Shown: piece by piece, positions 1-56,080 of the stretch
How positions within the stretch are numbered: the first letter of the stretch is position 1
Layout of the letters: each line of letters opens with the position of its first letter
Origin: an uncultured Prevotellaceae bacterium
GTDB lineage: Bacteria > Bacteroidota > Bacteroidia > Bacteroidales > Bacteroidaceae
Direction of reading: 5' to 3'
NCBI GenBank assembly: GCA_947167515.1
Contig: CAMVIM010000025.1
Location: forward strand, 1 to 56,080
DNA: 56,080 bases
Translations under genes and position numbers: made by a program
Notes under the pieces: generated by a model
What the model saw: only the letters and a program-made list of their open reading frames with translations
What the model was told of the DNA's origin: nothing
The model's database searches: none

Positions 1-300
1 ATTTCCCTACTGTAGATTTCTCTACTTTCGGGAGTGATTAGAAATTATGTTGCTTCACAAGGTGTCGTGACCATAAGCACAAGGTTATGGCTCCAAATAC
101 AACCCGTTCGGTGTGGAGATTTTGAGACATACCAACGGATCACCTTGGGTATATGTAGGCACGATAATTACCTTTGCAACCTAATTTCATCAACTCTCGA
201 AAGTAGAAACGGCTGGCATTATCCTTAAACGAAGTACAACACAATAGCAAAACTATTCCTTGCGAAAAGAAAAAAGACTATTGTTCGATGGTTTGGTTTA

Positions 301-346
301 GTTTTGTCCATTGTGATTATATACACAAATGATTTTGGACAAAAAC
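301..346. repeat. Nested inverted repeat downstream of the integrase
   Basis: GTTTTGTCCA (301-310) is mirrored by TGGACAAAAAC (336-346) with one extra A. Inside it TTGTG (311-315) pairs with CACAA (324-328). The half-site TTTTGGACA recurs in direct orientation near 430-438. It could be a protein-binding site or a weak hairpin; there is no T-tract typical of a terminator. Confidence 0.5.
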
Positions 347-436
347 ATGTTCGTTTGTTTACTCCAATCTTCTGTACTATATAAACAGAGCAAACCAAAC
401 AAATATATAGACTGAATTTGTCTTTTTCTTTTGGAC

Positions 437-473
437 AGAAAAATCCCACCAGACATTTTCATGTCCGATGGGA
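437..473 (-). terminator. Intrinsic terminator of the integrase gene
   Basis: On the minus strand a hairpin (TCCCA...TGGGA outer arms and GACA/TGTC inner arms, 444-473) is followed directly by a T-rich run (complement of the A-run at 437-443). It lies about 40 bp after the integrase stop codon. Confidence 0.7.
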
Positions 474-511
474 CTATCAAGTAAAATGCAGAAATCCAGA
501 CTATAGAACAG

Positions 512-1735
512 CTATACTTTACCAAAATTGCTAAAAGCATTCAGTTGGTCTGCAACACGCATAACATCCTGCTCGATCTTCTTATTGGTGATTCGAGCAT
601 ATATTTGCGTGGTTTTGATGTTGGTGTGCCCAAGAAGCTTTGAAACTGTTTCCATTGGTACGCCTTTGGAAAGTAGCAGGGTGGCATAAGTATGTCTGGC
701 CATGTGGTAGGAGAGCCGTTTCTTTATGCCGCACAAATCGGCTATTTCCTTCAGATATGCATTCATCTTCTGATTTGAGAGTATTGGCAGTAGATGACCG
801 TTTCTATCTGCTGATGAATGGTATTTGTTTATAATCTCCCTTGCCACATCGAGTATCGGAACATTCTCCGTGATACTCGTTTTTTGTCTTTTGGTCATAA
901 TCCAGTCCGTTCCTCCGAGGGTAACAATATTCTCTTCTGTAAGATTGGAAACATCTATATATGCAAGACCAGTAAAGCATGAAAATACAAATATGTCACG
1001 AACATGTTCAAGACGCTTAACGTCGAAATGTTTTGACATCAGGACTTCTATCTCTTCTTCAGTAAGAAATCCTCTGTCAACTGGTTTGAGATGGAATCTT
1101 AAATTGATAAAGGGGTCGTGATCCAAAAATCCTACCTTCTGAGCTTGAATCGTTACGGTTTTCAATGTCTTCAGAGTTTTGGTCGCTGTGTTTTCCTGCA
1201 TACCACCAATTGTACGAAGATAGATGCCAAAATCTGAAATTAAGCCAGGGGTCATATCAAAAGGAGAAACTGAAGTCCAGCCATGCTTGCTCTTCAAGAA
1301 ACTTAGGAAATGCTTCTTCGTGGTTTTGTATTTCTGTGCAGTAGCGGCAGATTTTCCATGACCAACCTGCTGCTCGACGCTCTCAATGAAATCCTCAAAG
1401 AACTCGACGAAGTTAGTTATAGTCTTGTCCTTGCCAGCATAGAGGCTATAGAGCTTTTCTATAGTAAAGCCGCTATCTCCTTCACGAGACCTGGCTATGT
1501 CACGGATCTTAAGCTCTATCTCATTAAGAGCCATGTTGATGGTTCGCGCACTGGGAGTACGACCTATAACACGGTCGGCATTATTGTCCCACATATTCCG
1601 GTTTACGAAGAATCCTGTAGAACCGAAATATCTTTTCTCACCATTCAAGAATACCCTTATGTTAATGGGGGATTCTCCTAGTCTGTTAAAGTAGTTCGCT
1701 CTCAGATAGAACGAGATTTTCAATTTTGCCTTCAT
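512..1735 (-). CDS. Tyrosine recombinase / integrase (IntDOT-like, Bacteroidetes type)
   Basis: The 407-residue protein has the three-domain plan of Bacteroidetes site-specific integrases: an N-terminal arm-DNA-binding domain (about 1-95), a SAM-like core-binding domain (about 105-195) and a catalytic domain (about 215-395). Visible catalytic residues are the beta-hairpin Lys in TKRQKT (about 285), HMAR (H344, R347), H370 in LLGH, and the nucleophile Y379 in IYARI. The first catalytic Arg, normally in TGLR, is replaced by Ala (TGLAYIDV, A258). Loss of ArgI is known for IntDOT of CTnDOT, so the enzyme is probably active. It should join an element's attachment site to the chromosome by strand exchange. 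It is transcribed away from the tRNA cluster, has its own terminator, and the 578-bp gap to tRNA-Ser holds repeated GTGTTAC-type sites. Start ATG at 1735. The element it serves is not visible. Confidence 0.9.
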   Translation of the reverse strand: MKAKLKISFYLRANYFNRLGESPINIRVFLNGEKRYFGSTGFFVNRNMWDNNADRVIGRTPSARTINMALNEIELKIRDIARSREGDSGFTIEKLYSLYAGKDKTITNFVEFFEDFIESVEQQVGHGKSAATAQKYKTTKKHFLSFLKSKHGWTSVSPFDMTPGLISDFGIYLRTIGGMQENTATKTLKTLKTVTIQAQKVGFLDHDPFINLRFHLKPVDRGFLTEEEIEVLMSKHFDVKRLEHVRDIFVFSCFTGLAYIDVSNLTEENIVTLGGTDWIMTKRQKTSITENVPILDVAREIINKYHSSADRNGHLLPILSNQKMNAYLKEIADLCGIKKRLSYHMARHTYATLLLSKGVPMETVSKLLGHTNIKTTQIYARITNKKIEQDVMRVADQLNAFSNFGKV

Positions 1736-1900
1736 ACGATAAATCCTTTTTATGCAGTTATTCGTGCCCCAATGGATTCCTTGTGTTACAGAACACGCTT
1801 AAAATCAAACCACTTTCGCCTGCCCGAAACAAACCGCAAAGTTAAACATAAATATTTAACGCTCAAAGATTTAGCGAAGTCAATATCGTAGTCATTTTGT

Positions 1901-1960
1901 AGTCTTGTGTTACATTTTTCTGTAGCACAAAAAGTGTAACACTACGTGTAACACAAGACT
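1901..1960. repeat. 14-bp inverted repeat of the TTGTGTTACA site
   Basis: AGTCTTGTGTTACA (1901-1914) is the exact reverse complement of 1947-1960, with 32 bp between. A further GTGTAACAC copy lies in the spacer (1935-1943). Such inverted and direct copies upstream of an integrase gene resemble arm-type binding sites. Confidence 0.6.
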
Positions 1961-2048
1961 GACTAACAGATGACTATTTGACCCCATGTCAGGTAGTCAG
2001 AAGATGGTCACGCCATCATTCAAGAGTAGAGAAGGGGACTTTTAAGGC

Positions 2049-2085
2049 AAAATAAAAGCGTTGTAAATCAAAGACTTACAACGCT
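2049..2085 (-). terminator. Probable terminator of the tRNA operon
   Basis: A perfect 10-bp stem (AGCGTTGTAA at 2057-2066 with TTACAACGCT at 2076-2085, 9-nt loop) is followed on the minus strand by TTTTATTTT. It is the first strong hairpin downstream of tRNA-Ser in the direction of tRNA transcription. Confidence 0.6.
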
Positions 2086-2165
2086 ATTCTGTTTTTTGGC
2101 AACTTAATGACCTGTTTGGGTTGAACTTTGATTGACTACCCTAAAAGTCATCAAATTTGCTCTTC

Positions 2166-2192
2166 GCGGAGAGAGAGGATTGTGAACTCTCC
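2166..2192 (-). other. Degenerate copy of the tRNA-Ser 3' end
   Basis: On the minus strand this reads like the T-arm and 3' acceptor strand of the neighbouring tRNA-Ser: GTTCACAATCC in place of GTTCGAATCC, then CTCTCTCTCCGC in place of CTCTCCCTCCGC. There is no D-arm or anticodon arm. It may be a remnant attachment site left by earlier integration, or a tRNA fragment. The similarity could in part be chance, since both are CT-rich. Confidence 0.35.
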
Positions 2193-2313
2193 TCCTAATA
2201 CGTTGTTTATCAGTCTTGTTAATCTCTACTTTACTGTCAGTGTAACACTTTTGTCACCAAAAGTCTTTTTTGAGACTTATAACTGACTGATATTCAACTA
2301 TCTTATTTTTAAG

Positions 2314-2398
2314 CGGAGGGAGAGGGATTCGAACCCCCGGTGCCTCTCAGCACGACGGTTTTCAAGACCGTTGTAATCGACCACTCTACCATCCCTCC
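2314..2398 (-). tRNA. tRNA-Ser (TGA)
   Basis: An 85-nt class II tRNA. The acceptor GGAGGGA pairs with TCCCTCC, the discriminator is G, the anticodon loop is CTTGAAA (TGA), there is a long variable arm, and the T-loop is TTCGAAT. It is the last tRNA of the minus-strand operon and the one nearest the integrase. Confidence 0.95.
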
Positions 2399-2441
2399 TA
2401 AAGAGAAAGGGATTTTGATGCTGTCTCAATCCCTTTCCTTG

Positions 2442-2514
2442 TACGCCCTCAGGGGCTCGAACCCTGGACCCATTGATTAAGAGTCAATTGCTCTACCAAC
2501 TGAGCTAAGGACGC
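2442..2514 (-). tRNA. tRNA-Lys (CTT)
   Basis: A 73-nt cloverleaf. The acceptor GCGTCCT pairs with AGGGCGT, including two G-U pairs; the anticodon loop is CTCTTAA (CTT); the T-loop is TTCGAGC. CCA is not encoded. Confidence 0.93.
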
Positions 2515-2529
2515 ATCGTTATGTCTTTG

Positions 2530-2603
2530 CGCTTCAGGATGGGCTTGAACCAACGACCCCATGATTAACAGTCATGTGCTCTAACCAACTGAGCTACTGA
2601 AGC
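2530..2603 (-). tRNA. tRNA-Asn (GTT)
   Basis: A 74-nt cloverleaf. The acceptor GCTTCAG pairs with CTGAAGC, the discriminator is G, the anticodon loop is CTGTTAA (GTT), and the T-loop is TTCAAGC. Confidence 0.93.
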
Positions 2604-2630
2604 ATTTTTATTTTTTTGGCGTTCCTTGTG

Positions 2631-2712
2631 TGAAGAGGAGGAGACTCGAACTCCCACGGGCTGAGCCCACTACCCCCTCAAAGTAGCGCGTCTACCATTC
2701 CGCCACCTCTCC
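2631..2712 (-). tRNA. tRNA-Leu (GAG)
   Basis: An 82-nt class II tRNA. The acceptor GGAGAGG pairs with CCTCTTC, the discriminator is A, the anticodon loop is TTGAGGG (GAG), and it has a long variable arm. Confidence 0.92.
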
Positions 2713-2757
2713 ATTGAAGGATGTTTCTTTTGTTTGTATCGGAAGTTCCGATTGTAG

Positions 2758-2830
2758 AGCGGAAGACGGGGCTCAAACCCGCGACCCCCAGCTTGGAAGG
2801 CTAGTGCTCTATCAACTGAGCTACTTCCGC
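2758..2830 (-). tRNA. tRNA-Gly (TCC)
   Basis: A 73-nt cloverleaf. The acceptor GCGGAAG pairs with CTTCCGC, the discriminator is T, and the anticodon loop is CTTCCAA (TCC). Confidence 0.94.
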
Positions 2831-2881
2831 AACTTTTCTCATTTTTCCGTTCCGAATAGACCTTGCCAGGCTTTCTCGTTG

Positions 2882-2964
2882 TGGGCAGGGACGGATTCGA
2901 ACCGCCGAAGCCGTAAGGCAACAGATTTACAGTCTGCCCGTTTTAACCACTTACCTACCTACCC
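2882..2964 (-). tRNA. tRNA-Tyr (GTA)
   Basis: An 83-nt class II tRNA. The acceptor GGGTAGG pairs with CCTGCCC (one G-U), the discriminator is A, the anticodon loop is CTGTAAA (GTA), and the variable arm has a TACGGCTTCG-type loop. Confidence 0.92.
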
Positions 2965-2981
2965 ATACCTTCTTTCAGAAG

Positions 2982-3055
2982 TGACTCGCACAGGATTCAA
3001 ACCTGTAACCTTTTGATCCGTAGTCAAATGCTCTATTCAGTTGAGCTAGCGAGCC
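2982..3055 (-). tRNA. tRNA-Arg (ACG)
   Basis: A 74-nt cloverleaf. The acceptor GGCTCGC pairs with GCGAGTC, the discriminator is A, and the anticodon loop is CTACGGA (ACG, read as ICG after deamination). Confidence 0.93.
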
Positions 3056-3124
3056 AAATGAGTTTATTTGCTCTTTTCATGCCAAGTGTGGATGGGTTTT
3101 GACGAATCGCCATAGTCACCAACG

Positions 3125-3199
3125 TGGGCGCTGACGGATTCGAACCGCCGACCCTCTGCTTGTAAGGCAGACGCTCTGAACCAGCTGAGCTAAGCGCCC
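3125..3199 (-). tRNA. tRNA-Val (TAC)
   Basis: A 75-nt cloverleaf. The acceptor GGGCGCT pairs with AGCGCCC, the discriminator is A, and the anticodon loop is CTTACAA (TAC). It is the first gene of the tRNA operon, about 80-90 nt after the promoter. Confidence 0.95.
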
Positions 3200-3288
3200 T
3201 CTTGCCATGTTGAGAAGTTCCTCCGAAATGACGCTGTCTCACTCGACTTTGTCATAAATGTTTTCGTATTCCTTCCCGAAAGCGAGTG

Positions 3289-3320
3289 CAAAGGTAGGGA
3301 CTTTTTGGCAAACCGCCAAA
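3289..3320 (-). promoter_or_regulatory. Promoter of the tRNA operon
   Basis: The minus strand reads TTTG (3320-3317), 20 bp, then TACCTTTG (3296-3289). This is an exact match to the Bacteroidetes -33/-7 consensus upstream of tRNA-Val. Confidence 0.75.
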
Positions 3321-3427
3321 TGTTTCCTTACTTTTTTTTCAACTTTTTTCGACAAGAATCGTTAAGCCGTTGATTTTCAGCAGCGGCTTTTTCTGTCATT
3401 TGGGGGCAACCATAAAAATGGAGACTA

Positions 3428-6400
3428 TCAATTGCCATTTTCCACGTTCAACTTCAGACCTTCTGTATGTCCGCCAAACTGCTTCGCATAGACACATTCG
3501 ACAGTCGAAACGCCTATCTGATAGGTGCCGGCACGAACTACAGAATATTCCAGGTCAACGGTCGAAGTACCACGTGTGAACCAGTCGAAGAAGAGGTCGA
3601 AATGGGAATCATGGAGCGAGAGGTAGCAGCCTCGTCCACCCATCCACTGGTAGCCCGACAATGTTCGGCCTGGTTCGAGGCAGGCTGGATGCTGAGCTGA
3701 GACGCGCACGAAATCCATATCGCGGTCAGCTGTGATGATATGACGAATCTTCACCTTGTCGCCCACCTTGAGTGGCTGACTGGCATCGAAATCTGTCCAC
3801 TTGTCGCTGCCTGGACTTTGTACATAGAGTTTGCGCTCAATCTTGAGTTCGCTGGTGGCATAAAGTTTCAGCTGGTCCAAATCTTCAAGGTAGGTAGCAT
3901 AGGCTGCACCCCAAGAAATGCTGGGTGTCTGCTTTTTCACCTCCAGCTGTCGCACTCCGTCATTCAGTTCCTCTTCGGGAACAGAAGCCAGCACATTGCC
4001 TTCTATGATGAGATTGCTCTCACGCCCTTCCAGTTCGTCACGTTCGGTGTTGATGGTGCCATAGTCCATCTCTTTCAGCTGGCTGCCATCGATTGCCAGC
4101 ACTGGTTTCTTACTTTCGTGGAAAGTTTCCATAGGCGACACCTTCAGCAGGAAGTCAGCCACATTGATGGTGTTCATCGGATTGTCCCACTTCTGCACCT
4201 GCTTCTGTGAAATGAGCCACAACTGCATGTCGTTCAAATAGGCATCGTGCTTATCCTTCTGCCAAATGGCCTGCATGGCTGCCACCTGAGTCGGGATGCG
4301 GTAGTCCATCCATGAGTAGTAAGCGGCATCGGTTGCATAGAAACGTCCCTGCCCAGGTTTCTCCACCGTATAGTCTTTCAAAAATGCCACAAACTTGTCG
4401 GCAGCCTTCACACGGCCGAAAGCCCTGAAGGTATAGGCCATGTTGGCCACACCATGAATGGTCAGGTCACGCACTTCGCCTTCGAGTTTCTTCAGATACT
4501 CCTGACGCATCTTCTGCACATCCTTGTCCACCTCCCTTTCTGGCATCTGCGCTGACACATAGAGGTAATGGGTGTCAATATCGTAGAGTTGGATTTTCCG
4601 CTTGTTCTTCTTGATGCGTTTATAGTCATCCAGTTCATGCTGATCGAGGTATTTCATGCCCGCTTCCAGCATTGCCTTCACCTTTTCATTCGGGTTGGGC
4701 AGTTTTGCCAAGTGACCACAGACGGACAACGTGGTATAATAGCTGCTCGACATGCCTTTGAACCAACTCCAACCGCCATCACTATTCTGCAGAGCGTTCA
4801 GTTTCGTCTCTGCCAACGCAGTCCTCTTCGCCAGTTCGTCTGCATTTTCCTGCTTTTCCAAAAGAGGGAAGGTCTGCATGAGTTCGAGCAGACGGGTGTT
4901 TGCATAGAGCGATGCGGCAAAGTCGATGGCATCATCATCAGCAGGGTTCTTGATGCTTCGCAATGCCTCGATGCACATCCAAGCCGGATTGTCGGTATAT
5001 TCCACCTTCAAGGTACGGTTGGTGGCTGTAGCAGAATTTCCGTTGAAAAGTTTGCTCAAATCCATCGTCTTCGCCACCTCAGTGCCGTCGGCATTACCGA
5101 CGATGTAGTATGGCACCGATTCCACCATTTCCTTCTTCGTGGAAAGCACAGGAAGGTGGTTCTTCTCGCCATCGCTCACATTGCCCGACATCGCGATTAT
5201 CTCGCAGTCGAGGTCTGTCCATTCTTTTTCGACATCGAACGTGAAGTCAACTCCAATAGTTTTTCCTGCTTCTACGGTGAAGGCCTTTTCTTGAGTCAGC
5301 GCCACCTCGCCAGTCTTTGGGTCAAGCAACCTCATTCTCACCGCACCCTTCAAAGCCTGTTCGCTCTGATTGATGACCGACGATGCCAGCACCACATGGT
5401 CCCCCCAGCGCACGAAACGCGGCATGTTGGGACGCAGCATAAAGTCTTTTCTGGCTGTAGCCGTTGCCTTGATGATACCATAGTCAACATCTTTCGTGTG
5501 GGCAAAACCCATGAACTTCCATTCGGTCAACGACTCTGGTAACGTGAACTGGATGTTGACATCACCCTTGGAGTCGGACACGAGATGCGGCAGGAAGAAA
5601 GCCGTTTCTGCAAAGTTTTCACGAATCGTGGCATTCTCGAAGTCCTCTTGAGGCACTTCACTTTCTTCTTCTGCCACAAATCCGTCCTCATCTGTCGCAA
5701 CTTGTGATCGTCTGACTTGCGCCATTGCACGGCTATTCATTGACTCTTCCGCCAACATGGCCACGCTTCCATCCATCCCCGCTGCTGCTTTTAAGCGTAC
5801 GAAACGGTCATGCTCGTAGATTTTCAGGGCTGTGAACACACGCGCACGAGAGTCCACATAATCCAGACTTCCACTGAGCGAGAAGGTGGGGAACTTGTTG
5901 TAGGAAGAGCATCCATAGCGAGCATCGGGGAGATTGCGCACAAAGAAGAGGTCGAAATTCCACGAATGGGAACAGAGGCGATCGAGTGCGGCATCGTAGA
6001 GCACAGCCATCATTTCGGCACCACTCACCTTTTTCCCCTTCTGATTGGTAACGTTCAAGGTCCACTGCTCTTGCTGACCAGGCTGCAACTTATCGCGGAA
6101 GGTGGACCACTCCAGTTTCAGGTTCTTTTCCGGATAGGCCAATTTGAATTTGCGCGACATATCGGCATAAATGCCATTGCGAACATAATGTATATCGACC
6201 TGAATGCCATCGCCCCACTCTTTCCGATGCTGAAGGCGCAAATGTTTCATCGTGCCATCGATCACACCCACATGCTGTTCGAGCAATCCGTTCGTATTAT
6301 ACACATTATATATAATATAGGCATCCGTTTCACGGGTCGTGAAGAAAATGTCAATATTTCCGCCTTCGGTGAATGTGGTTTGTTCCGAATACATAAAGTC

Positions 6401-8887
6401 ATCCTCCTGCACGGGTTTCTCATCACGTCGCTTCTCGCCCATGCCCCATCGCGCCACGTCTGTCAGAGGCAGTGCGGAGTTGAAGGGAGTGAATTGGGCA
6501 GTATCCGTCACCTTGTGCTCCTTCGAATCATAGGCGATGAGTTCCACCGTGTAGGAAGCACCCAGCGTCAAATCCTTGGGCAAAAGAATGGAATCGCCAG
6601 AGGTAAAGTCACCTTCCTTAATCACCTTCATGCTTTTCGTAATTGCATACTTGCCTTTCACGCAGACCTTCTCGTGGTTGACGTCATAGGCCTGCACCTT
6701 GAAGACAGCATCCTTGGCCAAATCAGGCACTTGATCGACTGTCACCTCCAGTGCAAACTCCTGATGGCTGGCATTGACAGTCCACTCAGCCTCATGAGTC
6801 TCGCCACTCACATCGGTGACGATTGCCTTCACACGGAAACGCGCCATGCCATAGGAATGCGTCATGTGTTCGTCGGTCAGCGTGACCGGCACACGGAACT
6901 TGCCCTCATCGTCGGTCGTCAAGTCGCCTTCATCCATGTGACGCCACAGCGTGTTCCACCACCAGCGCTTGAAATCCACCGTTGCATATTCCACCGTGTA
7001 GTGAACCTGCGCTCCTTGCACGGGAACACCTGCAAACATCATCGCGGTGCCTTCCACATCCAGCACGTCGCCGAAGTGGCCGACCTGATTTCCACCGAAA
7101 GTCACCTCGAAAGTGGGTCGCTTATACTCCTCCACCCTCACGTCAACTGTCGTCAAGGATTCTTCTCCTTGTTCAATCTTCAGATGAAGAGTCCCCACCT
7201 CGCAATCCTCCGGCAGGGCGATGTCGAAAGCTGCTGTACCGTATTCGTTAGTGGTCAACTTCTGCGTTGTCAGCTCTTTCCACTTGGCATCACGCACCAC
7301 CAGTTTCAGTTCATTCCCTTCCACCACTTCTGCATTGTCGCCATATTGTTTGTAGAGGAATACGGTACCCTGCACCGTCTGTCCCGGACGATAGATACTG
7401 CGGTCAGTCATCACACGGCAATATGAGTCAACATCTTTGCCCGGATCGCCTTGCCAGTAGAGGGAATGGTACACCCAGTCTGTGTAATCATCATCGCTCT
7501 TCACGGCACGTATGTAGCCCTTCTTCTCGATGTCCACCACACCGTCAGCTCCTGTCACCTTTTCGCTTTCGATGCCTTCATTTTCCCAACCTGCCGTTCG
7601 CTCTTTCATCTCTGGCAGTTTCTCGCGATACTGCACTTTCGCTCCTGCAACAGGGCGTCCCGTCTCATTATCCACCACATGGAGGCGATAGGTCTTTCTG
7701 TCCTTATCCGTCTCTATCATGCGCAGAGACGTGATAATCAGTTCATTCACCGTCTTATGGCCAAAGCACTCTGCCTCATAGACATAGCGTCCAGCGGGCA
7801 AGGTCACTTCCGTCACAGAATGACCTTCCACAGGCAGTCCCTTCGCTTTTCTCGCCGCATTGACAGAATCGATGGCAAGCACCACATCCCGCTTATCCAC
7901 AACAGCTCCCGTCAGCAACAGGTCAGCAGGGCCACGTTCAGTCATCTTCCGCCCTACATACTTGCGGATGGTGAGTGTGGCACGTTCGCAGTTCCAGAAG
8001 TTCAAACGCACGGAGTTGGGACGATTGGCCATCAAATCATAGATGGTTGACATGTTCACCGAAGGACGAAGTTTCGTGTCCAAAGCATACTTTAGAGCCG
8101 CCTTGCGATGCGAACTTCCCACATTATCGACAGCCCACTTCAAGAAAAGAATGGCATCATCACGATTCAGAAAGCGTTCAGCGTATTCCATTGCCAAATC
8201 AGCCCCGATTTCTTCACGTTTGACCTCCTGAACCAACTGATAGAGCGCCTCTTTGCCGCCTTGAAAATCCAGCCAGTCCTTCCCCTTTTCCACATAGCGG
8301 CGAGCCTTTAGCCATCGGTACTTCATCAGCCCGTAACCATTCATGTTGCCACGACGGTGATAGAGTTCAAAGGCCTTCTTATACATGTCCACTTTCTTCT
8401 CGGCAGAAAAGGAACTCTCACTATCCAGAAAATCAATCATCACAGACAGCATGTCGTTATTATACAAATCGCTGTCCTTTCCTTTCTCCAACAACACGGA
8501 ATAGGGACTCGACTTTGCACGAGACAGGGCTTCCACATCGTCCAGCACATGGCTGAAATGTTCATCTATCAACTGGTCAAAATCCTCGCGCGTTTCTTCG
8601 TCATAATCGGTGATGGAAGTCCACTTCATCTCCTTATATGCCGAAGCCAGCATAGCATGCGCCACACTCTGCTCGACGGGGTCTTTCCGGTTCGCCCAAG
8701 ACTTCTCCAACTTGGCAATATTGTCCTTAAACGTGTCGGGGTCTTTGTTGGCCTCCTTTTCCACACGCACCAAATCCGACTTCACTTTCGCAGCGAAATC
8801 CGACTTCTGGGCAAAGATGTTCAGAAAACTCAAGGAAAAGAAACAAGAAAAAAGAGCCATGGATAAAAAACGATGATTGAAATTCAT
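3428..8887 (-). CDS. Alpha-2-macroglobulin-like secreted protein
   Basis: A 1819-residue protein starting at ATG 8887, with a signal peptide (MNFNHRFL... ending near NIFAQ). A TTG nine bases upstream is less likely because it would put extra residues before the signal peptide. The first ~350 residues are helical. A carboxypeptidase-regulatory-like segment (DNETGRPVAGAKV) follows, then an MG2 domain (TDRSIYRPGQTV), further macroglobulin domains, the A2M domain (ETAFFLPHL, LPESLTEWKF) and a C-terminal toroid-like helical domain. The thioester motif GCGEQ of classical members is absent, so covalent trapping is not expected. Family members in bacteria are thought to guard the envelope against proteases. 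It is monocistronic, with its own consensus promoter at 8913-8944. The family call is firm; the biological role is inferred. Confidence 0.9.
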   Translation of the reverse strand: MNFNHRFLSMALFSCFFSLSFLNIFAQKSDFAAKVKSDLVRVEKEANKDPDTFKDNIAKLEKSWANRKDPVEQSVAHAMLASAYKEMKWTSITDYDEETREDFDQLIDEHFSHVLDDVEALSRAKSSPYSVLLEKGKDSDLYNNDMLSVMIDFLDSESSFSAEKKVDMYKKAFELYHRRGNMNGYGLMKYRWLKARRYVEKGKDWLDFQGGKEALYQLVQEVKREEIGADLAMEYAERFLNRDDAILFLKWAVDNVGSSHRKAALKYALDTKLRPSVNMSTIYDLMANRPNSVRLNFWNCERATLTIRKYVGRKMTERGPADLLLTGAVVDKRDVVLAIDSVNAARKAKGLPVEGHSVTEVTLPAGRYVYEAECFGHKTVNELIITSLRMIETDKDRKTYRLHVVDNETGRPVAGAKVQYREKLPEMKERTAGWENEGIESEKVTGADGVVDIEKKGYIRAVKSDDDYTDWVYHSLYWQGDPGKDVDSYCRVMTDRSIYRPGQTVQGTVFLYKQYGDNAEVVEGNELKLVVRDAKWKELTTQKLTTNEYGTAAFDIALPEDCEVGTLHLKIEQGEESLTTVDVRVEEYKRPTFEVTFGGNQVGHFGDVLDVEGTAMMFAGVPVQGAQVHYTVEYATVDFKRWWWNTLWRHMDEGDLTTDDEGKFRVPVTLTDEHMTHSYGMARFRVKAIVTDVSGETHEAEWTVNASHQEFALEVTVDQVPDLAKDAVFKVQAYDVNHEKVCVKGKYAITKSMKVIKEGDFTSGDSILLPKDLTLGASYTVELIAYDSKEHKVTDTAQFTPFNSALPLTDVARWGMGEKRRDEKPVQEDDFMYSEQTTFTEGGNIDIFFTTRETDAYIIYNVYNTNGLLEQHVGVIDGTMKHLRLQHRKEWGDGIQVDIHYVRNGIYADMSRKFKLAYPEKNLKLEWSTFRDKLQPGQQEQWTLNVTNQKGKKVSGAEMMAVLYDAALDRLCSHSWNFDLFFVRNLPDARYGCSSYNKFPTFSLSGSLDYVDSRARVFTALKIYEHDRFVRLKAAAGMDGSVAMLAEESMNSRAMAQVRRSQVATDEDGFVAEEESEVPQEDFENATIRENFAETAFFLPHLVSDSKGDVNIQFTLPESLTEWKFMGFAHTKDVDYGIIKATATARKDFMLRPNMPRFVRWGDHVVLASSVINQSEQALKGAVRMRLLDPKTGEVALTQEKAFTVEAGKTIGVDFTFDVEKEWTDLDCEIIAMSGNVSDGEKNHLPVLSTKKEMVESVPYYIVGNADGTEVAKTMDLSKLFNGNSATATNRTLKVEYTDNPAWMCIEALRSIKNPADDDAIDFAASLYANTRLLELMQTFPLLEKQENADELAKRTALAETKLNALQNSDGGWSWFKGMSSSYYTTLSVCGHLAKLPNPNEKVKAMLEAGMKYLDQHELDDYKRIKKNKRKIQLYDIDTHYLYVSAQMPEREVDKDVQKMRQEYLKKLEGEVRDLTIHGVANMAYTFRAFGRVKAADKFVAFLKDYTVEKPGQGRFYATDAAYYSWMDYRIPTQVAAMQAIWQKDKHDAYLNDMQLWLISQKQVQKWDNPMNTINVADFLLKVSPMETFHESKKPVLAIDGSQLKEMDYGTINTERDELEGRESNLIIEGNVLASVPEEELNDGVRQLEVKKQTPSISWGAAYATYLEDLDQLKLYATSELKIERKLYVQSPGSDKWTDFDASQPLKVGDKVKIRHIITADRDMDFVRVSAQHPACLEPGRTLSGYQWMGGRGCYLSLHDSHFDLFFDWFTRGTSTVDLEYSVVRAGTYQIGVSTVECVYAKQFGGHTEGLKLNVENGN

Positions 8888-8912
8888 AATCAACAATATT
8901 AGTTATACGGGG

Positions 8913-8944
8913 CAAAAATACGCTCTATTTTCTTCACTGCCAAA
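8913..8944 (-). promoter_or_regulatory. Promoter of the macroglobulin gene
   Basis: The minus strand reads TTTG (8944-8941), 20 bp, TATTTTTG (8920-8913), ending 25 bp before the ATG at 8887. Confidence 0.75.
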
Positions 8945-8987
8945 TCTTTCATGCTAAAAAAATTAAAAAGGGAAAAATAAAGCAACA

Positions 8988-9072
8988 GCCTCAAAATCGG
9001 TGTGACTCACACCCCTACCATAGGTGTGAGTCACACCCTATACAGGGGTGTGACTCACACCGATTTTGAGGC
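8988..9072. repeat. Three-unit 24-bp periodic palindrome array
   Basis: The 15-bp palindrome GGTGTGASTCACACC occurs at 8999, 9023 and 9047, exactly 24 bp apart; the central base is C, G, C. Outer flanks GCCTCAAAATC and GATTTTGAGGC extend the first and third copies into a 29-bp inverted repeat with one mismatch, so the element can form a long cruciform. It sits between the terminator of the CNNM gene and the macroglobulin promoter. No T-tract follows it. It shares its architecture, but not its sequence, with 21071-21169 and 39432-39522. Confidence 0.85.
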
Positions 9073-9079
9073 AACGAAA

Positions 9080-9123
9080 CAGCCCTTTCAGAGAAAAAGA
9101 AGATTTCTTCTCCGAAAGGGCTG
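9080..9123 (-). terminator. Terminator of the CNNM gene
   Basis: CAGCCCTTTC (9080-9089) pairs perfectly with GAAAGGGCTG (9114-9123). On the minus strand the stem is followed by TTTCGTT, and it lies 30 bp after the stop codon. Confidence 0.65.
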
Positions 9124-9153
9124 CAATCTCATTTCATGCAAATGTCTTGGATG

Positions 9154-10233
9154 TCACTTATGCTGCTCTTTTTGCATCTGTTTCCACTGGGCTTTGGCCA
9201 GCTCCTGCATGTCCACCACCTCATCTTTCTCATCGACAATTTCAAAACCAAGCATAGTCTCAATCACGTCTTCGAGGGTGACAATACCACGCAAGGTGCC
9301 GTATTCGTCAATGATGATGGATATGTGCTCTTTCTTCTCGAGCAGTTTCTCCCAAATGGTGGAGACATCTTCGTCTTCGGAAAAGGAAAGGATGGGACGT
9401 GCCAACTCGCCCAGTTTGGTGTCAAACTTATCTTCAGCCAGACGTTCGAGGATTTCCTGACGCAACACATATCCCGTGATGTAGTCGCTTTCCTCACCTT
9501 TATAGACAGGAATGCGCGAAAAGTTCTTGTACTCTTCATCATGATAGAACTCGCTCAGGGTCATCTCCTCCTCAGCCATCGCCACCACCACACTAGGTGT
9601 CATGATTTCGTGAGCTGCCACGCTGTCGAGTTTGAGCAGGTTCTGAATCATGCGGTTCTCTTTCTTTTCGAGCACACCTTCCTCGGTGCCAACCGTAACC
9701 ATCGCCGCCACTTCGTCGCGTGTGACCGACTCCTGAGTGGAAGTATTGCCGACCACATGGGTGATTTTCTCCAAAAGAACCACCAGCACATAGGTGATAA
9801 CCACATAGATATGGATAATGCTGCTGGCAGGCAATGCGAGTTTGCGCCAATATGTTGAGCCAATGGTTTTGGGTACGATTTCGGAGAAAACGAGGATGAG
9901 GAAGGTGAAGACTCCCGAAACCACACCCACAAAAAGACTGGTCTCGTCGGATGTAGAATAGTGAGTTGCCGCATAGCCTGCTGCCTGCGAACCCACAAGG
10001 GATGCGCCCACCGTATTGGCTATCGTGTTGACAATCAAGATAGCCGAAATGGGGCGATCGATGTTGGTTTTATACTGTTTCAGACGCTCCCACCCTTTGA
10101 CTCCTTGTGTTTCGAGGGTGGTCACGTATGACATGGGGGTTGAAAGAATAGTCGCTTCGAGCACAGAGCAGAGTGCTGAAATGACGAGCGACAACAACAT
10201 GTAGATAAGAAGGAGGGTTATTTGCGAATCCAT
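9154..10233 (-). CDS. CNNM/DUF21 membrane protein with CBS pair
   Basis: A 359-residue inner-membrane protein. The N-terminal DUF21/CNNM domain (about 1-185) has an N-terminal helix and further hydrophobic helices around residues 60, 100 and 135. A tandem CBS pair (about 205-325) ends with IIIDEYGTLRGIVTLEDVIE, a typical nucleotide-binding CBS signature. The C-terminal CorC_HlyC domain found in longer relatives is absent. Family members include CorC/MpfA-type proteins linked to Mg2+ or Co2+ export; the substrate here is inferred only. The ATG is preceded by GGAGGTGA at 8-nt spacing, an unusually strong Shine-Dalgarno site for Bacteroidetes. It is flanked by terminators and appears to be a single-gene unit. 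Confidence 0.88.
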   Translation of the reverse strand: MDSQITLLLIYMLLSLVISALCSVLEATILSTPMSYVTTLETQGVKGWERLKQYKTNIDRPISAILIVNTIANTVGASLVGSQAAGYAATHYSTSDETSLFVGVVSGVFTFLILVFSEIVPKTIGSTYWRKLALPASSIIHIYVVITYVLVVLLEKITHVVGNTSTQESVTRDEVAAMVTVGTEEGVLEKKENRMIQNLLKLDSVAAHEIMTPSVVVAMAEEEMTLSEFYHDEEYKNFSRIPVYKGEESDYITGYVLRQEILERLAEDKFDTKLGELARPILSFSEDEDVSTIWEKLLEKKEHISIIIDEYGTLRGIVTLEDVIETMLGFEIVDEKDEVVDMQELAKAQWKQMQKEQHK

Positions 10234-10288
10234 ATTATTTCACCTCCCTTGTTGTTGTTCAATGTGTTAGATACAATAAAATTTATAA

Positions 10289-10308
10289 GGCGGCTACTGT
10301 TTTCCGCC
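10289..10308 (-). terminator. Weak terminator after upp
   Basis: The stem GGCGG/CCGCC with a 10-nt loop is followed on the minus strand by TTATAAATTTT. It lies about 40 bp beyond the upp stop codon. Confidence 0.45.
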
Positions 10309-10349
10309 GGATAACTATCTGAGTCCATTGAAAGTTGAATTGGTTAATA

Positions 10350-11012
10350 CTAAAGTTTACTGCCGTATGCGAGGTCACCGCAGTCACCAAGACCTGGCAC
10401 AATGTAGCTACGCTCGTCCAGTCCAGGGTCAATGGCACCACACCAAAGCGTCACATTCTCATAGTTGCCGAATGATTTCTTGATGTTATCGACTCCCTTC
10501 TGCGACGCGATAGCACAACATAAATGCACGGTAGCGGGCTTTCCGTTCGTAATGAAGGCATGGTAGCCAAGTTCAAAACTGGCTCCCGTGGCCAGCATTG
10601 GGTCGGCAATAAGGAGCACCTTGTTGGTGAGATCGGGCGATGCGATATACTCGACCTTCACATCCACGGTCTTGCATTCCTTATCCCTATAATAGCGATA
10701 AGCGGACACGAAGCCATTATCGGCATGGTCAAAGATGTCAAGAAAGCCTTGATGGAAAGGAAGACCAGCACGGAAAATGGTGGCCAGCACAACCTCATCA
10801 GCAGGCACAGACACTTTTGCCTCAGCCAGCGGTGTCTGAACGATCTTCTCTGAATATTTCAAAGTCTTGCTGACTTCGTATGCTATCATCTGCCCGATAC
10901 GAGCCAAATTGTGGCGGAAACGTGCACGGTCTTTCTGGATGTTCACATCGCGCAGCTCAGCTATATACTGATTGATTACAGTATTTTGCTTTGCAAAGTT
11001 GACTACTTTCAT
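10350..11012 (-). CDS. upp: Uracil phosphoribosyltransferase
   Basis: A 220-residue enzyme that makes UMP from uracil and PRPP (pyrimidine salvage, cytoplasm). The PRPP loop is LLIADPMLATGAS (about 133-145), and the C-terminal uracil-binding segment VPGLGDCGDLAYG ends the protein, both diagnostic of Upp. I take the ATG at 11012 (MKVVNF). An upstream in-frame extension to 11069 would overlap the preceding gene and add residues absent from the family. It follows the HAD gene by 20 bp, so the two are probably co-transcribed from the wzc side. A link to polysaccharide synthesis could be UMP/UDP supply, but that is only an inference from position. Confidence 0.92.
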   Translation of the reverse strand: MKVVNFAKQNTVINQYIAELRDVNIQKDRARFRHNLARIGQMIAYEVSKTLKYSEKIVQTPLAEAKVSVPADEVVLATIFRAGLPFHQGFLDIFDHADNGFVSAYRYYRDKECKTVDVKVEYIASPDLTNKVLLIADPMLATGASFELGYHAFITNGKPATVHLCCAIASQKGVDNIKKSFGNYENVTLWCGAIDPGLDERSYIVPGLGDCGDLAYGSKL

Positions 11013-11032
11013 TGTATTCTCTTTTTTAAGGT

Positions 11033-11485
11033 TTATCTTTTCTTTTTTGCAGATTTCCAGAACATCCACTTAGGATATGGAGGTTCATAGTCTTCATGTT
11101 CCTGCATGAGATCGGCTCTCATGACTTGCTTCCAAGTCATCCTCTTAGAGATGATTTTATATATAGTGGGCCAATCAGGAAGCCCGCCCACATTGCGGTC
11201 ATCGATGAAGATGTCGGCACTCAACTTGCAAGAAAGATGCTCACTCTTCCCCTCCGGAAACAAAGCCGATGTATCACTATTGACAGCATAAAATTCAACC
11301 CCTCGGTCAGCACACCACTTCACGGCATCATCGAGCAGTTTGCCATCCCGCATGGTCCAAAGCACCAGCTTGTGACGGTCAGCCATCAGCATTTTCAGCA
11401 CCTCGGTGGCGAAAGGGCGTTCCTCCCCTATCTCCGGGTATTCATGCTCTACGATTGTACCATCGAAATCTACCGCAATAATCAT
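11033..11485 (-). CDS. HAD-family hydrolase (BT_0820-like)
   Basis: A 150-residue HAD phosphatase-type protein. The motif I DFDGT holds the nucleophile D6 and acid D8, motif II is LWTMRD, and the acidic motif is FIDDRN; a cap domain is nearly absent. I start at ATG 11485 because AAAGGAGAGGAT stands just before it; an upstream in-frame ATG at 11524 would overlap the end of wzc. It resembles a Bacteroides protein of solved structure but unknown substrate. It lies 35 bp after wzc and 20 bp before upp in one likely transcript. Since no Wzb-type low-molecular-weight tyrosine phosphatase is seen next to wzc, this protein is a possible phosphatase partner, but nothing in the sequence proves it. Confidence 0.75.
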   Translation of the reverse strand: MIIAVDFDGTIVEHEYPEIGEERPFATEVLKMLMADRHKLVLWTMRDGKLLDDAVKWCADRGVEFYAVNSDTSALFPEGKSEHLSCKLSADIFIDDRNVGGLPDWPTIYKIISKRMTWKQVMRADLMQEHEDYEPPYPKWMFWKSAKKKR

Positions 11486-11520
11486 ATCCTCTCCTTTTTT
11501 CAAGATTTCGCCTTTTTCAA

Positions 11521-13953
11521 TCACACTTCTTCCAGTTTGGCTCCATCACCATAACCGTAGCCGTAACCATAAACGTTATTGTTCTTCCCTGAGCCATAGT
11601 AGTAGCCCTGATTGTAATAAGAATGCGCTGAATTATTTTGCTTCACAGCATTGAAGACAATATTAATGTTGGGGAGTCGGTCGTTCTCATAAAGTGTATT
11701 GATAAAGCCCATATCTGCCTTCAAGGTGTAGTTGGCACGAACGACGTAAAGAACCACATCTGCCAATTTTGCGATGGTCAAGGTGTCGCTGACAAGACCT
11801 ACAGGAGCCGTATCCATCAAGATGTAGTCATACTTTTTCTTCAAGTAGTTGACGGCACTGGCAAGATTCTCGCGTTCAAGAAGCTCTGCAGGGTTGGGAG
11901 GAATTGTTCCTGCTGGTATAATATCCAAATTATCACTGACAGTAGTCTTCTGAATGACGGATTCAAGGAATTTGTAATCATCGGGCATACGTGAAAGGAA
12001 GTCCGAGAGACCTTTTTCCGTTTCAGACAGGTTGAAAATACCTGCCAAACGAGGTTTGCGAATATCGAGTCCCATGATGAGCACCTTCTTTCCTGCAAAA
12101 GCCATACTGGCAGCCAAGTTAGAGGACACGCAGGTCTTACCTTCACCAGCCTGGGTGGAAGTGAAAAGAATCACTTGCTGGTCGGGTTTGAGCACAAACG
12201 GAAGGTTGGAGCGCAAAGAACGATATACCTCCATCATGACACTGTTGCGGTTTTCTTTCAGCACAATGGTGCGATTCTCCTTTGCCAAAACTTTCACGAA
12301 GGGGATGGTTCCCAACAGAGGTGCTTTGCAAAGAGAAGCCAATTCTTCTTCGTTTTCAATACGATAACGGAAGAAATTACGCAGGAAATAATAAAGATAA
12401 GGCAAAATCAGGCCCAGTGCCAAAGCACCCAAAAGAATCAGATTGCGTCGTGGGGATACTGGACCATACACAATGGGTTCCTCTATCAACTTTGCCTTGT
12501 AAGCGGCAGAAGCAAGCTGAATCAAATTTTCCTCACGCTTTTTCAGCAGCATCAAATAAAGTCCAGACTTCACATCCTGTTGACGGTTGATGTCAACCAA
12601 AGCCCTTTCTCTCAATGGCGCAGACGAAATGCGGCTGCTATACTTGCTCCGCTGACTTTGCAGGTCATTACGGCGCATGGCTGCCTGACGCTTAGCACTC
12701 TGAAGCGACGTACGCAATGCGGAGAAATATCCATCAGCTTCCTGTGTAATGCTTACAACCGCAGGACTTGACTCTGGAGTGGAACGAAGTAAACGATTAC
12801 GCTCCAGAATTTTCTCATTATATTTTTGAATAGTAGCGTTCAGAGCGTTATCATTCAATCCGATATTTGCAGGAACCACCTGATACTCATTGCGTTTATC
12901 ATCACAATATTCTATCAGATAGTTAATGAGGTCTATCTGTGTCCCCACATCCACCAATTTCTGTTCATAGAGGATGTTCTGGCTGACATCAACCGTAGCA
13001 TCAGCCGTGTAATCGACAATACCACTATTCTGTTTGAACTGAGCCAGTTCCGCCTCCGTCATGTTGAGGTCCTTACTGATGTCTGCCAGACGCTCATCAA
13101 TGAAGTCACGAGAACGAGTTGCCTCAATATTATTATCGATGTTTGCATCTTCATTATAAGCATCAACCAACTTGTTCAAGTAGTCACAACAACGCTCGGG
13201 AAGATTATCCGTCAGAGTCAGTTCTGCCACAGTGGTAGTACGGGATGTAGCTTCTACGGACAAGGCTGCGGCATAAGCCAAAGCCACCGATTCCAGCGGA
13301 TAGATAGTAGCTTTCAGTTCATTCTCCATATACGCCATCAAACCTGTCGGATTCTTCTGAATCACAACATTTCCATAAGGAGTTGAGACATGGGCCGGGA
13401 ATGAGGAAAGAGTTTGTTCTGTCTCAAAATCACCAGCCTTTAAGGCCACCACCAAATTCTTATCTTCCTGCTGCATTTGCATTGTAATGGGGATTGAAAG
13501 GGAGTCCAACATATCTTCTTGGATATCCACAAGATATGGAGAGTATTTTCCATAAATCTCCACTTTTTTCAGCCCATTTTTAGTGTAATACATCGAATAG
13601 AGCTTCAAGTCTCTCACCACTTTCTTGTTCAAAGTCTTGGTGCCAATGATTTCCAGCTCATTTTCGAAACCATTACTGCTATTCGTCATACCCATCTCAG
13701 ACAAGGACTTGTTCATCTGATTCGAATAATAGGTATTCTCTTTATCCTTGATGAGGATCTTGGAAGAAACGCTATATTTAGGTGTTGCATACCATAAGTA
13801 TGCCACAGCCACCACCATACAACAAAGAACTGAGGCAATAAACCAATATTTATACCTCAGCATGATTACCCATAGGTTTTTCAGATCAAATTTCGGATCC
13901 TCTCCGTACTCTGCTTCATAGGCAGAATACTCTTTTTCCTTATTTCTTGACAT
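11521..13953 (-). CDS. Wzc-type polysaccharide co-polymerase and tyrosine autokinase
   Basis: An 810-residue inner-membrane protein. It has a cytoplasmic N-terminus and a first transmembrane helix at about 33-53 (YWFIASVLCCMVVAVAYLWY). A Wzz-type periplasmic domain with long coiled coil follows, then a second helix near 495-515 (LILLGALALGLILPYLYYF) and a C-terminal BY-kinase. Kinase motifs are Walker A GEGKT (603-607), Walker A' VLIMGLDIRKP (624-634) and Walker B YILMDTAP (709-716). The tail carries nine Tyr in a Gly-Tyr rich cluster (779-801), the expected autophosphorylation site. It controls chain length and export of the polysaccharide together with the Wza protein. It is divergent from the WcaJ-like transferase gene, and its promoter -7 TATCTTTG is at 13974-13981. 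Confidence 0.92.
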   Translation of the reverse strand: MSRNKEKEYSAYEAEYGEDPKFDLKNLWVIMLRYKYWFIASVLCCMVVAVAYLWYATPKYSVSSKILIKDKENTYYSNQMNKSLSEMGMTNSSNGFENELEIIGTKTLNKKVVRDLKLYSMYYTKNGLKKVEIYGKYSPYLVDIQEDMLDSLSIPITMQMQQEDKNLVVALKAGDFETEQTLSSFPAHVSTPYGNVVIQKNPTGLMAYMENELKATIYPLESVALAYAAALSVEATSRTTTVAELTLTDNLPERCCDYLNKLVDAYNEDANIDNNIEATRSRDFIDERLADISKDLNMTEAELAQFKQNSGIVDYTADATVDVSQNILYEQKLVDVGTQIDLINYLIEYCDDKRNEYQVVPANIGLNDNALNATIQKYNEKILERNRLLRSTPESSPAVVSITQEADGYFSALRTSLQSAKRQAAMRRNDLQSQRSKYSSRISSAPLRERALVDINRQQDVKSGLYLMLLKKREENLIQLASAAYKAKLIEEPIVYGPVSPRRNLILLGALALGLILPYLYYFLRNFFRYRIENEEELASLCKAPLLGTIPFVKVLAKENRTIVLKENRNSVMMEVYRSLRSNLPFVLKPDQQVILFTSTQAGEGKTCVSSNLAASMAFAGKKVLIMGLDIRKPRLAGIFNLSETEKGLSDFLSRMPDDYKFLESVIQKTTVSDNLDIIPAGTIPPNPAELLERENLASAVNYLKKKYDYILMDTAPVGLVSDTLTIAKLADVVLYVVRANYTLKADMGFINTLYENDRLPNINIVFNAVKQNNSAHSYYNQGYYYGSGKNNNVYGYGYGYGDGAKLEEV

Positions 13954-13973
13954 CTTTTATTTATATTTTTGTG

Positions 13974-14004
13974 CAAAGATAACGACATTTTTTTATATAA
14001 GAAA
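13974..14004 (-). promoter_or_regulatory. Promoter of wzc
   Basis: The minus strand reads TATCTTTG (13981-13974), a full -7 match, with TTTC in place of TTTG at the -33 position 19 bp upstream. It lies 20 bp before the wzc ATG. Confidence 0.6.
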
Positions 14005-14151
14005 GGTTTTCTGTCAAAAATATACGTTTTATCGTCATTACTTGCCCCATACCCAAAAAGAGAAGATGGTTCCGAACTACTTCTTTTAATAGAGTTTGAA
14101 GTAAACAAGAGAAGAAAAAGCAGCCGTTTCGAAAATTAAAACCCAAAAAGT

Positions 14152-14182
14152 TTTTCGCATGACATTATTTTGTGTAACTTTG
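14152..14182 (+). promoter_or_regulatory. Promoter of the WcaJ-like transferase
   Basis: TAACTTTG at 14175-14182 matches the -7 element exactly; the -33 region at 14152-14155 is TTTC. Transcription would start near 14190. The in-frame ATG at 14159 therefore cannot be the start of the downstream gene, and ATG 14291 is favoured. Confidence 0.6.
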
Positions 14183-14290
14183 CACAAAATTTCTGCGGAA
14201 ATGTATTTTTGGGAAAGAGATTTCCACATTATATATTTCTTTGCCCTTGGTTTCGACGCATGGAGCAGAAGGATTACACACGGAATTAGA

Positions 14291-15688
14291 ATGGGAACAG
14301 ATAAGAACTTGAGGATTGGCATTTATGCCATAGACATCACATTATTAACCCTCTTTATTCTAGGGTTTTATAAACTTGTAGCCATTATTTCGCCTGCATC
14401 ATTGAATGGCATAGACAATGTTCCATGGTTACTATTCACCTATCTTCTCAGTTTCTCGATTAGTGCATTCCTATTCCCATCCATCACGCAATCACGATTT
14501 GTAAAAGGGGAAGCAATCCTTCTCCGCGTTATCACCACTTGTTTCATGACTTTGCTGTTCATCTCTCTGATAACGCTGCTGTCACACCCTTCCTCCCATT
14601 TCCCAAGAAAATTCCTGCTCATTTCAATCGGACTGTACATGATATTTCTGTTCATTGAGCGTTTTTGTATTCGAGCCTACCTCTTACATTTGCGTTCCAA
14701 CAAGCGCAATCAGAAAAGAGTTTTACTCATTGGATGCGACCAGACTGTCAGTCAACTCTTTAGCATACTAAACACTCCTCTCTACGGATACGACATCATT
14801 GGCACTTTTTATGATGGTGAATGTCCCTATGAGAATCTTGCATCCAAGAGAATCGGCAGCATCGGCGACATCTACGGATGGCTAACCAAGAACTCGAACG
14901 TGAATGAAATCTACGGACATTTCCCTAAGGATCAGCACTATATTGTCAACATGATCAGCAAGTTCTGCGACAATCACCTAATTCGTTTCTATTACATACC
15001 AACCATTGATGTATTCAAAGGGAACATGGCCTTTAGGATTCTGGAGGGAGTCCCAGTCATAGCACGTCGTGAAGAGCCTCTCAGGAATGTGAAGAACCAA
15101 TTTATCAAAAGGACGTTCGACATCATATTTTCTGCCCTTGTCCTGATTCTCATATTCCCCTGGATGTTCATCATAGTGGCTATTATCATTAAAATACAGT
15201 CGCCTGGCCCCATCTTTTTCCTGCAAGAGCGCACAGGCTTGGACGGCAAGATATTCAAGTGCATCAAGTTCCGTTCGATGAAGGTGAATGACGATGCAGA
15301 CAAGGTGCAAGCCACCGCTGACGACCCAAGAAAATTTCCCTTCGGTGACTTCATGCGCAAGGCAAATATTGATGAACTGCCCCAGTTTATCAACGTCTTC
15401 GTTGGCGACATGTCTGTGGTCGGTCCACGTCCACACATGCTGAGACACACGAACGAGTACTCCAAACTCATCAACCGCTTTATGGTTCGCCATTTTGCAA
15501 AACCTGGCATTACAGGATTGGCTCAAGTGACAGGTTTCCGTGGAGAAACCCGATACATTGACCAGATGGAAGGGCGCGTGAAAAAAGACATCGAATACAT
15601 CGAGAATTGGACGTTCCTGCTTGATATCAAGATTATCTTCCAAACAGTCTGGAATATGTTCGGGAAAGAAAAAGGTAACGCCTATTAA
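14291..15688 (+). CDS. Undecaprenyl-phosphate hexose-1-phosphate transferase (WcaJ-like)
   Basis: A 465-residue polytopic initiating transferase that loads the first sugar phosphate (usually glucose or galactose) onto undecaprenyl phosphate. Four N-terminal hydrophobic helices are followed by a Rossmann-like CoA-binding-type region (RVLLIGCDQ). The C-terminal bacterial sugar transferase domain shows KRTFDIIFS, QERTGLDGKIF, FRSMK, NIDELPQF and VVGPRPH. I chose ATG 14291 because the length then fits the family and the promoter overlaps the more upstream candidates (14159); ATG 14201 remains possible. It is divergent from wzc. It ends about 200 bp before an unrelated hypothetical gene. Confidence 0.9.
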   Translation: MGTDKNLRIGIYAIDITLLTLFILGFYKLVAIISPASLNGIDNVPWLLFTYLLSFSISAFLFPSITQSRFVKGEAILLRVITTCFMTLLFISLITLLSHPSSHFPRKFLLISIGLYMIFLFIERFCIRAYLLHLRSNKRNQKRVLLIGCDQTVSQLFSILNTPLYGYDIIGTFYDGECPYENLASKRIGSIGDIYGWLTKNSNVNEIYGHFPKDQHYIVNMISKFCDNHLIRFYYIPTIDVFKGNMAFRILEGVPVIARREEPLRNVKNQFIKRTFDIIFSALVLILIFPWMFIIVAIIIKIQSPGPIFFLQERTGLDGKIFKCIKFRSMKVNDDADKVQATADDPRKFPFGDFMRKANIDELPQFINVFVGDMSVVGPRPHMLRHTNEYSKLINRFMVRHFAKPGITGLAQVTGFRGETRYIDQMEGRVKKDIEYIENWTFLLDIKIIFQTVWNMFGKEKGNAY

Positions 15689-15746
15689 GCGTCAAAACAA
15701 GTTGCATGGTATCAAGCCAGCATCATTCACATGAGCAACAAAGCTT

Positions 15747-15850
15747 TACGGTAAGCGAATACGATGACCACGGAAGCACTACGCTTCCACGGAGGCACAA
15801 CACTGCACACGAGCAGTATCGTGAATACGTAATCCACAACGCTTCTACAT
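15747..15850. repeat. Degenerate word-repeat region after the WcaJ-like gene
   Basis: Words recur here: TACG followed by CCACGGARGCAC (from 15760 and 15780), AATACG (15758 and 15824), and the partial palindrome GGAAGCACTACGCTTCC. Spacings are 20-23 bp and irregular (15780 to 15826 is 46 bp, two 23-bp steps). It may be a decayed member of the 23-bp periodic arrays found elsewhere in the window. No reading frame or promoter is evident. Confidence 0.4.
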
Positions 15851-15895
15851 GAACAATAATAATTCTACATTATATATATAAATGTAATTTACACA

Positions 15896-16540
15896 ATGGC
15901 TTTTTTAGATATTTTCAAAAAGAAAAAGAAGGAAAACGTGGGTGGGATGGAAGACTTCATGACACTAATCCGTGTCTATTTCCAAAGTGTGCTGGCGGCC
16001 AACCTCGGCATATCCAATCTTTCTGCACTCCCCGACCTGCTGACCTTCAAGCGCACACTCCACGTTGCCACCGTCAACAACCGGCTGGGCATCGGCGAGA
16101 AGAAAGCTTGCGCTAAGATGCTGCACGACCTGTATGGCATCAGCGACAACTTCTTCAAAGAGATTGACGCAAGTGTAAAGAAAGGATGCCGCACACAGAA
16201 CGACGTAGGCCGCTATCTTTACACGTTCCAAGGATTTACCCAAGAGACCATGATGCTGATGGGGAACCTTCTGAAATGGAAGTTCCGTATTCCAGGCTTC
16301 ATGAAGAAGATGGTGAAGAACTTGACAGACAGCACCGTCCACGACATCCTCTCCAAAGACACTTGGAATGATGACGGCATCCGAAAGTCGGTCTTTTCCG
16401 TGCGCCGCTACCAGCAGATGCTGGGATTCAGCGAAGCATGGATTCAGGAATACGTCTATAATCTTATCACCTTGGCAAAGAAAGAGCCCAATCCTTCTGA
16501 CGAGGAGGTGGCAAAAGCCGAAGCGAAGATGAAGAAATAG
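15896..16540 (+). CDS. Hypothetical protein, Bacteroidales type
   Basis: A 214-residue protein I cannot assign. It has a basic N-terminus (DIFKKKKKE), no signal peptide and no transmembrane helix. The body is alpha-helical and rich in Lys and aromatic residues (FMTLIRVYFQ, NLLKWKFRIPGF, RYQQMLGFSEAW), and the C-terminal tail is highly charged. The frame is open throughout and codon use resembles its neighbours. It precedes the coiled-coil/zapA/rny block but is separated from it by about 157 bp with a new promoter, so it is probably a separate unit. It is likely cytoplasmic; function unknown. Confidence 0.7.
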   Translation: MAFLDIFKKKKKENVGGMEDFMTLIRVYFQSVLAANLGISNLSALPDLLTFKRTLHVATVNNRLGIGEKKACAKMLHDLYGISDNFFKEIDASVKKGCRTQNDVGRYLYTFQGFTQETMMLMGNLLKWKFRIPGFMKKMVKNLTDSTVHDILSKDTWNDDGIRKSVFSVRRYQQMLGFSEAWIQEYVYNLITLAKKEPNPSDEEVAKAEAKMKK

Positions 16541-16624
16541 TCACTTAAAAACCTAAAAGATAGCGAAAAAAGCAATGTTTCATAAACTTTTTCATCAAAG
16601 TGAATGAAAAAAATTGCAAAAAGG

Positions 16625-16655
16625 TTGGTTAAGTCCACTCTAATCTATAATTTTG
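16625..16655 (+). promoter_or_regulatory. Promoter of the coiled-coil/zapA unit
   Basis: TTGG (16625-16628) stands 19 bp before TAATTTTG (16648-16655), a full -7 match. It lies 42 bp upstream of the ATG at 16698. Confidence 0.6.
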
Positions 16656-16697
16656 CATAAAATTGTTGTACGACCCTGCGATTGATGCACACACATT

Positions 16698-17021
16698 ATG
16701 ACAACTGAAGAAAAACAGTCAATGAAACATTTTGAAGCGAAAGTACGCCAACTTATCGCTCAATTTAGTGTGCTCAAACAAGAAAATGCCGACTTATACG
16801 AAGACATCGAAAGCAAGGAAGAAGAAATCAAGCTGCTCAAAGCCCAGTTGACCCAGAGCAAAAATGATTACAACAATCTGAAATTGGCCAAAATGATTGA
16901 AATCAGCGATGCCGACATCAAGGAATCGAAGATGAAAATCACCCGCCTGGTTCGTGAAATCAACAAATGTATCAGTATCCTGTCCACTGGCACAGAAGGT
17001 GACGGAAGTGATGTGGACTGA
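16698..17021 (+). CDS. Small coiled-coil protein upstream of zapA
   Basis: A 107-residue protein with a continuous heptad-rich region (about 10-65: repeated E/K with L, I, V at a/d positions), no signal peptide and an acidic C-terminus. It sits 59 bp before zapA in the same direction. Small coiled-coil proteins beside zapA in Bacteroidetes are annotated as hypothetical or ZapB-like. A role in Z-ring bundling is plausible from context only; sequence alone does not establish homology to ZapB. Confidence 0.7.
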   Translation: MTTEEKQSMKHFEAKVRQLIAQFSVLKQENADLYEDIESKEEEIKLLKAQLTQSKNDYNNLKLAKMIEISDADIKESKMKITRLVREINKCISILSTGTEGDGSDVD

Positions 17022-17080
17022 CAACATTTCCAAATGTATGTGAAAGAATCTGCTTGCAGATAAAGTAAAGTACATCTATC

Positions 17081-17374
17081 ATGGCAAACAAGCTGAACAT
17101 TAACGTAACCATTGAAGGCATCCAACTTCCGCTGAAGGTTTCCACCGCAGAAGAAGAGAAGATGTATCGCGATGCAGCAGCCAGCATACAGCGTCGCATT
17201 CAACGCTTGCGAGATGCTTACCCAAACATGCCAAATGATAAGTACTACTATGTAATGGCAATGCTCAACACGGCGTTTGAAGCCGAGAAGGCTTCGGAAA
17301 GAGCCAACAATGAGCCATTCACAGAAATGATGCATGACCTTGAGAAAGAGATAGAATCTCTCGGGATAAAGTAA
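17081..17374 (+). CDS. zapA: Cell division protein ZapA
   Basis: A 97-residue cytoplasmic protein that cross-links FtsZ filaments at midcell. The N-terminal beta region (LNINVTIEGIQLPLKV) is followed by the typical EEEKMYRDAA segment and a long helix ending in LEKEIESLG. Length and layout fit ZapA (about 95-110 residues). It is flanked by the coiled-coil gene and the candidate 6S RNA, the same neighbourhood known for zapA-ssrS in other bacteria. Confidence 0.85.
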   Translation: MANKLNINVTIEGIQLPLKVSTAEEEKMYRDAAASIQRRIQRLRDAYPNMPNDKYYYVMAMLNTAFEAEKASERANNEPFTEMMHDLEKEIESLGIK

Positions 17375-17487
17375 GTATATGGCTGTTCGCCTTTTGGGGT
17401 GGCAGTCCCTTATCGTAAAACTTATAGGCACAATTTCAGTTCTTCACTAGTCAGCAATGACGTGAACGACTTGAGTTGTGTTTTTTT
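17375..17487 (+). ncRNA. ssrS: Candidate 6S RNA between zapA and rny
   Basis: The 141-bp gap between zapA and rny holds GGCTGTTCGCC...GGCAGTCCC, which matches the conserved 5' half of 6S RNA (TGTTCGC...GGGCCAGTCCC in E. coli). A long, interrupted hairpin follows (CACAA 17429-17433 to TTGTG 17476-17480, with an inner TTCAC/GTGAA and a GTCA-GCAA-TGAC tip), ending in seven T (17481-17487). zapA-ssrS linkage is known in other phyla. It is shorter than typical 6S RNA (about 113 nt against 150-200), and the 5' end is not defined, so it may start inside zapA. The alternative is a plain terminator of zapA. Confidence 0.5.
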
Positions 17488-17515
17488 ATTGTATAACCCT
17501 AACAAACTAAAAACA

Positions 17516-19036
17516 ATGGACATAATATTAGCGATAAGCATTGCGGTTGGCTGTCTGATTTTAGGCGGAGTCATCGGATTCGTCCTTTTCCGCTACATCA
17601 TCAAGCAGAAGTACAACCAGATAATCAAAGAAGCTGAAATTGAGGCAGAAGCACTCAAAGAGAAAAAGCAGTTAGAACTCAAAGAGAAGTTCTTAAACCG
17701 CAAGTCAGAACTCGACAAAGAGGCCAACCAGCGCAACCAGAAGATGCAGGCCTACGAGAACAAGCTGAAACAGCGTGAACTCACCATGCATCAGCAACAT
17801 GAGGAAGTACAGAAGAAGTTGCGAGAAGTTGACATGCAGCGTGAAAGCCTCAACAAGCAGCAGGAAAACCTTGACGCACTGATTACCGACCAGCGCTCTA
17901 AACTCGAAGCCATTTCCGGTTTGACGACAGAGGAGGCTCGCGAGTCACTCATCGAATCGCTGAAAGATGAAGCCAAGACCCAAGCCCAGCAGTACATCAA
18001 CGAAATAATGGACGAAGCAAAGATGACCGCCAACAAAGAAGCGAAGAAGATTGTCATCCAGTCCATCCAACGCGTAGCAAGCGAGACGGCAGTCGAGAAC
18101 TCCGTCAGCGTGTTCCACATTGATTCCGACGAGGTAAAGGGTCGTGTGATTGGTCGTGAAGGCCGTAACATCCGTGCACTCGAAGCCGCGACAGGCACTG
18201 AGATTGTGGTGGATGACACACCCGAAGCCATCGTCATCAGCGCCTTCGATCCCGTACGTCGCGAAATCTGCCGTCTGGCACTGCATCAGCTCGTAGCCGA
18301 CGGACGTATTCACCCCGCACGTATTGAGGAAGTTGTTGCCAAGGTGAAGAAGCAAGTGGAAGACGAGATTGTGGAAACAGGAAAGCGCACCTGCATCGAC
18401 CTCGGCGTACATGGCTTGCATCCTGAGTTAGTTCGCATTGTCGGCAAGATGAAATACCGTTCATCTTACGGTCAGAACTTGCTCCAACATGCCCGCGAAA
18501 CAGCCAACCTCTGTGCTGTGATGGCAGCTGAGCTGGGTCTCAACCCCAAGAAGGCTCGCCGTGCAGGACTTCTCCACGACATCGGCAAAGTGCCAGACGA
18601 ACAGCTGGAGATTCCTCATGCGCTCTATGGTGCACAGATTGCCGAAAAATACAAGGAAAAGCCCGAAATCTGCAATGCCATTGGTGCCCACCACGACGAA
18701 ATGGAAATGACCACGTTGCTGGCCCCCATCGTCCAGGTGTGCGATGCAATCAGCGGTGCCCGTCCTGGTGCCCGCCGCGAAATTGTCGAGGCATACCTCA
18801 AGCGTCTGAACGACCTCGAAAACCTTGCAGCAAGCTATCCAGGCGTGACAAAGACCTACGCCATTCAGGCTGGTCGTGAACTCCGTGTTATCGTGGGTGC
18901 CGACAAGATTTCCGACAAGGAGATTGATGCACTCAGCGCAGACATCGCCAAGAAGATTCAGGACGAGATGACCTATCCTGGACAGGTGAAAATTACGGTC
19001 ATCCGCGAGACACGCGCTGTGGCCTTTGCCAAATAA
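17516..19036 (+). CDS. rny: Ribonuclease Y
   Basis: A 506-residue membrane-anchored endoribonuclease that starts mRNA decay. It has an N-terminal transmembrane helix (about 3-25), a long coiled coil (about 35-190), a KH RNA-binding domain (about 200-265, with GREGRNIR) and an HD domain with the metal-binding H354-D355 (LLHDIGK) and GAHHDE. I start at ATG 17516 (MDIILAIS) because the helix must be N-terminal; the frame is open further upstream but that would read through the candidate 6S RNA. Wzi follows after 23 bp and may be partly co-transcribed. Confidence 0.95.
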
Positions 19037-19059
19037 AGAACCCCTCACATACAAAGACA

Positions 19060-20583
19060 ATGAAAAAGGCTCTTTTTACATTGTTCATCACAACAAGTTT
19101 AAGCACCTTTGCCCAGTCACCCGATTGGGGCAAAGGTGCTTCTTTTTTTGTCGAAAATTCGGGAACCTTTTCCGACGGCAGCCATGCCCCATTCTGGCTC
19201 ACAGCCAACAGGTACGGCCTTTCATCCGTAGAACGGAACTCTGGCTATGTGCGAGGTGGCGTGTTCCGCAGTGCAATGAACGACTCCACCCGCCGATGGG
19301 ACATTGGCTATGGAGCCGATTTCGTCGTACCCATCAACCACACCAGCGATCTCGCCGTGCAACAGCTATATGCCGATGTGCGATGGCTGAAAGGGGTGCT
19401 CACCATAGGTCAGAAGCAGCAGCCCATGCAACTCAAGAACAACGAGTTGAGCAGCGGTTCACAAACCTTCGGCATCAACGCCCGCCCCTACCCCGAAGTG
19501 CGGCTGGCTTTGCCCGATTATTGGGAAATTCCCGGCACGAAAGGCTTTCTGTCGTTCAAGGGACACATTGCTCTGGGCATGTACACCGACAACCGTTTCC
19601 AAGAATACCGAGCCAGAGGGTTTGGCGACTACGACCAAGATGTGCTCATGCACACCAAGGCAGGCTACTTCCGAGTCGGCAAGAAGGAAAAGCCTTTCAA
19701 TGCAGAACTGGGACTCGAAATAGCCTCACAGTTTGGCGGCACCCACTACCAATACACCAACGCTGGATACTTGGTAACAAAGAACGGCCGTAGCCTCAAG
19801 TCGTTTTGGCATGCCTTTGCAGGAGGAGGCTCTGACTCCACCGATGGAGCCACTCGCAACAACGAAGGCAACATGCTGGGCAGCTGGGTCTTACGACTGA
19901 ACTATGACACCAAGGCCGCCAAATACGGACTCTATGCCGACCACTTCTTTGAAGACCACTCCGCCATGTTCCACCTCGACTACGACGGCTATGCCTATGA
20001 GGATGGACAGATGAAAAAGAAGAAGCACCGCTATCTGCTCTACCCGCTCAAGGACATCATGCTCGGTGCCGATGTGCATCTGAAGCAATTCCCTTGGATC
20101 AGCGATGCCGTGGTGGAATATATCTACACAAAGTACCAGAGTGGTCCCGTCTATTCAGAACGAACGCCACAGATTCCCGACCACATCGGCGGCATGGACA
20201 ACTACTATAATAATGCCATAGCGCCCGGTTGGCAACATTGGGGGCAGACATTGGGCAATCCGCTCTACCTCTCCCCCATCTACAATGAAGATCGTCAACT
20301 CCAGTTCCAGTGTAATCGATTTGTGGCATGGCACATCGGTATAGCTGGACAACCCTGCAAAAACCTCCACTACCGCCTCCGTGCCTCATGGCAAGAAGGA
20401 CTTGGCACCTACGACAGGCCCTATTGCAACCCCAAGCGCAACGTAAGCCTTGGCTTCGAAACCAACTACAACGCCTCCCAACTCTGCAAGGGACTTAGCA
20501 TCGGAGCCGCATTCGGGTTTGACCGCGGCGAGCTGATGGGAGATAACACGGGCGGAATGCTCACACTCAGATTAGAACGATAG
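19060..20583 (+). CDS. wzi: Capsule assembly Wzi-family outer-membrane protein
   Basis: A 507-residue protein with a signal peptide (MKKALFTLFITTSLSTFA-Q). The body is an outer-membrane beta-barrel of alternating aromatic strands, starting with the Wzi hallmark GSHAPFWLTANRYGL near residues 40-55, and it ends in an aromatic-rich strand. In E. coli K30 the Wzi barrel anchors capsule at the cell surface, and Bacteroidetes homologues sit near capsule genes as here. A small lipoprotein gene follows after 4 bp, suggesting translational coupling. Confidence 0.85.
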   Translation: MKKALFTLFITTSLSTFAQSPDWGKGASFFVENSGTFSDGSHAPFWLTANRYGLSSVERNSGYVRGGVFRSAMNDSTRRWDIGYGADFVVPINHTSDLAVQQLYADVRWLKGVLTIGQKQQPMQLKNNELSSGSQTFGINARPYPEVRLALPDYWEIPGTKGFLSFKGHIALGMYTDNRFQEYRARGFGDYDQDVLMHTKAGYFRVGKKEKPFNAELGLEIASQFGGTHYQYTNAGYLVTKNGRSLKSFWHAFAGGGSDSTDGATRNNEGNMLGSWVLRLNYDTKAAKYGLYADHFFEDHSAMFHLDYDGYAYEDGQMKKKKHRYLLYPLKDIMLGADVHLKQFPWISDAVVEYIYTKYQSGPVYSERTPQIPDHIGGMDNYYNNAIAPGWQHWGQTLGNPLYLSPIYNEDRQLQFQCNRFVAWHIGIAGQPCKNLHYRLRASWQEGLGTYDRPYCNPKRNVSLGFETNYNASQLCKGLSIGAAFGFDRGELMGDNTGGMLTLRLER

Positions 20584-20587
20584 CCAC

Positions 20588-21037
20588 ATGAAAAAGATTC
20601 TTTACATATTTCTGTCTTGCACGTTCCTCTCATCCTGTTTCCTCTTCACCTCATGTGATTTAGAGACATCAGACAACGGAAAACTCGATGGCAACTGGCA
20701 GTTGCGCCAAATCGACACTCTCTCGACAGGAGGAGTCTGCGACATGACATACAGCTACATCTATTGGGGCATCGAGAACAAGTTGCTCCAAGTGAGAGAC
20801 ATTGACAACAACAACCTTCGAATCCTCTTCCGTTTCGACAAGCAGGGAGACCACTTGACCATCCACAGTCCCCACCAAGTCATCACCAAAGACGAGCTGA
20901 AACCACTGGAAGATGCAGAACTGCTCACCCCATTGGGTATTATCGAGACAGAAGACGCCTTCATCGTCGAAACTCTCAGCAGCGGAAACATGACACTGAA
21001 AAACGAACGCTTCAGGCTTTACTTCCGAAAATACTGA
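20588..21037 (+). CDS. Small lipoprotein with lipocalin-like fold
   Basis: A 149-residue protein with a lipoprotein signal: a hydrophobic stretch, then FTSC at residues about 20-23 and acidic DLE after it. The mature part begins with GKLDGNWQLRQID, typical of Bacteroidetes lipocalin-like domains. It is predicted to be anchored in the outer membrane or facing the periplasm. It sits 4 bp after wzi, so the two probably act together at the surface; the ligand is unknown. Confidence 0.7.
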   Translation: MKKILYIFLSCTFLSSCFLFTSCDLETSDNGKLDGNWQLRQIDTLSTGGVCDMTYSYIYWGIENKLLQVRDIDNNNLRILFRFDKQGDHLTIHSPHQVITKDELKPLEDAELLTPLGIIETEDAFIVETLSSGNMTLKNERFRLYFRKY

Positions 21038-21070
21038 CATTCCTGTGAAAACGGACTTTCACATTTCCCC

Positions 21071-21169
21071 TACGTGCAAGCCCGTTACACATTCAAATGG
21101 AAGCCCGTACAAGATGTAATTTGTTGCCCATACAAATTACATCTTGTACGGGCTTGCATGTAAAGAGGA
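21071..21169. repeat. 23-bp periodic array with inverted units
   Basis: Units start at 21078, 21101, 21124 and 21147. The first two begin AAGCCCGT. The third begins TTGCCCAT, and the AAGCCCGT word returns as its complement ACGGGCTT at 21148. The whole second unit (21101-21123) is the exact reverse complement of 21133-21155, a perfect 23-bp stem with a 9-nt loop. An outer pair (TACGTGCAAGCCCGT with ACGGGCTTGCATGTA) gives an alternative fold. It lies between the wzi-lipoprotein unit and the WecA-like gene. Confidence 0.85.
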
Positions 21170-21285
21170 ACACCCGTACTTTTTTCCAACGGAATCCTTT
21201 TTTGCAATTATAAAGAAAATAGTCCTATGTTTTCACAATAAATAACAAGTTTTCACGTTTTACAAGTAAGAGAGAGCTAAACTAT

Positions 21286-22374
21286 ATGATTCTAAACTAC
21301 GCCTACATCATCATAGCCTTTGCCATCAGTCTCATCTTCTCGTTGATAGGGACTCCTTTGGTGGTGAAACTCTGCAACACACGAGGACTGCTCGACCTTC
21401 CCAATGCACGAAAAGTGCATAAGCATGGCATTCCCCGGTTAGGTGGGATCCTGTTCATGCCTTCACTAAGCGTCGGCGTTCTCATCACCTTGCTCATCAT
21501 GTACCAAGGCATTAGCAAAGGATTCAACATCGGGATCTCCAATGTAATGATGGCGGTAGGTGCCATCATGATATACTTGATAGGTCTTTTCGATGACCTC
21601 AAAGGACTCAAAGCCACCCACAAATTCATCATCCAGACCATTGCAGCACTCATCTTTCCCCTCTGCAACCTCATAATCAACAACCTGCACGGTCTTTTCG
21701 GCATCCACGAGATTCCCATTGGGGTGGGCTATCCTCTCACCGTTTTTGCCATCCTCCTCATTGTCAACGCCATGAACCTCATCGACGGCATTGATGGACT
21801 TGCATCAGGACTCGCATGCCTCATCCTCGGCTCCTTTGCCTACCTCTACTACGAACTCAACGCCTACCTCTTTTGCCTCATCAGCATTAGTCTGGCAGGT
21901 GCCACACTCGCTTTTTTCTTCTTTAACATGTACGGGAAAGTGGGACGCCTAAAGACTTTCATGGGCGACTCTGGCAGCTTATTCTTGGGATATGTAATTG
22001 CTTATCTCGCCATCAAATACCAGATGTCACAAGAACCTCTCGGCTTCCCCTATCGTGAGGAATCCCTCCTTGTCTCATTCACCCTTGTCTTCATCCCATG
22101 CATCGACGTCATCCGAGTAGCCTTGTGGCGCAAATTTAACGGCAAAGCCATGTTTGCCCCCGACAAGACCCACCTTCACCACCGCATCATGCAGATGGGA
22201 CTTGACATGCACCAAACCCTCGCGGTTATTATCACTCTCTTCGTTTCCATCTGCTTTATCAACTACGGACTATACGTTGGTGGTCTTGAAACCACATATA
22301 TCATCGGCATTGACATTGCCATCTATTCACTCTTCATTTGGGTGGTAGGGAAACTTAATGTACAACTCAATTAG
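21286..22374 (+). CDS. WecA-like UDP-HexNAc:undecaprenyl-phosphate transferase
   Basis: A 362-residue polytopic membrane enzyme of the MraY/WecA family that starts a glycan by moving HexNAc-1-phosphate to undecaprenyl phosphate. About ten transmembrane helices are visible. Catalytic motifs are the Asp pair in GLFDDLKG, NLIDGIDGLASG, FMGDSGSLFLG, and the His-rich loop HLHHR. The N-terminal segment with RKVHKHGIPRLGG is typical. It starts a plus-strand unit with the GT2 gene 32 bp downstream. A partial promoter (TTTG 21201, TATGTTTT 21226) precedes it. Confidence 0.88.
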   Translation: MILNYAYIIIAFAISLIFSLIGTPLVVKLCNTRGLLDLPNARKVHKHGIPRLGGILFMPSLSVGVLITLLIMYQGISKGFNIGISNVMMAVGAIMIYLIGLFDDLKGLKATHKFIIQTIAALIFPLCNLIINNLHGLFGIHEIPIGVGYPLTVFAILLIVNAMNLIDGIDGLASGLACLILGSFAYLYYELNAYLFCLISISLAGATLAFFFFNMYGKVGRLKTFMGDSGSLFLGYVIAYLAIKYQMSQEPLGFPYREESLLVSFTLVFIPCIDVIRVALWRKFNGKAMFAPDKTHLHHRIMQMGLDMHQTLAVIITLFVSICFINYGLYVGGLETTYIIGIDIAIYSLFIWVVGKLNVQLN

Positions 22375-22406
22375 TACATCTCAAACAACACATAAAACTA
22401 TCCAAG

Positions 22407-23162
22407 GTGAAGGTCTCAATTATTACAGCAACATACAACAGTGCCAAGACATTAGCAGACACCATTCAATCTGTGCTTGACCAAACCTATCGCAACATAG
22501 AATACATCGTTATAGACGGAGCCTCCACTGATGAAACTCCAAAGATAATCAAACAATACGAACCCCTATTCCAGGGTCGAATGAGATGGGTTTCCGAGAA
22601 AGACCATGGAATTTACGATGCGATGAACAAGGGCATCACAATGGCTACAGGCGACGTGATTGGTCTTTTAAATTCCGATGACTACTTCACCAGCCATAAT
22701 GTCATTGAACGAATCGTAGCAGCATTTAACGATTCAGCACTTGATGCTGTCTATGGGGACATACACTTCATCCGAGACGGAGAACCCAACAAATGTGTTC
22801 GCTATTATAGTTCCAAACACTTTCGTCCCAAGTGGCTACGTTTTGGCATGATGCCCGCTCACCCATCTTTCTACTGCCGCAAAATCATATACCAGAAAGT
22901 CGGCCTCTATAAGACCAACTACAAAATTGGCTCTGATTACGACATGATGGTACGAATGTTTTGGGTGCATCACATCAATGCACGTTACCTCCCCATGGAT
23001 TTCGTTACCATGCGGACAGGGGGAGCCAGTACTCGTGACATCCAAAGCCGGTGTCAAATCATCAAGGACGATGTACGTGCATGCCGCGAAAATGGCATCT
23101 ACACCAATTCCTTAATGATTTGCATGAAATTCTTCTACAAAATATTCGAATTGAGAATGTGA
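22407..23162 (+). CDS. Family 2 glycosyltransferase
   Basis: A 251-residue cytoplasmic GT-A enzyme adding a sugar to the lipid-linked repeat unit. It has the N-terminal nucleotide-binding strand KVSIITATYNSA, IVIDGASTDET, the base-type AMNKGITMATGDV, and the DxD-like metal site LNSDDYF. It starts with GTG at 22407; an ATG start is not available near the conserved N-terminus. It follows the WecA-like gene by 32 bp and converges on the minus-strand glycosyltransferase cluster. Confidence 0.88.
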   Translation: MKVSIITATYNSAKTLADTIQSVLDQTYRNIEYIVIDGASTDETPKIIKQYEPLFQGRMRWVSEKDHGIYDAMNKGITMATGDVIGLLNSDDYFTSHNVIERIVAAFNDSALDAVYGDIHFIRDGEPNKCVRYYSSKHFRPKWLRFGMMPAHPSFYCRKIIYQKVGLYKTNYKIGSDYDMMVRMFWVHHINARYLPMDFVTMRTGGASTRDIQSRCQIIKDDVRACRENGIYTNSLMICMKFFYKIFELRM

Positions 23163-23214
23163 CAATGGGAACAAAAAAAATCCCCTTTACAAGATTCAAC
23201 TCCAGCACTCGCAC

Positions 23215-24300
23215 TCATCGTTCATCCTTCAGGAAGGATATAACCGCATTTCGAAAGGTTTGACAGTCCTTATATATCTCATTCAGCAACTGATTGCGAT
23301 TTCTTTCATAAACCTCATCATTGAAATTCTCCACATAATCATGCAGTTGACGACAAAGATTCCTATTGTCAACAATCGCAACGCCTACACCATATCTCGA
23401 AGCATAATCACCTTGAGTAGTTCCTGCCGTAGTTATCATTGGTTTTCGGAAAATCAAAGAACTATAGAATCTGTTGGATAACGCTGTGTCATGCGACATT
23501 TTTCTTGGGTAAAAAATGTTCAAAAAAGTACATCTCCTGATGATGTTTGGCTCATCTTCTTTTTTATAAAATCCTGAAAAATACACATTCTCTATTGATT
23601 CTTTCTTGGCCAAATCTCGCAACTTCACATCAGCGCCCTCTTCTCCTCTTCCTATATATGCAGTTTCGAATCCCGGCTGATTAGCCAATGCCTGCATAAT
23701 AGCCGCATTCTGTTCAAAATCTCTGATGCCTCCAATCGTTAAGACTACAATTTTTCCATCTATCAATGTCAGATGATGTGACATATCTTTCCGCTGTTCT
23801 GCAAATCCTTTCTCAAGCAGTTCCATCCTTATATTATGGCTTAAAACATACTCACCTTCCGGAAGGCATCTTCTGAATCCCGGCGATGAAATAACGTTAC
23901 ACGCACTGATGGAGAGAATTTTCTTGTATCGCGACTTAAACCGCTGCTCGATAGACAAATCGCGATAATCCATAATAAACTTTCCCGCATATTTCTTCTT
24001 GAGAAACTTATACAGAAACAACGCTATTTGTGGACCGCATACAATCAATTTATCATAATTCTCTTTCTTAATAACTCTCCTCAAAAAGAAAGAATATCGC
24101 AAATAGCCCCATAACCGCTTTAGCATTCCATCTGTCGTACTAACAGTTGCAGAGAATCGGTATGCAGCCGGTTCATCCATATCACGTTTGTCAAAATAGA
24201 TAATATCATATTCCACATTAGCCTCATCAAGAATATCTGTGTAAAGGCGTGAATAAGGAGCAAAATATATATTGGTCGGCAACAAAATTCCTACTTTCAT
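23215..24300 (-). CDS. GT-B-type glycosyltransferase
   Basis: A 361-residue protein with the N-terminal motif MKVGILLPTNIYFAPYSRLY and a C-terminal Rossmann half containing VVLTIGGIRDFEQN and FSGFYKKEDEPNIIRRCTFL, the usual donor-binding layout of GT4/GT1-like enzymes. The canonical EX7E motif is not clear. It is the last gene of the long minus-strand polysaccharide operon, 52 bp after the WbsX-like gene. The sugar specificity cannot be read from sequence. Confidence 0.75.
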   Translation of the reverse strand: MKVGILLPTNIYFAPYSRLYTDILDEANVEYDIIYFDKRDMDEPAAYRFSATVSTTDGMLKRLWGYLRYSFFLRRVIKKENYDKLIVCGPQIALFLYKFLKKKYAGKFIMDYRDLSIEQRFKSRYKKILSISACNVISSPGFRRCLPEGEYVLSHNIRMELLEKGFAEQRKDMSHHLTLIDGKIVVLTIGGIRDFEQNAAIMQALANQPGFETAYIGRGEEGADVKLRDLAKKESIENVYFSGFYKKEDEPNIIRRCTFLNIFYPRKMSHDTALSNRFYSSLIFRKPMITTAGTTQGDYASRYGVGVAIVDNRNLCRQLHDYVENFNDEVYERNRNQLLNEIYKDCQTFRNAVISFLKDER

Positions 24301-24352
24301 ATATCAATGAGTATTTACATTTTTCGATTGATGTTTCTGTCATGTTCCTCCA

Positions 24353-25504
24353 TCATACAATAGCCTTCTTGATGGCCTCAAGAAAACCATGTCCATATTT
24401 GAGGTCTGGCTCCACATAGTTGCCTTCGGCCCATTCATTCCAAGAGCGCAAGAACAATATTTTGTGTTCAGGCTGTTTCATCTTAACCACATCCAAAGCT
24501 TGTTCAATATGATGTCTGAAGTTTTCTGGTGTTGCATGAATATAAACTCCTTCTTGATCGCCCGTCCTTGGTGTCCTGTCCCATCCTGAGAATATGCTGG
24601 GAAAGACATTTTCCCAGCTGTCTTCTGGAGCGAAGAAATGGCCAACAACCTTGGGATAGTCGTATTTGATGGCCGGGAGGAATGAGAACTTCTCATGTAG
24701 TTTAAACTTAATGGCACGCACGATTTTTCCAGAAGTTATCATTTCGGCTCTTGACTTACCCATCGAGTTGATGCCATCAAAGCCTAAAGATAACATATCA
24801 TTATAAACTTTAGCACTACTTTTCAAATTAGGCATGACCCGTCCATTCCCAACTCCTCCTTCCGCCAAACGGACAACAGTATTGGTGGAGTTACACATCG
24901 CCACAAAATAGAATCCTGGCAAACCATGCTCTTTCGCCAACTGTTGCCAATCTTCCATAAAGGCTTCCACATGTACAAAACGATAAGGGTCATAAATCAG
25001 AAACAGCAGTTTTCCGTCAACCTTGATATACCGCTTATCTTGAAAAGCTGTCAGCATAGTCTTAAAATGCAGCTCATTATCCTCATGACCCAAATAGAGC
25101 TGTTCAGCAATCATCCCGTCCTTCACGCCCTTCTTCCATGTTGAAGTACTCCAGTCATGATTAGCCCAAGCCAAACAGAAAGGGAAATCAGGCTTACCTG
25201 AAGCCACCACTTCGTTGAATGGGCGTTCCAAGAGACGTTTTCCGTTACCAAACCAATAATGCCAATAACAAAATCCCTCAATTCCTGCTTCTCGAGCCAG
25301 TTCAGCTTGAGCTTCACGGATTTCAGGCATTCTCAAGTCGTAAAATCCCAAATCAGCTGGAATACGTGGCTGATAGTGCCCTCTAAACAGTGGGCGAGCT
25401 TTAGCCACATTCGTCCATTCCGTAAATCCCGGTCCCCAGTATTTATCATTCTCTGGAATGGGATGGAACTGAGGTAGATAAAATGCTATAACACGAGCTT
25501 TCAT
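24353..25504 (-). CDS. WbsX-like protein (GH99-like domain)
   Basis: A 383-residue protein with the WbsX hallmark RVIAFYLPQFHPIPEND at the N-terminus, then WGPGFTEWTNVAKARPLF, YWHYWFGNGKRLLERPF, LAWANHDW, and a C-terminal RSWNEWAEGNYVEPD. WbsX proteins are found in O-antigen and capsule clusters and share a fold with endo-mannosidase GH99. Their activity (transferase or hydrolase) is still debated. No signal peptide is present, so it acts in the cytoplasm. It is part of the minus-strand operon. Confidence 0.88.
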   Translation of the reverse strand: MKARVIAFYLPQFHPIPENDKYWGPGFTEWTNVAKARPLFRGHYQPRIPADLGFYDLRMPEIREAQAELAREAGIEGFCYWHYWFGNGKRLLERPFNEVVASGKPDFPFCLAWANHDWSTSTWKKGVKDGMIAEQLYLGHEDNELHFKTMLTAFQDKRYIKVDGKLLFLIYDPYRFVHVEAFMEDWQQLAKEHGLPGFYFVAMCNSTNTVVRLAEGGVGNGRVMPNLKSSAKVYNDMLSLGFDGINSMGKSRAEMITSGKIVRAIKFKLHEKFSFLPAIKYDYPKVVGHFFAPEDSWENVFPSIFSGWDRTPRTGDQEGVYIHATPENFRHHIEQALDVVKMKQPEHKILFLRSWNEWAEGNYVEPDLKYGHGFLEAIKKAIV

Positions 25505-25527
25505 ATACTGATAACGAATGACATTTA

Positions 25528-26580
25528 CTAGATATTATTTGCAACGGCATACTTTTGCCAAAATTTCGAGAGAAGGTATGTTGTACGTCTTTCTGTCCAT
25601 CTCTTACGAATCAGGTAGAACGGCATAATCAACTGCCTTGAAAGCTTTTCCGGCAAGAATCTAGAGAAGAACAAGTACCATTTAATTTTATACAACAACT
25701 GCTTTCCGCGAATTGAATCGTATTTCATCACAACGGCAGCCATTTGTTGGGCAAAGGAGACATCAACCTTAGATGCCATCAGATTGGAATAGAGAAAAAG
25801 TGTACACAAATACACATCCCTATCATACTTTTTGCCCCAAACACGTTGAGTTTCCCTGTATTGCTTGTCCAAAAAGTATAAAATGCTTTTCCTATGAGCC
25901 TCAGATTGGATTTTTTTAGAAATAGAGTCCGCATTCCCTTCAGTCCTGTATCCATAATCAGGTTTAGCCACAGCATATTCATAGCACAAACCATGCAACA
26001 GCGCCTGTATGTTAAAATCAGAATCCTGATAAGAGCGCAGATGGGTGTCCCACATCAGTTGATGCTTCCGCAGAACCTCTGTCCTATAGATATTCGTCCA
26101 GACAATAAAGGGCAGGGTACGGTGAAGAAACGCCTTGAAATCATCCTTATAGACGGGATAGCCATACTTTTCAGAACCATTGGGCAAGAACGCCCCATTA
26201 TAAGTACCCGAAGGGAACACCATAAAGTCCAGGTCTGGATGCCTCCTCATGTTCTCCACCCGCTGCCGGAGACAATAGGGAGCAACATAGTCGTCACTAT
26301 CAAAAAAAATGATATATTCTCCCTTTGCCTTCTCCATCCCCATATTCCTACATGTCTGGGCACCTTTAGGCAATCTATTACCACGGCTGATGTAATGGAT
26401 GCGAGGCTCATCGCTGAACTCACGTTCAAGCATAGCGACAGTTTCCACATCCGAACCGTCATCCACAGCCCAAAGCTCCCAGTCTTCAAAGTCATTCGCA
26501 CGGATGGAATCCACCATAACCTTCACCCAGTCAGGATGATTGAAAATTGGCATTACGATAGAAAGGACTGACGTATTCAT
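25528..26580 (-). CDS. Family 2 glycosyltransferase
   Basis: A 350-residue GT-A enzyme: LSIVMPIFNHPDWV, ELWAVDDGSDVETV, KGAQTCRNMGMEKAKG and the metal site FFDSDDYV are all visible in the first 110 residues. Its ATG overlaps the stop of the upstream GT4 gene (ATGA at 26577-26580), showing translational coupling. The C-terminal ~120 residues are basic and helical and probably bind the membrane or lipid acceptor. Confidence 0.88.
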   Translation of the reverse strand: MNTSVLSIVMPIFNHPDWVKVMVDSIRANDFEDWELWAVDDGSDVETVAMLEREFSDEPRIHYISRGNRLPKGAQTCRNMGMEKAKGEYIIFFDSDDYVAPYCLRQRVENMRRHPDLDFMVFPSGTYNGAFLPNGSEKYGYPVYKDDFKAFLHRTLPFIVWTNIYRTEVLRKHQLMWDTHLRSYQDSDFNIQALLHGLCYEYAVAKPDYGYRTEGNADSISKKIQSEAHRKSILYFLDKQYRETQRVWGKKYDRDVYLCTLFLYSNLMASKVDVSFAQQMAAVVMKYDSIRGKQLLYKIKWYLFFSRFLPEKLSRQLIMPFYLIRKRWTERRTTYLLSKFWQKYAVANNI

Positions 26581-27704
26581 CTTATATGATTTACATGAGC
26601 CTTGTTAATCACTTCTATCCATTTCTCCTGCCATTTTGCCAATGAAAATGAACTCCTGATGGTAGCATAGGCATGTTTTTGCAAACTTGACCGCAGCTGA
26701 TTATTGTCAAGGATTTGATTGAGAGCCCTATACAACTCCTCTTCTTCAGGGCTAATCATTAAGCCATTATAGCCATTCAGCACAATATTGGTCATGCCGC
26801 CCACATTGGTACAAATAACAGCACATCCTGAGGCCATCGCCTCTAACAGAGAAAGCGACGTTCCTTCTGAACCTATAGTCGGAACGACAGCAATATCCTT
26901 GTCCCTATGAATGTCCAAGCTATCGTTACTATCAAATGTGGTGAATAGAACATTCTTAAATCGATCCAATTTGTCATGCATATAATCAGCATCTGGCCCT
27001 GTGCCCGCCACTGTTATCTGAACATCTTTCCTCTCCATCAAAATTCTCTCTGCCACATTGGCAAACAGGCGTGTGCCACGGTGAATGAAAAATCTTCTTG
27101 CAAAGATGATATTCAATGTTTTTTCATTCTTTTGGGGCTGCGAGTCAGGGATGATAGTGAAATTAGGAATGACGACATGTTTCACTTCAGGATAAGGGGC
27201 GACTGCCTTGTGCCAATTCACGAAATTATGATCCACGCACACCAGATGATCCACTTTATTCACCCGCCGCATCGTTTCCCACGCCCTATACCCTTTCCCT
27301 ATGTAGGCCTTCAGATAACGAAATTTCGATAATTCGTATGTCAGGGGAACATCCCAAGAGATACCATGCTGGATGGCAATGGTCTTGCAGGGAACTTTCT
27401 TCGTAATACAAGTCTCACAACCATAAAGCAGGAGATCTGTCGACATATCAATATGTGGAAGGGCTGCATTCAGCAGAGCCATTGCTACCTTCGGACCATA
27501 ATTGAGACTACACCCCACTCCATACACATCGTAATCTGTAAAGTCTTTATGAAAGTCTTCACAAGAACGTTGATAGATGGTCACGGAATATCCACACTGC
27601 TGTAACACAGGAATCAGATGGGTCAGATAAGTCTGGATGCCTCCGATAGACATGCCGTTGCCATCTGGCTTGAGGAAGTTGAAATATATTACGTGTGCAT
27701 GCAT
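26577..27704 (-). CDS. Family 4 glycosyltransferase
   Basis: A 375-residue GT-B enzyme. The N-terminal half has the acceptor loop GGIQTYLTHLIPVL. The C-terminal half carries LNIIFARRFFIHRGTRLF, VAGTGPDADYM and the EX7E motif in EGTSLSLLEAMASG. It is the first gene behind the repeat array, with a perfect promoter at 27772-27803, so this gene and the three after it can be transcribed separately from wecB. Confidence 0.88.
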   Translation of the reverse strand: MHAHVIYFNFLKPDGNGMSIGGIQTYLTHLIPVLQQCGYSVTIYQRSCEDFHKDFTDYDVYGVGCSLNYGPKVAMALLNAALPHIDMSTDLLLYGCETCITKKVPCKTIAIQHGISWDVPLTYELSKFRYLKAYIGKGYRAWETMRRVNKVDHLVCVDHNFVNWHKAVAPYPEVKHVVIPNFTIIPDSQPQKNEKTLNIIFARRFFIHRGTRLFANVAERILMERKDVQITVAGTGPDADYMHDKLDRFKNVLFTTFDSNDSLDIHRDKDIAVVPTIGSEGTSLSLLEAMASGCAVICTNVGGMTNIVLNGYNGLMISPEEEELYRALNQILDNNQLRSSLQKHAYATIRSSFSLAKWQEKWIEVINKAHVNHIR

Positions 27705-27984
27705 AACGAGTTCTACTGATAGCGAGGAGCGCCCCCATTTACTGGAGGCGGCTTCGACTCTCTTTTCGTTGCAAAGTTAGCACTTCTTTCACAATTACAC
27801 AAATTAGCATAATTCTTTTTGTGGAATTTCCCAGCCCGCCTAATACAATGATTCCTTTTTTACACACAATTTGTGTTACGACGCTTGCAAGCCCCAAACT
27901 ATTTTAGTTGTAAAGGCAACGGGATAGTTACTTTATATCACACTCGTCTCTAAGGTTGTTAAGTAACCCACAAACATTAAAAAA
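27705..27984. other. Upstream region of the glycosyltransferase unit
   Basis: It contains the promoter at 27772-27803, a GC-rich leader at 27720-27770, the palindrome ACACAATTTGTGT near 27863-27875 and the palindrome GCTTGCAAGC near 27883-27892. No gene is visible. Positions 27800-27984 have no clear function. Confidence 0.5.
27772..27803 (-). promoter_or_regulatory. Promoter of the GT4-GT2-WbsX-GT unit
   Basis: The minus strand reads TTTG (27803-27800), 20 bp, TAACTTTG (27779-27772). It is an exact Bacteroidetes consensus, about 70 bp before the ATG at 27704. Confidence 0.75.
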
Positions 27985-28352
27985 TTTAGGTCGATTACAT
28001 AAAAAGATTTAGCTTGATTATACAAATAAATTTAGCTTGATTACAAAAATACATTTAGCTTGATTACAAAAATGCATTTAGCTTGATTACAAAAATACAT
28101 TTAGCTTGATTATAAAAAAGCATTTGGCTTGATTACAAAAAAGCATTTGGCTTGATTACAAAAAGGTGTAATCAAGCCAAAATATAAAGGATATATAAGT
28201 GAAAAGAAGATGGATATACAAGCTATAGAAAGATGAGGATACAAGCTATGCATCAAAGGGCTTGTGAGATATAGGACAGAGTGGATACAAGCTACATAAG
28301 ACGAGGCTTGCGAGTCCAATGTAGTGGAACTCGCAAGCCTTAAATGGTTGTA
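27985..28352. repeat. Sixteen-unit 23-bp periodic array
   Basis: From 27985 eight units with consensus TTTAGCTTGATTACAAAAA run at exactly 23 bp (27985, 28008, 28031, 28054, 28077, 28100, 28123, 28146). The same 23-bp phase continues to 28352 in more diverged units (28169, 28192, 28215, 28238, 28261, 28284, 28307, 28330). Most of the latter carry the complementary core CAAGCY; two begin CTTGYGAG. Where orientation switches, a perfect 15-bp hairpin forms (28146-28160 with 28167-28181). A second one lies at 28304-28340. It fills the gap between wecB and the GT4 promoter. Confidence 0.9.
28304..28340 (-). other. Hairpin downstream of wecB
   Basis: AGGCTTGCGAGT (28304-28315) pairs perfectly with ACTCGCAAGCCT (28329-28340), with a 13-nt loop, 58 bp after the wecB stop. 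No T-run follows on the minus strand, so it is not a standard intrinsic terminator. It may stabilise the 3' end of the wecB transcript. It is built from two units of the 23-bp array. Confidence 0.55.
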
Positions 28353-28397
28353 TGTGGGGAAGGAACAGGGATGGGCCTACACATTCTGTTGTATAGT

Positions 28398-29549
28398 CTA
28401 TTTGCGCAAGCTCTCCACGATTCGGCCACAAGCCTTGCCATCACCATATGGATTGACAGCCTTTGACATCCTCTCGTAAGCCACAGGGTCTTCAAGCAGA
28501 GTGCTGACTTCGCTAACGATAAGGTCATGGTTGGTACCCACCAGATGTACGGTGCCGCTTTCCAGTGCTTCGGGACGCTCGGTAGTGTCGCGCATCACAA
28601 GCACAGGCTTGCCCAGTCCGGGTGCCTCCTCCTGAATGCCACCGGAATCGGTCAACACAATCGTGGATTTCTCCATCAGATAGACAAACTCCAGATACTG
28701 TAACGGTTCGATAAAGAACATGTTGCCGAGATTTGTCAGGTCTTCGCCAAACACCTCATGAATGGGCTTGCGCACATTGGGGTTGAGGTGCATGGGATAG
28801 ACGAAATCGACATCAGGGTATTTCAGCGTTAAATCTTTAATGGCTGTAACCATATTGATGAATCCCTGTCCGAAGTTCTCGCGACGATGACCTGTGATGA
28901 GCACAAGACGACGACCTGATGACAGGCGATTGACATCATATCCAGCTTTCATAAGCACATCTGTTTGTTCCTGAGCCAAGGAAACATCGGCCTTCAACTT
29001 CCCCACTACCATGTGGAGCGCATCTATCACCGTGTTGCCAGTAACGAAAATCTCCCCATGGGCATTCTCTCGCAGCAAGTTGTCGCGACTCAAAGGTGTG
29101 GGGCTGAAGTTGTAGGTGGCTATGCGCCCCGTAATTTGACGGTTCATCTCCTCTGGCCAAGGGCTGTAGATGTTGTGGGTGCGCAACCCTGCCTCCACGT
29201 GCCCCACAGGTATCTGCTGATAAAAAGCAGCCAATGCTGCAGCGGTGGATGTTGTGGTATCACCATGCACCAGCACAACATCGGGGCGGCACTCCCTGAA
29301 GACATCTCGCATACCAGTCAGCACACGAGCGGTGATGTCATAGAGGTCTTGTCCCTGCTTCATGATATTCAGGTCAAAGTCAGGGATGATGTCGAAGATG
29401 CGGAGCACCTGATCCAGCATTTCACGATGCTGACCTGTGACACACACTATAGTCTCGAACAGATCAGGGCACTTTTGAAATTCTTTCACCAGCGGAGCCA
29501 TCTTGATGGCTTCTGGACGAGTGCCAAACACTAACATGATACGTTTCAT
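28398..29549 (-). CDS. wecB: UDP-N-acetylglucosamine 2-epimerase, non-hydrolysing
   Basis: A 383-residue cytoplasmic enzyme converting UDP-GlcNAc to UDP-ManNAc. Hallmarks are FGTRPEAIKMAPL, VTGQHREML, VHGDTTTS, HVEAGLRTHN and TDSGGIQEEAPGLGKPVLV, with RDTTERPEA. Length matches the family (about 375). No WecC dehydrogenase is visible in the window, so ManNAc itself may be the product used. Its ATG overlaps the flippase stop (ATGA, 29546-29549). Confidence 0.95.
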   Translation of the reverse strand: MKRIMLVFGTRPEAIKMAPLVKEFQKCPDLFETIVCVTGQHREMLDQVLRIFDIIPDFDLNIMKQGQDLYDITARVLTGMRDVFRECRPDVVLVHGDTTTSTAAALAAFYQQIPVGHVEAGLRTHNIYSPWPEEMNRQITGRIATYNFSPTPLSRDNLLRENAHGEIFVTGNTVIDALHMVVGKLKADVSLAQEQTDVLMKAGYDVNRLSSGRRLVLITGHRRENFGQGFINMVTAIKDLTLKYPDVDFVYPMHLNPNVRKPIHEVFGEDLTNLGNMFFIEPLQYLEFVYLMEKSTIVLTDSGGIQEEAPGLGKPVLVMRDTTERPEALESGTVHLVGTNHDLIVSEVSTLLEDPVAYERMSKAVNPYGDGKACGRIVESLRK

Positions 29550-31018
29550 TTGTCTGTCTTATTTTCTTGATAAACAAAATTCCTTCTATGAACCCTTTTC
29601 AACAAGAGATCTTTCGTATAAATAAATCCAGTTGTCTTCATCACGGCATGAAGCGTGATATATACAATTGTCCCTATCAGCATCTGAGCAAACAGCAACA
29701 ATGCCGGATGATAGTTCATCCATGAAATCCAGTAGATAGATGCGCCCATAATGACTGAAATCACCGTTGGTGCAGTAACATCTTTGAGTTGTTCTACTAC
29801 TCCATAGTTCAGAATTTTCCTACATGGATAGAGGTTGACGATGATACATATAGCATTATACAGCACAATACCCCACGCCACCGCATACACATCGATGAGG
29901 AAACTAACCACGAGTATGATAGCTTCAATAACCTTCTTGACACCTTCTATCTTCAGAATAATGTCACTATATCCCAATGCCTTGATGGCACTCATATTAG
30001 AACTCTGAATCGGCATCAGCATGAACGCGACACAAAATATCTGGATAAAAGGTACTGCACCCAACCACTTCTCGGTTAGCAGCAGAACAACAAAGGGTTT
30101 GGCCGCAACCAAAAGCCCCATCAAAATGGGCATGATAACGAAATGGGTCACTTCAATGGAACGCTTCATCATCAACTTCACCTTCTCCCGCTCATCCTGT
30201 ATATCAGCAAATGCCGGGAGCAGAACTGCCTGAAGCGAAATGTTGATGTTCGTCATGATGAGATTGGGAAACTGCTTCCCACGATCGAAAAAAGCCAAAG
30301 TGGCTGGCTGATAGACCCTGCCAATAATAAGGCTTCGGATGTCTTCATATACCACAACAATCAAGTTGGCAAGGAATATCTTCCATCCAAAGTCAAACAA
30401 ACCTTTAAATCTTTCCAAAGAGAAAGCCCAAATGGGTCTCCACTTGATAGTGAACCACATGATAAGAGTTGTGGCCATCTGATTGGTTATCTGTTGAGCA
30501 ACCAATGCCCACACTCCATATCCTTCATTAGCCATAAAGATGCCTATGCCCCCTGACACTATCGTAGCCCCCAAACTGCAATAGAAAAGTTTGTCGAACA
30601 GCATGTGCTTGGCTATGTAAGCACGCTGGATGGCATTGAAAGAGTTGAAGAAAAGGATTGTACTCAAGACGCGCACAACGGGAGTCAAGAGTGCATTATC
30701 ATAAAATGCAGCTATCCATGGAGCAGAGAAAAAAAGTATCACATACAAGACTGCTGCCAAGCCCAAACTTACATACAAAATTGTCGAAAAGTCTAAGTCA
30801 TCCGCCTTTTTCTTTTGTATAAGTGCCGTATTGAGTCCTCCGTCTATGATAACATTCGCCAAGTCAATGAACACCACGATAATGGCAATAATACCATATT
30901 CACTTGGCATGAGGATTCGTGCAAGTAGAATAGTCACGAGCAAAGAAATCGTTTGGGAACTAAATCTCTCAAGCAATTTCCACAAAAATGAGTGCACTAT
31001 CTTCTGCTTCTGAATCAT
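29546..31018 (-). CDS. Wzx-type lipid-linked oligosaccharide flippase
   Basis: A 490-residue polytopic inner-membrane protein of the MOP superfamily (polysaccharide synthesis type). About 12-14 hydrophobic helices are visible. The N-terminus FLWKLLERFSSQTISLLVTILLAR-type segment with ILMPSEYGI is characteristic. It moves undecaprenyl-linked repeat units across the membrane. It overlaps both neighbours by 4 bp (wecB downstream, polymerase gene upstream), which marks a tight operon. Confidence 0.88.
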   Translation of the reverse strand: MIQKQKIVHSFLWKLLERFSSQTISLLVTILLARILMPSEYGIIAIIVVFIDLANVIIDGGLNTALIQKKKADDLDFSTILYVSLGLAAVLYVILFFSAPWIAAFYDNALLTPVVRVLSTILFFNSFNAIQRAYIAKHMLFDKLFYCSLGATIVSGGIGIFMANEGYGVWALVAQQITNQMATTLIMWFTIKWRPIWAFSLERFKGLFDFGWKIFLANLIVVVYEDIRSLIIGRVYQPATLAFFDRGKQFPNLIMTNINISLQAVLLPAFADIQDEREKVKLMMKRSIEVTHFVIMPILMGLLVAAKPFVVLLLTEKWLGAVPFIQIFCVAFMLMPIQSSNMSAIKALGYSDIILKIEGVKKVIEAIILVVSFLIDVYAVAWGIVLYNAICIIVNLYPCRKILNYGVVEQLKDVTAPTVISVIMGASIYWISWMNYHPALLLFAQMLIGTIVYITLHAVMKTTGFIYTKDLLLKRVHRRNFVYQENKTDK

Positions 31019-32265
31019 AACGCATCACTACTTTGTACGATAGAATGATTGTGTTTGTCCTCATGAACGCCAGAATGCCAATCAAGAACGACTTTCACAC
31101 ACACACCTATCAACATATAAAAATAAGGTTCTAAAAGAAACGAGTTACTTATAAACAACTTCACAATGCTTATTGAAATCAGAAGAACAATAAATATCTG
31201 TGCCTTTGTACCTTTTGATAACCACAGAGAATAGCCTATGAGAACAAACAATAGCATCAGTAGCGCATACCCCAGTACATATCCATAAGTACAGGCAAAA
31301 TCAAGTGGAAGGAAGTGAGGATAAATGATGTCATAGTTTCTGCAACCAAAAGCCCCAAGCCCCCAGAAATGCTCACCTTCACTCATCACATGTTCCAGTT
31401 CATTACGCAGCACGCTTCGGTTCGAATCATTACCCAGTTCTCCTGTAATCATCTTCTCCAAAATTCGAGTGCTAAGCTTCAAGTTCGTAAAAGTGCTGGC
31501 TAACGAGAGAAGAATACCCTCCAGATTGATGAGCAGCAAAAGAGACAATGACACAATACCCATTTTTACATAAATAGCACCCTTGAACTTCATGAAAAAG
31601 AAAAAATAGACGAGGCCCAAAAAGGCCAAACACACCAACGGACCTCTTGTTCCGCAAGATAACAGGAACAAAACTCCTACAAAGAAGACCGCAGCTTTCC
31701 ATAACCGAAACTTCTCCAATGTTGACCACAACAACAATGCAACATGCGGAAGCAACCGATATGCCACATACATATTGTCTTCTCCTGCCACTTCTTCCAT
31801 ATTCTTATTCGCTTGGGCATATAGTAAGAAATAGAGCAAGTCCATTACGATACAAACCGCTGACAAAAAAAGAAATATATTGAAAAAGTCATCAATATTT
31901 ACTAAACGGCCCACAAAATAATACGTAAAAACACAAAATATACATGTAAGCGCTTCTTCATCTAAATAAGCTGCATTCTCGGGAAAGAATACATAACAAG
32001 ATAAAAGATAAAAGACATTGAGTCCATAAAAGAGATAATCAATCAAACAAAATTTGTTCAGTATTGCTGGTATAGATAGTATAACAGACAATACACCACC
32101 AGCAATAAGCACTTCTGCTGAATATTCGCCAATTACGGGAAAACGATTTAGAATTCCCTTGACATACATCAGCAACATAGATGCCCAGATAACACATAAT
32201 GTTACATTAAGCATCAAATCCTTTCTAACGGTTATACTGACTCCATCTACAAACTTTATTTCCAC
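31015..32265 (-). CDS. Wzy-type O-antigen/capsule polymerase
   Basis: A 416-residue membrane protein with about 10-12 transmembrane helices and a larger loop near 255-320. The motif LLSCGTRGPLVCL fits the O-antigen ligase/polymerase family. Overall sequence identity within Wzy proteins is low, so the assignment rests on topology, this motif, and its place between wzz and wzx. Overlaps the flippase gene by ATGA. Confidence 0.8.
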   Translation of the reverse strand: MEIKFVDGVSITVRKDLMLNVTLCVIWASMLLMYVKGILNRFPVIGEYSAEVLIAGGVLSVILSIPAILNKFCLIDYLFYGLNVFYLLSCYVFFPENAAYLDEEALTCIFCVFTYYFVGRLVNIDDFFNIFLFLSAVCIVMDLLYFLLYAQANKNMEEVAGEDNMYVAYRLLPHVALLLWSTLEKFRLWKAAVFFVGVLFLLSCGTRGPLVCLAFLGLVYFFFFMKFKGAIYVKMGIVSLSLLLLINLEGILLSLASTFTNLKLSTRILEKMITGELGNDSNRSVLRNELEHVMSEGEHFWGLGAFGCRNYDIIYPHFLPLDFACTYGYVLGYALLMLLFVLIGYSLWLSKGTKAQIFIVLLISISIVKLFISNSFLLEPYFYMLIGVCVKVVLDWHSGVHEDKHNHSIVQSSDAL

Positions 32266-32271
32266 AGGCTT

Positions 32272-33354
32272 TTATTTATTACCATTGATGACAATAAACT
32301 TCTTCAGATCATCACGCAACACATATCCCATCGTGATGACAGTAGCAAGAAACAGCATGCACAAGACAAACAGCATGCGCTTGGGACCTGCAGGTTTAAC
32401 TGGAACAATGGCACTCTTCAACGTGGTAAAAGCAGGAGTCTTCTCTTGCAACTTCACTTTGGTGCTTTGCAACTGCGCCTCAATAGCACCTAAAGAATTT
32501 TGTTTGAGAGTCAATTCACTCTCCAACTTGTCGCGTTCGCTTTGAAAACTTTGCAGAATGATGTCCTTATGTGCATCGCAATAGCGACTGTAAGCCTCCA
32601 TTGCTTTGTCATAATCCAGTTCCGCACTATCACGCATCTGCTGATAGTGGGTAACATCTTCGCTCACTTTACTAGTTCGATAACGTATGATAAATGCTTG
32701 CAGATGCTCCTTCACACTATCAGCCATCGTGGCGCAGATAAGAGGGTCTTGGTCTGTCACTTTTATCGTTATTACACTGTTCTTTGTATCCACCGAGCAG
32801 TTAATATTCCCCATAATGGTAGTCATCAGGTTATAGTCGTCCCTGTTCATCATGAAGGGGTTGATGTCTCCGTTGCCTGTGCCACGAGGAGTTGCGTCTT
32901 TTTCCTCGAACAAACCATTCACCCAGTCACGTGCTTTGATGTAGGGCACCATCAACCAATTGGGCTTCTGATGCTTCTTCATATAGGTGAAATAGTTGGT
33001 GGCTACTTCACCATCTTTGGTCTTCACCTGAATACCATAGAGTCCAACAATAAACTCTGGGCTCTCAAAGAGGTCGGGATACAATTCCGGATAGATGGCA
33101 TCTTGACCACCCACTCCACCAATGTTAAGGCCAAAAGATGAAGCTATACTGGATAATCCCCCACCCACATCTTCTCCACCAATTTCAGGAGCGAGCTTCA
33201 CTTCACAGGAATAAAAGCGCGGCTGCGGAAAAATCCAAATACAAGAAAGCACAAACGTCCATGCCCACACCTTGTAAAAGAGTTTTTTCTTGGTCAACAA
33301 AATGCGCCAAATCTTTGATAAATCTATCACGTTGGGGGTATCTGTTGTTTTCAT
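32272..33354 (-). CDS. Wzz-type chain-length determinant (no kinase domain)
   Basis: A 360-residue protein with two transmembrane helices (about 28-45 and 327-347) that frame a periplasmic domain with Gly-rich GGLSSIASSFGLNIGG and a coiled-coil region (about 215-300). A Pro-containing KPAGPKRM segment precedes the second helix, as in Wzz. No cytoplasmic kinase follows, unlike the 810-residue Wzc-type protein at 11521-13953. The cluster thus has two co-polymerases. It is 6 bp upstream of wzy and 30 bp after the export gene. Confidence 0.88.
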   Translation of the reverse strand: MKTTDTPNVIDLSKIWRILLTKKKLFYKVWAWTFVLSCIWIFPQPRFYSCEVKLAPEIGGEDVGGGLSSIASSFGLNIGGVGGQDAIYPELYPDLFESPEFIVGLYGIQVKTKDGEVATNYFTYMKKHQKPNWLMVPYIKARDWVNGLFEEKDATPRGTGNGDINPFMMNRDDYNLMTTIMGNINCSVDTKNSVITIKVTDQDPLICATMADSVKEHLQAFIIRYRTSKVSEDVTHYQQMRDSAELDYDKAMEAYSRYCDAHKDIILQSFQSERDKLESELTLKQNSLGAIEAQLQSTKVKLQEKTPAFTTLKSAIVPVKPAGPKRMLFVLCMLFLATVITMGYVLRDDLKKFIVINGNK

Positions 33355-33384
33355 CTTTTCTTATATCAAAATCGTAAACTTCAG

Positions 33385-35943
33385 CTATTTCAATATGTTG
33401 GCAATCGTGACCATCATGGTTGCAATTGACGCAGCCGATGTTCCCATTGCTGCATACTCGGCAGTTGTCATCTTGTCCTTGCGCTTCTTCGATGGCACCA
33501 CAATGGTACATCCGGGTTGGACGGCTTTTTTACTTGAATGTTTCAGCAATTCCACAGAACCATTCATATAGACTGCATAAACACGCCTTTTTCGAGCGTT
33601 GTCACCATACCCACCAGCATGTTTAATGTAATACTTCAGTGACTCACCTTTCTTATAGTTCATGGAGATGGGGTACATCACATCGCCTGAAATCTTCACG
33701 ATGGGCGAATACTGAGGAACGATGAGGCGGTCGCCTTCACGTAAAATGACATCTTCTGTTCCTTGCGGATGTTTCAGGGCTTCTTCCAAGTCGATGGCCA
33801 CAGGGAATGTGTTGCCAATGTCCAGTTTCATCATCAAGAGAGAGTCTGCACGTTCGAGGTTGTAGTTTCCACCGTTTTCTTTCTGCATGGCCTCTTCATA
33901 GAGTGCTATCTGTGCTGCACGGAGCGATGCTTCCTGCTGCTTTCTTTCCTCTTCCGTCATTTGACGTTCCAGACGTGCTCCCTTGGCATAGCCAAAACTA
34001 TCCAATCCGCCAGCATCCTTCACAAGGTCTGTCAATGTATAGCGTTTATCTGACATAGCATAATAACCTGCAAAATTGACGGCACCTTCTATGCGCACGT
34101 TTTTCTGGGCTGAATATGATGGACTCGTTCTCACCACCACTTGGTCGTAAGGTTGCAATATGAAGCCTTGTTCACCATCTATCACAAAACCATCTTTCAG
34201 AGCAAAAGAAAATGTTTCAGTGAGCTGTTCATCATTCATCAAAGAGTGAGAATCATTCTTTCGACGATACACGTTTACTTTCGTCACCGATGCAGCCTCT
34301 GTCAAGCCACCAGCTTGCAAAACAAGGTCTTCAATGGTTGTGTTGTCGGCATAGACGTATGTGCCAGGATAGCGCACCTCACCTGTGATGGAAAGTGTCC
34401 GTTCGCCTTCCATATCCCGCTTGCTGGGAACAAACAGCACATCGTTTTTACGCAGAGGTATATCTGCCACCGTGCCGTCCATAATGCCGCGAATATCCAC
34501 GGAAAGAACCTCCAGAGTCAAGTCCTCCTTCTCCCGATGCATCACGGCACGATTGGTAAAGGCATCCTCGCGCAGTCCATCGGCAGCCTCAACCAGTTCT
34601 CTTACACTGCAAATATTCCCTCCCAACTCATACATGCCGCTATGGAAGACTGCACCACGCACCTCCACCATGTTAGAATAGCGAGCCAAAACGCTATCCA
34701 CATAGATGGAATCTCCATCTGCCAAGTTGAATGCGCTCCAGTCAAACTCACCCACAGTATGCATCGAATATTCAACTCCGTTTTTGCGAGTTACACGAAT
34801 GCTCTTCTTGTAGGCATCTCCTGTGAAACCACCCGAATAGTCGAGGATGGTGGACAAGCTCTCATTTTTCTTCATCTCATAGAACATGGGACGTTTCACC
34901 TTACCGTGAATCTCCACTAACGCATCATAGGGACCCACCACAATGATGTCGTTGTCGTTGAGGCGAACATCTCCACGTGAGTTACCGTTAATCAGATAGT
35001 CATACACGTCGATGGAGGAGATGATACGTCCCTGACGATACACCTTTATGTCACGAAGTGTACCAATATCGTTGATGCCTCCTGCCGCATAGAGGGCGTT
35101 GAAAGCCGAAGAAAGAGAACTAAGCGTGTAGGTACCAGGCATGTTCACCTCGCCCATCACCTGCACCTGAATACTGCGAGTGCCGCCCACAGCCAACTGG
35201 ATGTTGGAGCCCTGATAATACTGTCCCAAACGTGAACGCAGATAGGATGTGGCTTCTGTCAAGCTCATGCCACCAATCTTACAAGGGCCAATACCTTCAA
35301 TAGTCACGACCCCATCAGGAGAAATCGTTTCGGTAAAAGTTTCCTGCGAAGCTCCCCAAACATCAATAATTACCTCATCTCCTGCCCCCAAGCGGTAGTT
35401 GGTCGGAGTCGCCATGTTCATGTTGGGCTGGAACGTCAACATCTGATTATTGAAAATATTGCGACCAAACACTTGATTCTCATCACGCACCTGTAACTCA
35501 TCAGCGGCAAAATCCATGTCCCAATTGGTCAACTCATCGTTCATATCATTCTGCCGATCCTGCCAGGTTCCATAATTTCGATTCTGCATGCGCTGTTGCG
35601 ACTGCACCATATATTGATCCCGCATCTGCGCCTGTTCCCCCTGCTGCTGCCGTTCTGTGCGCAAACGGCTTTCCGACTTACCTGCGTTCTTTCCCGTCAG
35701 GTCGGAAGCACCGAGATTTTGTTGTTCTGCCTGATATTTTTTGCGGATGCGACGCAACTGGTCTGTCGTAACGCCACGCTTCATCAAACTGGTCACAATC
35801 TGCTGCTGCGAAGTGCCCTTTTCCTGTTCCTTCTTCATATACTCTATCACCTGATTGTCCGACATGGACTGTGCACAAACAGGCAAAGCCGCAATTGTGA
35901 GTCCGGCTATCAATAGAAATTTCCTTAAATACGATAGGTTCAT
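33385..35943 (-). CDS. Wza-type polysaccharide export protein with SLBB repeats
   Basis: An 852-residue outer-membrane export protein. It has a signal peptide (about 1-25, ending VCA-Q), a charged Gln-rich region (about 30-150), a Poly_export domain starting YRLGAGDEVIIDVWG (about 180), and multiple SLBB ligand-binding domains (for example VMGEVNMPGTYTL, ITGEVRYPGTYVY, IEGAVNFAGYYAM, ISGDVMYPISMNY). It ends with a hydrophobic stretch. It is much longer than E. coli Wza (about 380) but typical for Bacteroidetes. It forms the channel that passes the polymer to the surface. Confidence 0.9.
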   Translation of the reverse strand: MNLSYLRKFLLIAGLTIAALPVCAQSMSDNQVIEYMKKEQEKGTSQQQIVTSLMKRGVTTDQLRRIRKKYQAEQQNLGASDLTGKNAGKSESRLRTERQQQGEQAQMRDQYMVQSQQRMQNRNYGTWQDRQNDMNDELTNWDMDFAADELQVRDENQVFGRNIFNNQMLTFQPNMNMATPTNYRLGAGDEVIIDVWGASQETFTETISPDGVVTIEGIGPCKIGGMSLTEATSYLRSRLGQYYQGSNIQLAVGGTRSIQVQVMGEVNMPGTYTLSSLSSAFNALYAAGGINDIGTLRDIKVYRQGRIISSIDVYDYLINGNSRGDVRLNDNDIIVVGPYDALVEIHGKVKRPMFYEMKKNESLSTILDYSGGFTGDAYKKSIRVTRKNGVEYSMHTVGEFDWSAFNLADGDSIYVDSVLARYSNMVEVRGAVFHSGMYELGGNICSVRELVEAADGLREDAFTNRAVMHREKEDLTLEVLSVDIRGIMDGTVADIPLRKNDVLFVPSKRDMEGERTLSITGEVRYPGTYVYADNTTIEDLVLQAGGLTEAASVTKVNVYRRKNDSHSLMNDEQLTETFSFALKDGFVIDGEQGFILQPYDQVVVRTSPSYSAQKNVRIEGAVNFAGYYAMSDKRYTLTDLVKDAGGLDSFGYAKGARLERQMTEEERKQQEASLRAAQIALYEEAMQKENGGNYNLERADSLLMMKLDIGNTFPVAIDLEEALKHPQGTEDVILREGDRLIVPQYSPIVKISGDVMYPISMNYKKGESLKYYIKHAGGYGDNARKRRVYAVYMNGSVELLKHSSKKAVQPGCTIVVPSKKRKDKMTTAEYAAMGTSAASIATMMVTIANILK

Positions 35944-35962
35944 TTCTTCTATATATAAGATT

Positions 35963-36574
35963 TTAGATATTAAACAATGTTTTGGTCAGAATCTTGATGT
36001 CAAGCCACAAACTGCGATGCCGCAGGTAATGGAGATCCATGTCCAAGCGGCGAAGCATCTTTTCCATCGTGTCAGTGTACCCATTCTGGATGGTTGCGGC
36101 TGACGTGACACCCGGACTCACCTGATACAACAGTTGATAATCCGGGTTATGAAGCAGAATCTGGTCGATAAAGTATTTGCGTTCAGGACGATAGCCCACG
36201 AAGGACATATCACCTATCAAAACGTTCCAAACCTGAGGCAACTCATCTAAATGATGCTTGCGCAACCTCCTTCCGAAGTCCGTCAAACGCGGATCATCCT
36301 CCTGCTCCAGTTGAGGAATCCCATCTTTCTCTGCATTCACCACCATAGTACGGAACTTATAGATTTTGAAAGGCTTACCACCTTTCCCGATACGTTCTTG
36401 GCTGTAAATGGCCGGTCCAGAAGCATCCAACTTCTGCCTGATATATATGTATAAAAAGACTGGCGACAACACTATCAGCAGCACCATTGCTCCAACAACA
36501 TCACCCAAGCGTTTTAACGCTCGTTCCAATCCATTCATGCCATCTATGTTCACAGACTCTTTTTCAACACCCAT
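35963..36574 (-). CDS. Small phosphoglycosyl transferase (PglC-like)
   Basis: A 203-residue monotopic initiating transferase. One hydrophobic re-entrant helix (about 29-48, VVGAMVLLIVLSPVFLYIYI) is followed by the catalytic core with YSQERIGKGGKPFKIYKFRTM, HHLDELPQVWNVL and SFVGYRPERKYF. It carries sugar-1-phosphate to undecaprenyl phosphate. It is the first gene of the minus-strand export operon and is the second enzyme of its family in this window (the other begins at 14291), so the two may prime different glycans. Confidence 0.88.
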   Translation of the reverse strand: MGVEKESVNIDGMNGLERALKRLGDVVGAMVLLIVLSPVFLYIYIRQKLDASGPAIYSQERIGKGGKPFKIYKFRTMVVNAEKDGIPQLEQEDDPRLTDFGRRLRKHHLDELPQVWNVLIGDMSFVGYRPERKYFIDQILLHNPDYQLLYQVSPGVTSAATIQNGYTDTMEKMLRRLDMDLHYLRHRSLWLDIKILTKTLFNI

Positions 36575-36658
36575 CTGTCGTATTTCTTTTCTACTTTTTT
36601 ATTATTCAATAACGAACGGTTTTGACATTTATTATATTAAAAAACGCCAAAAACCCGA

Positions 36659-36666
36659 CAAAGTTA
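36659..36666 (-). promoter_or_regulatory. -7 element of the export operon promoter
   Basis: The minus strand reads TAACTTTG, a full -7 match, 85 bp before the ATG at 36574. No TTTG stands at the usual 19-20 bp; the nearest is 30 bp away (36700-36697). Confidence 0.45.
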
Positions 36667-36752
36667 CGAATAAATGGTGAATTAACGATGTACTTCCAAA
36701 GTTTTTTACGTATCTTCGCATCAACTAATGATTGAGCAATCCTTTTATAGAC

Positions 36753-38135
36753 ATGAAAACAAACATTTTGACTTGTGCCTTGCTATGCTTTGCCACTGGA
36801 GTATCGGCACAAAACATCTCACAGGAGATGCTGGCACGATTTGCAAAAGAAAATCAAATCACTGGCAGTGAAAAAGCCATCAAGAACGCTCTGGCGGCGG
36901 GTCCTGTCTCGGCACTGGCTCTCAATCAAGAGAATCAAGTGGAGCAGAACACATACTTCTCCAACACAGTACCCTCAAAAGGCATCACCGACCAAGAATC
37001 GTCTGGACGTTGCTGGCTTTTCACTGGTCTGAACGTGCTGAGAGCCAAGATGATGAAGGAACATTCCCTGCCCAGCATGGAGTTCTCGCAGAATTACCTG
37101 TTTTTCTACGACCAACTGGAGAAATCCAACCTCTTTCTGCAAGCCATCATCGACACACGCAAGAAACCGATGGATGACCAGACGGTAAGGTGGCTTTTTC
37201 AGAATCCTCTCTCTGATGGTGGTACCTTCACTGGTGTAGCCGACCTCATTGCTAAGTATGGCTTAGTTCCCAAGGGGGTGATGCCTGAAACTTACACTTC
37301 CAACCACACCTACCAGTTCACCCAATTCCTCTCGCGCAAACTGCGAGAGGACGCTTTGGCGCTGCGCGACAACACAAAGGCTTCAGACAAAGAGCTGATG
37401 GCACAAAAAGAGAAATACCTCTCCGAAATTTACCACATGCTCACGCTGGGGTTTGGCTCTCCCGTCACAGAGTTCATGTGGGCACCGAAAGACCGCGATG
37501 GACGCATAGTCAACACACCCGAACGCTACACCCCGCAGTCGTTCTACAAGGAATACATCAACCTCGACTTACACAACGACTACATCATGCTGATGAACGA
37601 CCCCACCCGCGACTATTGGAAAACCTACGAAATCCAGTACGACCGCCACACCTACGACGGTCATAACTGGCTGTATCTCAACGTGCCGATGCAGGACATC
37701 AAAGAGGTTGCCATCGCATCTATCAAGGACAGCACCATGATGTACTTCTCTTGCGACGTGAACAAATTTCTTGACCGCTCACGCGGCATTGCCGACTTAG
37801 CCAACTACGATTATGATGCCATCTTCGGCGTTCACTTTGGCATGGACAAAGCACAGAGAATCAAATCCTTCGATTCAGGCTCCACTCATGCCATGACCTT
37901 GAAGGCTGTTGACCTCGACGACAACGGCAAGCCTATCAAATGGATGGTCGAAAACTCATGGGGAGCAGGCAGCGGACATCAAGGACACATCATCATGACC
38001 GATGAATGGTTTGACAACTATATGTTCCGCCTCGTCATCAACAAAAAGTACGCATCCGAGAAAATACTGAAAGCCAGCCAGCAGAAGCCCACCCTGCTGC
38101 CTTGTTGGGATCCCATGTTTTCCGCTGAAGAATAA
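36753..38135 (+). CDS. Secreted C1B aminopeptidase (bleomycin hydrolase type)
   Basis: A 460-residue papain-fold cysteine peptidase of the PepC/BLH family. The catalytic triad is C87 in QESSGRCWLF (with Q81 as the oxyanion residue), H379 in STHAMTL, and N401 in ENSWG. Unlike cytoplasmic PepC it has an N-terminal signal peptide (MKTNILTCALLCFATGVSA-Q), so it works in the periplasm or outside. I use ATG 36753, since a TTG further upstream would displace the signal. pepT follows after 40 bp; together they would process peptides for uptake. Confidence 0.92.
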   Translation: MKTNILTCALLCFATGVSAQNISQEMLARFAKENQITGSEKAIKNALAAGPVSALALNQENQVEQNTYFSNTVPSKGITDQESSGRCWLFTGLNVLRAKMMKEHSLPSMEFSQNYLFFYDQLEKSNLFLQAIIDTRKKPMDDQTVRWLFQNPLSDGGTFTGVADLIAKYGLVPKGVMPETYTSNHTYQFTQFLSRKLREDALALRDNTKASDKELMAQKEKYLSEIYHMLTLGFGSPVTEFMWAPKDRDGRIVNTPERYTPQSFYKEYINLDLHNDYIMLMNDPTRDYWKTYEIQYDRHTYDGHNWLYLNVPMQDIKEVAIASIKDSTMMYFSCDVNKFLDRSRGIADLANYDYDAIFGVHFGMDKAQRIKSFDSGSTHAMTLKAVDLDDNGKPIKWMVENSWGAGSGHQGHIIMTDEWFDNYMFRLVINKKYASEKILKASQQKPTLLPCWDPMFSAEE

Positions 38136-38175
38136 CCTGCCCACGCACTGGGCGATTTGTATGAAATGAGAGATT

Positions 38176-39399
38176 ATGAAACTACAAGAACGTTTTTTGA
38201 AATATGTGTCGTTCGACACACAGTCATCGGAGGAGACTGGCAAAACTCCTTCGACCGAGAAGCAGCGTGTTTTTGCTGAATATCTGAAAGAAGAGCTTAT
38301 CAAGGAGGGCTTGCAAGAGGTTGAACTAGACGAACTTGGATACCTCTACGCCACTTTGCCTGCCAATACCGACAAGTCGGTGCCCACCATCGGCTTCATC
38401 GCCCACATGGACACCAGTCCTGACGCATCGGGAAAGGATGTGAAACCACGTATCATCCAGCACTATGACGGTAGCGACATCATCCTGTCCGAGGGCATCG
38501 TCACTTCTGTGGAAAAGTTCCCTGAACTGTTGGCACACAAAGGGGAAGACCTCATCGTGACGGATGGCACCACCCTGCTCGGCGCTGACGACAAGGCGGG
38601 CATTGCCGAAATCGTGCAAGCGATGGTGTATCTGCAAGAGCATCCAGAAATCAAGCACGGGAAGATTCGTGTTGGATTCAATCCTGATGAAGAGATTGGC
38701 CTTGGCGCGCATCATTTCAACGTAGAGAAGTTTGGTTGCGACTTTGCCTACACGATGGACGGCAGCGAAGTGGGCGAGATTGAATTTGAGAACTTCAACG
38801 CCGCCTCTGCAAAAATCACCATCAACGGGTGTTCCGTGCATCCAGGTTATGCCAAAGATAAAATGATAAACGCCGCTCGCATCGCCACAGAGTTAGCGAG
38901 CATGCTGCCAGCTGACGAAACGCCTGAAACTACGGAAGGTTATGAAGGCTTCTTCCATCTCACCAGTCTCAATGGCACCTGCGAGAAAGCCCAGCTCTCC
39001 TTCATCATCCGTGACCACGACCGAGAGTATTTCGAGAGCAGAAAGTCAGAAATGTCTGATATTGTGGAGGCTATTAACGAGAAATACGGCAACGTAGCCA
39101 CCCTCGAACTGAAAGACCAATACTACAATATGAGGGAGATGGTGGAAGCCAAGATGCACATCATCGACATTGCCAAGCAAGCCATTTCCGAAGCAGGCAT
39201 GACACCTAAAGTGAAAGCCATTCGAGGTGGAACAGACGGAGCACAACTCTCCTTCAAAGGACTCCCCTGCCCCAACATCTTCGCTGGAGGTCTCAACTTC
39301 CACGGCCCTCATGAGTTTTGTCCTGTGCAGAGTCTGGAGAAAGCGATGATGACGGTCGTCAACATCTGCACTATCACAGAAAAGGAACTCGGACAATAG
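38176..39399 (+). CDS. pepT: Peptidase T (tripeptide aminopeptidase)
   Basis: A 407-residue dizinc M20 peptidase that removes the N-terminal residue of tripeptides in the cytoplasm. Visible metal and catalytic sites are HMDTSPD (H77, D79), LLGADDKAG (D138), NPDEEIG (E172, E173), TMDGSE (D195) and the C-terminal NFHGPHEF. Length matches E. coli PepT (about 408). It probably shares a transcript with the C1B peptidase gene. It converges on hslR with a hairpin-forming repeat array between them. Confidence 0.95.
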
Positions 39400-39431
39400 A
39401 CTCAACGGAATTGCCCTTTGAAAGGTGCTTT

Positions 39432-39522
39432 CACAACCTCATAATCGACGTGCCCCACATCGATTCGTCGACGTGGGGCACATCGGTCAATCGACATGGG
39501 GCACGTCGATTGAGAGGTTGTG
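39432..39522. repeat. Three-unit 23-bp periodic hairpin array
   Basis: The 17-bp word CGACGTGCCCCACATCG at 39446 recurs in complementary orientation at 39469 and 39492, exactly 23 bp apart each time. Outer flanks CACAACCTC (39432-39440) and GAGGTTGTG (39514-39522) extend units one and three into an imperfect stem of about 34 bp. It fills the gap between the convergent pepT and hslR genes and ends 3 bp from the hslR stop. It could serve as a two-way terminator but lacks T-runs. Confidence 0.85.
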
Positions 39523-39525
39523 ATG

Positions 39526-39966
39526 TTACAATTCCTCCTCGTCCATCTCTTCCTCATCATCGAAATCGAAATCAAAATCGAAGTCTCCGAAGAAGGCTGG
39601 TTGGATGAACTCATCGAGGTCGCGACGCTCTTTCTTGGTGGGACGGCCAGTACCTCTTGCCCGACCGACGAAACCGCTAATGCGGTTCATCTCCAAGAGT
39701 TCCAGTTGTTCCTTGGGAGTGACATTTTCCAGCACTTCAGGCACAAGTTTGGCGCCCACTCGGTTTTGGATGGCTTTGAGCACCTTGAAAGCATACGTGA
39801 TGGGAGGCTTGCGCACTTCTATCACATCACCTTCCTTTATCATTTTGGAAGCCTTCTGCTTGACTCCAGCAATAGTGACACGCCCATTCTTGCAAGCATC
39901 AGCCGCGATAGAGCGTGTCTTGAAAATACGTGACGCCCAAAGCCATTTGTCCAATCTTGCTTCCAT
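39526..39966 (-). CDS. hslR: S4-domain RNA-binding protein (Hsp15-like)
   Basis: A 146-residue cytoplasmic protein with an N-terminal S4 domain (about 3-65: RLDKWLWASRIFKTRSIA, GRVTIAGVKQKAS). Hsp15 rescues stalled 50S subunits carrying peptidyl-tRNA in E. coli. Its position directly before pth, which cleaves peptidyl-tRNA, fits that role. After GRPTKKERRDLDEF the C-terminus ends in an unusual acidic tail of alternating Asp-Phe then Asp/Glu (about 127-146). Two bases separate it from pth. Confidence 0.88.
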   Translation of the reverse strand: MEARLDKWLWASRIFKTRSIAADACKNGRVTIAGVKQKASKMIKEGDVIEVRKPPITYAFKVLKAIQNRVGAKLVPEVLENVTPKEQLELLEMNRISGFVGRARGTGRPTKKERRDLDEFIQPAFFGDFDFDFDFDDEEEMDEEEL

Positions 39967-39968
39967 GG

Positions 39969-40532
39969 TTACTTCTTGTTATACTGATTCATGGTTCGGT
40001 CAAGCCCTTGAAGGCAGAAACTCTTAATCATCTCGCCTACATATTCCAGTTTCTCCTCTACGATTTGGTTGTCCTCCTCGCTGAAGGTGCCCAGCACGAA
40101 ATCGACTTGCGTCCCTTTCGGAAAGTCATTGCCAATACCGAACTTGATGCGGGCATAGTTCTGGGTCATCATGCATGAAGCGATGTTTTTCAGACCATTG
40201 TGTCCGCCATCGCTGCCACTGCCACGCATACGAATCTTGCCAACAGGCAAACTGAGGTCATCAACGATCACGAGGATGTTCTCTACGGGAATCTTCTCCT
40301 GCTGTGCCCAATAGCGTACGGCCTGCCCCGAGAGATTCATGTAGGTGGAGGGTTTCAGCAAAATGAGTTCTGCATTCTTCACACGTGTTTTGGCGATGGC
40401 TCCATAGCGTTTGTCCATCCACTCCACACTCTGTTTTTGGGCAAAGGCATCAACCACACGGAAACCGATGTTGTGGCGAGTGCCAACATATTCGCTGCCG
40501 ATGTTACCAAGCCCCACAATCAAATACTTCAT
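39969..40532 (-). CDS. pth: Peptidyl-tRNA hydrolase
   Basis: A 187-residue enzyme that frees tRNA from prematurely released peptidyl-tRNA. Active-site residues are N10 and H20 in [10 protein letters not shown] and TRHNIGF, with [21 protein letters not shown] and FGIGND as family signatures. I choose ATG 40532 (MKYLIVG). In-frame starts upstream (40586) would add a hydrophobic/basic extension not typical of the family. It forms a unit with hslR; a terminator separates it from rplY. Confidence 0.92.
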
Positions 40533-40599
40533 ACTATTATCTGCCTCTTCGGCCTTCTTGTGCCGAAACAAATCGAACAACCACATAAGTTTTACGGAA

Positions 40600-40645
40600 C
40601 AAAAAGAGTGTATCGGAACGCCCGAAAGAGGCACCGATACACTCT
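40600..40645 (-). terminator. Terminator of rplY
   Basis: A perfect 12-bp stem (AGAGTGTATCGG 40605-40616 with CCGATACACTCT 40634-40645) is followed on the minus strand by TTTTTG. It stands 31 bp after the rplY stop. Confidence 0.8.
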
Positions 40646-40676
40646 CATGCTTTTTACATTGTAATCACGTCCAGAA

Positions 40677-41273
40677 TTACTCGGCAACCTCAGCAGCGGC
40701 AGCACGAGCGGCACGAGTCATACGAACTGCGCATACCACAACTTCCTTGGAAGTGATCATTTCGAGTCCTTCGTAAGAAAGTGCGCCGACCTTCATCGAC
40801 TTGCCAAGACCAAGTTCGGTCACATCGATGTCGAGTGTGTCAGGGAACTGAGTGTAAGGAGCCTTCACAGCAAGCTTACGCACGTTGAGCACGAGCTTAC
40901 CACCGGCACGAACACCCTCTGCAAGACCATTGAGCTTCACAGGAATCTCGAACACAACAGGCTTGTCTTCTGTAATCTGATAGAAGTCAACGTGAACAGG
41001 ACGGTCTGTTACGAAGTCGCACTGAAGATCCTTCAGAATAGCCTTTACAGCCTTGCCGTCAACCACAAGGTTCACGATATAAACGTTAGGAGTATAGAGC
41101 AGCTTGGCAAGCTCCTTCTCTGAAATCTTGATGGTCTTGGCCACAGGAAGACCATCCTCACCTTTCTCTACTCCATAGAACACGGCTGGAACCATACCAG
41201 CACGACGAAGGTCACGGCTGGCCTTCTTGCCATACTCTGAACGAGTCTGTGCATTGATTGTAATTTCTTTCAT
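40677..41273 (-). CDS. rplY: 50S ribosomal protein L25 (CTC form)
   Basis: A 198-residue protein of the long L25/Ctc type that binds 5S rRNA. The N-terminal L25 domain (about 5-95: RSEYGKKASRDLRRAG, VPAVFYG, DLQCDFVTDRPVHVDFYQ) is followed by the C-terminal TL5-like beta domain (GVRAGGKLVLNVRKLAVKA). The tail is Ala-rich. It is monocistronic, with a consensus promoter 143 bp upstream and a structured leader. Confidence 0.95.
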   Translation of the reverse strand: MKEITINAQTRSEYGKKASRDLRRAGMVPAVFYGVEKGEDGLPVAKTIKISEKELAKLLYTPNVYIVNLVVDGKAVKAILKDLQCDFVTDRPVHVDFYQITEDKPVVFEIPVKLNGLAEGVRAGGKLVLNVRKLAVKAPYTQFPDTLDIDVTELGLGKSMKVGALSYEGLEMITSKEVVVCAVRMTRAARAAAAEVAE

Positions 41274-41409
41274 TTTTAATTTTTTGTGTTACTATAAATT
41301 AAGTTTTTTCGAGACACCTCCTCAAGAGTCTCAAGGGGTCATCTCACGCTTAATTCGCCATCACACGATGCCCTCCACACGCGGTGGGGCTAATGTGTTG
41401 CCCAAAAAA
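41274..41409 (-). promoter_or_regulatory. Structured 5' leader of rplY
   Basis: About 136 nt of leader separate the predicted transcription start from the ATG. It can form a GC-rich hairpin (CCCCACCGCGTGTGGAGGG on the minus strand) and a small CATC-GTGT-GATG hairpin. A repeated CTTGAG motif lies nearer the gene. Ribosomal protein leaders are often autoregulatory; whether this one is cannot be told from one sequence. Confidence 0.4.
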
Positions 41410-41415
41410 GCGGCA

Positions 41416-41446
41416 CAAAGGTACGGCTTTTGCCAGACATGACAAA
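41416..41446 (-). promoter_or_regulatory. Promoter of rplY
   Basis: The minus strand reads TTTG (41446-41443), 19 bp, TACCTTTG (41423-41416): full -33/-7 match. Confidence 0.75.
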
Positions 41447-41483
41447 AGTTTTCCCTTTGTTTTTTATAAAATCCGTTGTTTTT

Positions 41484-41519
41484 GGAGTGTTACCCGGCTT
41501 TCAAAGCCTACAACACCCC
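41484..41519. other. Hairpin after the DUF3276 gene
   Basis: GGAGTGTT (41484-41491) pairs with AACACCCC (41512-41519, one G-U) and inner GGCTTT pairs with AAAGCC. T-runs stand on the plus-strand sides (TTTTT before, GCTTTTT after), so it would terminate plus-strand rather than minus-strand transcripts. It lies 12 bp beyond the DUF3276 stop. Confidence 0.5.
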
Positions 41520-41531
41520 TGCTTTTTCGCA

Positions 41532-41939
41532 TCAGAAGATGTCTTTCACCTTGTCGAGAAAGCTCTTCTTTTCCTGCTTGTCGTCAGCAGACTCTACAGC
41601 TGGAGCTGGTTCCTCTGCCTGAGCTTCGTATTCAGCACGTGCGGTCTCTGCACTAGCTGAAGCTTGTGCAGCCTCTGCAACTGGAATCTCGCCCTTGGCC
41701 ACACCCAATGTGCGGTTCAAGGCTTCCACAAACTTCTCATAATCCTCTTTATATAGGAATAGCTTGTGCTTCTGGAACGTGAAACGAGGATTCTCAGGAG
41801 TACCCTCATTGATTTTCTTACTCTCCGTGATGGCAATGTACTTGTCACCGTTTCTGCTCTGCTTCACATCAAAATAATAGATGCGCTTGCCCGCCTTGAC
41901 ACCTTCTGAGTATATCAAGTCTTTGTCAATTTCACCCAT
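41532..41939 (-). CDS. DUF3276 / PUR-alpha-like protein
   Basis: A 135-residue cytoplasmic protein of the DUF3276 family, which has the PUR nucleic-acid-binding fold. The conserved part (about 1-85) includes EGVKAGKRIYYFDVKQSRNGDKYIAITESKK and FTFQKHKLFLYKEDYEKFVEAL. The C-terminal ~50 residues are an Ala/Glu-rich low-complexity linker ending in KKSFLDKVKDIF, a possible amphipathic helix. It probably binds single-stranded DNA or RNA. Monocistronic; divergent from nusB. Confidence 0.85.
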   Translation of the reverse strand: MGEIDKDLIYSEGVKAGKRIYYFDVKQSRNGDKYIAITESKKINEGTPENPRFTFQKHKLFLYKEDYEKFVEALNRTLGVAKGEIPVAEAAQASASAETARAEYEAQAEEPAPAVESADDKQEKKSFLDKVKDIF

Positions 41940-41982
41940 GTTAAATCTTTGTTTATTTTTAGTGTTTGATTGAAATTTGCTA

Positions 41983-42014
41983 CAAAATTGTCAATTTTTT
42001 TTGTTCCACACAAG
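41983..42014 (-). promoter_or_regulatory. Possible promoter of the DUF3276 gene
   Basis: The minus strand reads CTTG (42014-42011), 20 bp, CAATTTTG (41990-41983): one mismatch in each box, 44 bp before the ATG. Confidence 0.4.
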
Positions 42015-42085
42015 ATTTTGGGGCATTTTTTTCAGTTTCATGCAATCATTCCCACTAAAAGGGCTGTTTTTTCAGATTAAATCAC

Positions 42086-42093
42086 TAAATTTG
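42086..42093 (+). promoter_or_regulatory. -7 element of the nusB operon promoter
   Basis: TAAATTTG matches the -7 consensus; the -33 region is not clear. It is about 97 bp before the nusB ATG. Confidence 0.5.
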
Positions 42094-42189
42094 CACTCGA
42101 TTTGAAAAGAATTAAACAATAGTAACAAAGCATCAGACCACCCTGTTGGCCTCTTGCAAAGAAAACACAAAAAAAGAGTTTTTTGCATT

Positions 42190-43116
42190 ATGATTAACCG
42201 CACACTCATCCGTCTGAAAATCGTACAGCTCATGTACGCATACTATCAAAATGGCGGGAAAAACATAGACACAGCCGAAAAAGAATTGCTTTTTAGCCTC
42301 TCAAAGGCATACGACCTCTACAACTACATGCTTCTCCTCATGGTGAGCGTGTCACGCTATGCGTTCCAGCAAGTGGAGCATCAGGAACACCTCAACAAGG
42401 TCGGCCACATCGATGCCGAAGTGAGCCACCGCTTCATCGACAACCAATTCACGGCGCAGCTTGAAATCAACAAGCAGCTCCTTGATTTTGTCGACACGAA
42501 GAAAAAGAGTTGGGACAATGACCTCGACTATGTGAAAAAGCTGTATAACGACATCATTCAGAGCGAGTATTATGCCGAGTATATGGCGTTGGAGAATGTA
42601 ACCTACGACGATGACCGCGAACTGTGGCGAAAGCTCTACAAGAACATCATCATGAAGGACGAGCGCATCGATGACATTCTGGAAGAGCAAAGTCTCTACT
42701 GGAACGACGACCGCGAAGTCATCGACACGTTCGTGCTGAAGACCATCAAGCGGTTCAATCCTGAAAAGGGTGCCAATCAGGAACTCGTGCCCGAATACAA
42801 GGACATCGAAGACCAAGAGTTTGCTACCCGCCTCTTCCGCCGTACCATCATGAACGACGAGTATTACCGTTCCCTCATTGGCAAGTGCATCAAGAACTGG
42901 GAGTTCAGCCGTCTGGCCTACATGGATGTCATCATCATGCAGATAGCTGTAGCCGAACTGCTCAGTTTCCCACAGATTCCTATCTCTGTCACCATCAACG
43001 AGTATGTCGAGATAGCCAAGTGGTACAGCACCCCCAAGAGTGCCGGCTATGTGAACGGCATCATCGACGCTGTGGCTAAGATGCTGAAAAAGGAAAACAT
43101 CATTACCAAAGCATAG
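42190..43116 (+). CDS. nusB: Transcription antitermination factor NusB
   Basis: A 308-residue protein, about twice the length of E. coli NusB (139) but usual for Bacteroidetes, where an N-terminal helical extension precedes the NusB fold. The conserved C-terminal part (about 200-305) has IKNWEFSRLAYMDVIIMQIAVAE and FPQIPISVTINEYVEIAKWY, then GYVNGIIDAVAK. It acts with NusE on rRNA antitermination. I start at ATG 42190 (MINRTLIR). It heads the nusB-yajC-ybbR-coaE-DUF5606 unit. Confidence 0.92.
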   Translation: MINRTLIRLKIVQLMYAYYQNGGKNIDTAEKELLFSLSKAYDLYNYMLLLMVSVSRYAFQQVEHQEHLNKVGHIDAEVSHRFIDNQFTAQLEINKQLLDFVDTKKKSWDNDLDYVKKLYNDIIQSEYYAEYMALENVTYDDDRELWRKLYKNIIMKDERIDDILEEQSLYWNDDREVIDTFVLKTIKRFNPEKGANQELVPEYKDIEDQEFATRLFRRTIMNDEYYRSLIGKCIKNWEFSRLAYMDVIIMQIAVAELLSFPQIPISVTINEYVEIAKWYSTPKSAGYVNGIIDAVAKMLKKENIITKA

Positions 43117-43203
43117 TCCCTCACATTCTCCCGTACACACATATCGTACACACATATTATATTTTAATAGAGTAAAAAACTTTTAAAAACAACCGATACA
43201 ACT

Positions 43204-43527
43204 ATGTTCAACTTGATTCAAGCAGCACAAGGTGCTACAAAAGGCGGCTTCGACTGGAGCATGATTATCATGATTGTGGCCATGTTCGCCATCGTTTATT
43301 TCTTCATGATTAAGCCACAGCGCAAGCGTCAGAAAGAGATTGAGAACTTCCGCAAGGGACTCGCCATCGGCAGCAAGGTCATCACAGCGAGCGGCGTATA
43401 TGGTACAGTCAAGTCACTCAACGAGGGACAGCCCTACATCACCATCGAGATTGCCAAAGGGGTCACTGTGCAGATAGACCGTAACTACGTCTATGCCGAA
43501 GGCAGCCAGCAGCCTCAACAGCAGTAA
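43204..43527 (+). CDS. yajC: Preprotein translocase subunit YajC
   Basis: A 107-residue inner-membrane protein, accessory to SecDF. One transmembrane helix (about 18-38: DWSMIIMIVAMFAIVYFFMI) is followed by KPQRKRQKE and the conserved GSKVITASGVYGTVKSL core. The C-terminus is Gln-rich. It is 87 bp after nusB; the gap contains a 13-bp tandem duplication (CGTACACACATAT, 43132-43157). Confidence 0.93.
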   Translation: MFNLIQAAQGATKGGFDWSMIIMIVAMFAIVYFFMIKPQRKRQKEIENFRKGLAIGSKVITASGVYGTVKSLNEGQPYITIEIAKGVTVQIDRNYVYAEGSQQPQQQ

Positions 43528-43577
43528 AAAAAGAAGAACATTTCTTCTCTTTCCCCTTAATGTAGTAAAAAAGGCAC

Positions 43578-44558
43578 ATGAACACAGACTTTTTCAAAGT
43601 CATCCTGCGGAGGTTGCGGTTGATTAAACTCAACCGCGACTTTCTTGTGTTCCTCCTTTTCCTACTGGTATCCATCATCTTCTGGTTCATGCAGTCCATC
43701 AAAGAGACTGCGGAAATAATCATCCCCTACAAACTGGAAATTGAGGATATGCCCAAGAATGTCATCTTCACAGGCGACATTCCTTCCGAAGTGAATGTGG
43801 TCTATACAGGTAAAGGATGGGATGCCCTTTACTACAAGTTCATGAAGAATGAGTCTCACGAACTGGTCATCAACTTCAAGGAAATCAACACCAAGGCGGG
43901 AAAAGTTGTCATCGATGCCAACGTGCTGCGGCGAGCCGTCTTGAAGAAGAAACCTCAAGGACTCACCTTCCGTGCCACTTCGCCCAACAAGATTGAAGCC
44001 TTCTACTCCAACGGACAACACAAGCGGGTGCCTGTCATCTTCAACGGACGGGTTTTCACCACATCAGGACGCTATCAGTGCGGCACGATCCTCACCCCCG
44101 ACTCCGTCGATGTATATGCCCCCAAACATCTGTATGAGAGCATCAAGAGCGTCAAGACCGAGAACGTTACCTACAACGAACTCGAAGACACGCTCGAAAC
44201 CAAGCTGGCACTTTTGGTTCCGCGTGGAGCAAAAGCCGTCCCCGACTCTATCGAGGCACAAATCTGTGTTGACATCTTCACTGACAAGACCCTGCAAGTG
44301 CCCATCTACAGTGAGAATGTGCCAAGCAACAAAGTCCTGCGCACCTTTCCGCTGAAGACTCGTGTCACCTTTTTGGTCAGTGCAACCCTCTACGATGAAA
44401 TCACCACCAATGACTTCTTGCTGGTGGTTGACTACAAAGAAGTGATTCCCAACTCGAACCGTTGCCGAGTCCACATTCGCCAACAGCCCAAGAACATACG
44501 AAACCTGCGCATCAATCCTGAATACGTGGAATTCATCATAGAGAAAGTGGCAGAATGA
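43578..44558 (+). CDS. YbbR-like domain membrane protein
   Basis: A 326-residue protein with one N-terminal transmembrane helix (about 23-41: FLVFLLFLLVSIIFWFMQS) and an extracytoplasmic part made of YbbR-like beta domains. In Firmicutes the YbbR protein CdaR regulates the c-di-AMP cyclase CdaA; whether it does so here is unknown. Its stop overlaps the coaE start (ATGA, 44555-44558). It is 50 bp after yajC. Confidence 0.82.
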   Translation: MNTDFFKVILRRLRLIKLNRDFLVFLLFLLVSIIFWFMQSIKETAEIIIPYKLEIEDMPKNVIFTGDIPSEVNVVYTGKGWDALYYKFMKNESHELVINFKEINTKAGKVVIDANVLRRAVLKKKPQGLTFRATSPNKIEAFYSNGQHKRVPVIFNGRVFTTSGRYQCGTILTPDSVDVYAPKHLYESIKSVKTENVTYNELEDTLETKLALLVPRGAKAVPDSIEAQICVDIFTDKTLQVPIYSENVPSNKVLRTFPLKTRVTFLVSATLYDEITTNDFLLVVDYKEVIPNSNRCRVHIRQQPKNIRNLRINPEYVEFIIEKVAE

Positions 44559-45148
44559 TACGCATCGGCATCACTGGAGGAATCGGCAGCGGCAAGTCCT
44601 ACGTCTGTCGGCTGTTGCAGCAACGAGGCATTCCCGTCTATTCTTGTGACGATGAGGCAAAACGCCTCATGCAGGAAAGCCCTTTCATCAGGGAGCAGCT
44701 CTGCCAGCTCATTGGCAGCGACGCCTACATCGGACAGGAACTGAATAAGCCCGTCATCGCACAATTCCTTTTTGCAGACAGCCAACATAGCACTCAAGTG
44801 AATCAGATTATCCACCCCATCGTACGGAAAGACTTTACCGAGTGGACACAACGGCAAAATGTTCCCATTGTGGCTCAAGAAAGTGCCATTCTCTTCGAGG
44901 CAGGATTCCAAGACACCGTCGATGTCACCTTGCTTGTCTATGCTCCCCACTCCCTCCGCCTGCAGCGAGCCATGAAGCGCGACCACGCCACCTCCGAGCA
45001 AATAGAAGCCCGCATGGCACAGCAGATGGATGAGGAAGAAAAACGCCTCCGTGCTGATTACTGCATCCTCAACGACGGCACCGCCAACCTCGACGAACAG
45101 ATAGAGCGGTTGCTCACTCAATTGCAAAAAAACCAAATTGCTCAATAA
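44555..45148 (+). CDS. coaE: Dephospho-CoA kinase
   Basis: A 197-residue P-loop kinase for the last step of coenzyme A synthesis. The P-loop is GITGGIGSGKS (4-14), followed by YSCDDEAKRLM (substrate aspartate), HPIVRKDF, and ESAILFEAGFQDTVD, all typical of CoaE. Translationally coupled with the YbbR gene and followed after 23 bp by the DUF5606 gene. Confidence 0.94.
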   Translation: MIRIGITGGIGSGKSYVCRLLQQRGIPVYSCDDEAKRLMQESPFIREQLCQLIGSDAYIGQELNKPVIAQFLFADSQHSTQVNQIIHPIVRKDFTEWTQRQNVPIVAQESAILFEAGFQDTVDVTLLVYAPHSLRLQRAMKRDHATSEQIEARMAQQMDEEEKRLRADYCILNDGTANLDEQIERLLTQLQKNQIAQ

Positions 45149-45171
45149 ATTGTCAAATCGTAAATAAAACT

Positions 45172-45645
45172 ATGATTAAGAAAATTCTCGCCATCTCTGG
45201 CAAACCCGGGCTTTACAAGCTCGTATCACGAGGCAACAAGAGCCTCATCGTTGAGACTGTTGACGAACAAAAGAAACGCATCCCAGCCTTCGGGGCAGAC
45301 CGCGTCGTATCACTCGGCGACATCTCCATCTACACGAACGATGACAGCGAAGTTCCTCTCGCTTCCGTGTTCGAGTCCATCAAGCAGAACTATGGTGAAA
45401 AGCCCCTCGACCTCTCACCTAAGAAAGCTTCGCAGAACGACATCATTGCCTTCTTCTCTAAGGTGCTTCCCAACTACGACACCGACAGAGTGCGTGTATC
45501 TGATATGCGCAAAGTCCTCTCATGGTACAACATTCTCACTGCCAACGGCATCACCGAGTTTGAAAGCAAGGAAGAGGAAAATGCAACCGACGAGCAGAAA
45601 ACGACAGAGGAAGAGGCACCCAAACAGCCCACACTCCAAAAATAA
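45172..45645 (+). CDS. DUF5606 family protein
   Basis: A 157-residue cytoplasmic protein of unknown function, conserved in Bacteroidetes next to coaE. The N-terminal ~130 residues are conserved (KILAISGKPGLYKLVSRG, KRIPAFGADRVVSLGDISIY, MRKVLSWYNILTANGI). The last ~30 residues are Glu/Thr-rich and disordered. It closes the operon. Confidence 0.8.
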   Translation: MIKKILAISGKPGLYKLVSRGNKSLIVETVDEQKKRIPAFGADRVVSLGDISIYTNDDSEVPLASVFESIKQNYGEKPLDLSPKKASQNDIIAFFSKVLPNYDTDRVRVSDMRKVLSWYNILTANGITEFESKEEENATDEQKTTEEEAPKQPTLQK

Positions 45646-45664
45646 CATGAGCCCAACAATGGCA

Positions 45665-45725
45665 AGACCAATCACCAGACCTTTATATGAATCATAGTAA
45701 GAAGGTCATGATGAAGTAATGGTCT
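45665..45725. other. Nested hairpin after the DUF5606 gene
   Basis: AGACCA (45665-45670) pairs with TGGTCT (45720-45725), and inside it GACCTT pairs with AAGGTC, leaving an internal loop. It lies between the DUF5606 stop and the shared terminator and may be part of the 3' untranslated region. Confidence 0.4.
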
Positions 45726-45763
45726 CGCATCAAGATGCCATATAACCCTATGGTAACAAAAGA

Positions 45764-45797
45764 GAAGGGGTTGTGCCTACCGAGGCACACCCCCTTC
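45764..45797. terminator. Bidirectional terminator between DUF5606 and the efflux operon
   Basis: GAAGGGGTTGTGCCT (45764-45778) pairs with AGGCACACCCCCTTC (45783-45797), 14 of 15 positions. T-rich runs follow on both strands (TTCATTTTCG plus; TCTCTTTTG minus). It lies between convergent units. Confidence 0.8.
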
Positions 45798-45841
45798 TTC
45801 ATTTTCGTTCCTTCACACGAAGGAAGCTATTTCTATCCCAC

Positions 45842-47206
45842 TTACTTTGTGCCACCGCCGAGGGCTATGTACAAAGCGATGAGAGCTTGAGAACCATCGT
45901 AGAGATTCATGGCTTCACTAAGTTGGGCACTGAGCAAGCTCTCCTGTGCCGTGAGCACTTCGAGATAGCTTGCCTTACCATTATCCATCAGCTCGTGAGT
46001 GCCGATATAAGCATCTTGAAGCACTGCCACCTGACGCTTGTAATAGCCGTCCTTCTCCAGCGCCGCTTGGCAATCAGCCATCGCCTCATTCACTTGGTTA
46101 CCTGCATCAATGACAGTCTGCACATACTTGTTCTGCACATCCTCCTGAGTGAGTTTGCTGACTTTGAGATTCGTGAGCAACCTGCCACGTGCAAAGATGG
46201 GCTGCGTGAGCGAAGCCACTGCTGTCCACAACAACTTACCAGGATCCGTCACAACACCTGCATTGTTCGTCCATCCCAATGCTCCCTGCAAGGTAATGGA
46301 AGGATAGAAAGCGGAACGGGCAGCCTGTGTGTTGTAGAAGGCTTCTTCCATTGCATGCTCAGCCATGCGTACATCCGGACGATTCGTAAGCAGTTGAGCA
46401 GGCACACCAACACTGAACCGACGAGGCAACTCATAGTTTCCCCAACGCTTGCGCTGGATGTGTTGAGGTGTGATGGCCAACAAACGGCAAAGAGCATTCT
46501 CAACCTGATGGATGTTGCGTTTCGTATCAACCAGTTGGGTCTTTACATTCAGATAAGAAGACTCCATCTGATTGACCGCAGTCGAATAGGACTTGCCGTT
46601 TTCCCAAAGCGACTTTTGGGTCTCTAACGAAGCATTCCACAGACTATCGGTCGCCATAAGGATTTCCATCTGGCGGTCAAGCACCAACAAAAGAATGTAG
46701 TGCTGAGCCACAGAAGAAACCAAGTTGGCACGTACCGCTTCCTCTTGAGCTTGGGCCTGCAACAACAGAGCCTTCGACTTGCGCTTCTGGCTGGTAATGG
46801 AGCCAAACACATCCAAATCCATGCTCATTTGCAGGGACAAATCGTAAGCCTTGGAAACGGGGCTATTATCGAAACTCGACAAAGTGCCAGATGGAGAAAA
46901 ATAGAGCGATGGCAAATAAGCCAGCTTGGCAGCACGAAGCGATGCCTCCGACTTCTCCACTGCAATGCGAGCAGAGTTCAAATCGGTATTACGCACCAAT
47001 GCGGTGTCAATGAGTTGCTGGAGTAATGGATCCGTAAAGAACTCACGCCAAGACATTTCCGCCAACTGTACGCCATCTGTTTTCACGACATCAGCCCCAT
47101 AGGCATCTGCTGGCACTTCTGACGTTGATTGATATTTGTTGTAGATGCCACACCCCGAAAGCACGAAACAAACGGCTGCGGCAAAAATATATGCTATTCT
47201 TTTCAT
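45842..47206 (-). CDS. RND efflux outer-membrane factor (TolC/OprM type)
   Basis: A 454-residue outer-membrane channel. The lipobox LSGC places the lipidated Cys at about residue 19. Two OEP domains are visible (about 60-250 and 270-445), with signature segments such as NTDLNSARIAVEKSEASLR, LTNRPDVRMAEHAM and ARSAFYPSITLQGALGW, the NodT-family pattern. It is the last gene of the efflux operon, 33 bp after the RND pump gene. Confidence 0.92.
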   Translation of the reverse strand: MKRIAYIFAAAVCFVLSGCGIYNKYQSTSEVPADAYGADVVKTDGVQLAEMSWREFFTDPLLQQLIDTALVRNTDLNSARIAVEKSEASLRAAKLAYLPSLYFSPSGTLSSFDNSPVSKAYDLSLQMSMDLDVFGSITSQKRKSKALLLQAQAQEEAVRANLVSSVAQHYILLLVLDRQMEILMATDSLWNASLETQKSLWENGKSYSTAVNQMESSYLNVKTQLVDTKRNIHQVENALCRLLAITPQHIQRKRWGNYELPRRFSVGVPAQLLTNRPDVRMAEHAMEEAFYNTQAARSAFYPSITLQGALGWTNNAGVVTDPGKLLWTAVASLTQPIFARGRLLTNLKVSKLTQEDVQNKYVQTVIDAGNQVNEAMADCQAALEKDGYYKRQVAVLQDAYIGTHELMDNGKASYLEVLTAQESLLSAQLSEAMNLYDGSQALIALYIALGGGTK

Positions 47207-47239
47207 AACTTACTCGTTTTCAGTTTGACATCATCGATA

Positions 47240-50200
47240 CTAATTTTCCGGCTGCTTCGTTCCACCTTGGAATCTCTCATGCAACTTCTGGAACACAATG
47301 AAGAAGGCAGGAACCACAAACAGCAGGGCAATGGTGCCTATCGTCATACCACCCACCACGCCAAGAGCAAGAGCACGGTTACCGTTGGCACCGGCACCTC
47401 CTTCGATAATGAGCGGTATCATACCTGCAATCATGGTCACCACCGTCATGAGGATAGGACGCAGACGTTCCTTGCAGGCTTCGAAAGCGGCCTCGGTTAT
47501 GCTCATACCTTGAGCACGACGCTCAGAAGCAAACTCCGTTATCAGAATAGCAGTCTTGGCCAACAAACCAATCAACATGATGACACCCGTTTGCAGGTAG
47601 ATGTTGTTGTCCATGCCGGGAATCTCCTGCGTATAACCAAGGTAGGCAAACACAAAGGCACCCATCAATCCGAAGGGAACACTTAAGAGCACTGCCATCG
47701 GTGTGAACCATGAGTTGTAGAGAGAGGCAAGGATGAGATAAATCAAGATAGCACAGATGATGTAGATGACAGCTGTGGCATTAGAACCAGCAGCCTCCTC
47801 GACCTCGCGCGACATACCGCTGTACTCATAGGCAGCCGTTGATGGCATTTCTTCCTTAAACACCTCGGCAATGACCTTGTGGGCATCACCCTCGGTGTAG
47901 CCACTGCCCGGTTTCACGATACAGGTAATGCTCTGGAACAAGTTGAAGTGCTCGATGTTCGATGGACCAACAATCTCCTTCAGTGAGACAAACTCGGAGA
48001 TGGGTGCCATCTTACCGCCCTTCACCTGCACGAAGATGTTATGCAGCGACTGCGGGTCAAGACGATATTCGGGCGATGCAGCGGCCATGATACGATAGAC
48101 CTTACCAAACTGGTTGAAGTTGCCGATATACGCACCACCGCAGAAAGAACCAAGGGTGTTGAGTACGATTTCAGGTGTCACGCCAGCACGGTCGCATTGG
48201 GCGGCATCGACATCAACCTGAAACTTCGGGAAACGCTCTGAGTAAGTTGACACAGCGGAACTAATCTCTGGACGCTCAGACAGTTTAGCAAGGAAATGCT
48301 CAGTCTGCCGGGCAAACTCCGACAGGTTGCCATCGGTGGGATCCTCGACAGCCAACATAATGTCGTTGCTCGTTCCATAACCAGGAATCTGAGGCATCTC
48401 GAAAGGAATCACCACCAAGTTCTTCAGGTCTAAACAGTCATAATAGAAACGCCCTGCAACGAGAGCAAGCAAATGATCCATGCCTGGGCGATCGTCCCAG
48501 TTCTTCAGGCGCACCACCATAGTGGCATAGTTGGAACCAGCACCCGTCAGCATACCGTAACCACAACTTACAGCAAAGCTCTCCAGTTCGGGAATCTTCT
48601 TCACCTTTTCCTCCACCTGTTTCACCATCTCACGTGTCTGTTTCAGCGTGGTACCCTCGGGAGCCTGTATCTCAACGAGGAACACACCCTGGTCTTCCTG
48701 AGGAACGAGACCAGACGGCAGACTCTTCATGAAGAACACCAACAGCACAGCGGCCACAACCAACAGACCCCATGCCAAAACGGGACGCTTGATGAACTTC
48801 TGTACTGCTTTACTATACTTATTGTATATAGCGTTGTAGCTGATGGTATAGGCCTTTTTGGTATAATAATTCAGGTTCTTTCCCTCCTTCTTGCCTTCTG
48901 TCACGCGCATCATGATGGCACAGAGGGCAGGACACAATGTCAGAGCCGATACGCACGAAAGGCCGACGGACGAAGCAATGGTCACACCGAACTGAGTGAA
49001 GAATGTACCAGAAGTGCCGGGCATGAACATCACGGGAATAAACACAGCCATAAACACCAAGGTACATGAGACAACGGCTACCGACACTTCACTCATCGCC
49101 TGTCGGGTGGCTTCGCGGGCATCGCTGATGCCACCCTCCATCTTCGCCATGACCGCCTCAACCACCACGATGGCATCATCGACCACCGTACCGATGGCCA
49201 GCACCAGTGCGAACAGCGTCAGAATGTTGAGCGAGAAGCCCGCCATTGAGACGATGGCAAATGTACCCAACAGTGACACAATAATAGAGATGGATGGAAT
49301 GATGGTGGCCTTAAAGTTCTGCAAGAAGAAGTACACCACGAGAATCACGAGGATGATAGCAATGACAAGCGTCTCCACCACATTGTGGATGGCTGCGAAA
49401 AGGAAGTCATCGCTGGTCATCAAAGTTACAAACTCCAATCCGGCAGGCATCGTTTCCTTCAACTCCTCAAACGTCTTGTTGATGCTGGCGTTCACCTGCG
49501 TGGCATTGGCACCTGGTGCAGCGAACACCAAGAACATGGCACCCGGCTTATCCATGATATTCGAGGTGAAGTTGTAACTCATGGCACCAATCTTCACCTC
49601 AGCCACATCGCTCAGATGGAGCATACCGCCACCGCTGGTGCGTAGCACAATGTCATTGAACTCCTCGACCGTCTTCAGCGTACCCTTGTACTGCATGGAG
49701 TACTGGTAGGAGTTGCCCGACTGCTCACCCAATGTACCCACAGCCGACACGAAACTCTGTCCGCCAATCGCTGCAAAGACATCGTTAGGGGTCAGGCCAT
49801 ACTGAGCCATCACATCGGGTTTCAGCCAGATACGCAGGGCATAGGTGTTACCAAAACTCTGCACGTTACCCACACCGGTGATACGCATCAAACGAGGCTT
49901 GATATTAATATCGACATAGTTCGACACGAAGTCCTCGTCATACTTTCCATCGGCACTCCTCACAGCAAAAATCTGCAAGATATTGTTCTGGCGTTTCTCC
50001 ACCTTCACGCCGACCTTGTTCACGTCGGCTGGCAGCAGAGCCTGTGCGCGGCTCACGCGGTTCTGCACGTTCACCGCAGCCATGTCAGCATCGGTACCCT
50101 GCTTAAAGTAAACGTTTATCTCCACGCTACCGTCAGAGGAAGCCTTAGACGTCATGTAGGTCATGTCGGTCACACCGTTGATAGCCTCTTCAAGTGGCTG

Positions 50201-50389
50201 GATGACCGATTTCATAATTGTATTCTCATCAGCACCTGAATAACTGGTGCTGACATTCACCGTAGGCGGCGCAATATCGGGATACTGCTCAATTGGAAGT
50301 GTACCCATCGAGATGTAGCCCACCAGTGCAATCACAATCGAGATGGCACACGCCATCACGTATTTGTTAATAAATATATTATTCTTCAT
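47240..50389 (-). CDS. RND multidrug efflux pump (HAE-1, AcrB-like)
   Basis: A 1049-residue inner-membrane transporter with 12 predicted helices and two large periplasmic loops. The proton relay is intact: the Asp pair in GTVVDDAIVVVEAV (TM4) and the Lys in GLLAKTAILITEFA (TM10). The N-terminus MKNNIFINKYVMACAISIVIA and LPIEQYPDIAPP are typical of HAE-1 pumps. It exports drugs, bile salts or similar amphiphiles with the adaptor (MFP) and the outer-membrane channel. 26 bp separate it from the adaptor gene. Confidence 0.95.
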   Translation of the reverse strand: MKNNIFINKYVMACAISIVIALVGYISMGTLPIEQYPDIAPPTVNVSTSYSGADENTIMKSVIQPLEEAINGVTDMTYMTSKASSDGSVEINVYFKQGTDADMAAVNVQNRVSRAQALLPADVNKVGVKVEKRQNNILQIFAVRSADGKYDEDFVSNYVDINIKPRLMRITGVGNVQSFGNTYALRIWLKPDVMAQYGLTPNDVFAAIGGQSFVSAVGTLGEQSGNSYQYSMQYKGTLKTVEEFNDIVLRTSGGGMLHLSDVAEVKIGAMSYNFTSNIMDKPGAMFLVFAAPGANATQVNASINKTFEELKETMPAGLEFVTLMTSDDFLFAAIHNVVETLVIAIILVILVVYFFLQNFKATIIPSISIIVSLLGTFAIVSMAGFSLNILTLFALVLAIGTVVDDAIVVVEAVMAKMEGGISDAREATRQAMSEVSVAVVSCTLVFMAVFIPVMFMPGTSGTFFTQFGVTIASSVGLSCVSALTLCPALCAIMMRVTEGKKEGKNLNYYTKKAYTISYNAIYNKYSKAVQKFIKRPVLAWGLLVVAAVLLVFFMKSLPSGLVPQEDQGVFLVEIQAPEGTTLKQTREMVKQVEEKVKKIPELESFAVSCGYGMLTGAGSNYATMVVRLKNWDDRPGMDHLLALVAGRFYYDCLDLKNLVVIPFEMPQIPGYGTSNDIMLAVEDPTDGNLSEFARQTEHFLAKLSERPEISSAVSTYSERFPKFQVDVDAAQCDRAGVTPEIVLNTLGSFCGGAYIGNFNQFGKVYRIMAAASPEYRLDPQSLHNIFVQVKGGKMAPISEFVSLKEIVGPSNIEHFNLFQSITCIVKPGSGYTEGDAHKVIAEVFKEEMPSTAAYEYSGMSREVEEAAGSNATAVIYIICAILIYLILASLYNSWFTPMAVLLSVPFGLMGAFVFAYLGYTQEIPGMDNNIYLQTGVIMLIGLLAKTAILITEFASERRAQGMSITEAAFEACKERLRPILMTVVTMIAGMIPLIIEGGAGANGNRALALGVVGGMTIGTIALLFVVPAFFIVFQKLHERFQGGTKQPEN

Positions 50390-50415
50390 AATGCAGAAGC
50401 CATTTTATTCACTGA

Positions 50416-51549
50416 TCAGTTTTCACTCTTCGCTCCAGCAGGAAACAGCACCTTCTGTCCCTCGTGTACGTTATTAGCACCGACGGTCACAATCTTGTCA
50501 CCCACGTTCAGACCACTCTTCACAATGAAGTCCTTACCGTTGCCGACATCTTCCATTGTCACGTCAATAGTTGTTGCCGTACTGTCAGCCTGCACTTTAT
50601 AAACAAACGATTTGTCCTGCAGACGCACCACTGCACTCTGAGGGATGACTATCACGTTTTTCTCAACAAAAGGCAGCACAACCGTACCTTGAATGCCTGA
50701 ATACAGATGACCATCAGGATTAGGGAACGACACCCTACAGGTCAATGAACCAGTGGCTGCATTCACCACACCCGTCAGGCTGGTGACACGACCTTTGTGA
50801 GGGTACTCCGTACCATTCTTCATCACAAATGTCGCTTCAGGCAGATTGGCAATGTACCTCTCCTTGTCCTCCGCATTGATACCCTCTTGCACCATTGCCT
50901 CAACGACAGCCTCAGTCACCGAAAACTCTGCCTCCATCTTCGTGTTACCACTCAGCACGGTCAGCTGAGTCATCGGTGACACCTGGTCACCACCACGTAC
51001 AGGAATCTCACCGATAATACCCGACACAGGAGCCGAAATGGTGCAGAAACCAAGATTCACCTTTGCACGGTTCACTGCCGCACGAGCCTGAGCCACCGTA
51101 GCTTGAGCCTGACGATAAGTATTTTGTGAGTTGTCAAGCATATAACTGCTCACAATCTTCTTATCAAACAAGTTTTTGTTCGACTCATACTCCAGCTTTG
51201 CCGAGTTTTCCTGAGCCAAAGCTGCTTGCAAATTGGCCTGAGCCGCCTCCAGTTCCAGCTGAGCATTACGCGAGTCAATCACGAAGAGCGTCTGCCCCAC
51301 CTTCACTTGCTGACCCTCACTCACACAAATTTTCATCAGCTGACCACTCACCTGAGGCGTAATGGTCACGTCTGACTGACCCTTCATCCTGGCACTGAAC
51401 TTAGCAGGAATCTCAATGTCTGTTTTTTTGACAGTCATCGTTTCAAACGACGTTAGCACTTCCTTGGGCATTTCCGGTCCGCACGAGGTCAGTCCACCGA
51501 CCACTGCGCCGAGCACCAAAGCACACTTAGCAAAATACATTCTTTTCAT
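50416..51549 (-). CDS. RND efflux periplasmic adaptor (AcrA-like)
   Basis: A 377-residue membrane fusion protein. The lipoprotein signal ends LTSC at about residues 20-23. The biotinyl-lipoyl-like domain (QVSGQLMKICVSEGQQVKVGQTLFVID) is split by an alpha hairpin (about 100-165), followed by the beta-barrel domain (VSGIIGEIPVRGGDQV, LTVLSG) and the membrane-proximal domain. First gene of the operon; ATG 51549 with a second in-frame ATG at 51540. No local regulator gene is seen. Confidence 0.93.
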   Translation of the reverse strand: MKRMYFAKCALVLGAVVGGLTSCGPEMPKEVLTSFETMTVKKTDIEIPAKFSARMKGQSDVTITPQVSGQLMKICVSEGQQVKVGQTLFVIDSRNAQLELEAAQANLQAALAQENSAKLEYESNKNLFDKKIVSSYMLDNSQNTYRQAQATVAQARAAVNRAKVNLGFCTISAPVSGIIGEIPVRGGDQVSPMTQLTVLSGNTKMEAEFSVTEAVVEAMVQEGINAEDKERYIANLPEATFVMKNGTEYPHKGRVTSLTGVVNAATGSLTCRVSFPNPDGHLYSGIQGTVVLPFVEKNVIVIPQSAVVRLQDKSFVYKVQADSTATTIDVTMEDVGNGKDFIVKSGLNVGDKIVTVGANNVHEGQKVLFPAGAKSEN

Positions 51550-51640
51550 GTATGATTAAATTTATGATTGTTGTATATTTACAAAATCGTCTTTCCCTAT
51601 ATATAATATAAATATGTACAGGAAGACATTTTTTCACTTG

Positions 51641-51648
51641 CAAAGATA
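51641..51648 (-). promoter_or_regulatory. -7 element of the efflux operon promoter
   Basis: The minus strand reads TATCTTTG, a full -7 match, 92 bp upstream of the adaptor ATG. No TTTG at the -33 position. Confidence 0.5.
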
Positions 51649-51788
51649 CACATTTTTCTAAAAAACCATAACATTTCCATTCATTTTTTTTAATTCTCCC
51701 CTTTTTGCCCCTCCATCTTTCTCCAAAATCGCTTGTAAAGACCATGCAATGAACGAGAATTCACGCCCCAACCACATCCCCACTTTCC

Positions 51789-51880
51789 CCCTACGTCCTA
51801 CGCCGTTGCACATACAAATTGTCTTCCACTCCAATTGCAAATTGTACACCGTTCCTATTGCAATCTGCACGACGTTCCAT
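51789..51880. repeat. Diverged 23-bp periodic array
   Basis: Four 23-bp units start at 51789, 51812, 51835 and 51858. Units three and four share 16 of 23 bases (TTGCAA...GTTCC); units two and three share 15 of 23 (CAAATTGT core); unit one is weaker. The period is the same as at 21071, 27985 and 39432, with a different core word and all units in one orientation. Confidence 0.6.
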
Positions 51881-51910
51881 CATTTACACCTTCGGCGGAC
51901 GAAAAACACA

Positions 51911-51960
51911 AAAAAAACTTTCGGAACAAATTACCGATAATTTGTTCCGAAAGTTTTTTT
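51911..51960. terminator. Perfect bidirectional hairpin between divergent genes
   Basis: The 23-bp arm at 51911-51933 is the exact reverse complement of 51938-51960, with the 4-nt loop CCGA. Both arms have seven T/A at the outer ends, so it is a model intrinsic terminator on both strands. It lies between two divergent genes, where no transcript is expected to end, which suggests an unseen short transcript or insulation of the two promoters. Confidence 0.85.
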
Positions 51961-52055
51961 GTTTCTTTCTGTGATTTAGAGTGCTTTCTGTGTGAAATCC
52001 ACCCACGCCACACAAATTATTCCAATAAAATTATTTTTTTTGAATAAAATTATCG

Positions 52056-52063
52056 TATCTTTG
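52056..52063 (+). promoter_or_regulatory. -7 element of the ATPase gene
   Basis: TATCTTTG, a full -7 match, 23 bp before the ATG at 52086. TTTG stands at only 13 bp spacing (52039-52042), so the -33 box is not certain. Confidence 0.55.
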
Positions 52064-52085
52064 TGCCGAAAACAAAAAATATGAT

Positions 52086-53225
52086 ATGACAACCAACATC
52101 AATCCGTTCATCGTTTCAGGCAGGATTCCTACCCAATACTTCTGTGACCGTCAAGAAGAAGCCGGCAACTTAATCAAGCATCTGACAAACCAAGAGAATG
52201 TGGTGCTAATGTCTCAGCGGCGTATGGGAAAGTCCAAACTGGTTGAGTTCTGTTTCAACAAGCCCCAAATCCAGCAGGACTATATTACCATGACCGTAGA
52301 TATTCTCCACACCACCTCCTTCCGTGAGTTTATCCAAGTGTTTGGTGCCGTTGTTTTTGATGCGGTAGCCACCAAGAGCGAGAAGATGATGAAACTTTTT
52401 ACTGCCACCATGCGTTCATTGAGTGCCAGTTTTGGCTACGACCCTGTTCAGAACACCCCCACATTCGACATACGGTTGGGCGACATTACAATGCCAGAAT
52501 ACACACTCAAGGAAATCTTTCAATACATTGAGAAAACCGAGAAACGGTGCCTCATTGTGATAGATGAATTCCAGCAAGTGACCAAATATCCCGAGAAAAA
52601 CGCGGAAGCCCTATTAAGGTCATACATACAAAACTTAGCCAACGCCAACTTTGTGTTTGCTGGCAGCCAACGAAGACTGATGGAAGAGATGTTCTTCTCA
52701 GAGAAAAGACCCTTCTTCATGAATGCAAGGTCTATCACACTCTTCCCCATCAAGTTAAGCATCTACCAAGAATTTGCGCAACGCCTTTTCCAAGAGAATG
52801 GTCGGGCAATTGATGCCGAAGCCATTCAGGTTGTCTATGACACATTCCTTGGAGTCACATTGTACCTCCAACGAATCATGAAGGACGCATTCAACAGCAC
52901 CCCACAAGGAGAGACATGCGATATTTCCACCGTGAAAAACCTTATCGATGATTACATACAGGAATGTGACCCACGTCTGCGTGAGCAACTAGCTTTTGTC
53001 ACCGAAGCCCAGAAAGAACTGCTGTATGCCATCAACGAAGAATCTCAGCCCGTCAAAAGCATCACCTCCTCATCATTCGTCAAACGCCACCGCCTCAAAT
53101 CCCCCAGTGCCGCCCAAGCCGCCTCAAAGAAACTGCTGGAATACGACCTCCTGACCCGAAAGGAAGGATGCTACTCTATTGCCGACCCCCTGATGGCATT
53201 GTGGTTGAAATCAAGACGGTTCTGA
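52086..53225 (+). CDS. AAA-type ATP-binding protein (Bacteroidetes family)
   Basis: A 379-residue cytoplasmic ATPase of the archaeal-type/STAND-like AAA group common in Bacteroidetes. The N-terminus NPFIVSGRIPTQYFCDR is followed by a Walker A-like loop SQRRMGKSKL (43-52; canonical G-x-x-GK is reduced to RRMGKS) and Walker B CLIVIDEFQQV (about 154-164). A sensor-type FAGSQRRLMEEMF follows, and the C-terminus is a winged-helix-like domain (KSPSAAQAASKKLLEYDLLTR). Relatives are often found in accessory regions; target unknown. It has its own promoter and terminator. Confidence 0.8.
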   Translation: MTTNINPFIVSGRIPTQYFCDRQEEAGNLIKHLTNQENVVLMSQRRMGKSKLVEFCFNKPQIQQDYITMTVDILHTTSFREFIQVFGAVVFDAVATKSEKMMKLFTATMRSLSASFGYDPVQNTPTFDIRLGDITMPEYTLKEIFQYIEKTEKRCLIVIDEFQQVTKYPEKNAEALLRSYIQNLANANFVFAGSQRRLMEEMFFSEKRPFFMNARSITLFPIKLSIYQEFAQRLFQENGRAIDAEAIQVVYDTFLGVTLYLQRIMKDAFNSTPQGETCDISTVKNLIDDYIQECDPRLREQLAFVTEAQKELLYAINEESQPVKSITSSSFVKRHRLKSPSAAQAASKKLLEYDLLTRKEGCYSIADPLMALWLKSRRF

Positions 53226-53274
53226 AAAACAGCCTTCACGCCCATAGCAGCATTCACATCCATAAGGATTCACT

Positions 53275-53313
53275 AAAAACGTGGACGTCCGACACTGATA
53301 CATCCACGTTTTT
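53275..53313. terminator. Terminator of the ATPase gene
   Basis: AAAAACGTGGA (53275-53285) pairs perfectly with TCCACGTTTTT (53303-53313), with a 17-nt loop and T-run, 50 bp after the stop codon. Confidence 0.8.
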
Positions 53314-53420
53314 CTTTTGTTGATTACCTATGCATTTGTCGGATGAACCTTAATTTAGCCCACTAATTTATATGATCATTGAAATTTGTGGATAAAAAGG
53401 AAAATTCTTTTTTCCAAAAT

Positions 53421-53451
53421 TTTGTTCTCTTCTCAAAATCATGTACCTTTG
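53421..53451 (+). promoter_or_regulatory. Promoter of the secreted-protein unit
   Basis: TTTG (53421-53424), 19 bp, TACCTTTG (53444-53451): full match. It leaves a leader of about 245 nt. Confidence 0.75.
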
Positions 53452-53456
53452 CCCCG

Positions 53457-53634
53457 TGTTCCTCGGAACATGACATTTCATTTGCTCAATCGTCACTCGA
53501 ACTAGCACCTCGGAAAGACTCAACGGGCAGAAAAACAAGAGATGTTGAAGATGCGCTTTGCGCAGACTTCTTCGAATCTCTTGTAGGCTTGTGCTAGGCC
53601 TGAGTGGCGTAAGATTGAGGTCTGCGCTTTTCTT
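53457..53634 (+). promoter_or_regulatory. Attenuator-like structured leader RNA
   Basis: A 5-bp hairpin with a CTCG loop (53457-53470) starts the leader. Hairpin I has outer arms AAGAGAT (53537-53543) and ATCTCTT (53576-53582) and an inner GAAG/CTTC plus GCGC-TTT-GCGC tip. GCGCAGAC (53560-53567), which lies in hairpin I, can instead pair with GTCTGCGC (53620-53627), which is followed by TTTTCTT. The two folds exclude each other, as in an attenuator or riboswitch. I do not recognise a known riboswitch class. The terminator-like stem has a long (52-nt) loop, so it may be weak. Confidence 0.5.
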
Positions 53635-53703
53635 ATGCCCATAAGTTAGTGCAACCTTTGGCGGACGAAACAACCTTAGTACTAACTTAAACAATATGAG
53701 CAA

Positions 53704-54189
53704 ATGAAAACATTCCCGCATCTCTTGGAAAAGTGGATTATTCTTGCCTTCCTGTTCTTCACGGCAAGCATCATCCACGCACAGAAAAACTCCACGCTCG
53801 TGTTATGGCATGCCGACGGCACCCAGACACGCATCGAACTCTTCAAGAAGCCCCAAGTCACTTTCGATGGCGATATGATTTGCTTCAATTCTCCCGTTCT
53901 CAACGTGCAGTATCCCGCTTCCGATGTGCTGAAGTTCACCTACGAAGGTCTCACTACCGCCATCAACAGCCCTCAGGCAGCGATGTCCTATCGTCAAGAC
54001 GGCGAGCGCATCCTCTTCGACAGCAGCGTGAAGCCATCCTCCATCGCTCTCTACACAGCAGATGGCGCACGTGTTCCCGTCTCTCTCCAGCAGTCCGCAC
54101 AAGGTGCAGTCCTTTCTCTCTCCGGCATCCCTTCGGGTGTCTATCTTCTCTCGGTCGATGGTAAAACCTCTAAAATCATGAAGCGATGA
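53704..54189 (+). CDS. Secreted protein with sorting-type C-terminus
   Basis: A 161-residue exported protein. Signal peptide about 1-26 (WIILAFLFFTASIIHA-Q). The mature part is beta-rich, and its end (ALYTADGARVPVSL... SGIPSGVYLLSVDGKTSKIMKR in outline) resembles the type IX secretion C-terminal domain, which also ends in GVYLL and a basic tail. No catalytic motif is visible. A 3-codon frame (ATG AGC AAA TGA, 53696-53707) overlaps its ATG. Its stop overlaps the next gene's ATG (ATGA at 54186). Confidence 0.7.
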   Translation: MKTFPHLLEKWIILAFLFFTASIIHAQKNSTLVLWHADGTQTRIELFKKPQVTFDGDMICFNSPVLNVQYPASDVLKFTYEGLTTAINSPQAAMSYRQDGERILFDSSVKPSSIALYTADGARVPVSLQQSAQGAVLSLSGIPSGVYLLSVDGKTSKIMKR

Positions 54190-56080
54190 AACATCTACAC
54201 TTTATTATATTCAGTACATTGTTCTCACTTTCTGCCGCCGCACAGACCATCAGCGATGCCTTCTACATCTACCGCAACGACGGCGAGTTCAACGCCTTCT
54301 TCCGTGAGGAGATTGACAGCATGGCCTATTCCTGCTATGACCTCGACGGTACTTTATACGACGACTATGTGACGCAATTGGTTTATACCCCCGACAGCAT
54401 CTATCGGATACCGTTAGAGGCAATAGATAGCGTTGCCTTTGATGTAAACAAAATTGTTGTGTCTGATGATTACATTGTATTTGATGAAGAAAACTATGTG
54501 GTGGAAAAAGCAGACACTCTCCATGGTGAATATATTCTTCGTTTTCTTAAAGATGGTCCATCTCTGAAAGAAGGTAATATCATTTCGATTGTAAATGATA
54601 CTCTTGTAGAGATGGTTAGGATTAGCAAGGTCACCTATCCCGATGAAAACCATGCATGCATCCAGTCCAATCGTGCATCGCTTGGTGAAGTCTTCATGGG
54701 AGGCTCTTTCACGCTTTCTACAGAAGCGACATCACCCACATTGGCACCAACACGTGTGTTTACTCCTGTCGAAGTGACCTTCTATGATACAGAGAATAAT
54801 TGGCACCGTGTTCGAAGAGCAGACACGAATTTTACGAAAAGACTCTATACTAAAACGTTGGATTATTCAGGCTATGACATTCATAAAACAGATTATACAA
54901 GATTATATCTGGAAAAATGCACGTTTGACTTTAACCTTGACCTTATCATCAGTTGCAATTTCAGCAGTAAAGGTGAGGCTATCGGCAAATACATGAGGGG
55001 TGATTTGGCTTTAATGAAAGCCGCTGTAAAAGGAAATGTCTCTACAGATTTCATGCTCCGCTTTGATGCAAGTGCAGAAAAAAAAGGAAAGTTTGATGAA
55101 ATACTGCTCAAGAAGAATATCCATAAACCTGTAAAAGCAAAGTTTGTGGTGGCTGGCGTACCTATTTGGGTTGTAATGAACACGCACTTGTTCGCTGACG
55201 GAGAATGGGAAGCCAAAGGCTCATTTTCCGCCTATTCAGGCTTCGCCACTTCCACCACTGCTGAATTAGGTTTCTCTTGGTCTCAAAGCAAAAACATCCG
55301 ACCTCATGCGGCATTCGACACGTCTTTCTCTCTCCATAAACCCACGATGGAGGGACGTACTCACCTGGAATACAAGGTTTCCGTATTCCCACGTATCAAT
55401 TTCTCCCTATTTGGTGTGTCAGGCCCATCTTTCGACATAAAACCATATCTTCGTCCTGTGATAGATGCAGGGTTTTATGACCAAATGGGTTCAAACAAAC
55501 AGGATTTTTATGGAGCAGAATGCGATGCTTATGGAGGATATGATGCAGCCGTCGGCGTAAACTTCTTGCCAGTTGTGAAAAAGAAACTGGTTACGAAGTC
55601 CAAACCATGGAATGTTATTGATAAGATGATGATAGAGTCGCCCAAAGAAATAAAATTCCAAGAAGCCAGTTCTGAATACCTTACAGTTGACGAACCAATT
55701 CAAGTCACGTTTTATGTGACGGAGCATGATTATGTTTTCGATGAAAGTCATCATGTAACACTTCCTTTTACCGTGAAATTCGAGACCAACAGCGGAACAT
55801 TAAGCAACGATTTTGCTTTAGTGGACCCATCTACGGGACTCGTCACGATGGAATGGACACCGTCTCGTGAAACGACGGATGGTAAAGATGCTTATATCTT
55901 AGCAACAATGCACGATGCTGATGGACACGCAAAGACTGCTGACAGGTGGACACCATCAAAAAAAGAAATAGAATCTTATTTGTATTGTCCCGACTCCAAC
56001 CACCCCCACATGATAGACCTCGGCCTTCCCTCCGGCACCCTGTGGGCATGCTGCAACGTGGGGGCATCCCAACCAGAGGA
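54186..56080 (+). CDS. Large secreted surface protein, truncated by window end
   Basis: An open frame of 631 complete codons runs from ATG 54186 to the window end with no stop. It has a signal peptide (about 1-20: HFIIFSTLFSLSAAA-Q) and then a region similar in plan to the preceding protein (FYIYRNDGEFNAFFREEID). A long beta-rich body follows, with no recognised enzyme motif. Near the cut end stands IDLGLPSGTLWACCNVGAS, the start of a repeat domain common in Bacteroidetes and Fibrobacter surface proteins (FISUMP type). It is coupled to the upstream gene by an ATGA overlap and shares its leader. Function unknown; probably a cell-surface binding or structural protein. Confidence 0.75.
   Translation, partial: MKHLHFIIFSTLFSLSAAAQTISDAFYIYRNDGEFNAFFREEIDSMAYSCYDLDGTLYDDYVTQLVYTPDSIYRIPLEAIDSVAFDVNKIVVSDDYIVFDEENYVVEKADTLHGEYILRFLKDGPSLKEGNIISIVNDTLVEMVRISKVTYPDENHACIQSNRASLGEVFMGGSFTLSTEATSPTLAPTRVFTPVEVTFYDTENNWHRVRRADTNFTKRLYTKTLDYSGYDIHKTDYTRLYLEKCTFDFNLDLIISCNFSSKGEAIGKYMRGDLALMKAAVKGNVSTDFMLRFDASAEKKGKFDEILLKKNIHKPVKAKFVVAGVPIWVVMNTHLFADGEWEAKGSFSAYSGFATSTTAELGFSWSQSKNIRPHAAFDTSFSLHKPTMEGRTHLEYKVSVFPRINFSLFGVSGPSFDIKPYLRPVIDAGFYDQMGSNKQDFYGAECDAYGGYDAAVGVNFLPVVKKKLVTKSKPWNVIDKMMIESPKEIKFQEASSEYLTVDEPIQVTFYVTEHDYVFDESHHVTLPFTVKFETNSGTLSNDFALVDPSTGLVTMEWTPSRETTDGKDAYILATMHDADGHAKTADRWTPSKKEIESYLYCPDSNHPHMIDLGLPSGTLWACCNVGASQPE

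What the first reader, a model, noticed from the sequence alone, without database searches (positions are those of the whole stretch)
8988..51880. A family of intergenic arrays with a fixed 23-24 bp period and locus-specific words
Five separate gaps (8988-9072, 21071-21169, 27985-28352, 39432-39522, 51789-51880) share one architecture: units on a strict 23-bp (once 24-bp) step, with in most of them some units reverse-complemented yet on, or near, the same step. The core words are unrelated between loci but nearly identical or clearly related within a locus. This is unlike REP or MITE families, which share sequence between loci. It suggests a process that copies or flips a local 23-bp word in place, or selection for a 23-bp spaced protein or RNA target. 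Explanation is inference; the periods and words are read directly.
Basis: partly seen in the sequence, partly recalled or inferred. Interest (0 to 1): 0.85.

Follow-up and report, generated by a model that had tools for sequence, protein, structure and literature searches.

The report
Genus-specific triple-palindrome intergenic repeat elements
The odd 23-letter repeats in the gaps between genes are real; at least two of the five belong to a family of small repeat elements scattered through this gut bacterium's genome, whose DNA words differ between related species and seem to change together within a species, which is unusual and still unexplained.

Summary
In detail: all five gaps carry arrays on a 23-bp step (24 bp at 8988-9072), beyond 1000 shuffles each. 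In 856 kb of the genome 23 of 378 gaps have a strong lag-23 repeat, shuffles none. 'Unrelated, locus-specific words' fails genome-wide. The 8988 word occurs 109 times (control 0); the 50 sites listed form 14 exact 24-bp triplets and 4 pairs, inside an 85-bp element. It was found in one genus only: 18 of 45 genomes, against 0 of 188 sampled genomes of other genera of the family. The 39432 array has similar outer arms with another word; the 27985 word recurs at two other loci.
Species carry different dominant words. At four orthologous loci the element stayed in place while its inner arms took the species' version; one looks inverted in place. So 'copied or flipped in place' gains partial support, as concerted evolution of dispersed elements. 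RAYT transposase, paired-arm covariation and terminator-like placement are not supported. Constant-size, variable-sequence tandem repeats are already described (Subirana & Messeguer), as is a 23-nt repeat in a Porphyromonas MITE. Function is unproven; ordered protein-binding sites are my leading inference.

The parts
8988..9072 (.). F1 element, 85 bp: arm GCCTCAAAATC, three 15-bp dyad words GGTSTGASTCASACC at 8999, 9023, 9047 (24-bp pitch, 9-bp spacers), inverted arm GATTTTGAGGC
21071..21169 (.). array of about four units on a 23-bp step, units 2 and 3 inverted copies (23 of 23 in the best frame; F7-like word CGTACAA..TTTGT); an orthologous, differing array by eye in the same gap of G014, none seen in G013, G036, G002
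27979..28181 (.). F2 array: about eight direct units of ATTTAGCTTGATTACAAAAATAC (23 bp) ending in one inverted unit (28167-28181); two other F2 loci in this genome
28206..28300 (.). weaker GATACAAGCTA repeats beside the F2 array, once on the 23-bp step
39424..39522 (.). F6 element: arms GGTGCTTTCACAACCTCATAATC / GATTGAGAGGTTGTG, three near-palindromic units around CGACGTGGGGCACGTCG on a 23-bp step; arms match the F1 arm profile
51789..51880 (.). direct array of about four diverged units (CCGTTGCACATACAAATTGTCTT type) on a 23-bp step, no significant inverted copies

Best explanation
The arrays are the bodies of a superfamily of short non-coding elements dispersed through intergenic DNA of one genus of Bacteroidaceae, apparently of rumen and hindgut. 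For the best-studied member (F1) the element is about 85 bp: two short inverted arms around three 15-bp dyad-symmetric words at a 24-bp pitch. Other members keep the plan with another word and a 22-24 bp pitch. SHOWN: dispersal, near-fixed architecture, presence in this genus and not in the sampled others, arms alike in two word families, different dominant words in different species, and species-specific inner arms at orthologous places. INFERRED: copies are homogenised within a genome by ectopic gene conversion or template switching, which self-complementary units make easy in either orientation, giving in-place flips; and the dyads and pitch persist because a dimeric DNA-binding protein, or an unidentified mobilising enzyme, occupies them side by side. 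I favour protein-binding sites over an RNA role.
For: F1 word 109 sites, backward control 0; the 50 sites listed fall at 18 places, 14 of them strict triplets at 24 bp. The 12-mer arm GCCTCAAAATCG has 25 sites, control 0, at 21 distinct places, all 11 bp from an F1-type word, 18 of 21 with 24/24 spacing. F1 in 18 of 45 genomes of the genus (own included), 0 of 188 sampled genomes of 29 other genera. F5 word: 14 of 45, another species profile. Seven F6 arms scored against the F1 arm profile, each best of 3-12 shifts: six lie at or below 2e-4 of background positions, the seventh (L063 left) at 0.0018. Species-specific inner arms. At one of two orthologous F1 loci of G010/G011 the triplet and spacers are almost unchanged while the gap DNA around them has diverged strongly. 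Placement of 23 F1 copies with called neighbours: 15 tandem, 7 divergent, 1 convergent, 0 inside ORFs. Spacers behave as direct repeats, not paired arms.
Against: No protein, conversion event or transcript was observed. Position 4/12 fails to form a standard pair in 9 of 25 first, 16 of 25 middle and 13 of 25 last units, which fits neither strict dimer sites nor hairpins. Presence is patchy: 27 of 45 genomes of the genus have no exact F1 word, odd for a global binding site. The concerted pattern could also come from repeated insertion at preferred places; only four orthologous loci were compared for it, one of them (L198) matched on its right flank only, and G014 was sampled at 17 places while it has 87 word sites. 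The two loci compared in G010/G011 show no flip. F2, F4, F7 and F8 are mainly direct arrays without F1 arms as far as I saw and may be a different thing.
Confidence: 0.55

Rival explanations
1. Non-autonomous transposable elements (MITEs) moved by an insertion-sequence transposase in trans; the triple dyad is internal filler or transposase-binding sites, and species-specific sequence reflects recent bursts.
For: Terminal inverted arms, dispersal, copy number from 0 to 275 word sites between congeners; G014 has an F1 copy where this window has only a short gap near 14038-14107; BrickBuilt of P. gingivalis combines a MITE with 23-nt repeats (PMC4596501).
Against: I saw no constant target duplication; outer arms differ from copy to copy. 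No autonomous parent was found, but I searched only for Y1 transposases and one candidate terminal repeat. Bursts alone do not explain shared orthologous copies carrying the species' own inner sequence.
Confidence: 0.3
2. Bidirectional transcription terminators or structured RNAs: the arrays are hairpins selected as RNA.
For: Strong predicted folds at four of five (z -12.8, -9.3, -5.6, -9.3; 51789 -1.3). In the Hsp15-PepT convergent gap several congeners have self-complementary arrays, two of them (L051, L078) followed by a T run.
Against: In 25 F1 elements outer-arm pairing is 213 of 625, permuted mean 222; spacers pair less than permuted (51 against 91 of 225). 13 of 43 arrays with known context lie in divergent gaps, which hold no gene end; F1 is in a convergent gap in 1 of 23. 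No terminator-like site at 39380-39560.
Confidence: 0.12
3. Neutral minisatellites made by replication slippage, with the common period set by DNA geometry or polymerase behaviour.
For: Unit number varies within F2 (8, 7 and 4 direct units by eye at the three loci); direct arrays with diverged units.
Against: Does not explain near-exact triplets with the same arms at 21 places, or slow change of a triplet inside fast-changing flanks at one locus.
Confidence: 0.15
4. REP/BIME elements mobilised by a RAYT (Y1) transposase.
For: Short intergenic palindromes in high copy number. The main spacer, read on one strand TATGGTAGG, holds GTAG next to the palindrome: 18 of 50 spacers in own, 8 of 26 in G014 have GTAG on either strand.
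Against: Y1_Tnp absent from this genome. Over the cut-off it is in 14 of 45 genomes: 4 of 18 F1 carriers and 10 of 27 without F1; of nine genomes with 40 or more F1 words one has it. GTAG is in 0 of 16 spacers of G010/G011.
Confidence: 0.05

Closest known systems
Constant-size, variable-sequence bacterial tandem repeats (Subirana & Messeguer; PMC8161180, parts 1 and 3 of 5 and passages read; their earlier paper, cited there as reference 3, I did not see)
   Same: Several repeat families of one fixed unit length (20-23 nt in many bacterial groups) and unrelated sequence in one genome; they too suggest a protein that needs a constant repeat size, or small RNAs
   Different: Here F1 has mostly three dyad-symmetric units with inverted outer arms in a dispersed element of near-fixed length; their search asks for at least four repeats. 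'palindrom' and 'hairpin' have 0 hits in the main text
BrickBuilt MITE of Porphyromonas gingivalis (PMC4596501; abstract, section 7 part 1 and passages read)
   Same: 23-nt tandem unit, intergenic, multi-copy, short inverted ends; Porphyromonas is, from recall, in the same order Bacteroidales
   Different: A 23-nt repeat with IS5-like ends GAGACCTTTGCA and non-repetitive leader and tail; here many words and arms ending ACAGCCTCAAAATC
REP/BIME and REPINs (PMC3733652 and PMC12306157 passages; others search listing only; general features recalled)
   Same: Short intergenic palindromes, high copy, lineage-limited; GTAG beside some of the words
   Different: No link to Y1 transposase seen, triplet at a fixed 24-bp pitch, placement not tied to gene ends

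Membership tests
REP/RAYT elements | REP-associated Y1 tyrosine transposase in genomes rich in the repeat | tested here: not met
   PF01797 absent from own genome; over cut-off in 1 of 9 genomes with 40 or more F1 words
REP/RAYT elements | GTAG or CGTC tag at one end of the palindrome (from the title and abstract start of PMC3733652) | tested here: inconclusive
   GTAG in 18 of 50 F1 spacers of own and 8 of 26 of G014, 0 of 16 of G010/G011; CGTC in none of these spacers (24/24 triplets only)
MITE | terminal inverted repeats and many dispersed copies without coding capacity | tested here: met
MITE | target site duplication at clean empty sites | tested here: inconclusive
   L063/L060 flanks GGAAGTACC/GGAAGCACC could equally be a deletion; own site for L204 too diverged
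MITE | autonomous element with matching ends | tested here: inconclusive
   only one candidate terminal repeat searched in own genome, 0 hits; insertion sequences were not surveyed
Constant-size variable-sequence tandem repeats | one unit length shared by several sequence-unrelated families in a genome | tested here: met
   lag 23; eight or more word families by eye
Constant-size variable-sequence tandem repeats | at least four units per array | tested here: not met
   F1 elements seen have two or three units; F2 has more
BrickBuilt | IS5-like ends GAGACCTTTGCA | tested here: not met
   F1 arm consensus AGCCACTTCCACAGCCTCAAAATC
Intrinsic terminators | located after gene ends, avoiding divergent gaps | tested here: not met
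   13 of 43 arrays and 7 of 23 F1 copies in divergent gaps

The most novel reading that the evidence does not exclude
A genus-wide population of triple-dyad elements whose word is rewritten across the copies of a genome together, in place and in either orientation, because the elements track a fast-evolving sequence-specific protein: a bacterial parallel to a satellite and its binding protein chasing each other.
Probability: 0.15. Interest if true: 0.88.

Novelty: new variant of a known kind. Interest (0 to 1): 0.62.

Why it matters
Constant-length, variable-sequence tandem repeats have been reported without a settled explanation. Here the length comes with a plan (three dyads and arms), a genus boundary in the genomes sampled, species-specific words and orthologous copies whose inner arms differ by species, so the question of what keeps the length while changing the word can be tested by comparing close strains and by looking for the protein.

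Tried and rejected
Word-independence between loci: rejected. RAYT/REP: not supported, though GTAG lies beside part of the words. RNA hairpin selection: paired-arm covariation tested on 25 F1 elements, negative (its search expression fixes most word positions, so only arms, spacers and free positions inform, and only 24/24-spaced triplets entered). Palindrome-centre spacing scan: only a mild excess in own (23 bp: 5 against 0 shuffled; 24 bp: 8 against 2), in relatives 0 at 23, 7 at 22 and 4 at 24, against 0; the lag scan served better. A GAGGYTGTGTCAAAA end, suggested by one G014 gap, has no match in this genome. No Rfam family reached its gathering score at the arrays. Searches outside chromosomes, each for one query: 27985 array in plasmids, F5 and F2 double units and the 24-bp F1 double unit in viral contigs, F1 element in phages: no match. 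Presence/absence cases L062/L055 and L069 are 7-bp-repeat insertions by eye, another class. The lag scan of relatives included coding DNA. G010/G011 (89-93% identical over the compared 28 kb): two orthologous F1 loci, no flips. Of 17 G014 places, 11 were not resolved as shared or absent. One search counts only elements of 61-63 bp span with 45-bp flanks (30 own, 14 G014); other copies were dropped. One search scored the F6 arms one base off; one search corrected it, taking the best of several shifts; the right arm of L027 was not scored, nor the cut F6-like arrays of L064 and L069, and the background includes the scored elements themselves. My notebook says 22 arm places; recounted, 25 sites are 21 places.
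Full report
OBSERVATION. I read the five gaps and tested each against 1000 dinucleotide shuffles. The stated steps are right: 24 bp at 8988-9072, 23 bp in the other four. Four of five also have significant inverted copies (200 shuffles each); 51789-51880 does not. Over 856 kb of the same genome (window plus 40 stretches of 20 kb, of 3.68 Mb), 23 of 378 intergenic regions show a 14/16 match at lag 23 and 10 at lag 24, against means of 0 and 0.2 in five shuffled sets. At a looser threshold (13/16, lags 22-24) 45 intergenic regions were listed, some of them probably not arrays.

WORDS RECUR. From that listing I read at least eight word families by eye on a 22-24 bp step. The 27985 word (F2) also lies at C2:112018 and C23:5107. 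The 8988 word (F1, GGTSTGASTCASACC) has 109 sites in the genome and none for the backward control; the 50 sites listed fall at 18 places, 14 strict triplets and 4 pairs, three of the pairs with a degenerate third unit and one a true pair. The 12-mer GCCTCAAAATCG has 25 sites, control 0, at 21 distinct places, every one 11 bp from an F1-type word, 18 of 21 with 24/24 spacing, two with 23/24 and one with a degenerate middle unit. F1 is therefore an element of near-fixed length, 85 bp.

SHARED FRAME. The array at 39432 (F6, CGACGTGGGGCACGTCG) looks unrelated in its word, but its arms fit the F1 arm profile. Seven arms of four F6 elements (three in this genome, one in L063) were scored, each as the best of 3 to 12 shifts: the left arm of 39432 at 6.8e-6 of intergenic positions (about one position, probably itself), the right arm of L013 above all, L063 right 1.4e-5, L013 left 8.2e-5, L027 left 1.3e-4, 39432 right 2e-4, L063 left 0.0018, which is weak after shifts. 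By eye the outer parts of the two words are also alike (TCGGTGTG-n3-CACACCGA and TCGACGTG-n3-CACGTCGA).

TAXONOMIC RANGE. A search with ribosomal protein L25 gave 44 named loci, all from MAGs titled Bacteroidales, Prevotellaceae or Bacteroidaceae bacterium except one Candidatus Minthosoma caballi; many titles name rumen, other forestomach or horse faeces. F1 is in 18 of 45 genomes of the genus, own included (own 109, G020 275, G010 108, G011 107, G035 105), and its exact word is absent from 27, including one 99% complete. In a family sample of 201 genomes it is in 8 of 13 of this genus and 0 of 188 of 29 other genera; the backward control had single hits in four of these. F5 (GTACCCSWSGGGTAC) is in 14 of 45 with another profile: G065 78, G002 58, G020 43, G018 31, own 6. 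In the places listed (capped lists), F1 steps mainly by 24 bp in own, G003, G010, G011, G014, G022, G035 and G063 and by 23 in G033 and G024; F5 steps by 23 or 46.

SAME GAP, DIFFERENT CONTENT. In the gap between the Hsp15-like gene and peptidase T (window 39400-39525), among named loci plus own where the two genes are less than 900 bp apart, 9 of 16 genomes have an array by my reading: F6 in own, L063 and L067; F5 in L051, L059 and L078; other words in L053, L068 and L074; seven have none, two of these with overlapping genes and one with a terminator-like hairpin. L045, with 5.8 kb between the genes, was left out. The genomes are related, so these are not nine independent events. In the CNNM-A2M gap (8897-9153) own has F1, G014 another inverted repeat and G013 a 21-bp array of TTCATAACTTATGAA (by eye). 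In the lipocalin-WecA gap (21038-21285) own and G014 share an array whose units 2 and 3 are inverted copies; at one position, by eye, both own units carry G and both G014 units carry T; G013, G036 and G002 show no array there.

CONCERTED CHANGE. I took 17 F1 places of G014 (Prevotellaceae bacterium UBA4359, judging by the equal contig length 73449). Four have flanks matching own F1 loci (one of them, L198, on the right side only); one (L204) lies where own has only a short gap near 14038-14107; one (L203) lies beside Hsp15, where own has F6; eleven were not resolved. At the four shared loci the arm 3-mer next to the array is ATC in own (8 of 8 arms) and ACA in G014 (7 of 8). Over the sampled copies of regular length, own has 51 of 60 arms ATC and 3 ACA, G014 4 of 28 ATC and 23 ACA (Fisher p 4e-13 treating arms as independent). 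At L197/L172 the asymmetric outer arms are shared (20/21 and 18/21) while the inner part matches better inverted (57/69) than direct (46/69). At L205/L031 and L207/L193 the direct reading wins (54 against 46, and 54 against 51, of 69); L198/L028 is blurred by a 1-bp deletion (23 direct, 38 inverted, of 68). In G010/G011 (89-93% identical over 28 kb) both orthologous F1 loci keep orientation; at one of them the array is nearly unchanged inside strongly diverged gap DNA, at the other the flanks are conserved too. Their spacers (GACCATGCC and GAGGGTGCC types) differ from the CCTACCATA of own and G014.

FUNCTION TESTS. Strong folds exist at four arrays, but on 25 F1 elements outer arms pair no better than permuted (213 against 222 of 625) and spacers pair less than permuted (51 against 91 of 225): the spacers behave as direct repeats. 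The variable position 4/12 forms a standard pair in 16, 9 and 12 of 25 first, middle and last units. Arrays are not confined to gene ends: of 43 with both neighbours known, 13 are in divergent gaps and 7 in convergent ones, against 59 and 44 of 264 gaps of 80 bp or more; for F1, 7 divergent and 1 convergent of 23 with called neighbours, none inside an ORF. This speaks against terminators. Y1 (RAYT) transposase is absent from this genome and over the cut-off in 14 of 45 genomes of the genus, 4 of 18 F1 carriers and 10 of 27 others. Against my own first reading, the GTAG tag of one REP class does lie in 18 of 50 F1 spacers of own and 8 of 26 of G014, but in 0 of 16 of G010/G011. No F5 or F2 double unit and no 24-bp F1 double unit matched the viral collection; the F1 element had no match in phages and the 27985 array none in plasmids.

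WHAT IS KNOWN. Subirana and Messeguer describe bacterial tandem repeats of constant size (20-21 or 52 nt; 20-23 nt in many groups) and variable sequence, with several families per species, and suggest a protein that polymerises on DNA or small RNAs (PMC8161180). Part 1 of two related papers of theirs (PMC6749651, PMC8625621) was also read. BrickBuilt in Porphyromonas gingivalis is a MITE with 23-nt tandem repeats (PMC4596501). The case here fits the first description in unit length and word diversity and the second in dispersal, and differs from both, in what I read, by the triple-dyad plan, the different words inside similar arms, and the concerted change. My paper searches listed no paper that I recognised as describing this for Bacteroidaceae; subscription journals are mostly not covered.

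VERDICT. A real, high-copy element superfamily, in the genomes sampled limited to one genus: a new variant of a known but unexplained kind. Dispersal is well supported for F1, concerted change moderately (one species pair); the role as protein-binding sites is inference, and the link of F2, F4, F7 and F8 to F1 beyond the common step is unproven.

Noticed in passing
L069:11296-11333, L119:17515-17553, L062:7707-7755: Insertions built of 7-bp direct repeats, two of them folded back as an inverted repeat (GAGGAATTAGGAATTAGG type); by my reading they explain at least part of the lag 7/14/21 peaks, and the one in L069 sits at a gene junction that is nearly closed in several relatives.
   Followed up: partly
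L011:13481-13784, L016:2159-2435: F4 direct arrays (GATACGGGTGTG, 23 bp) stand in the same gap as F1 elements in two of the four F4 loci, suggesting composite elements.
   Followed up: no
L007:1045-1168, L021:7750-7945: Within one array the word changes from one family to another while the 23-bp step continues (by eye).
   Followed up: no
window 51911-51960: Perfect 23-nt inverted repeat with A and T runs beside the 51789 array, an ordinary-looking bidirectional terminator.
   Followed up: no
window 2314-3199: Cluster of eight tRNA genes on the minus strand.
   Followed up: no
L163, L167, L168, L028 flanks: A second motif CGTACAAATTGACCAAT flanks several F1 elements, in direct or inverted orientation; it resembles the F7 word (by eye).
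   Followed up: no
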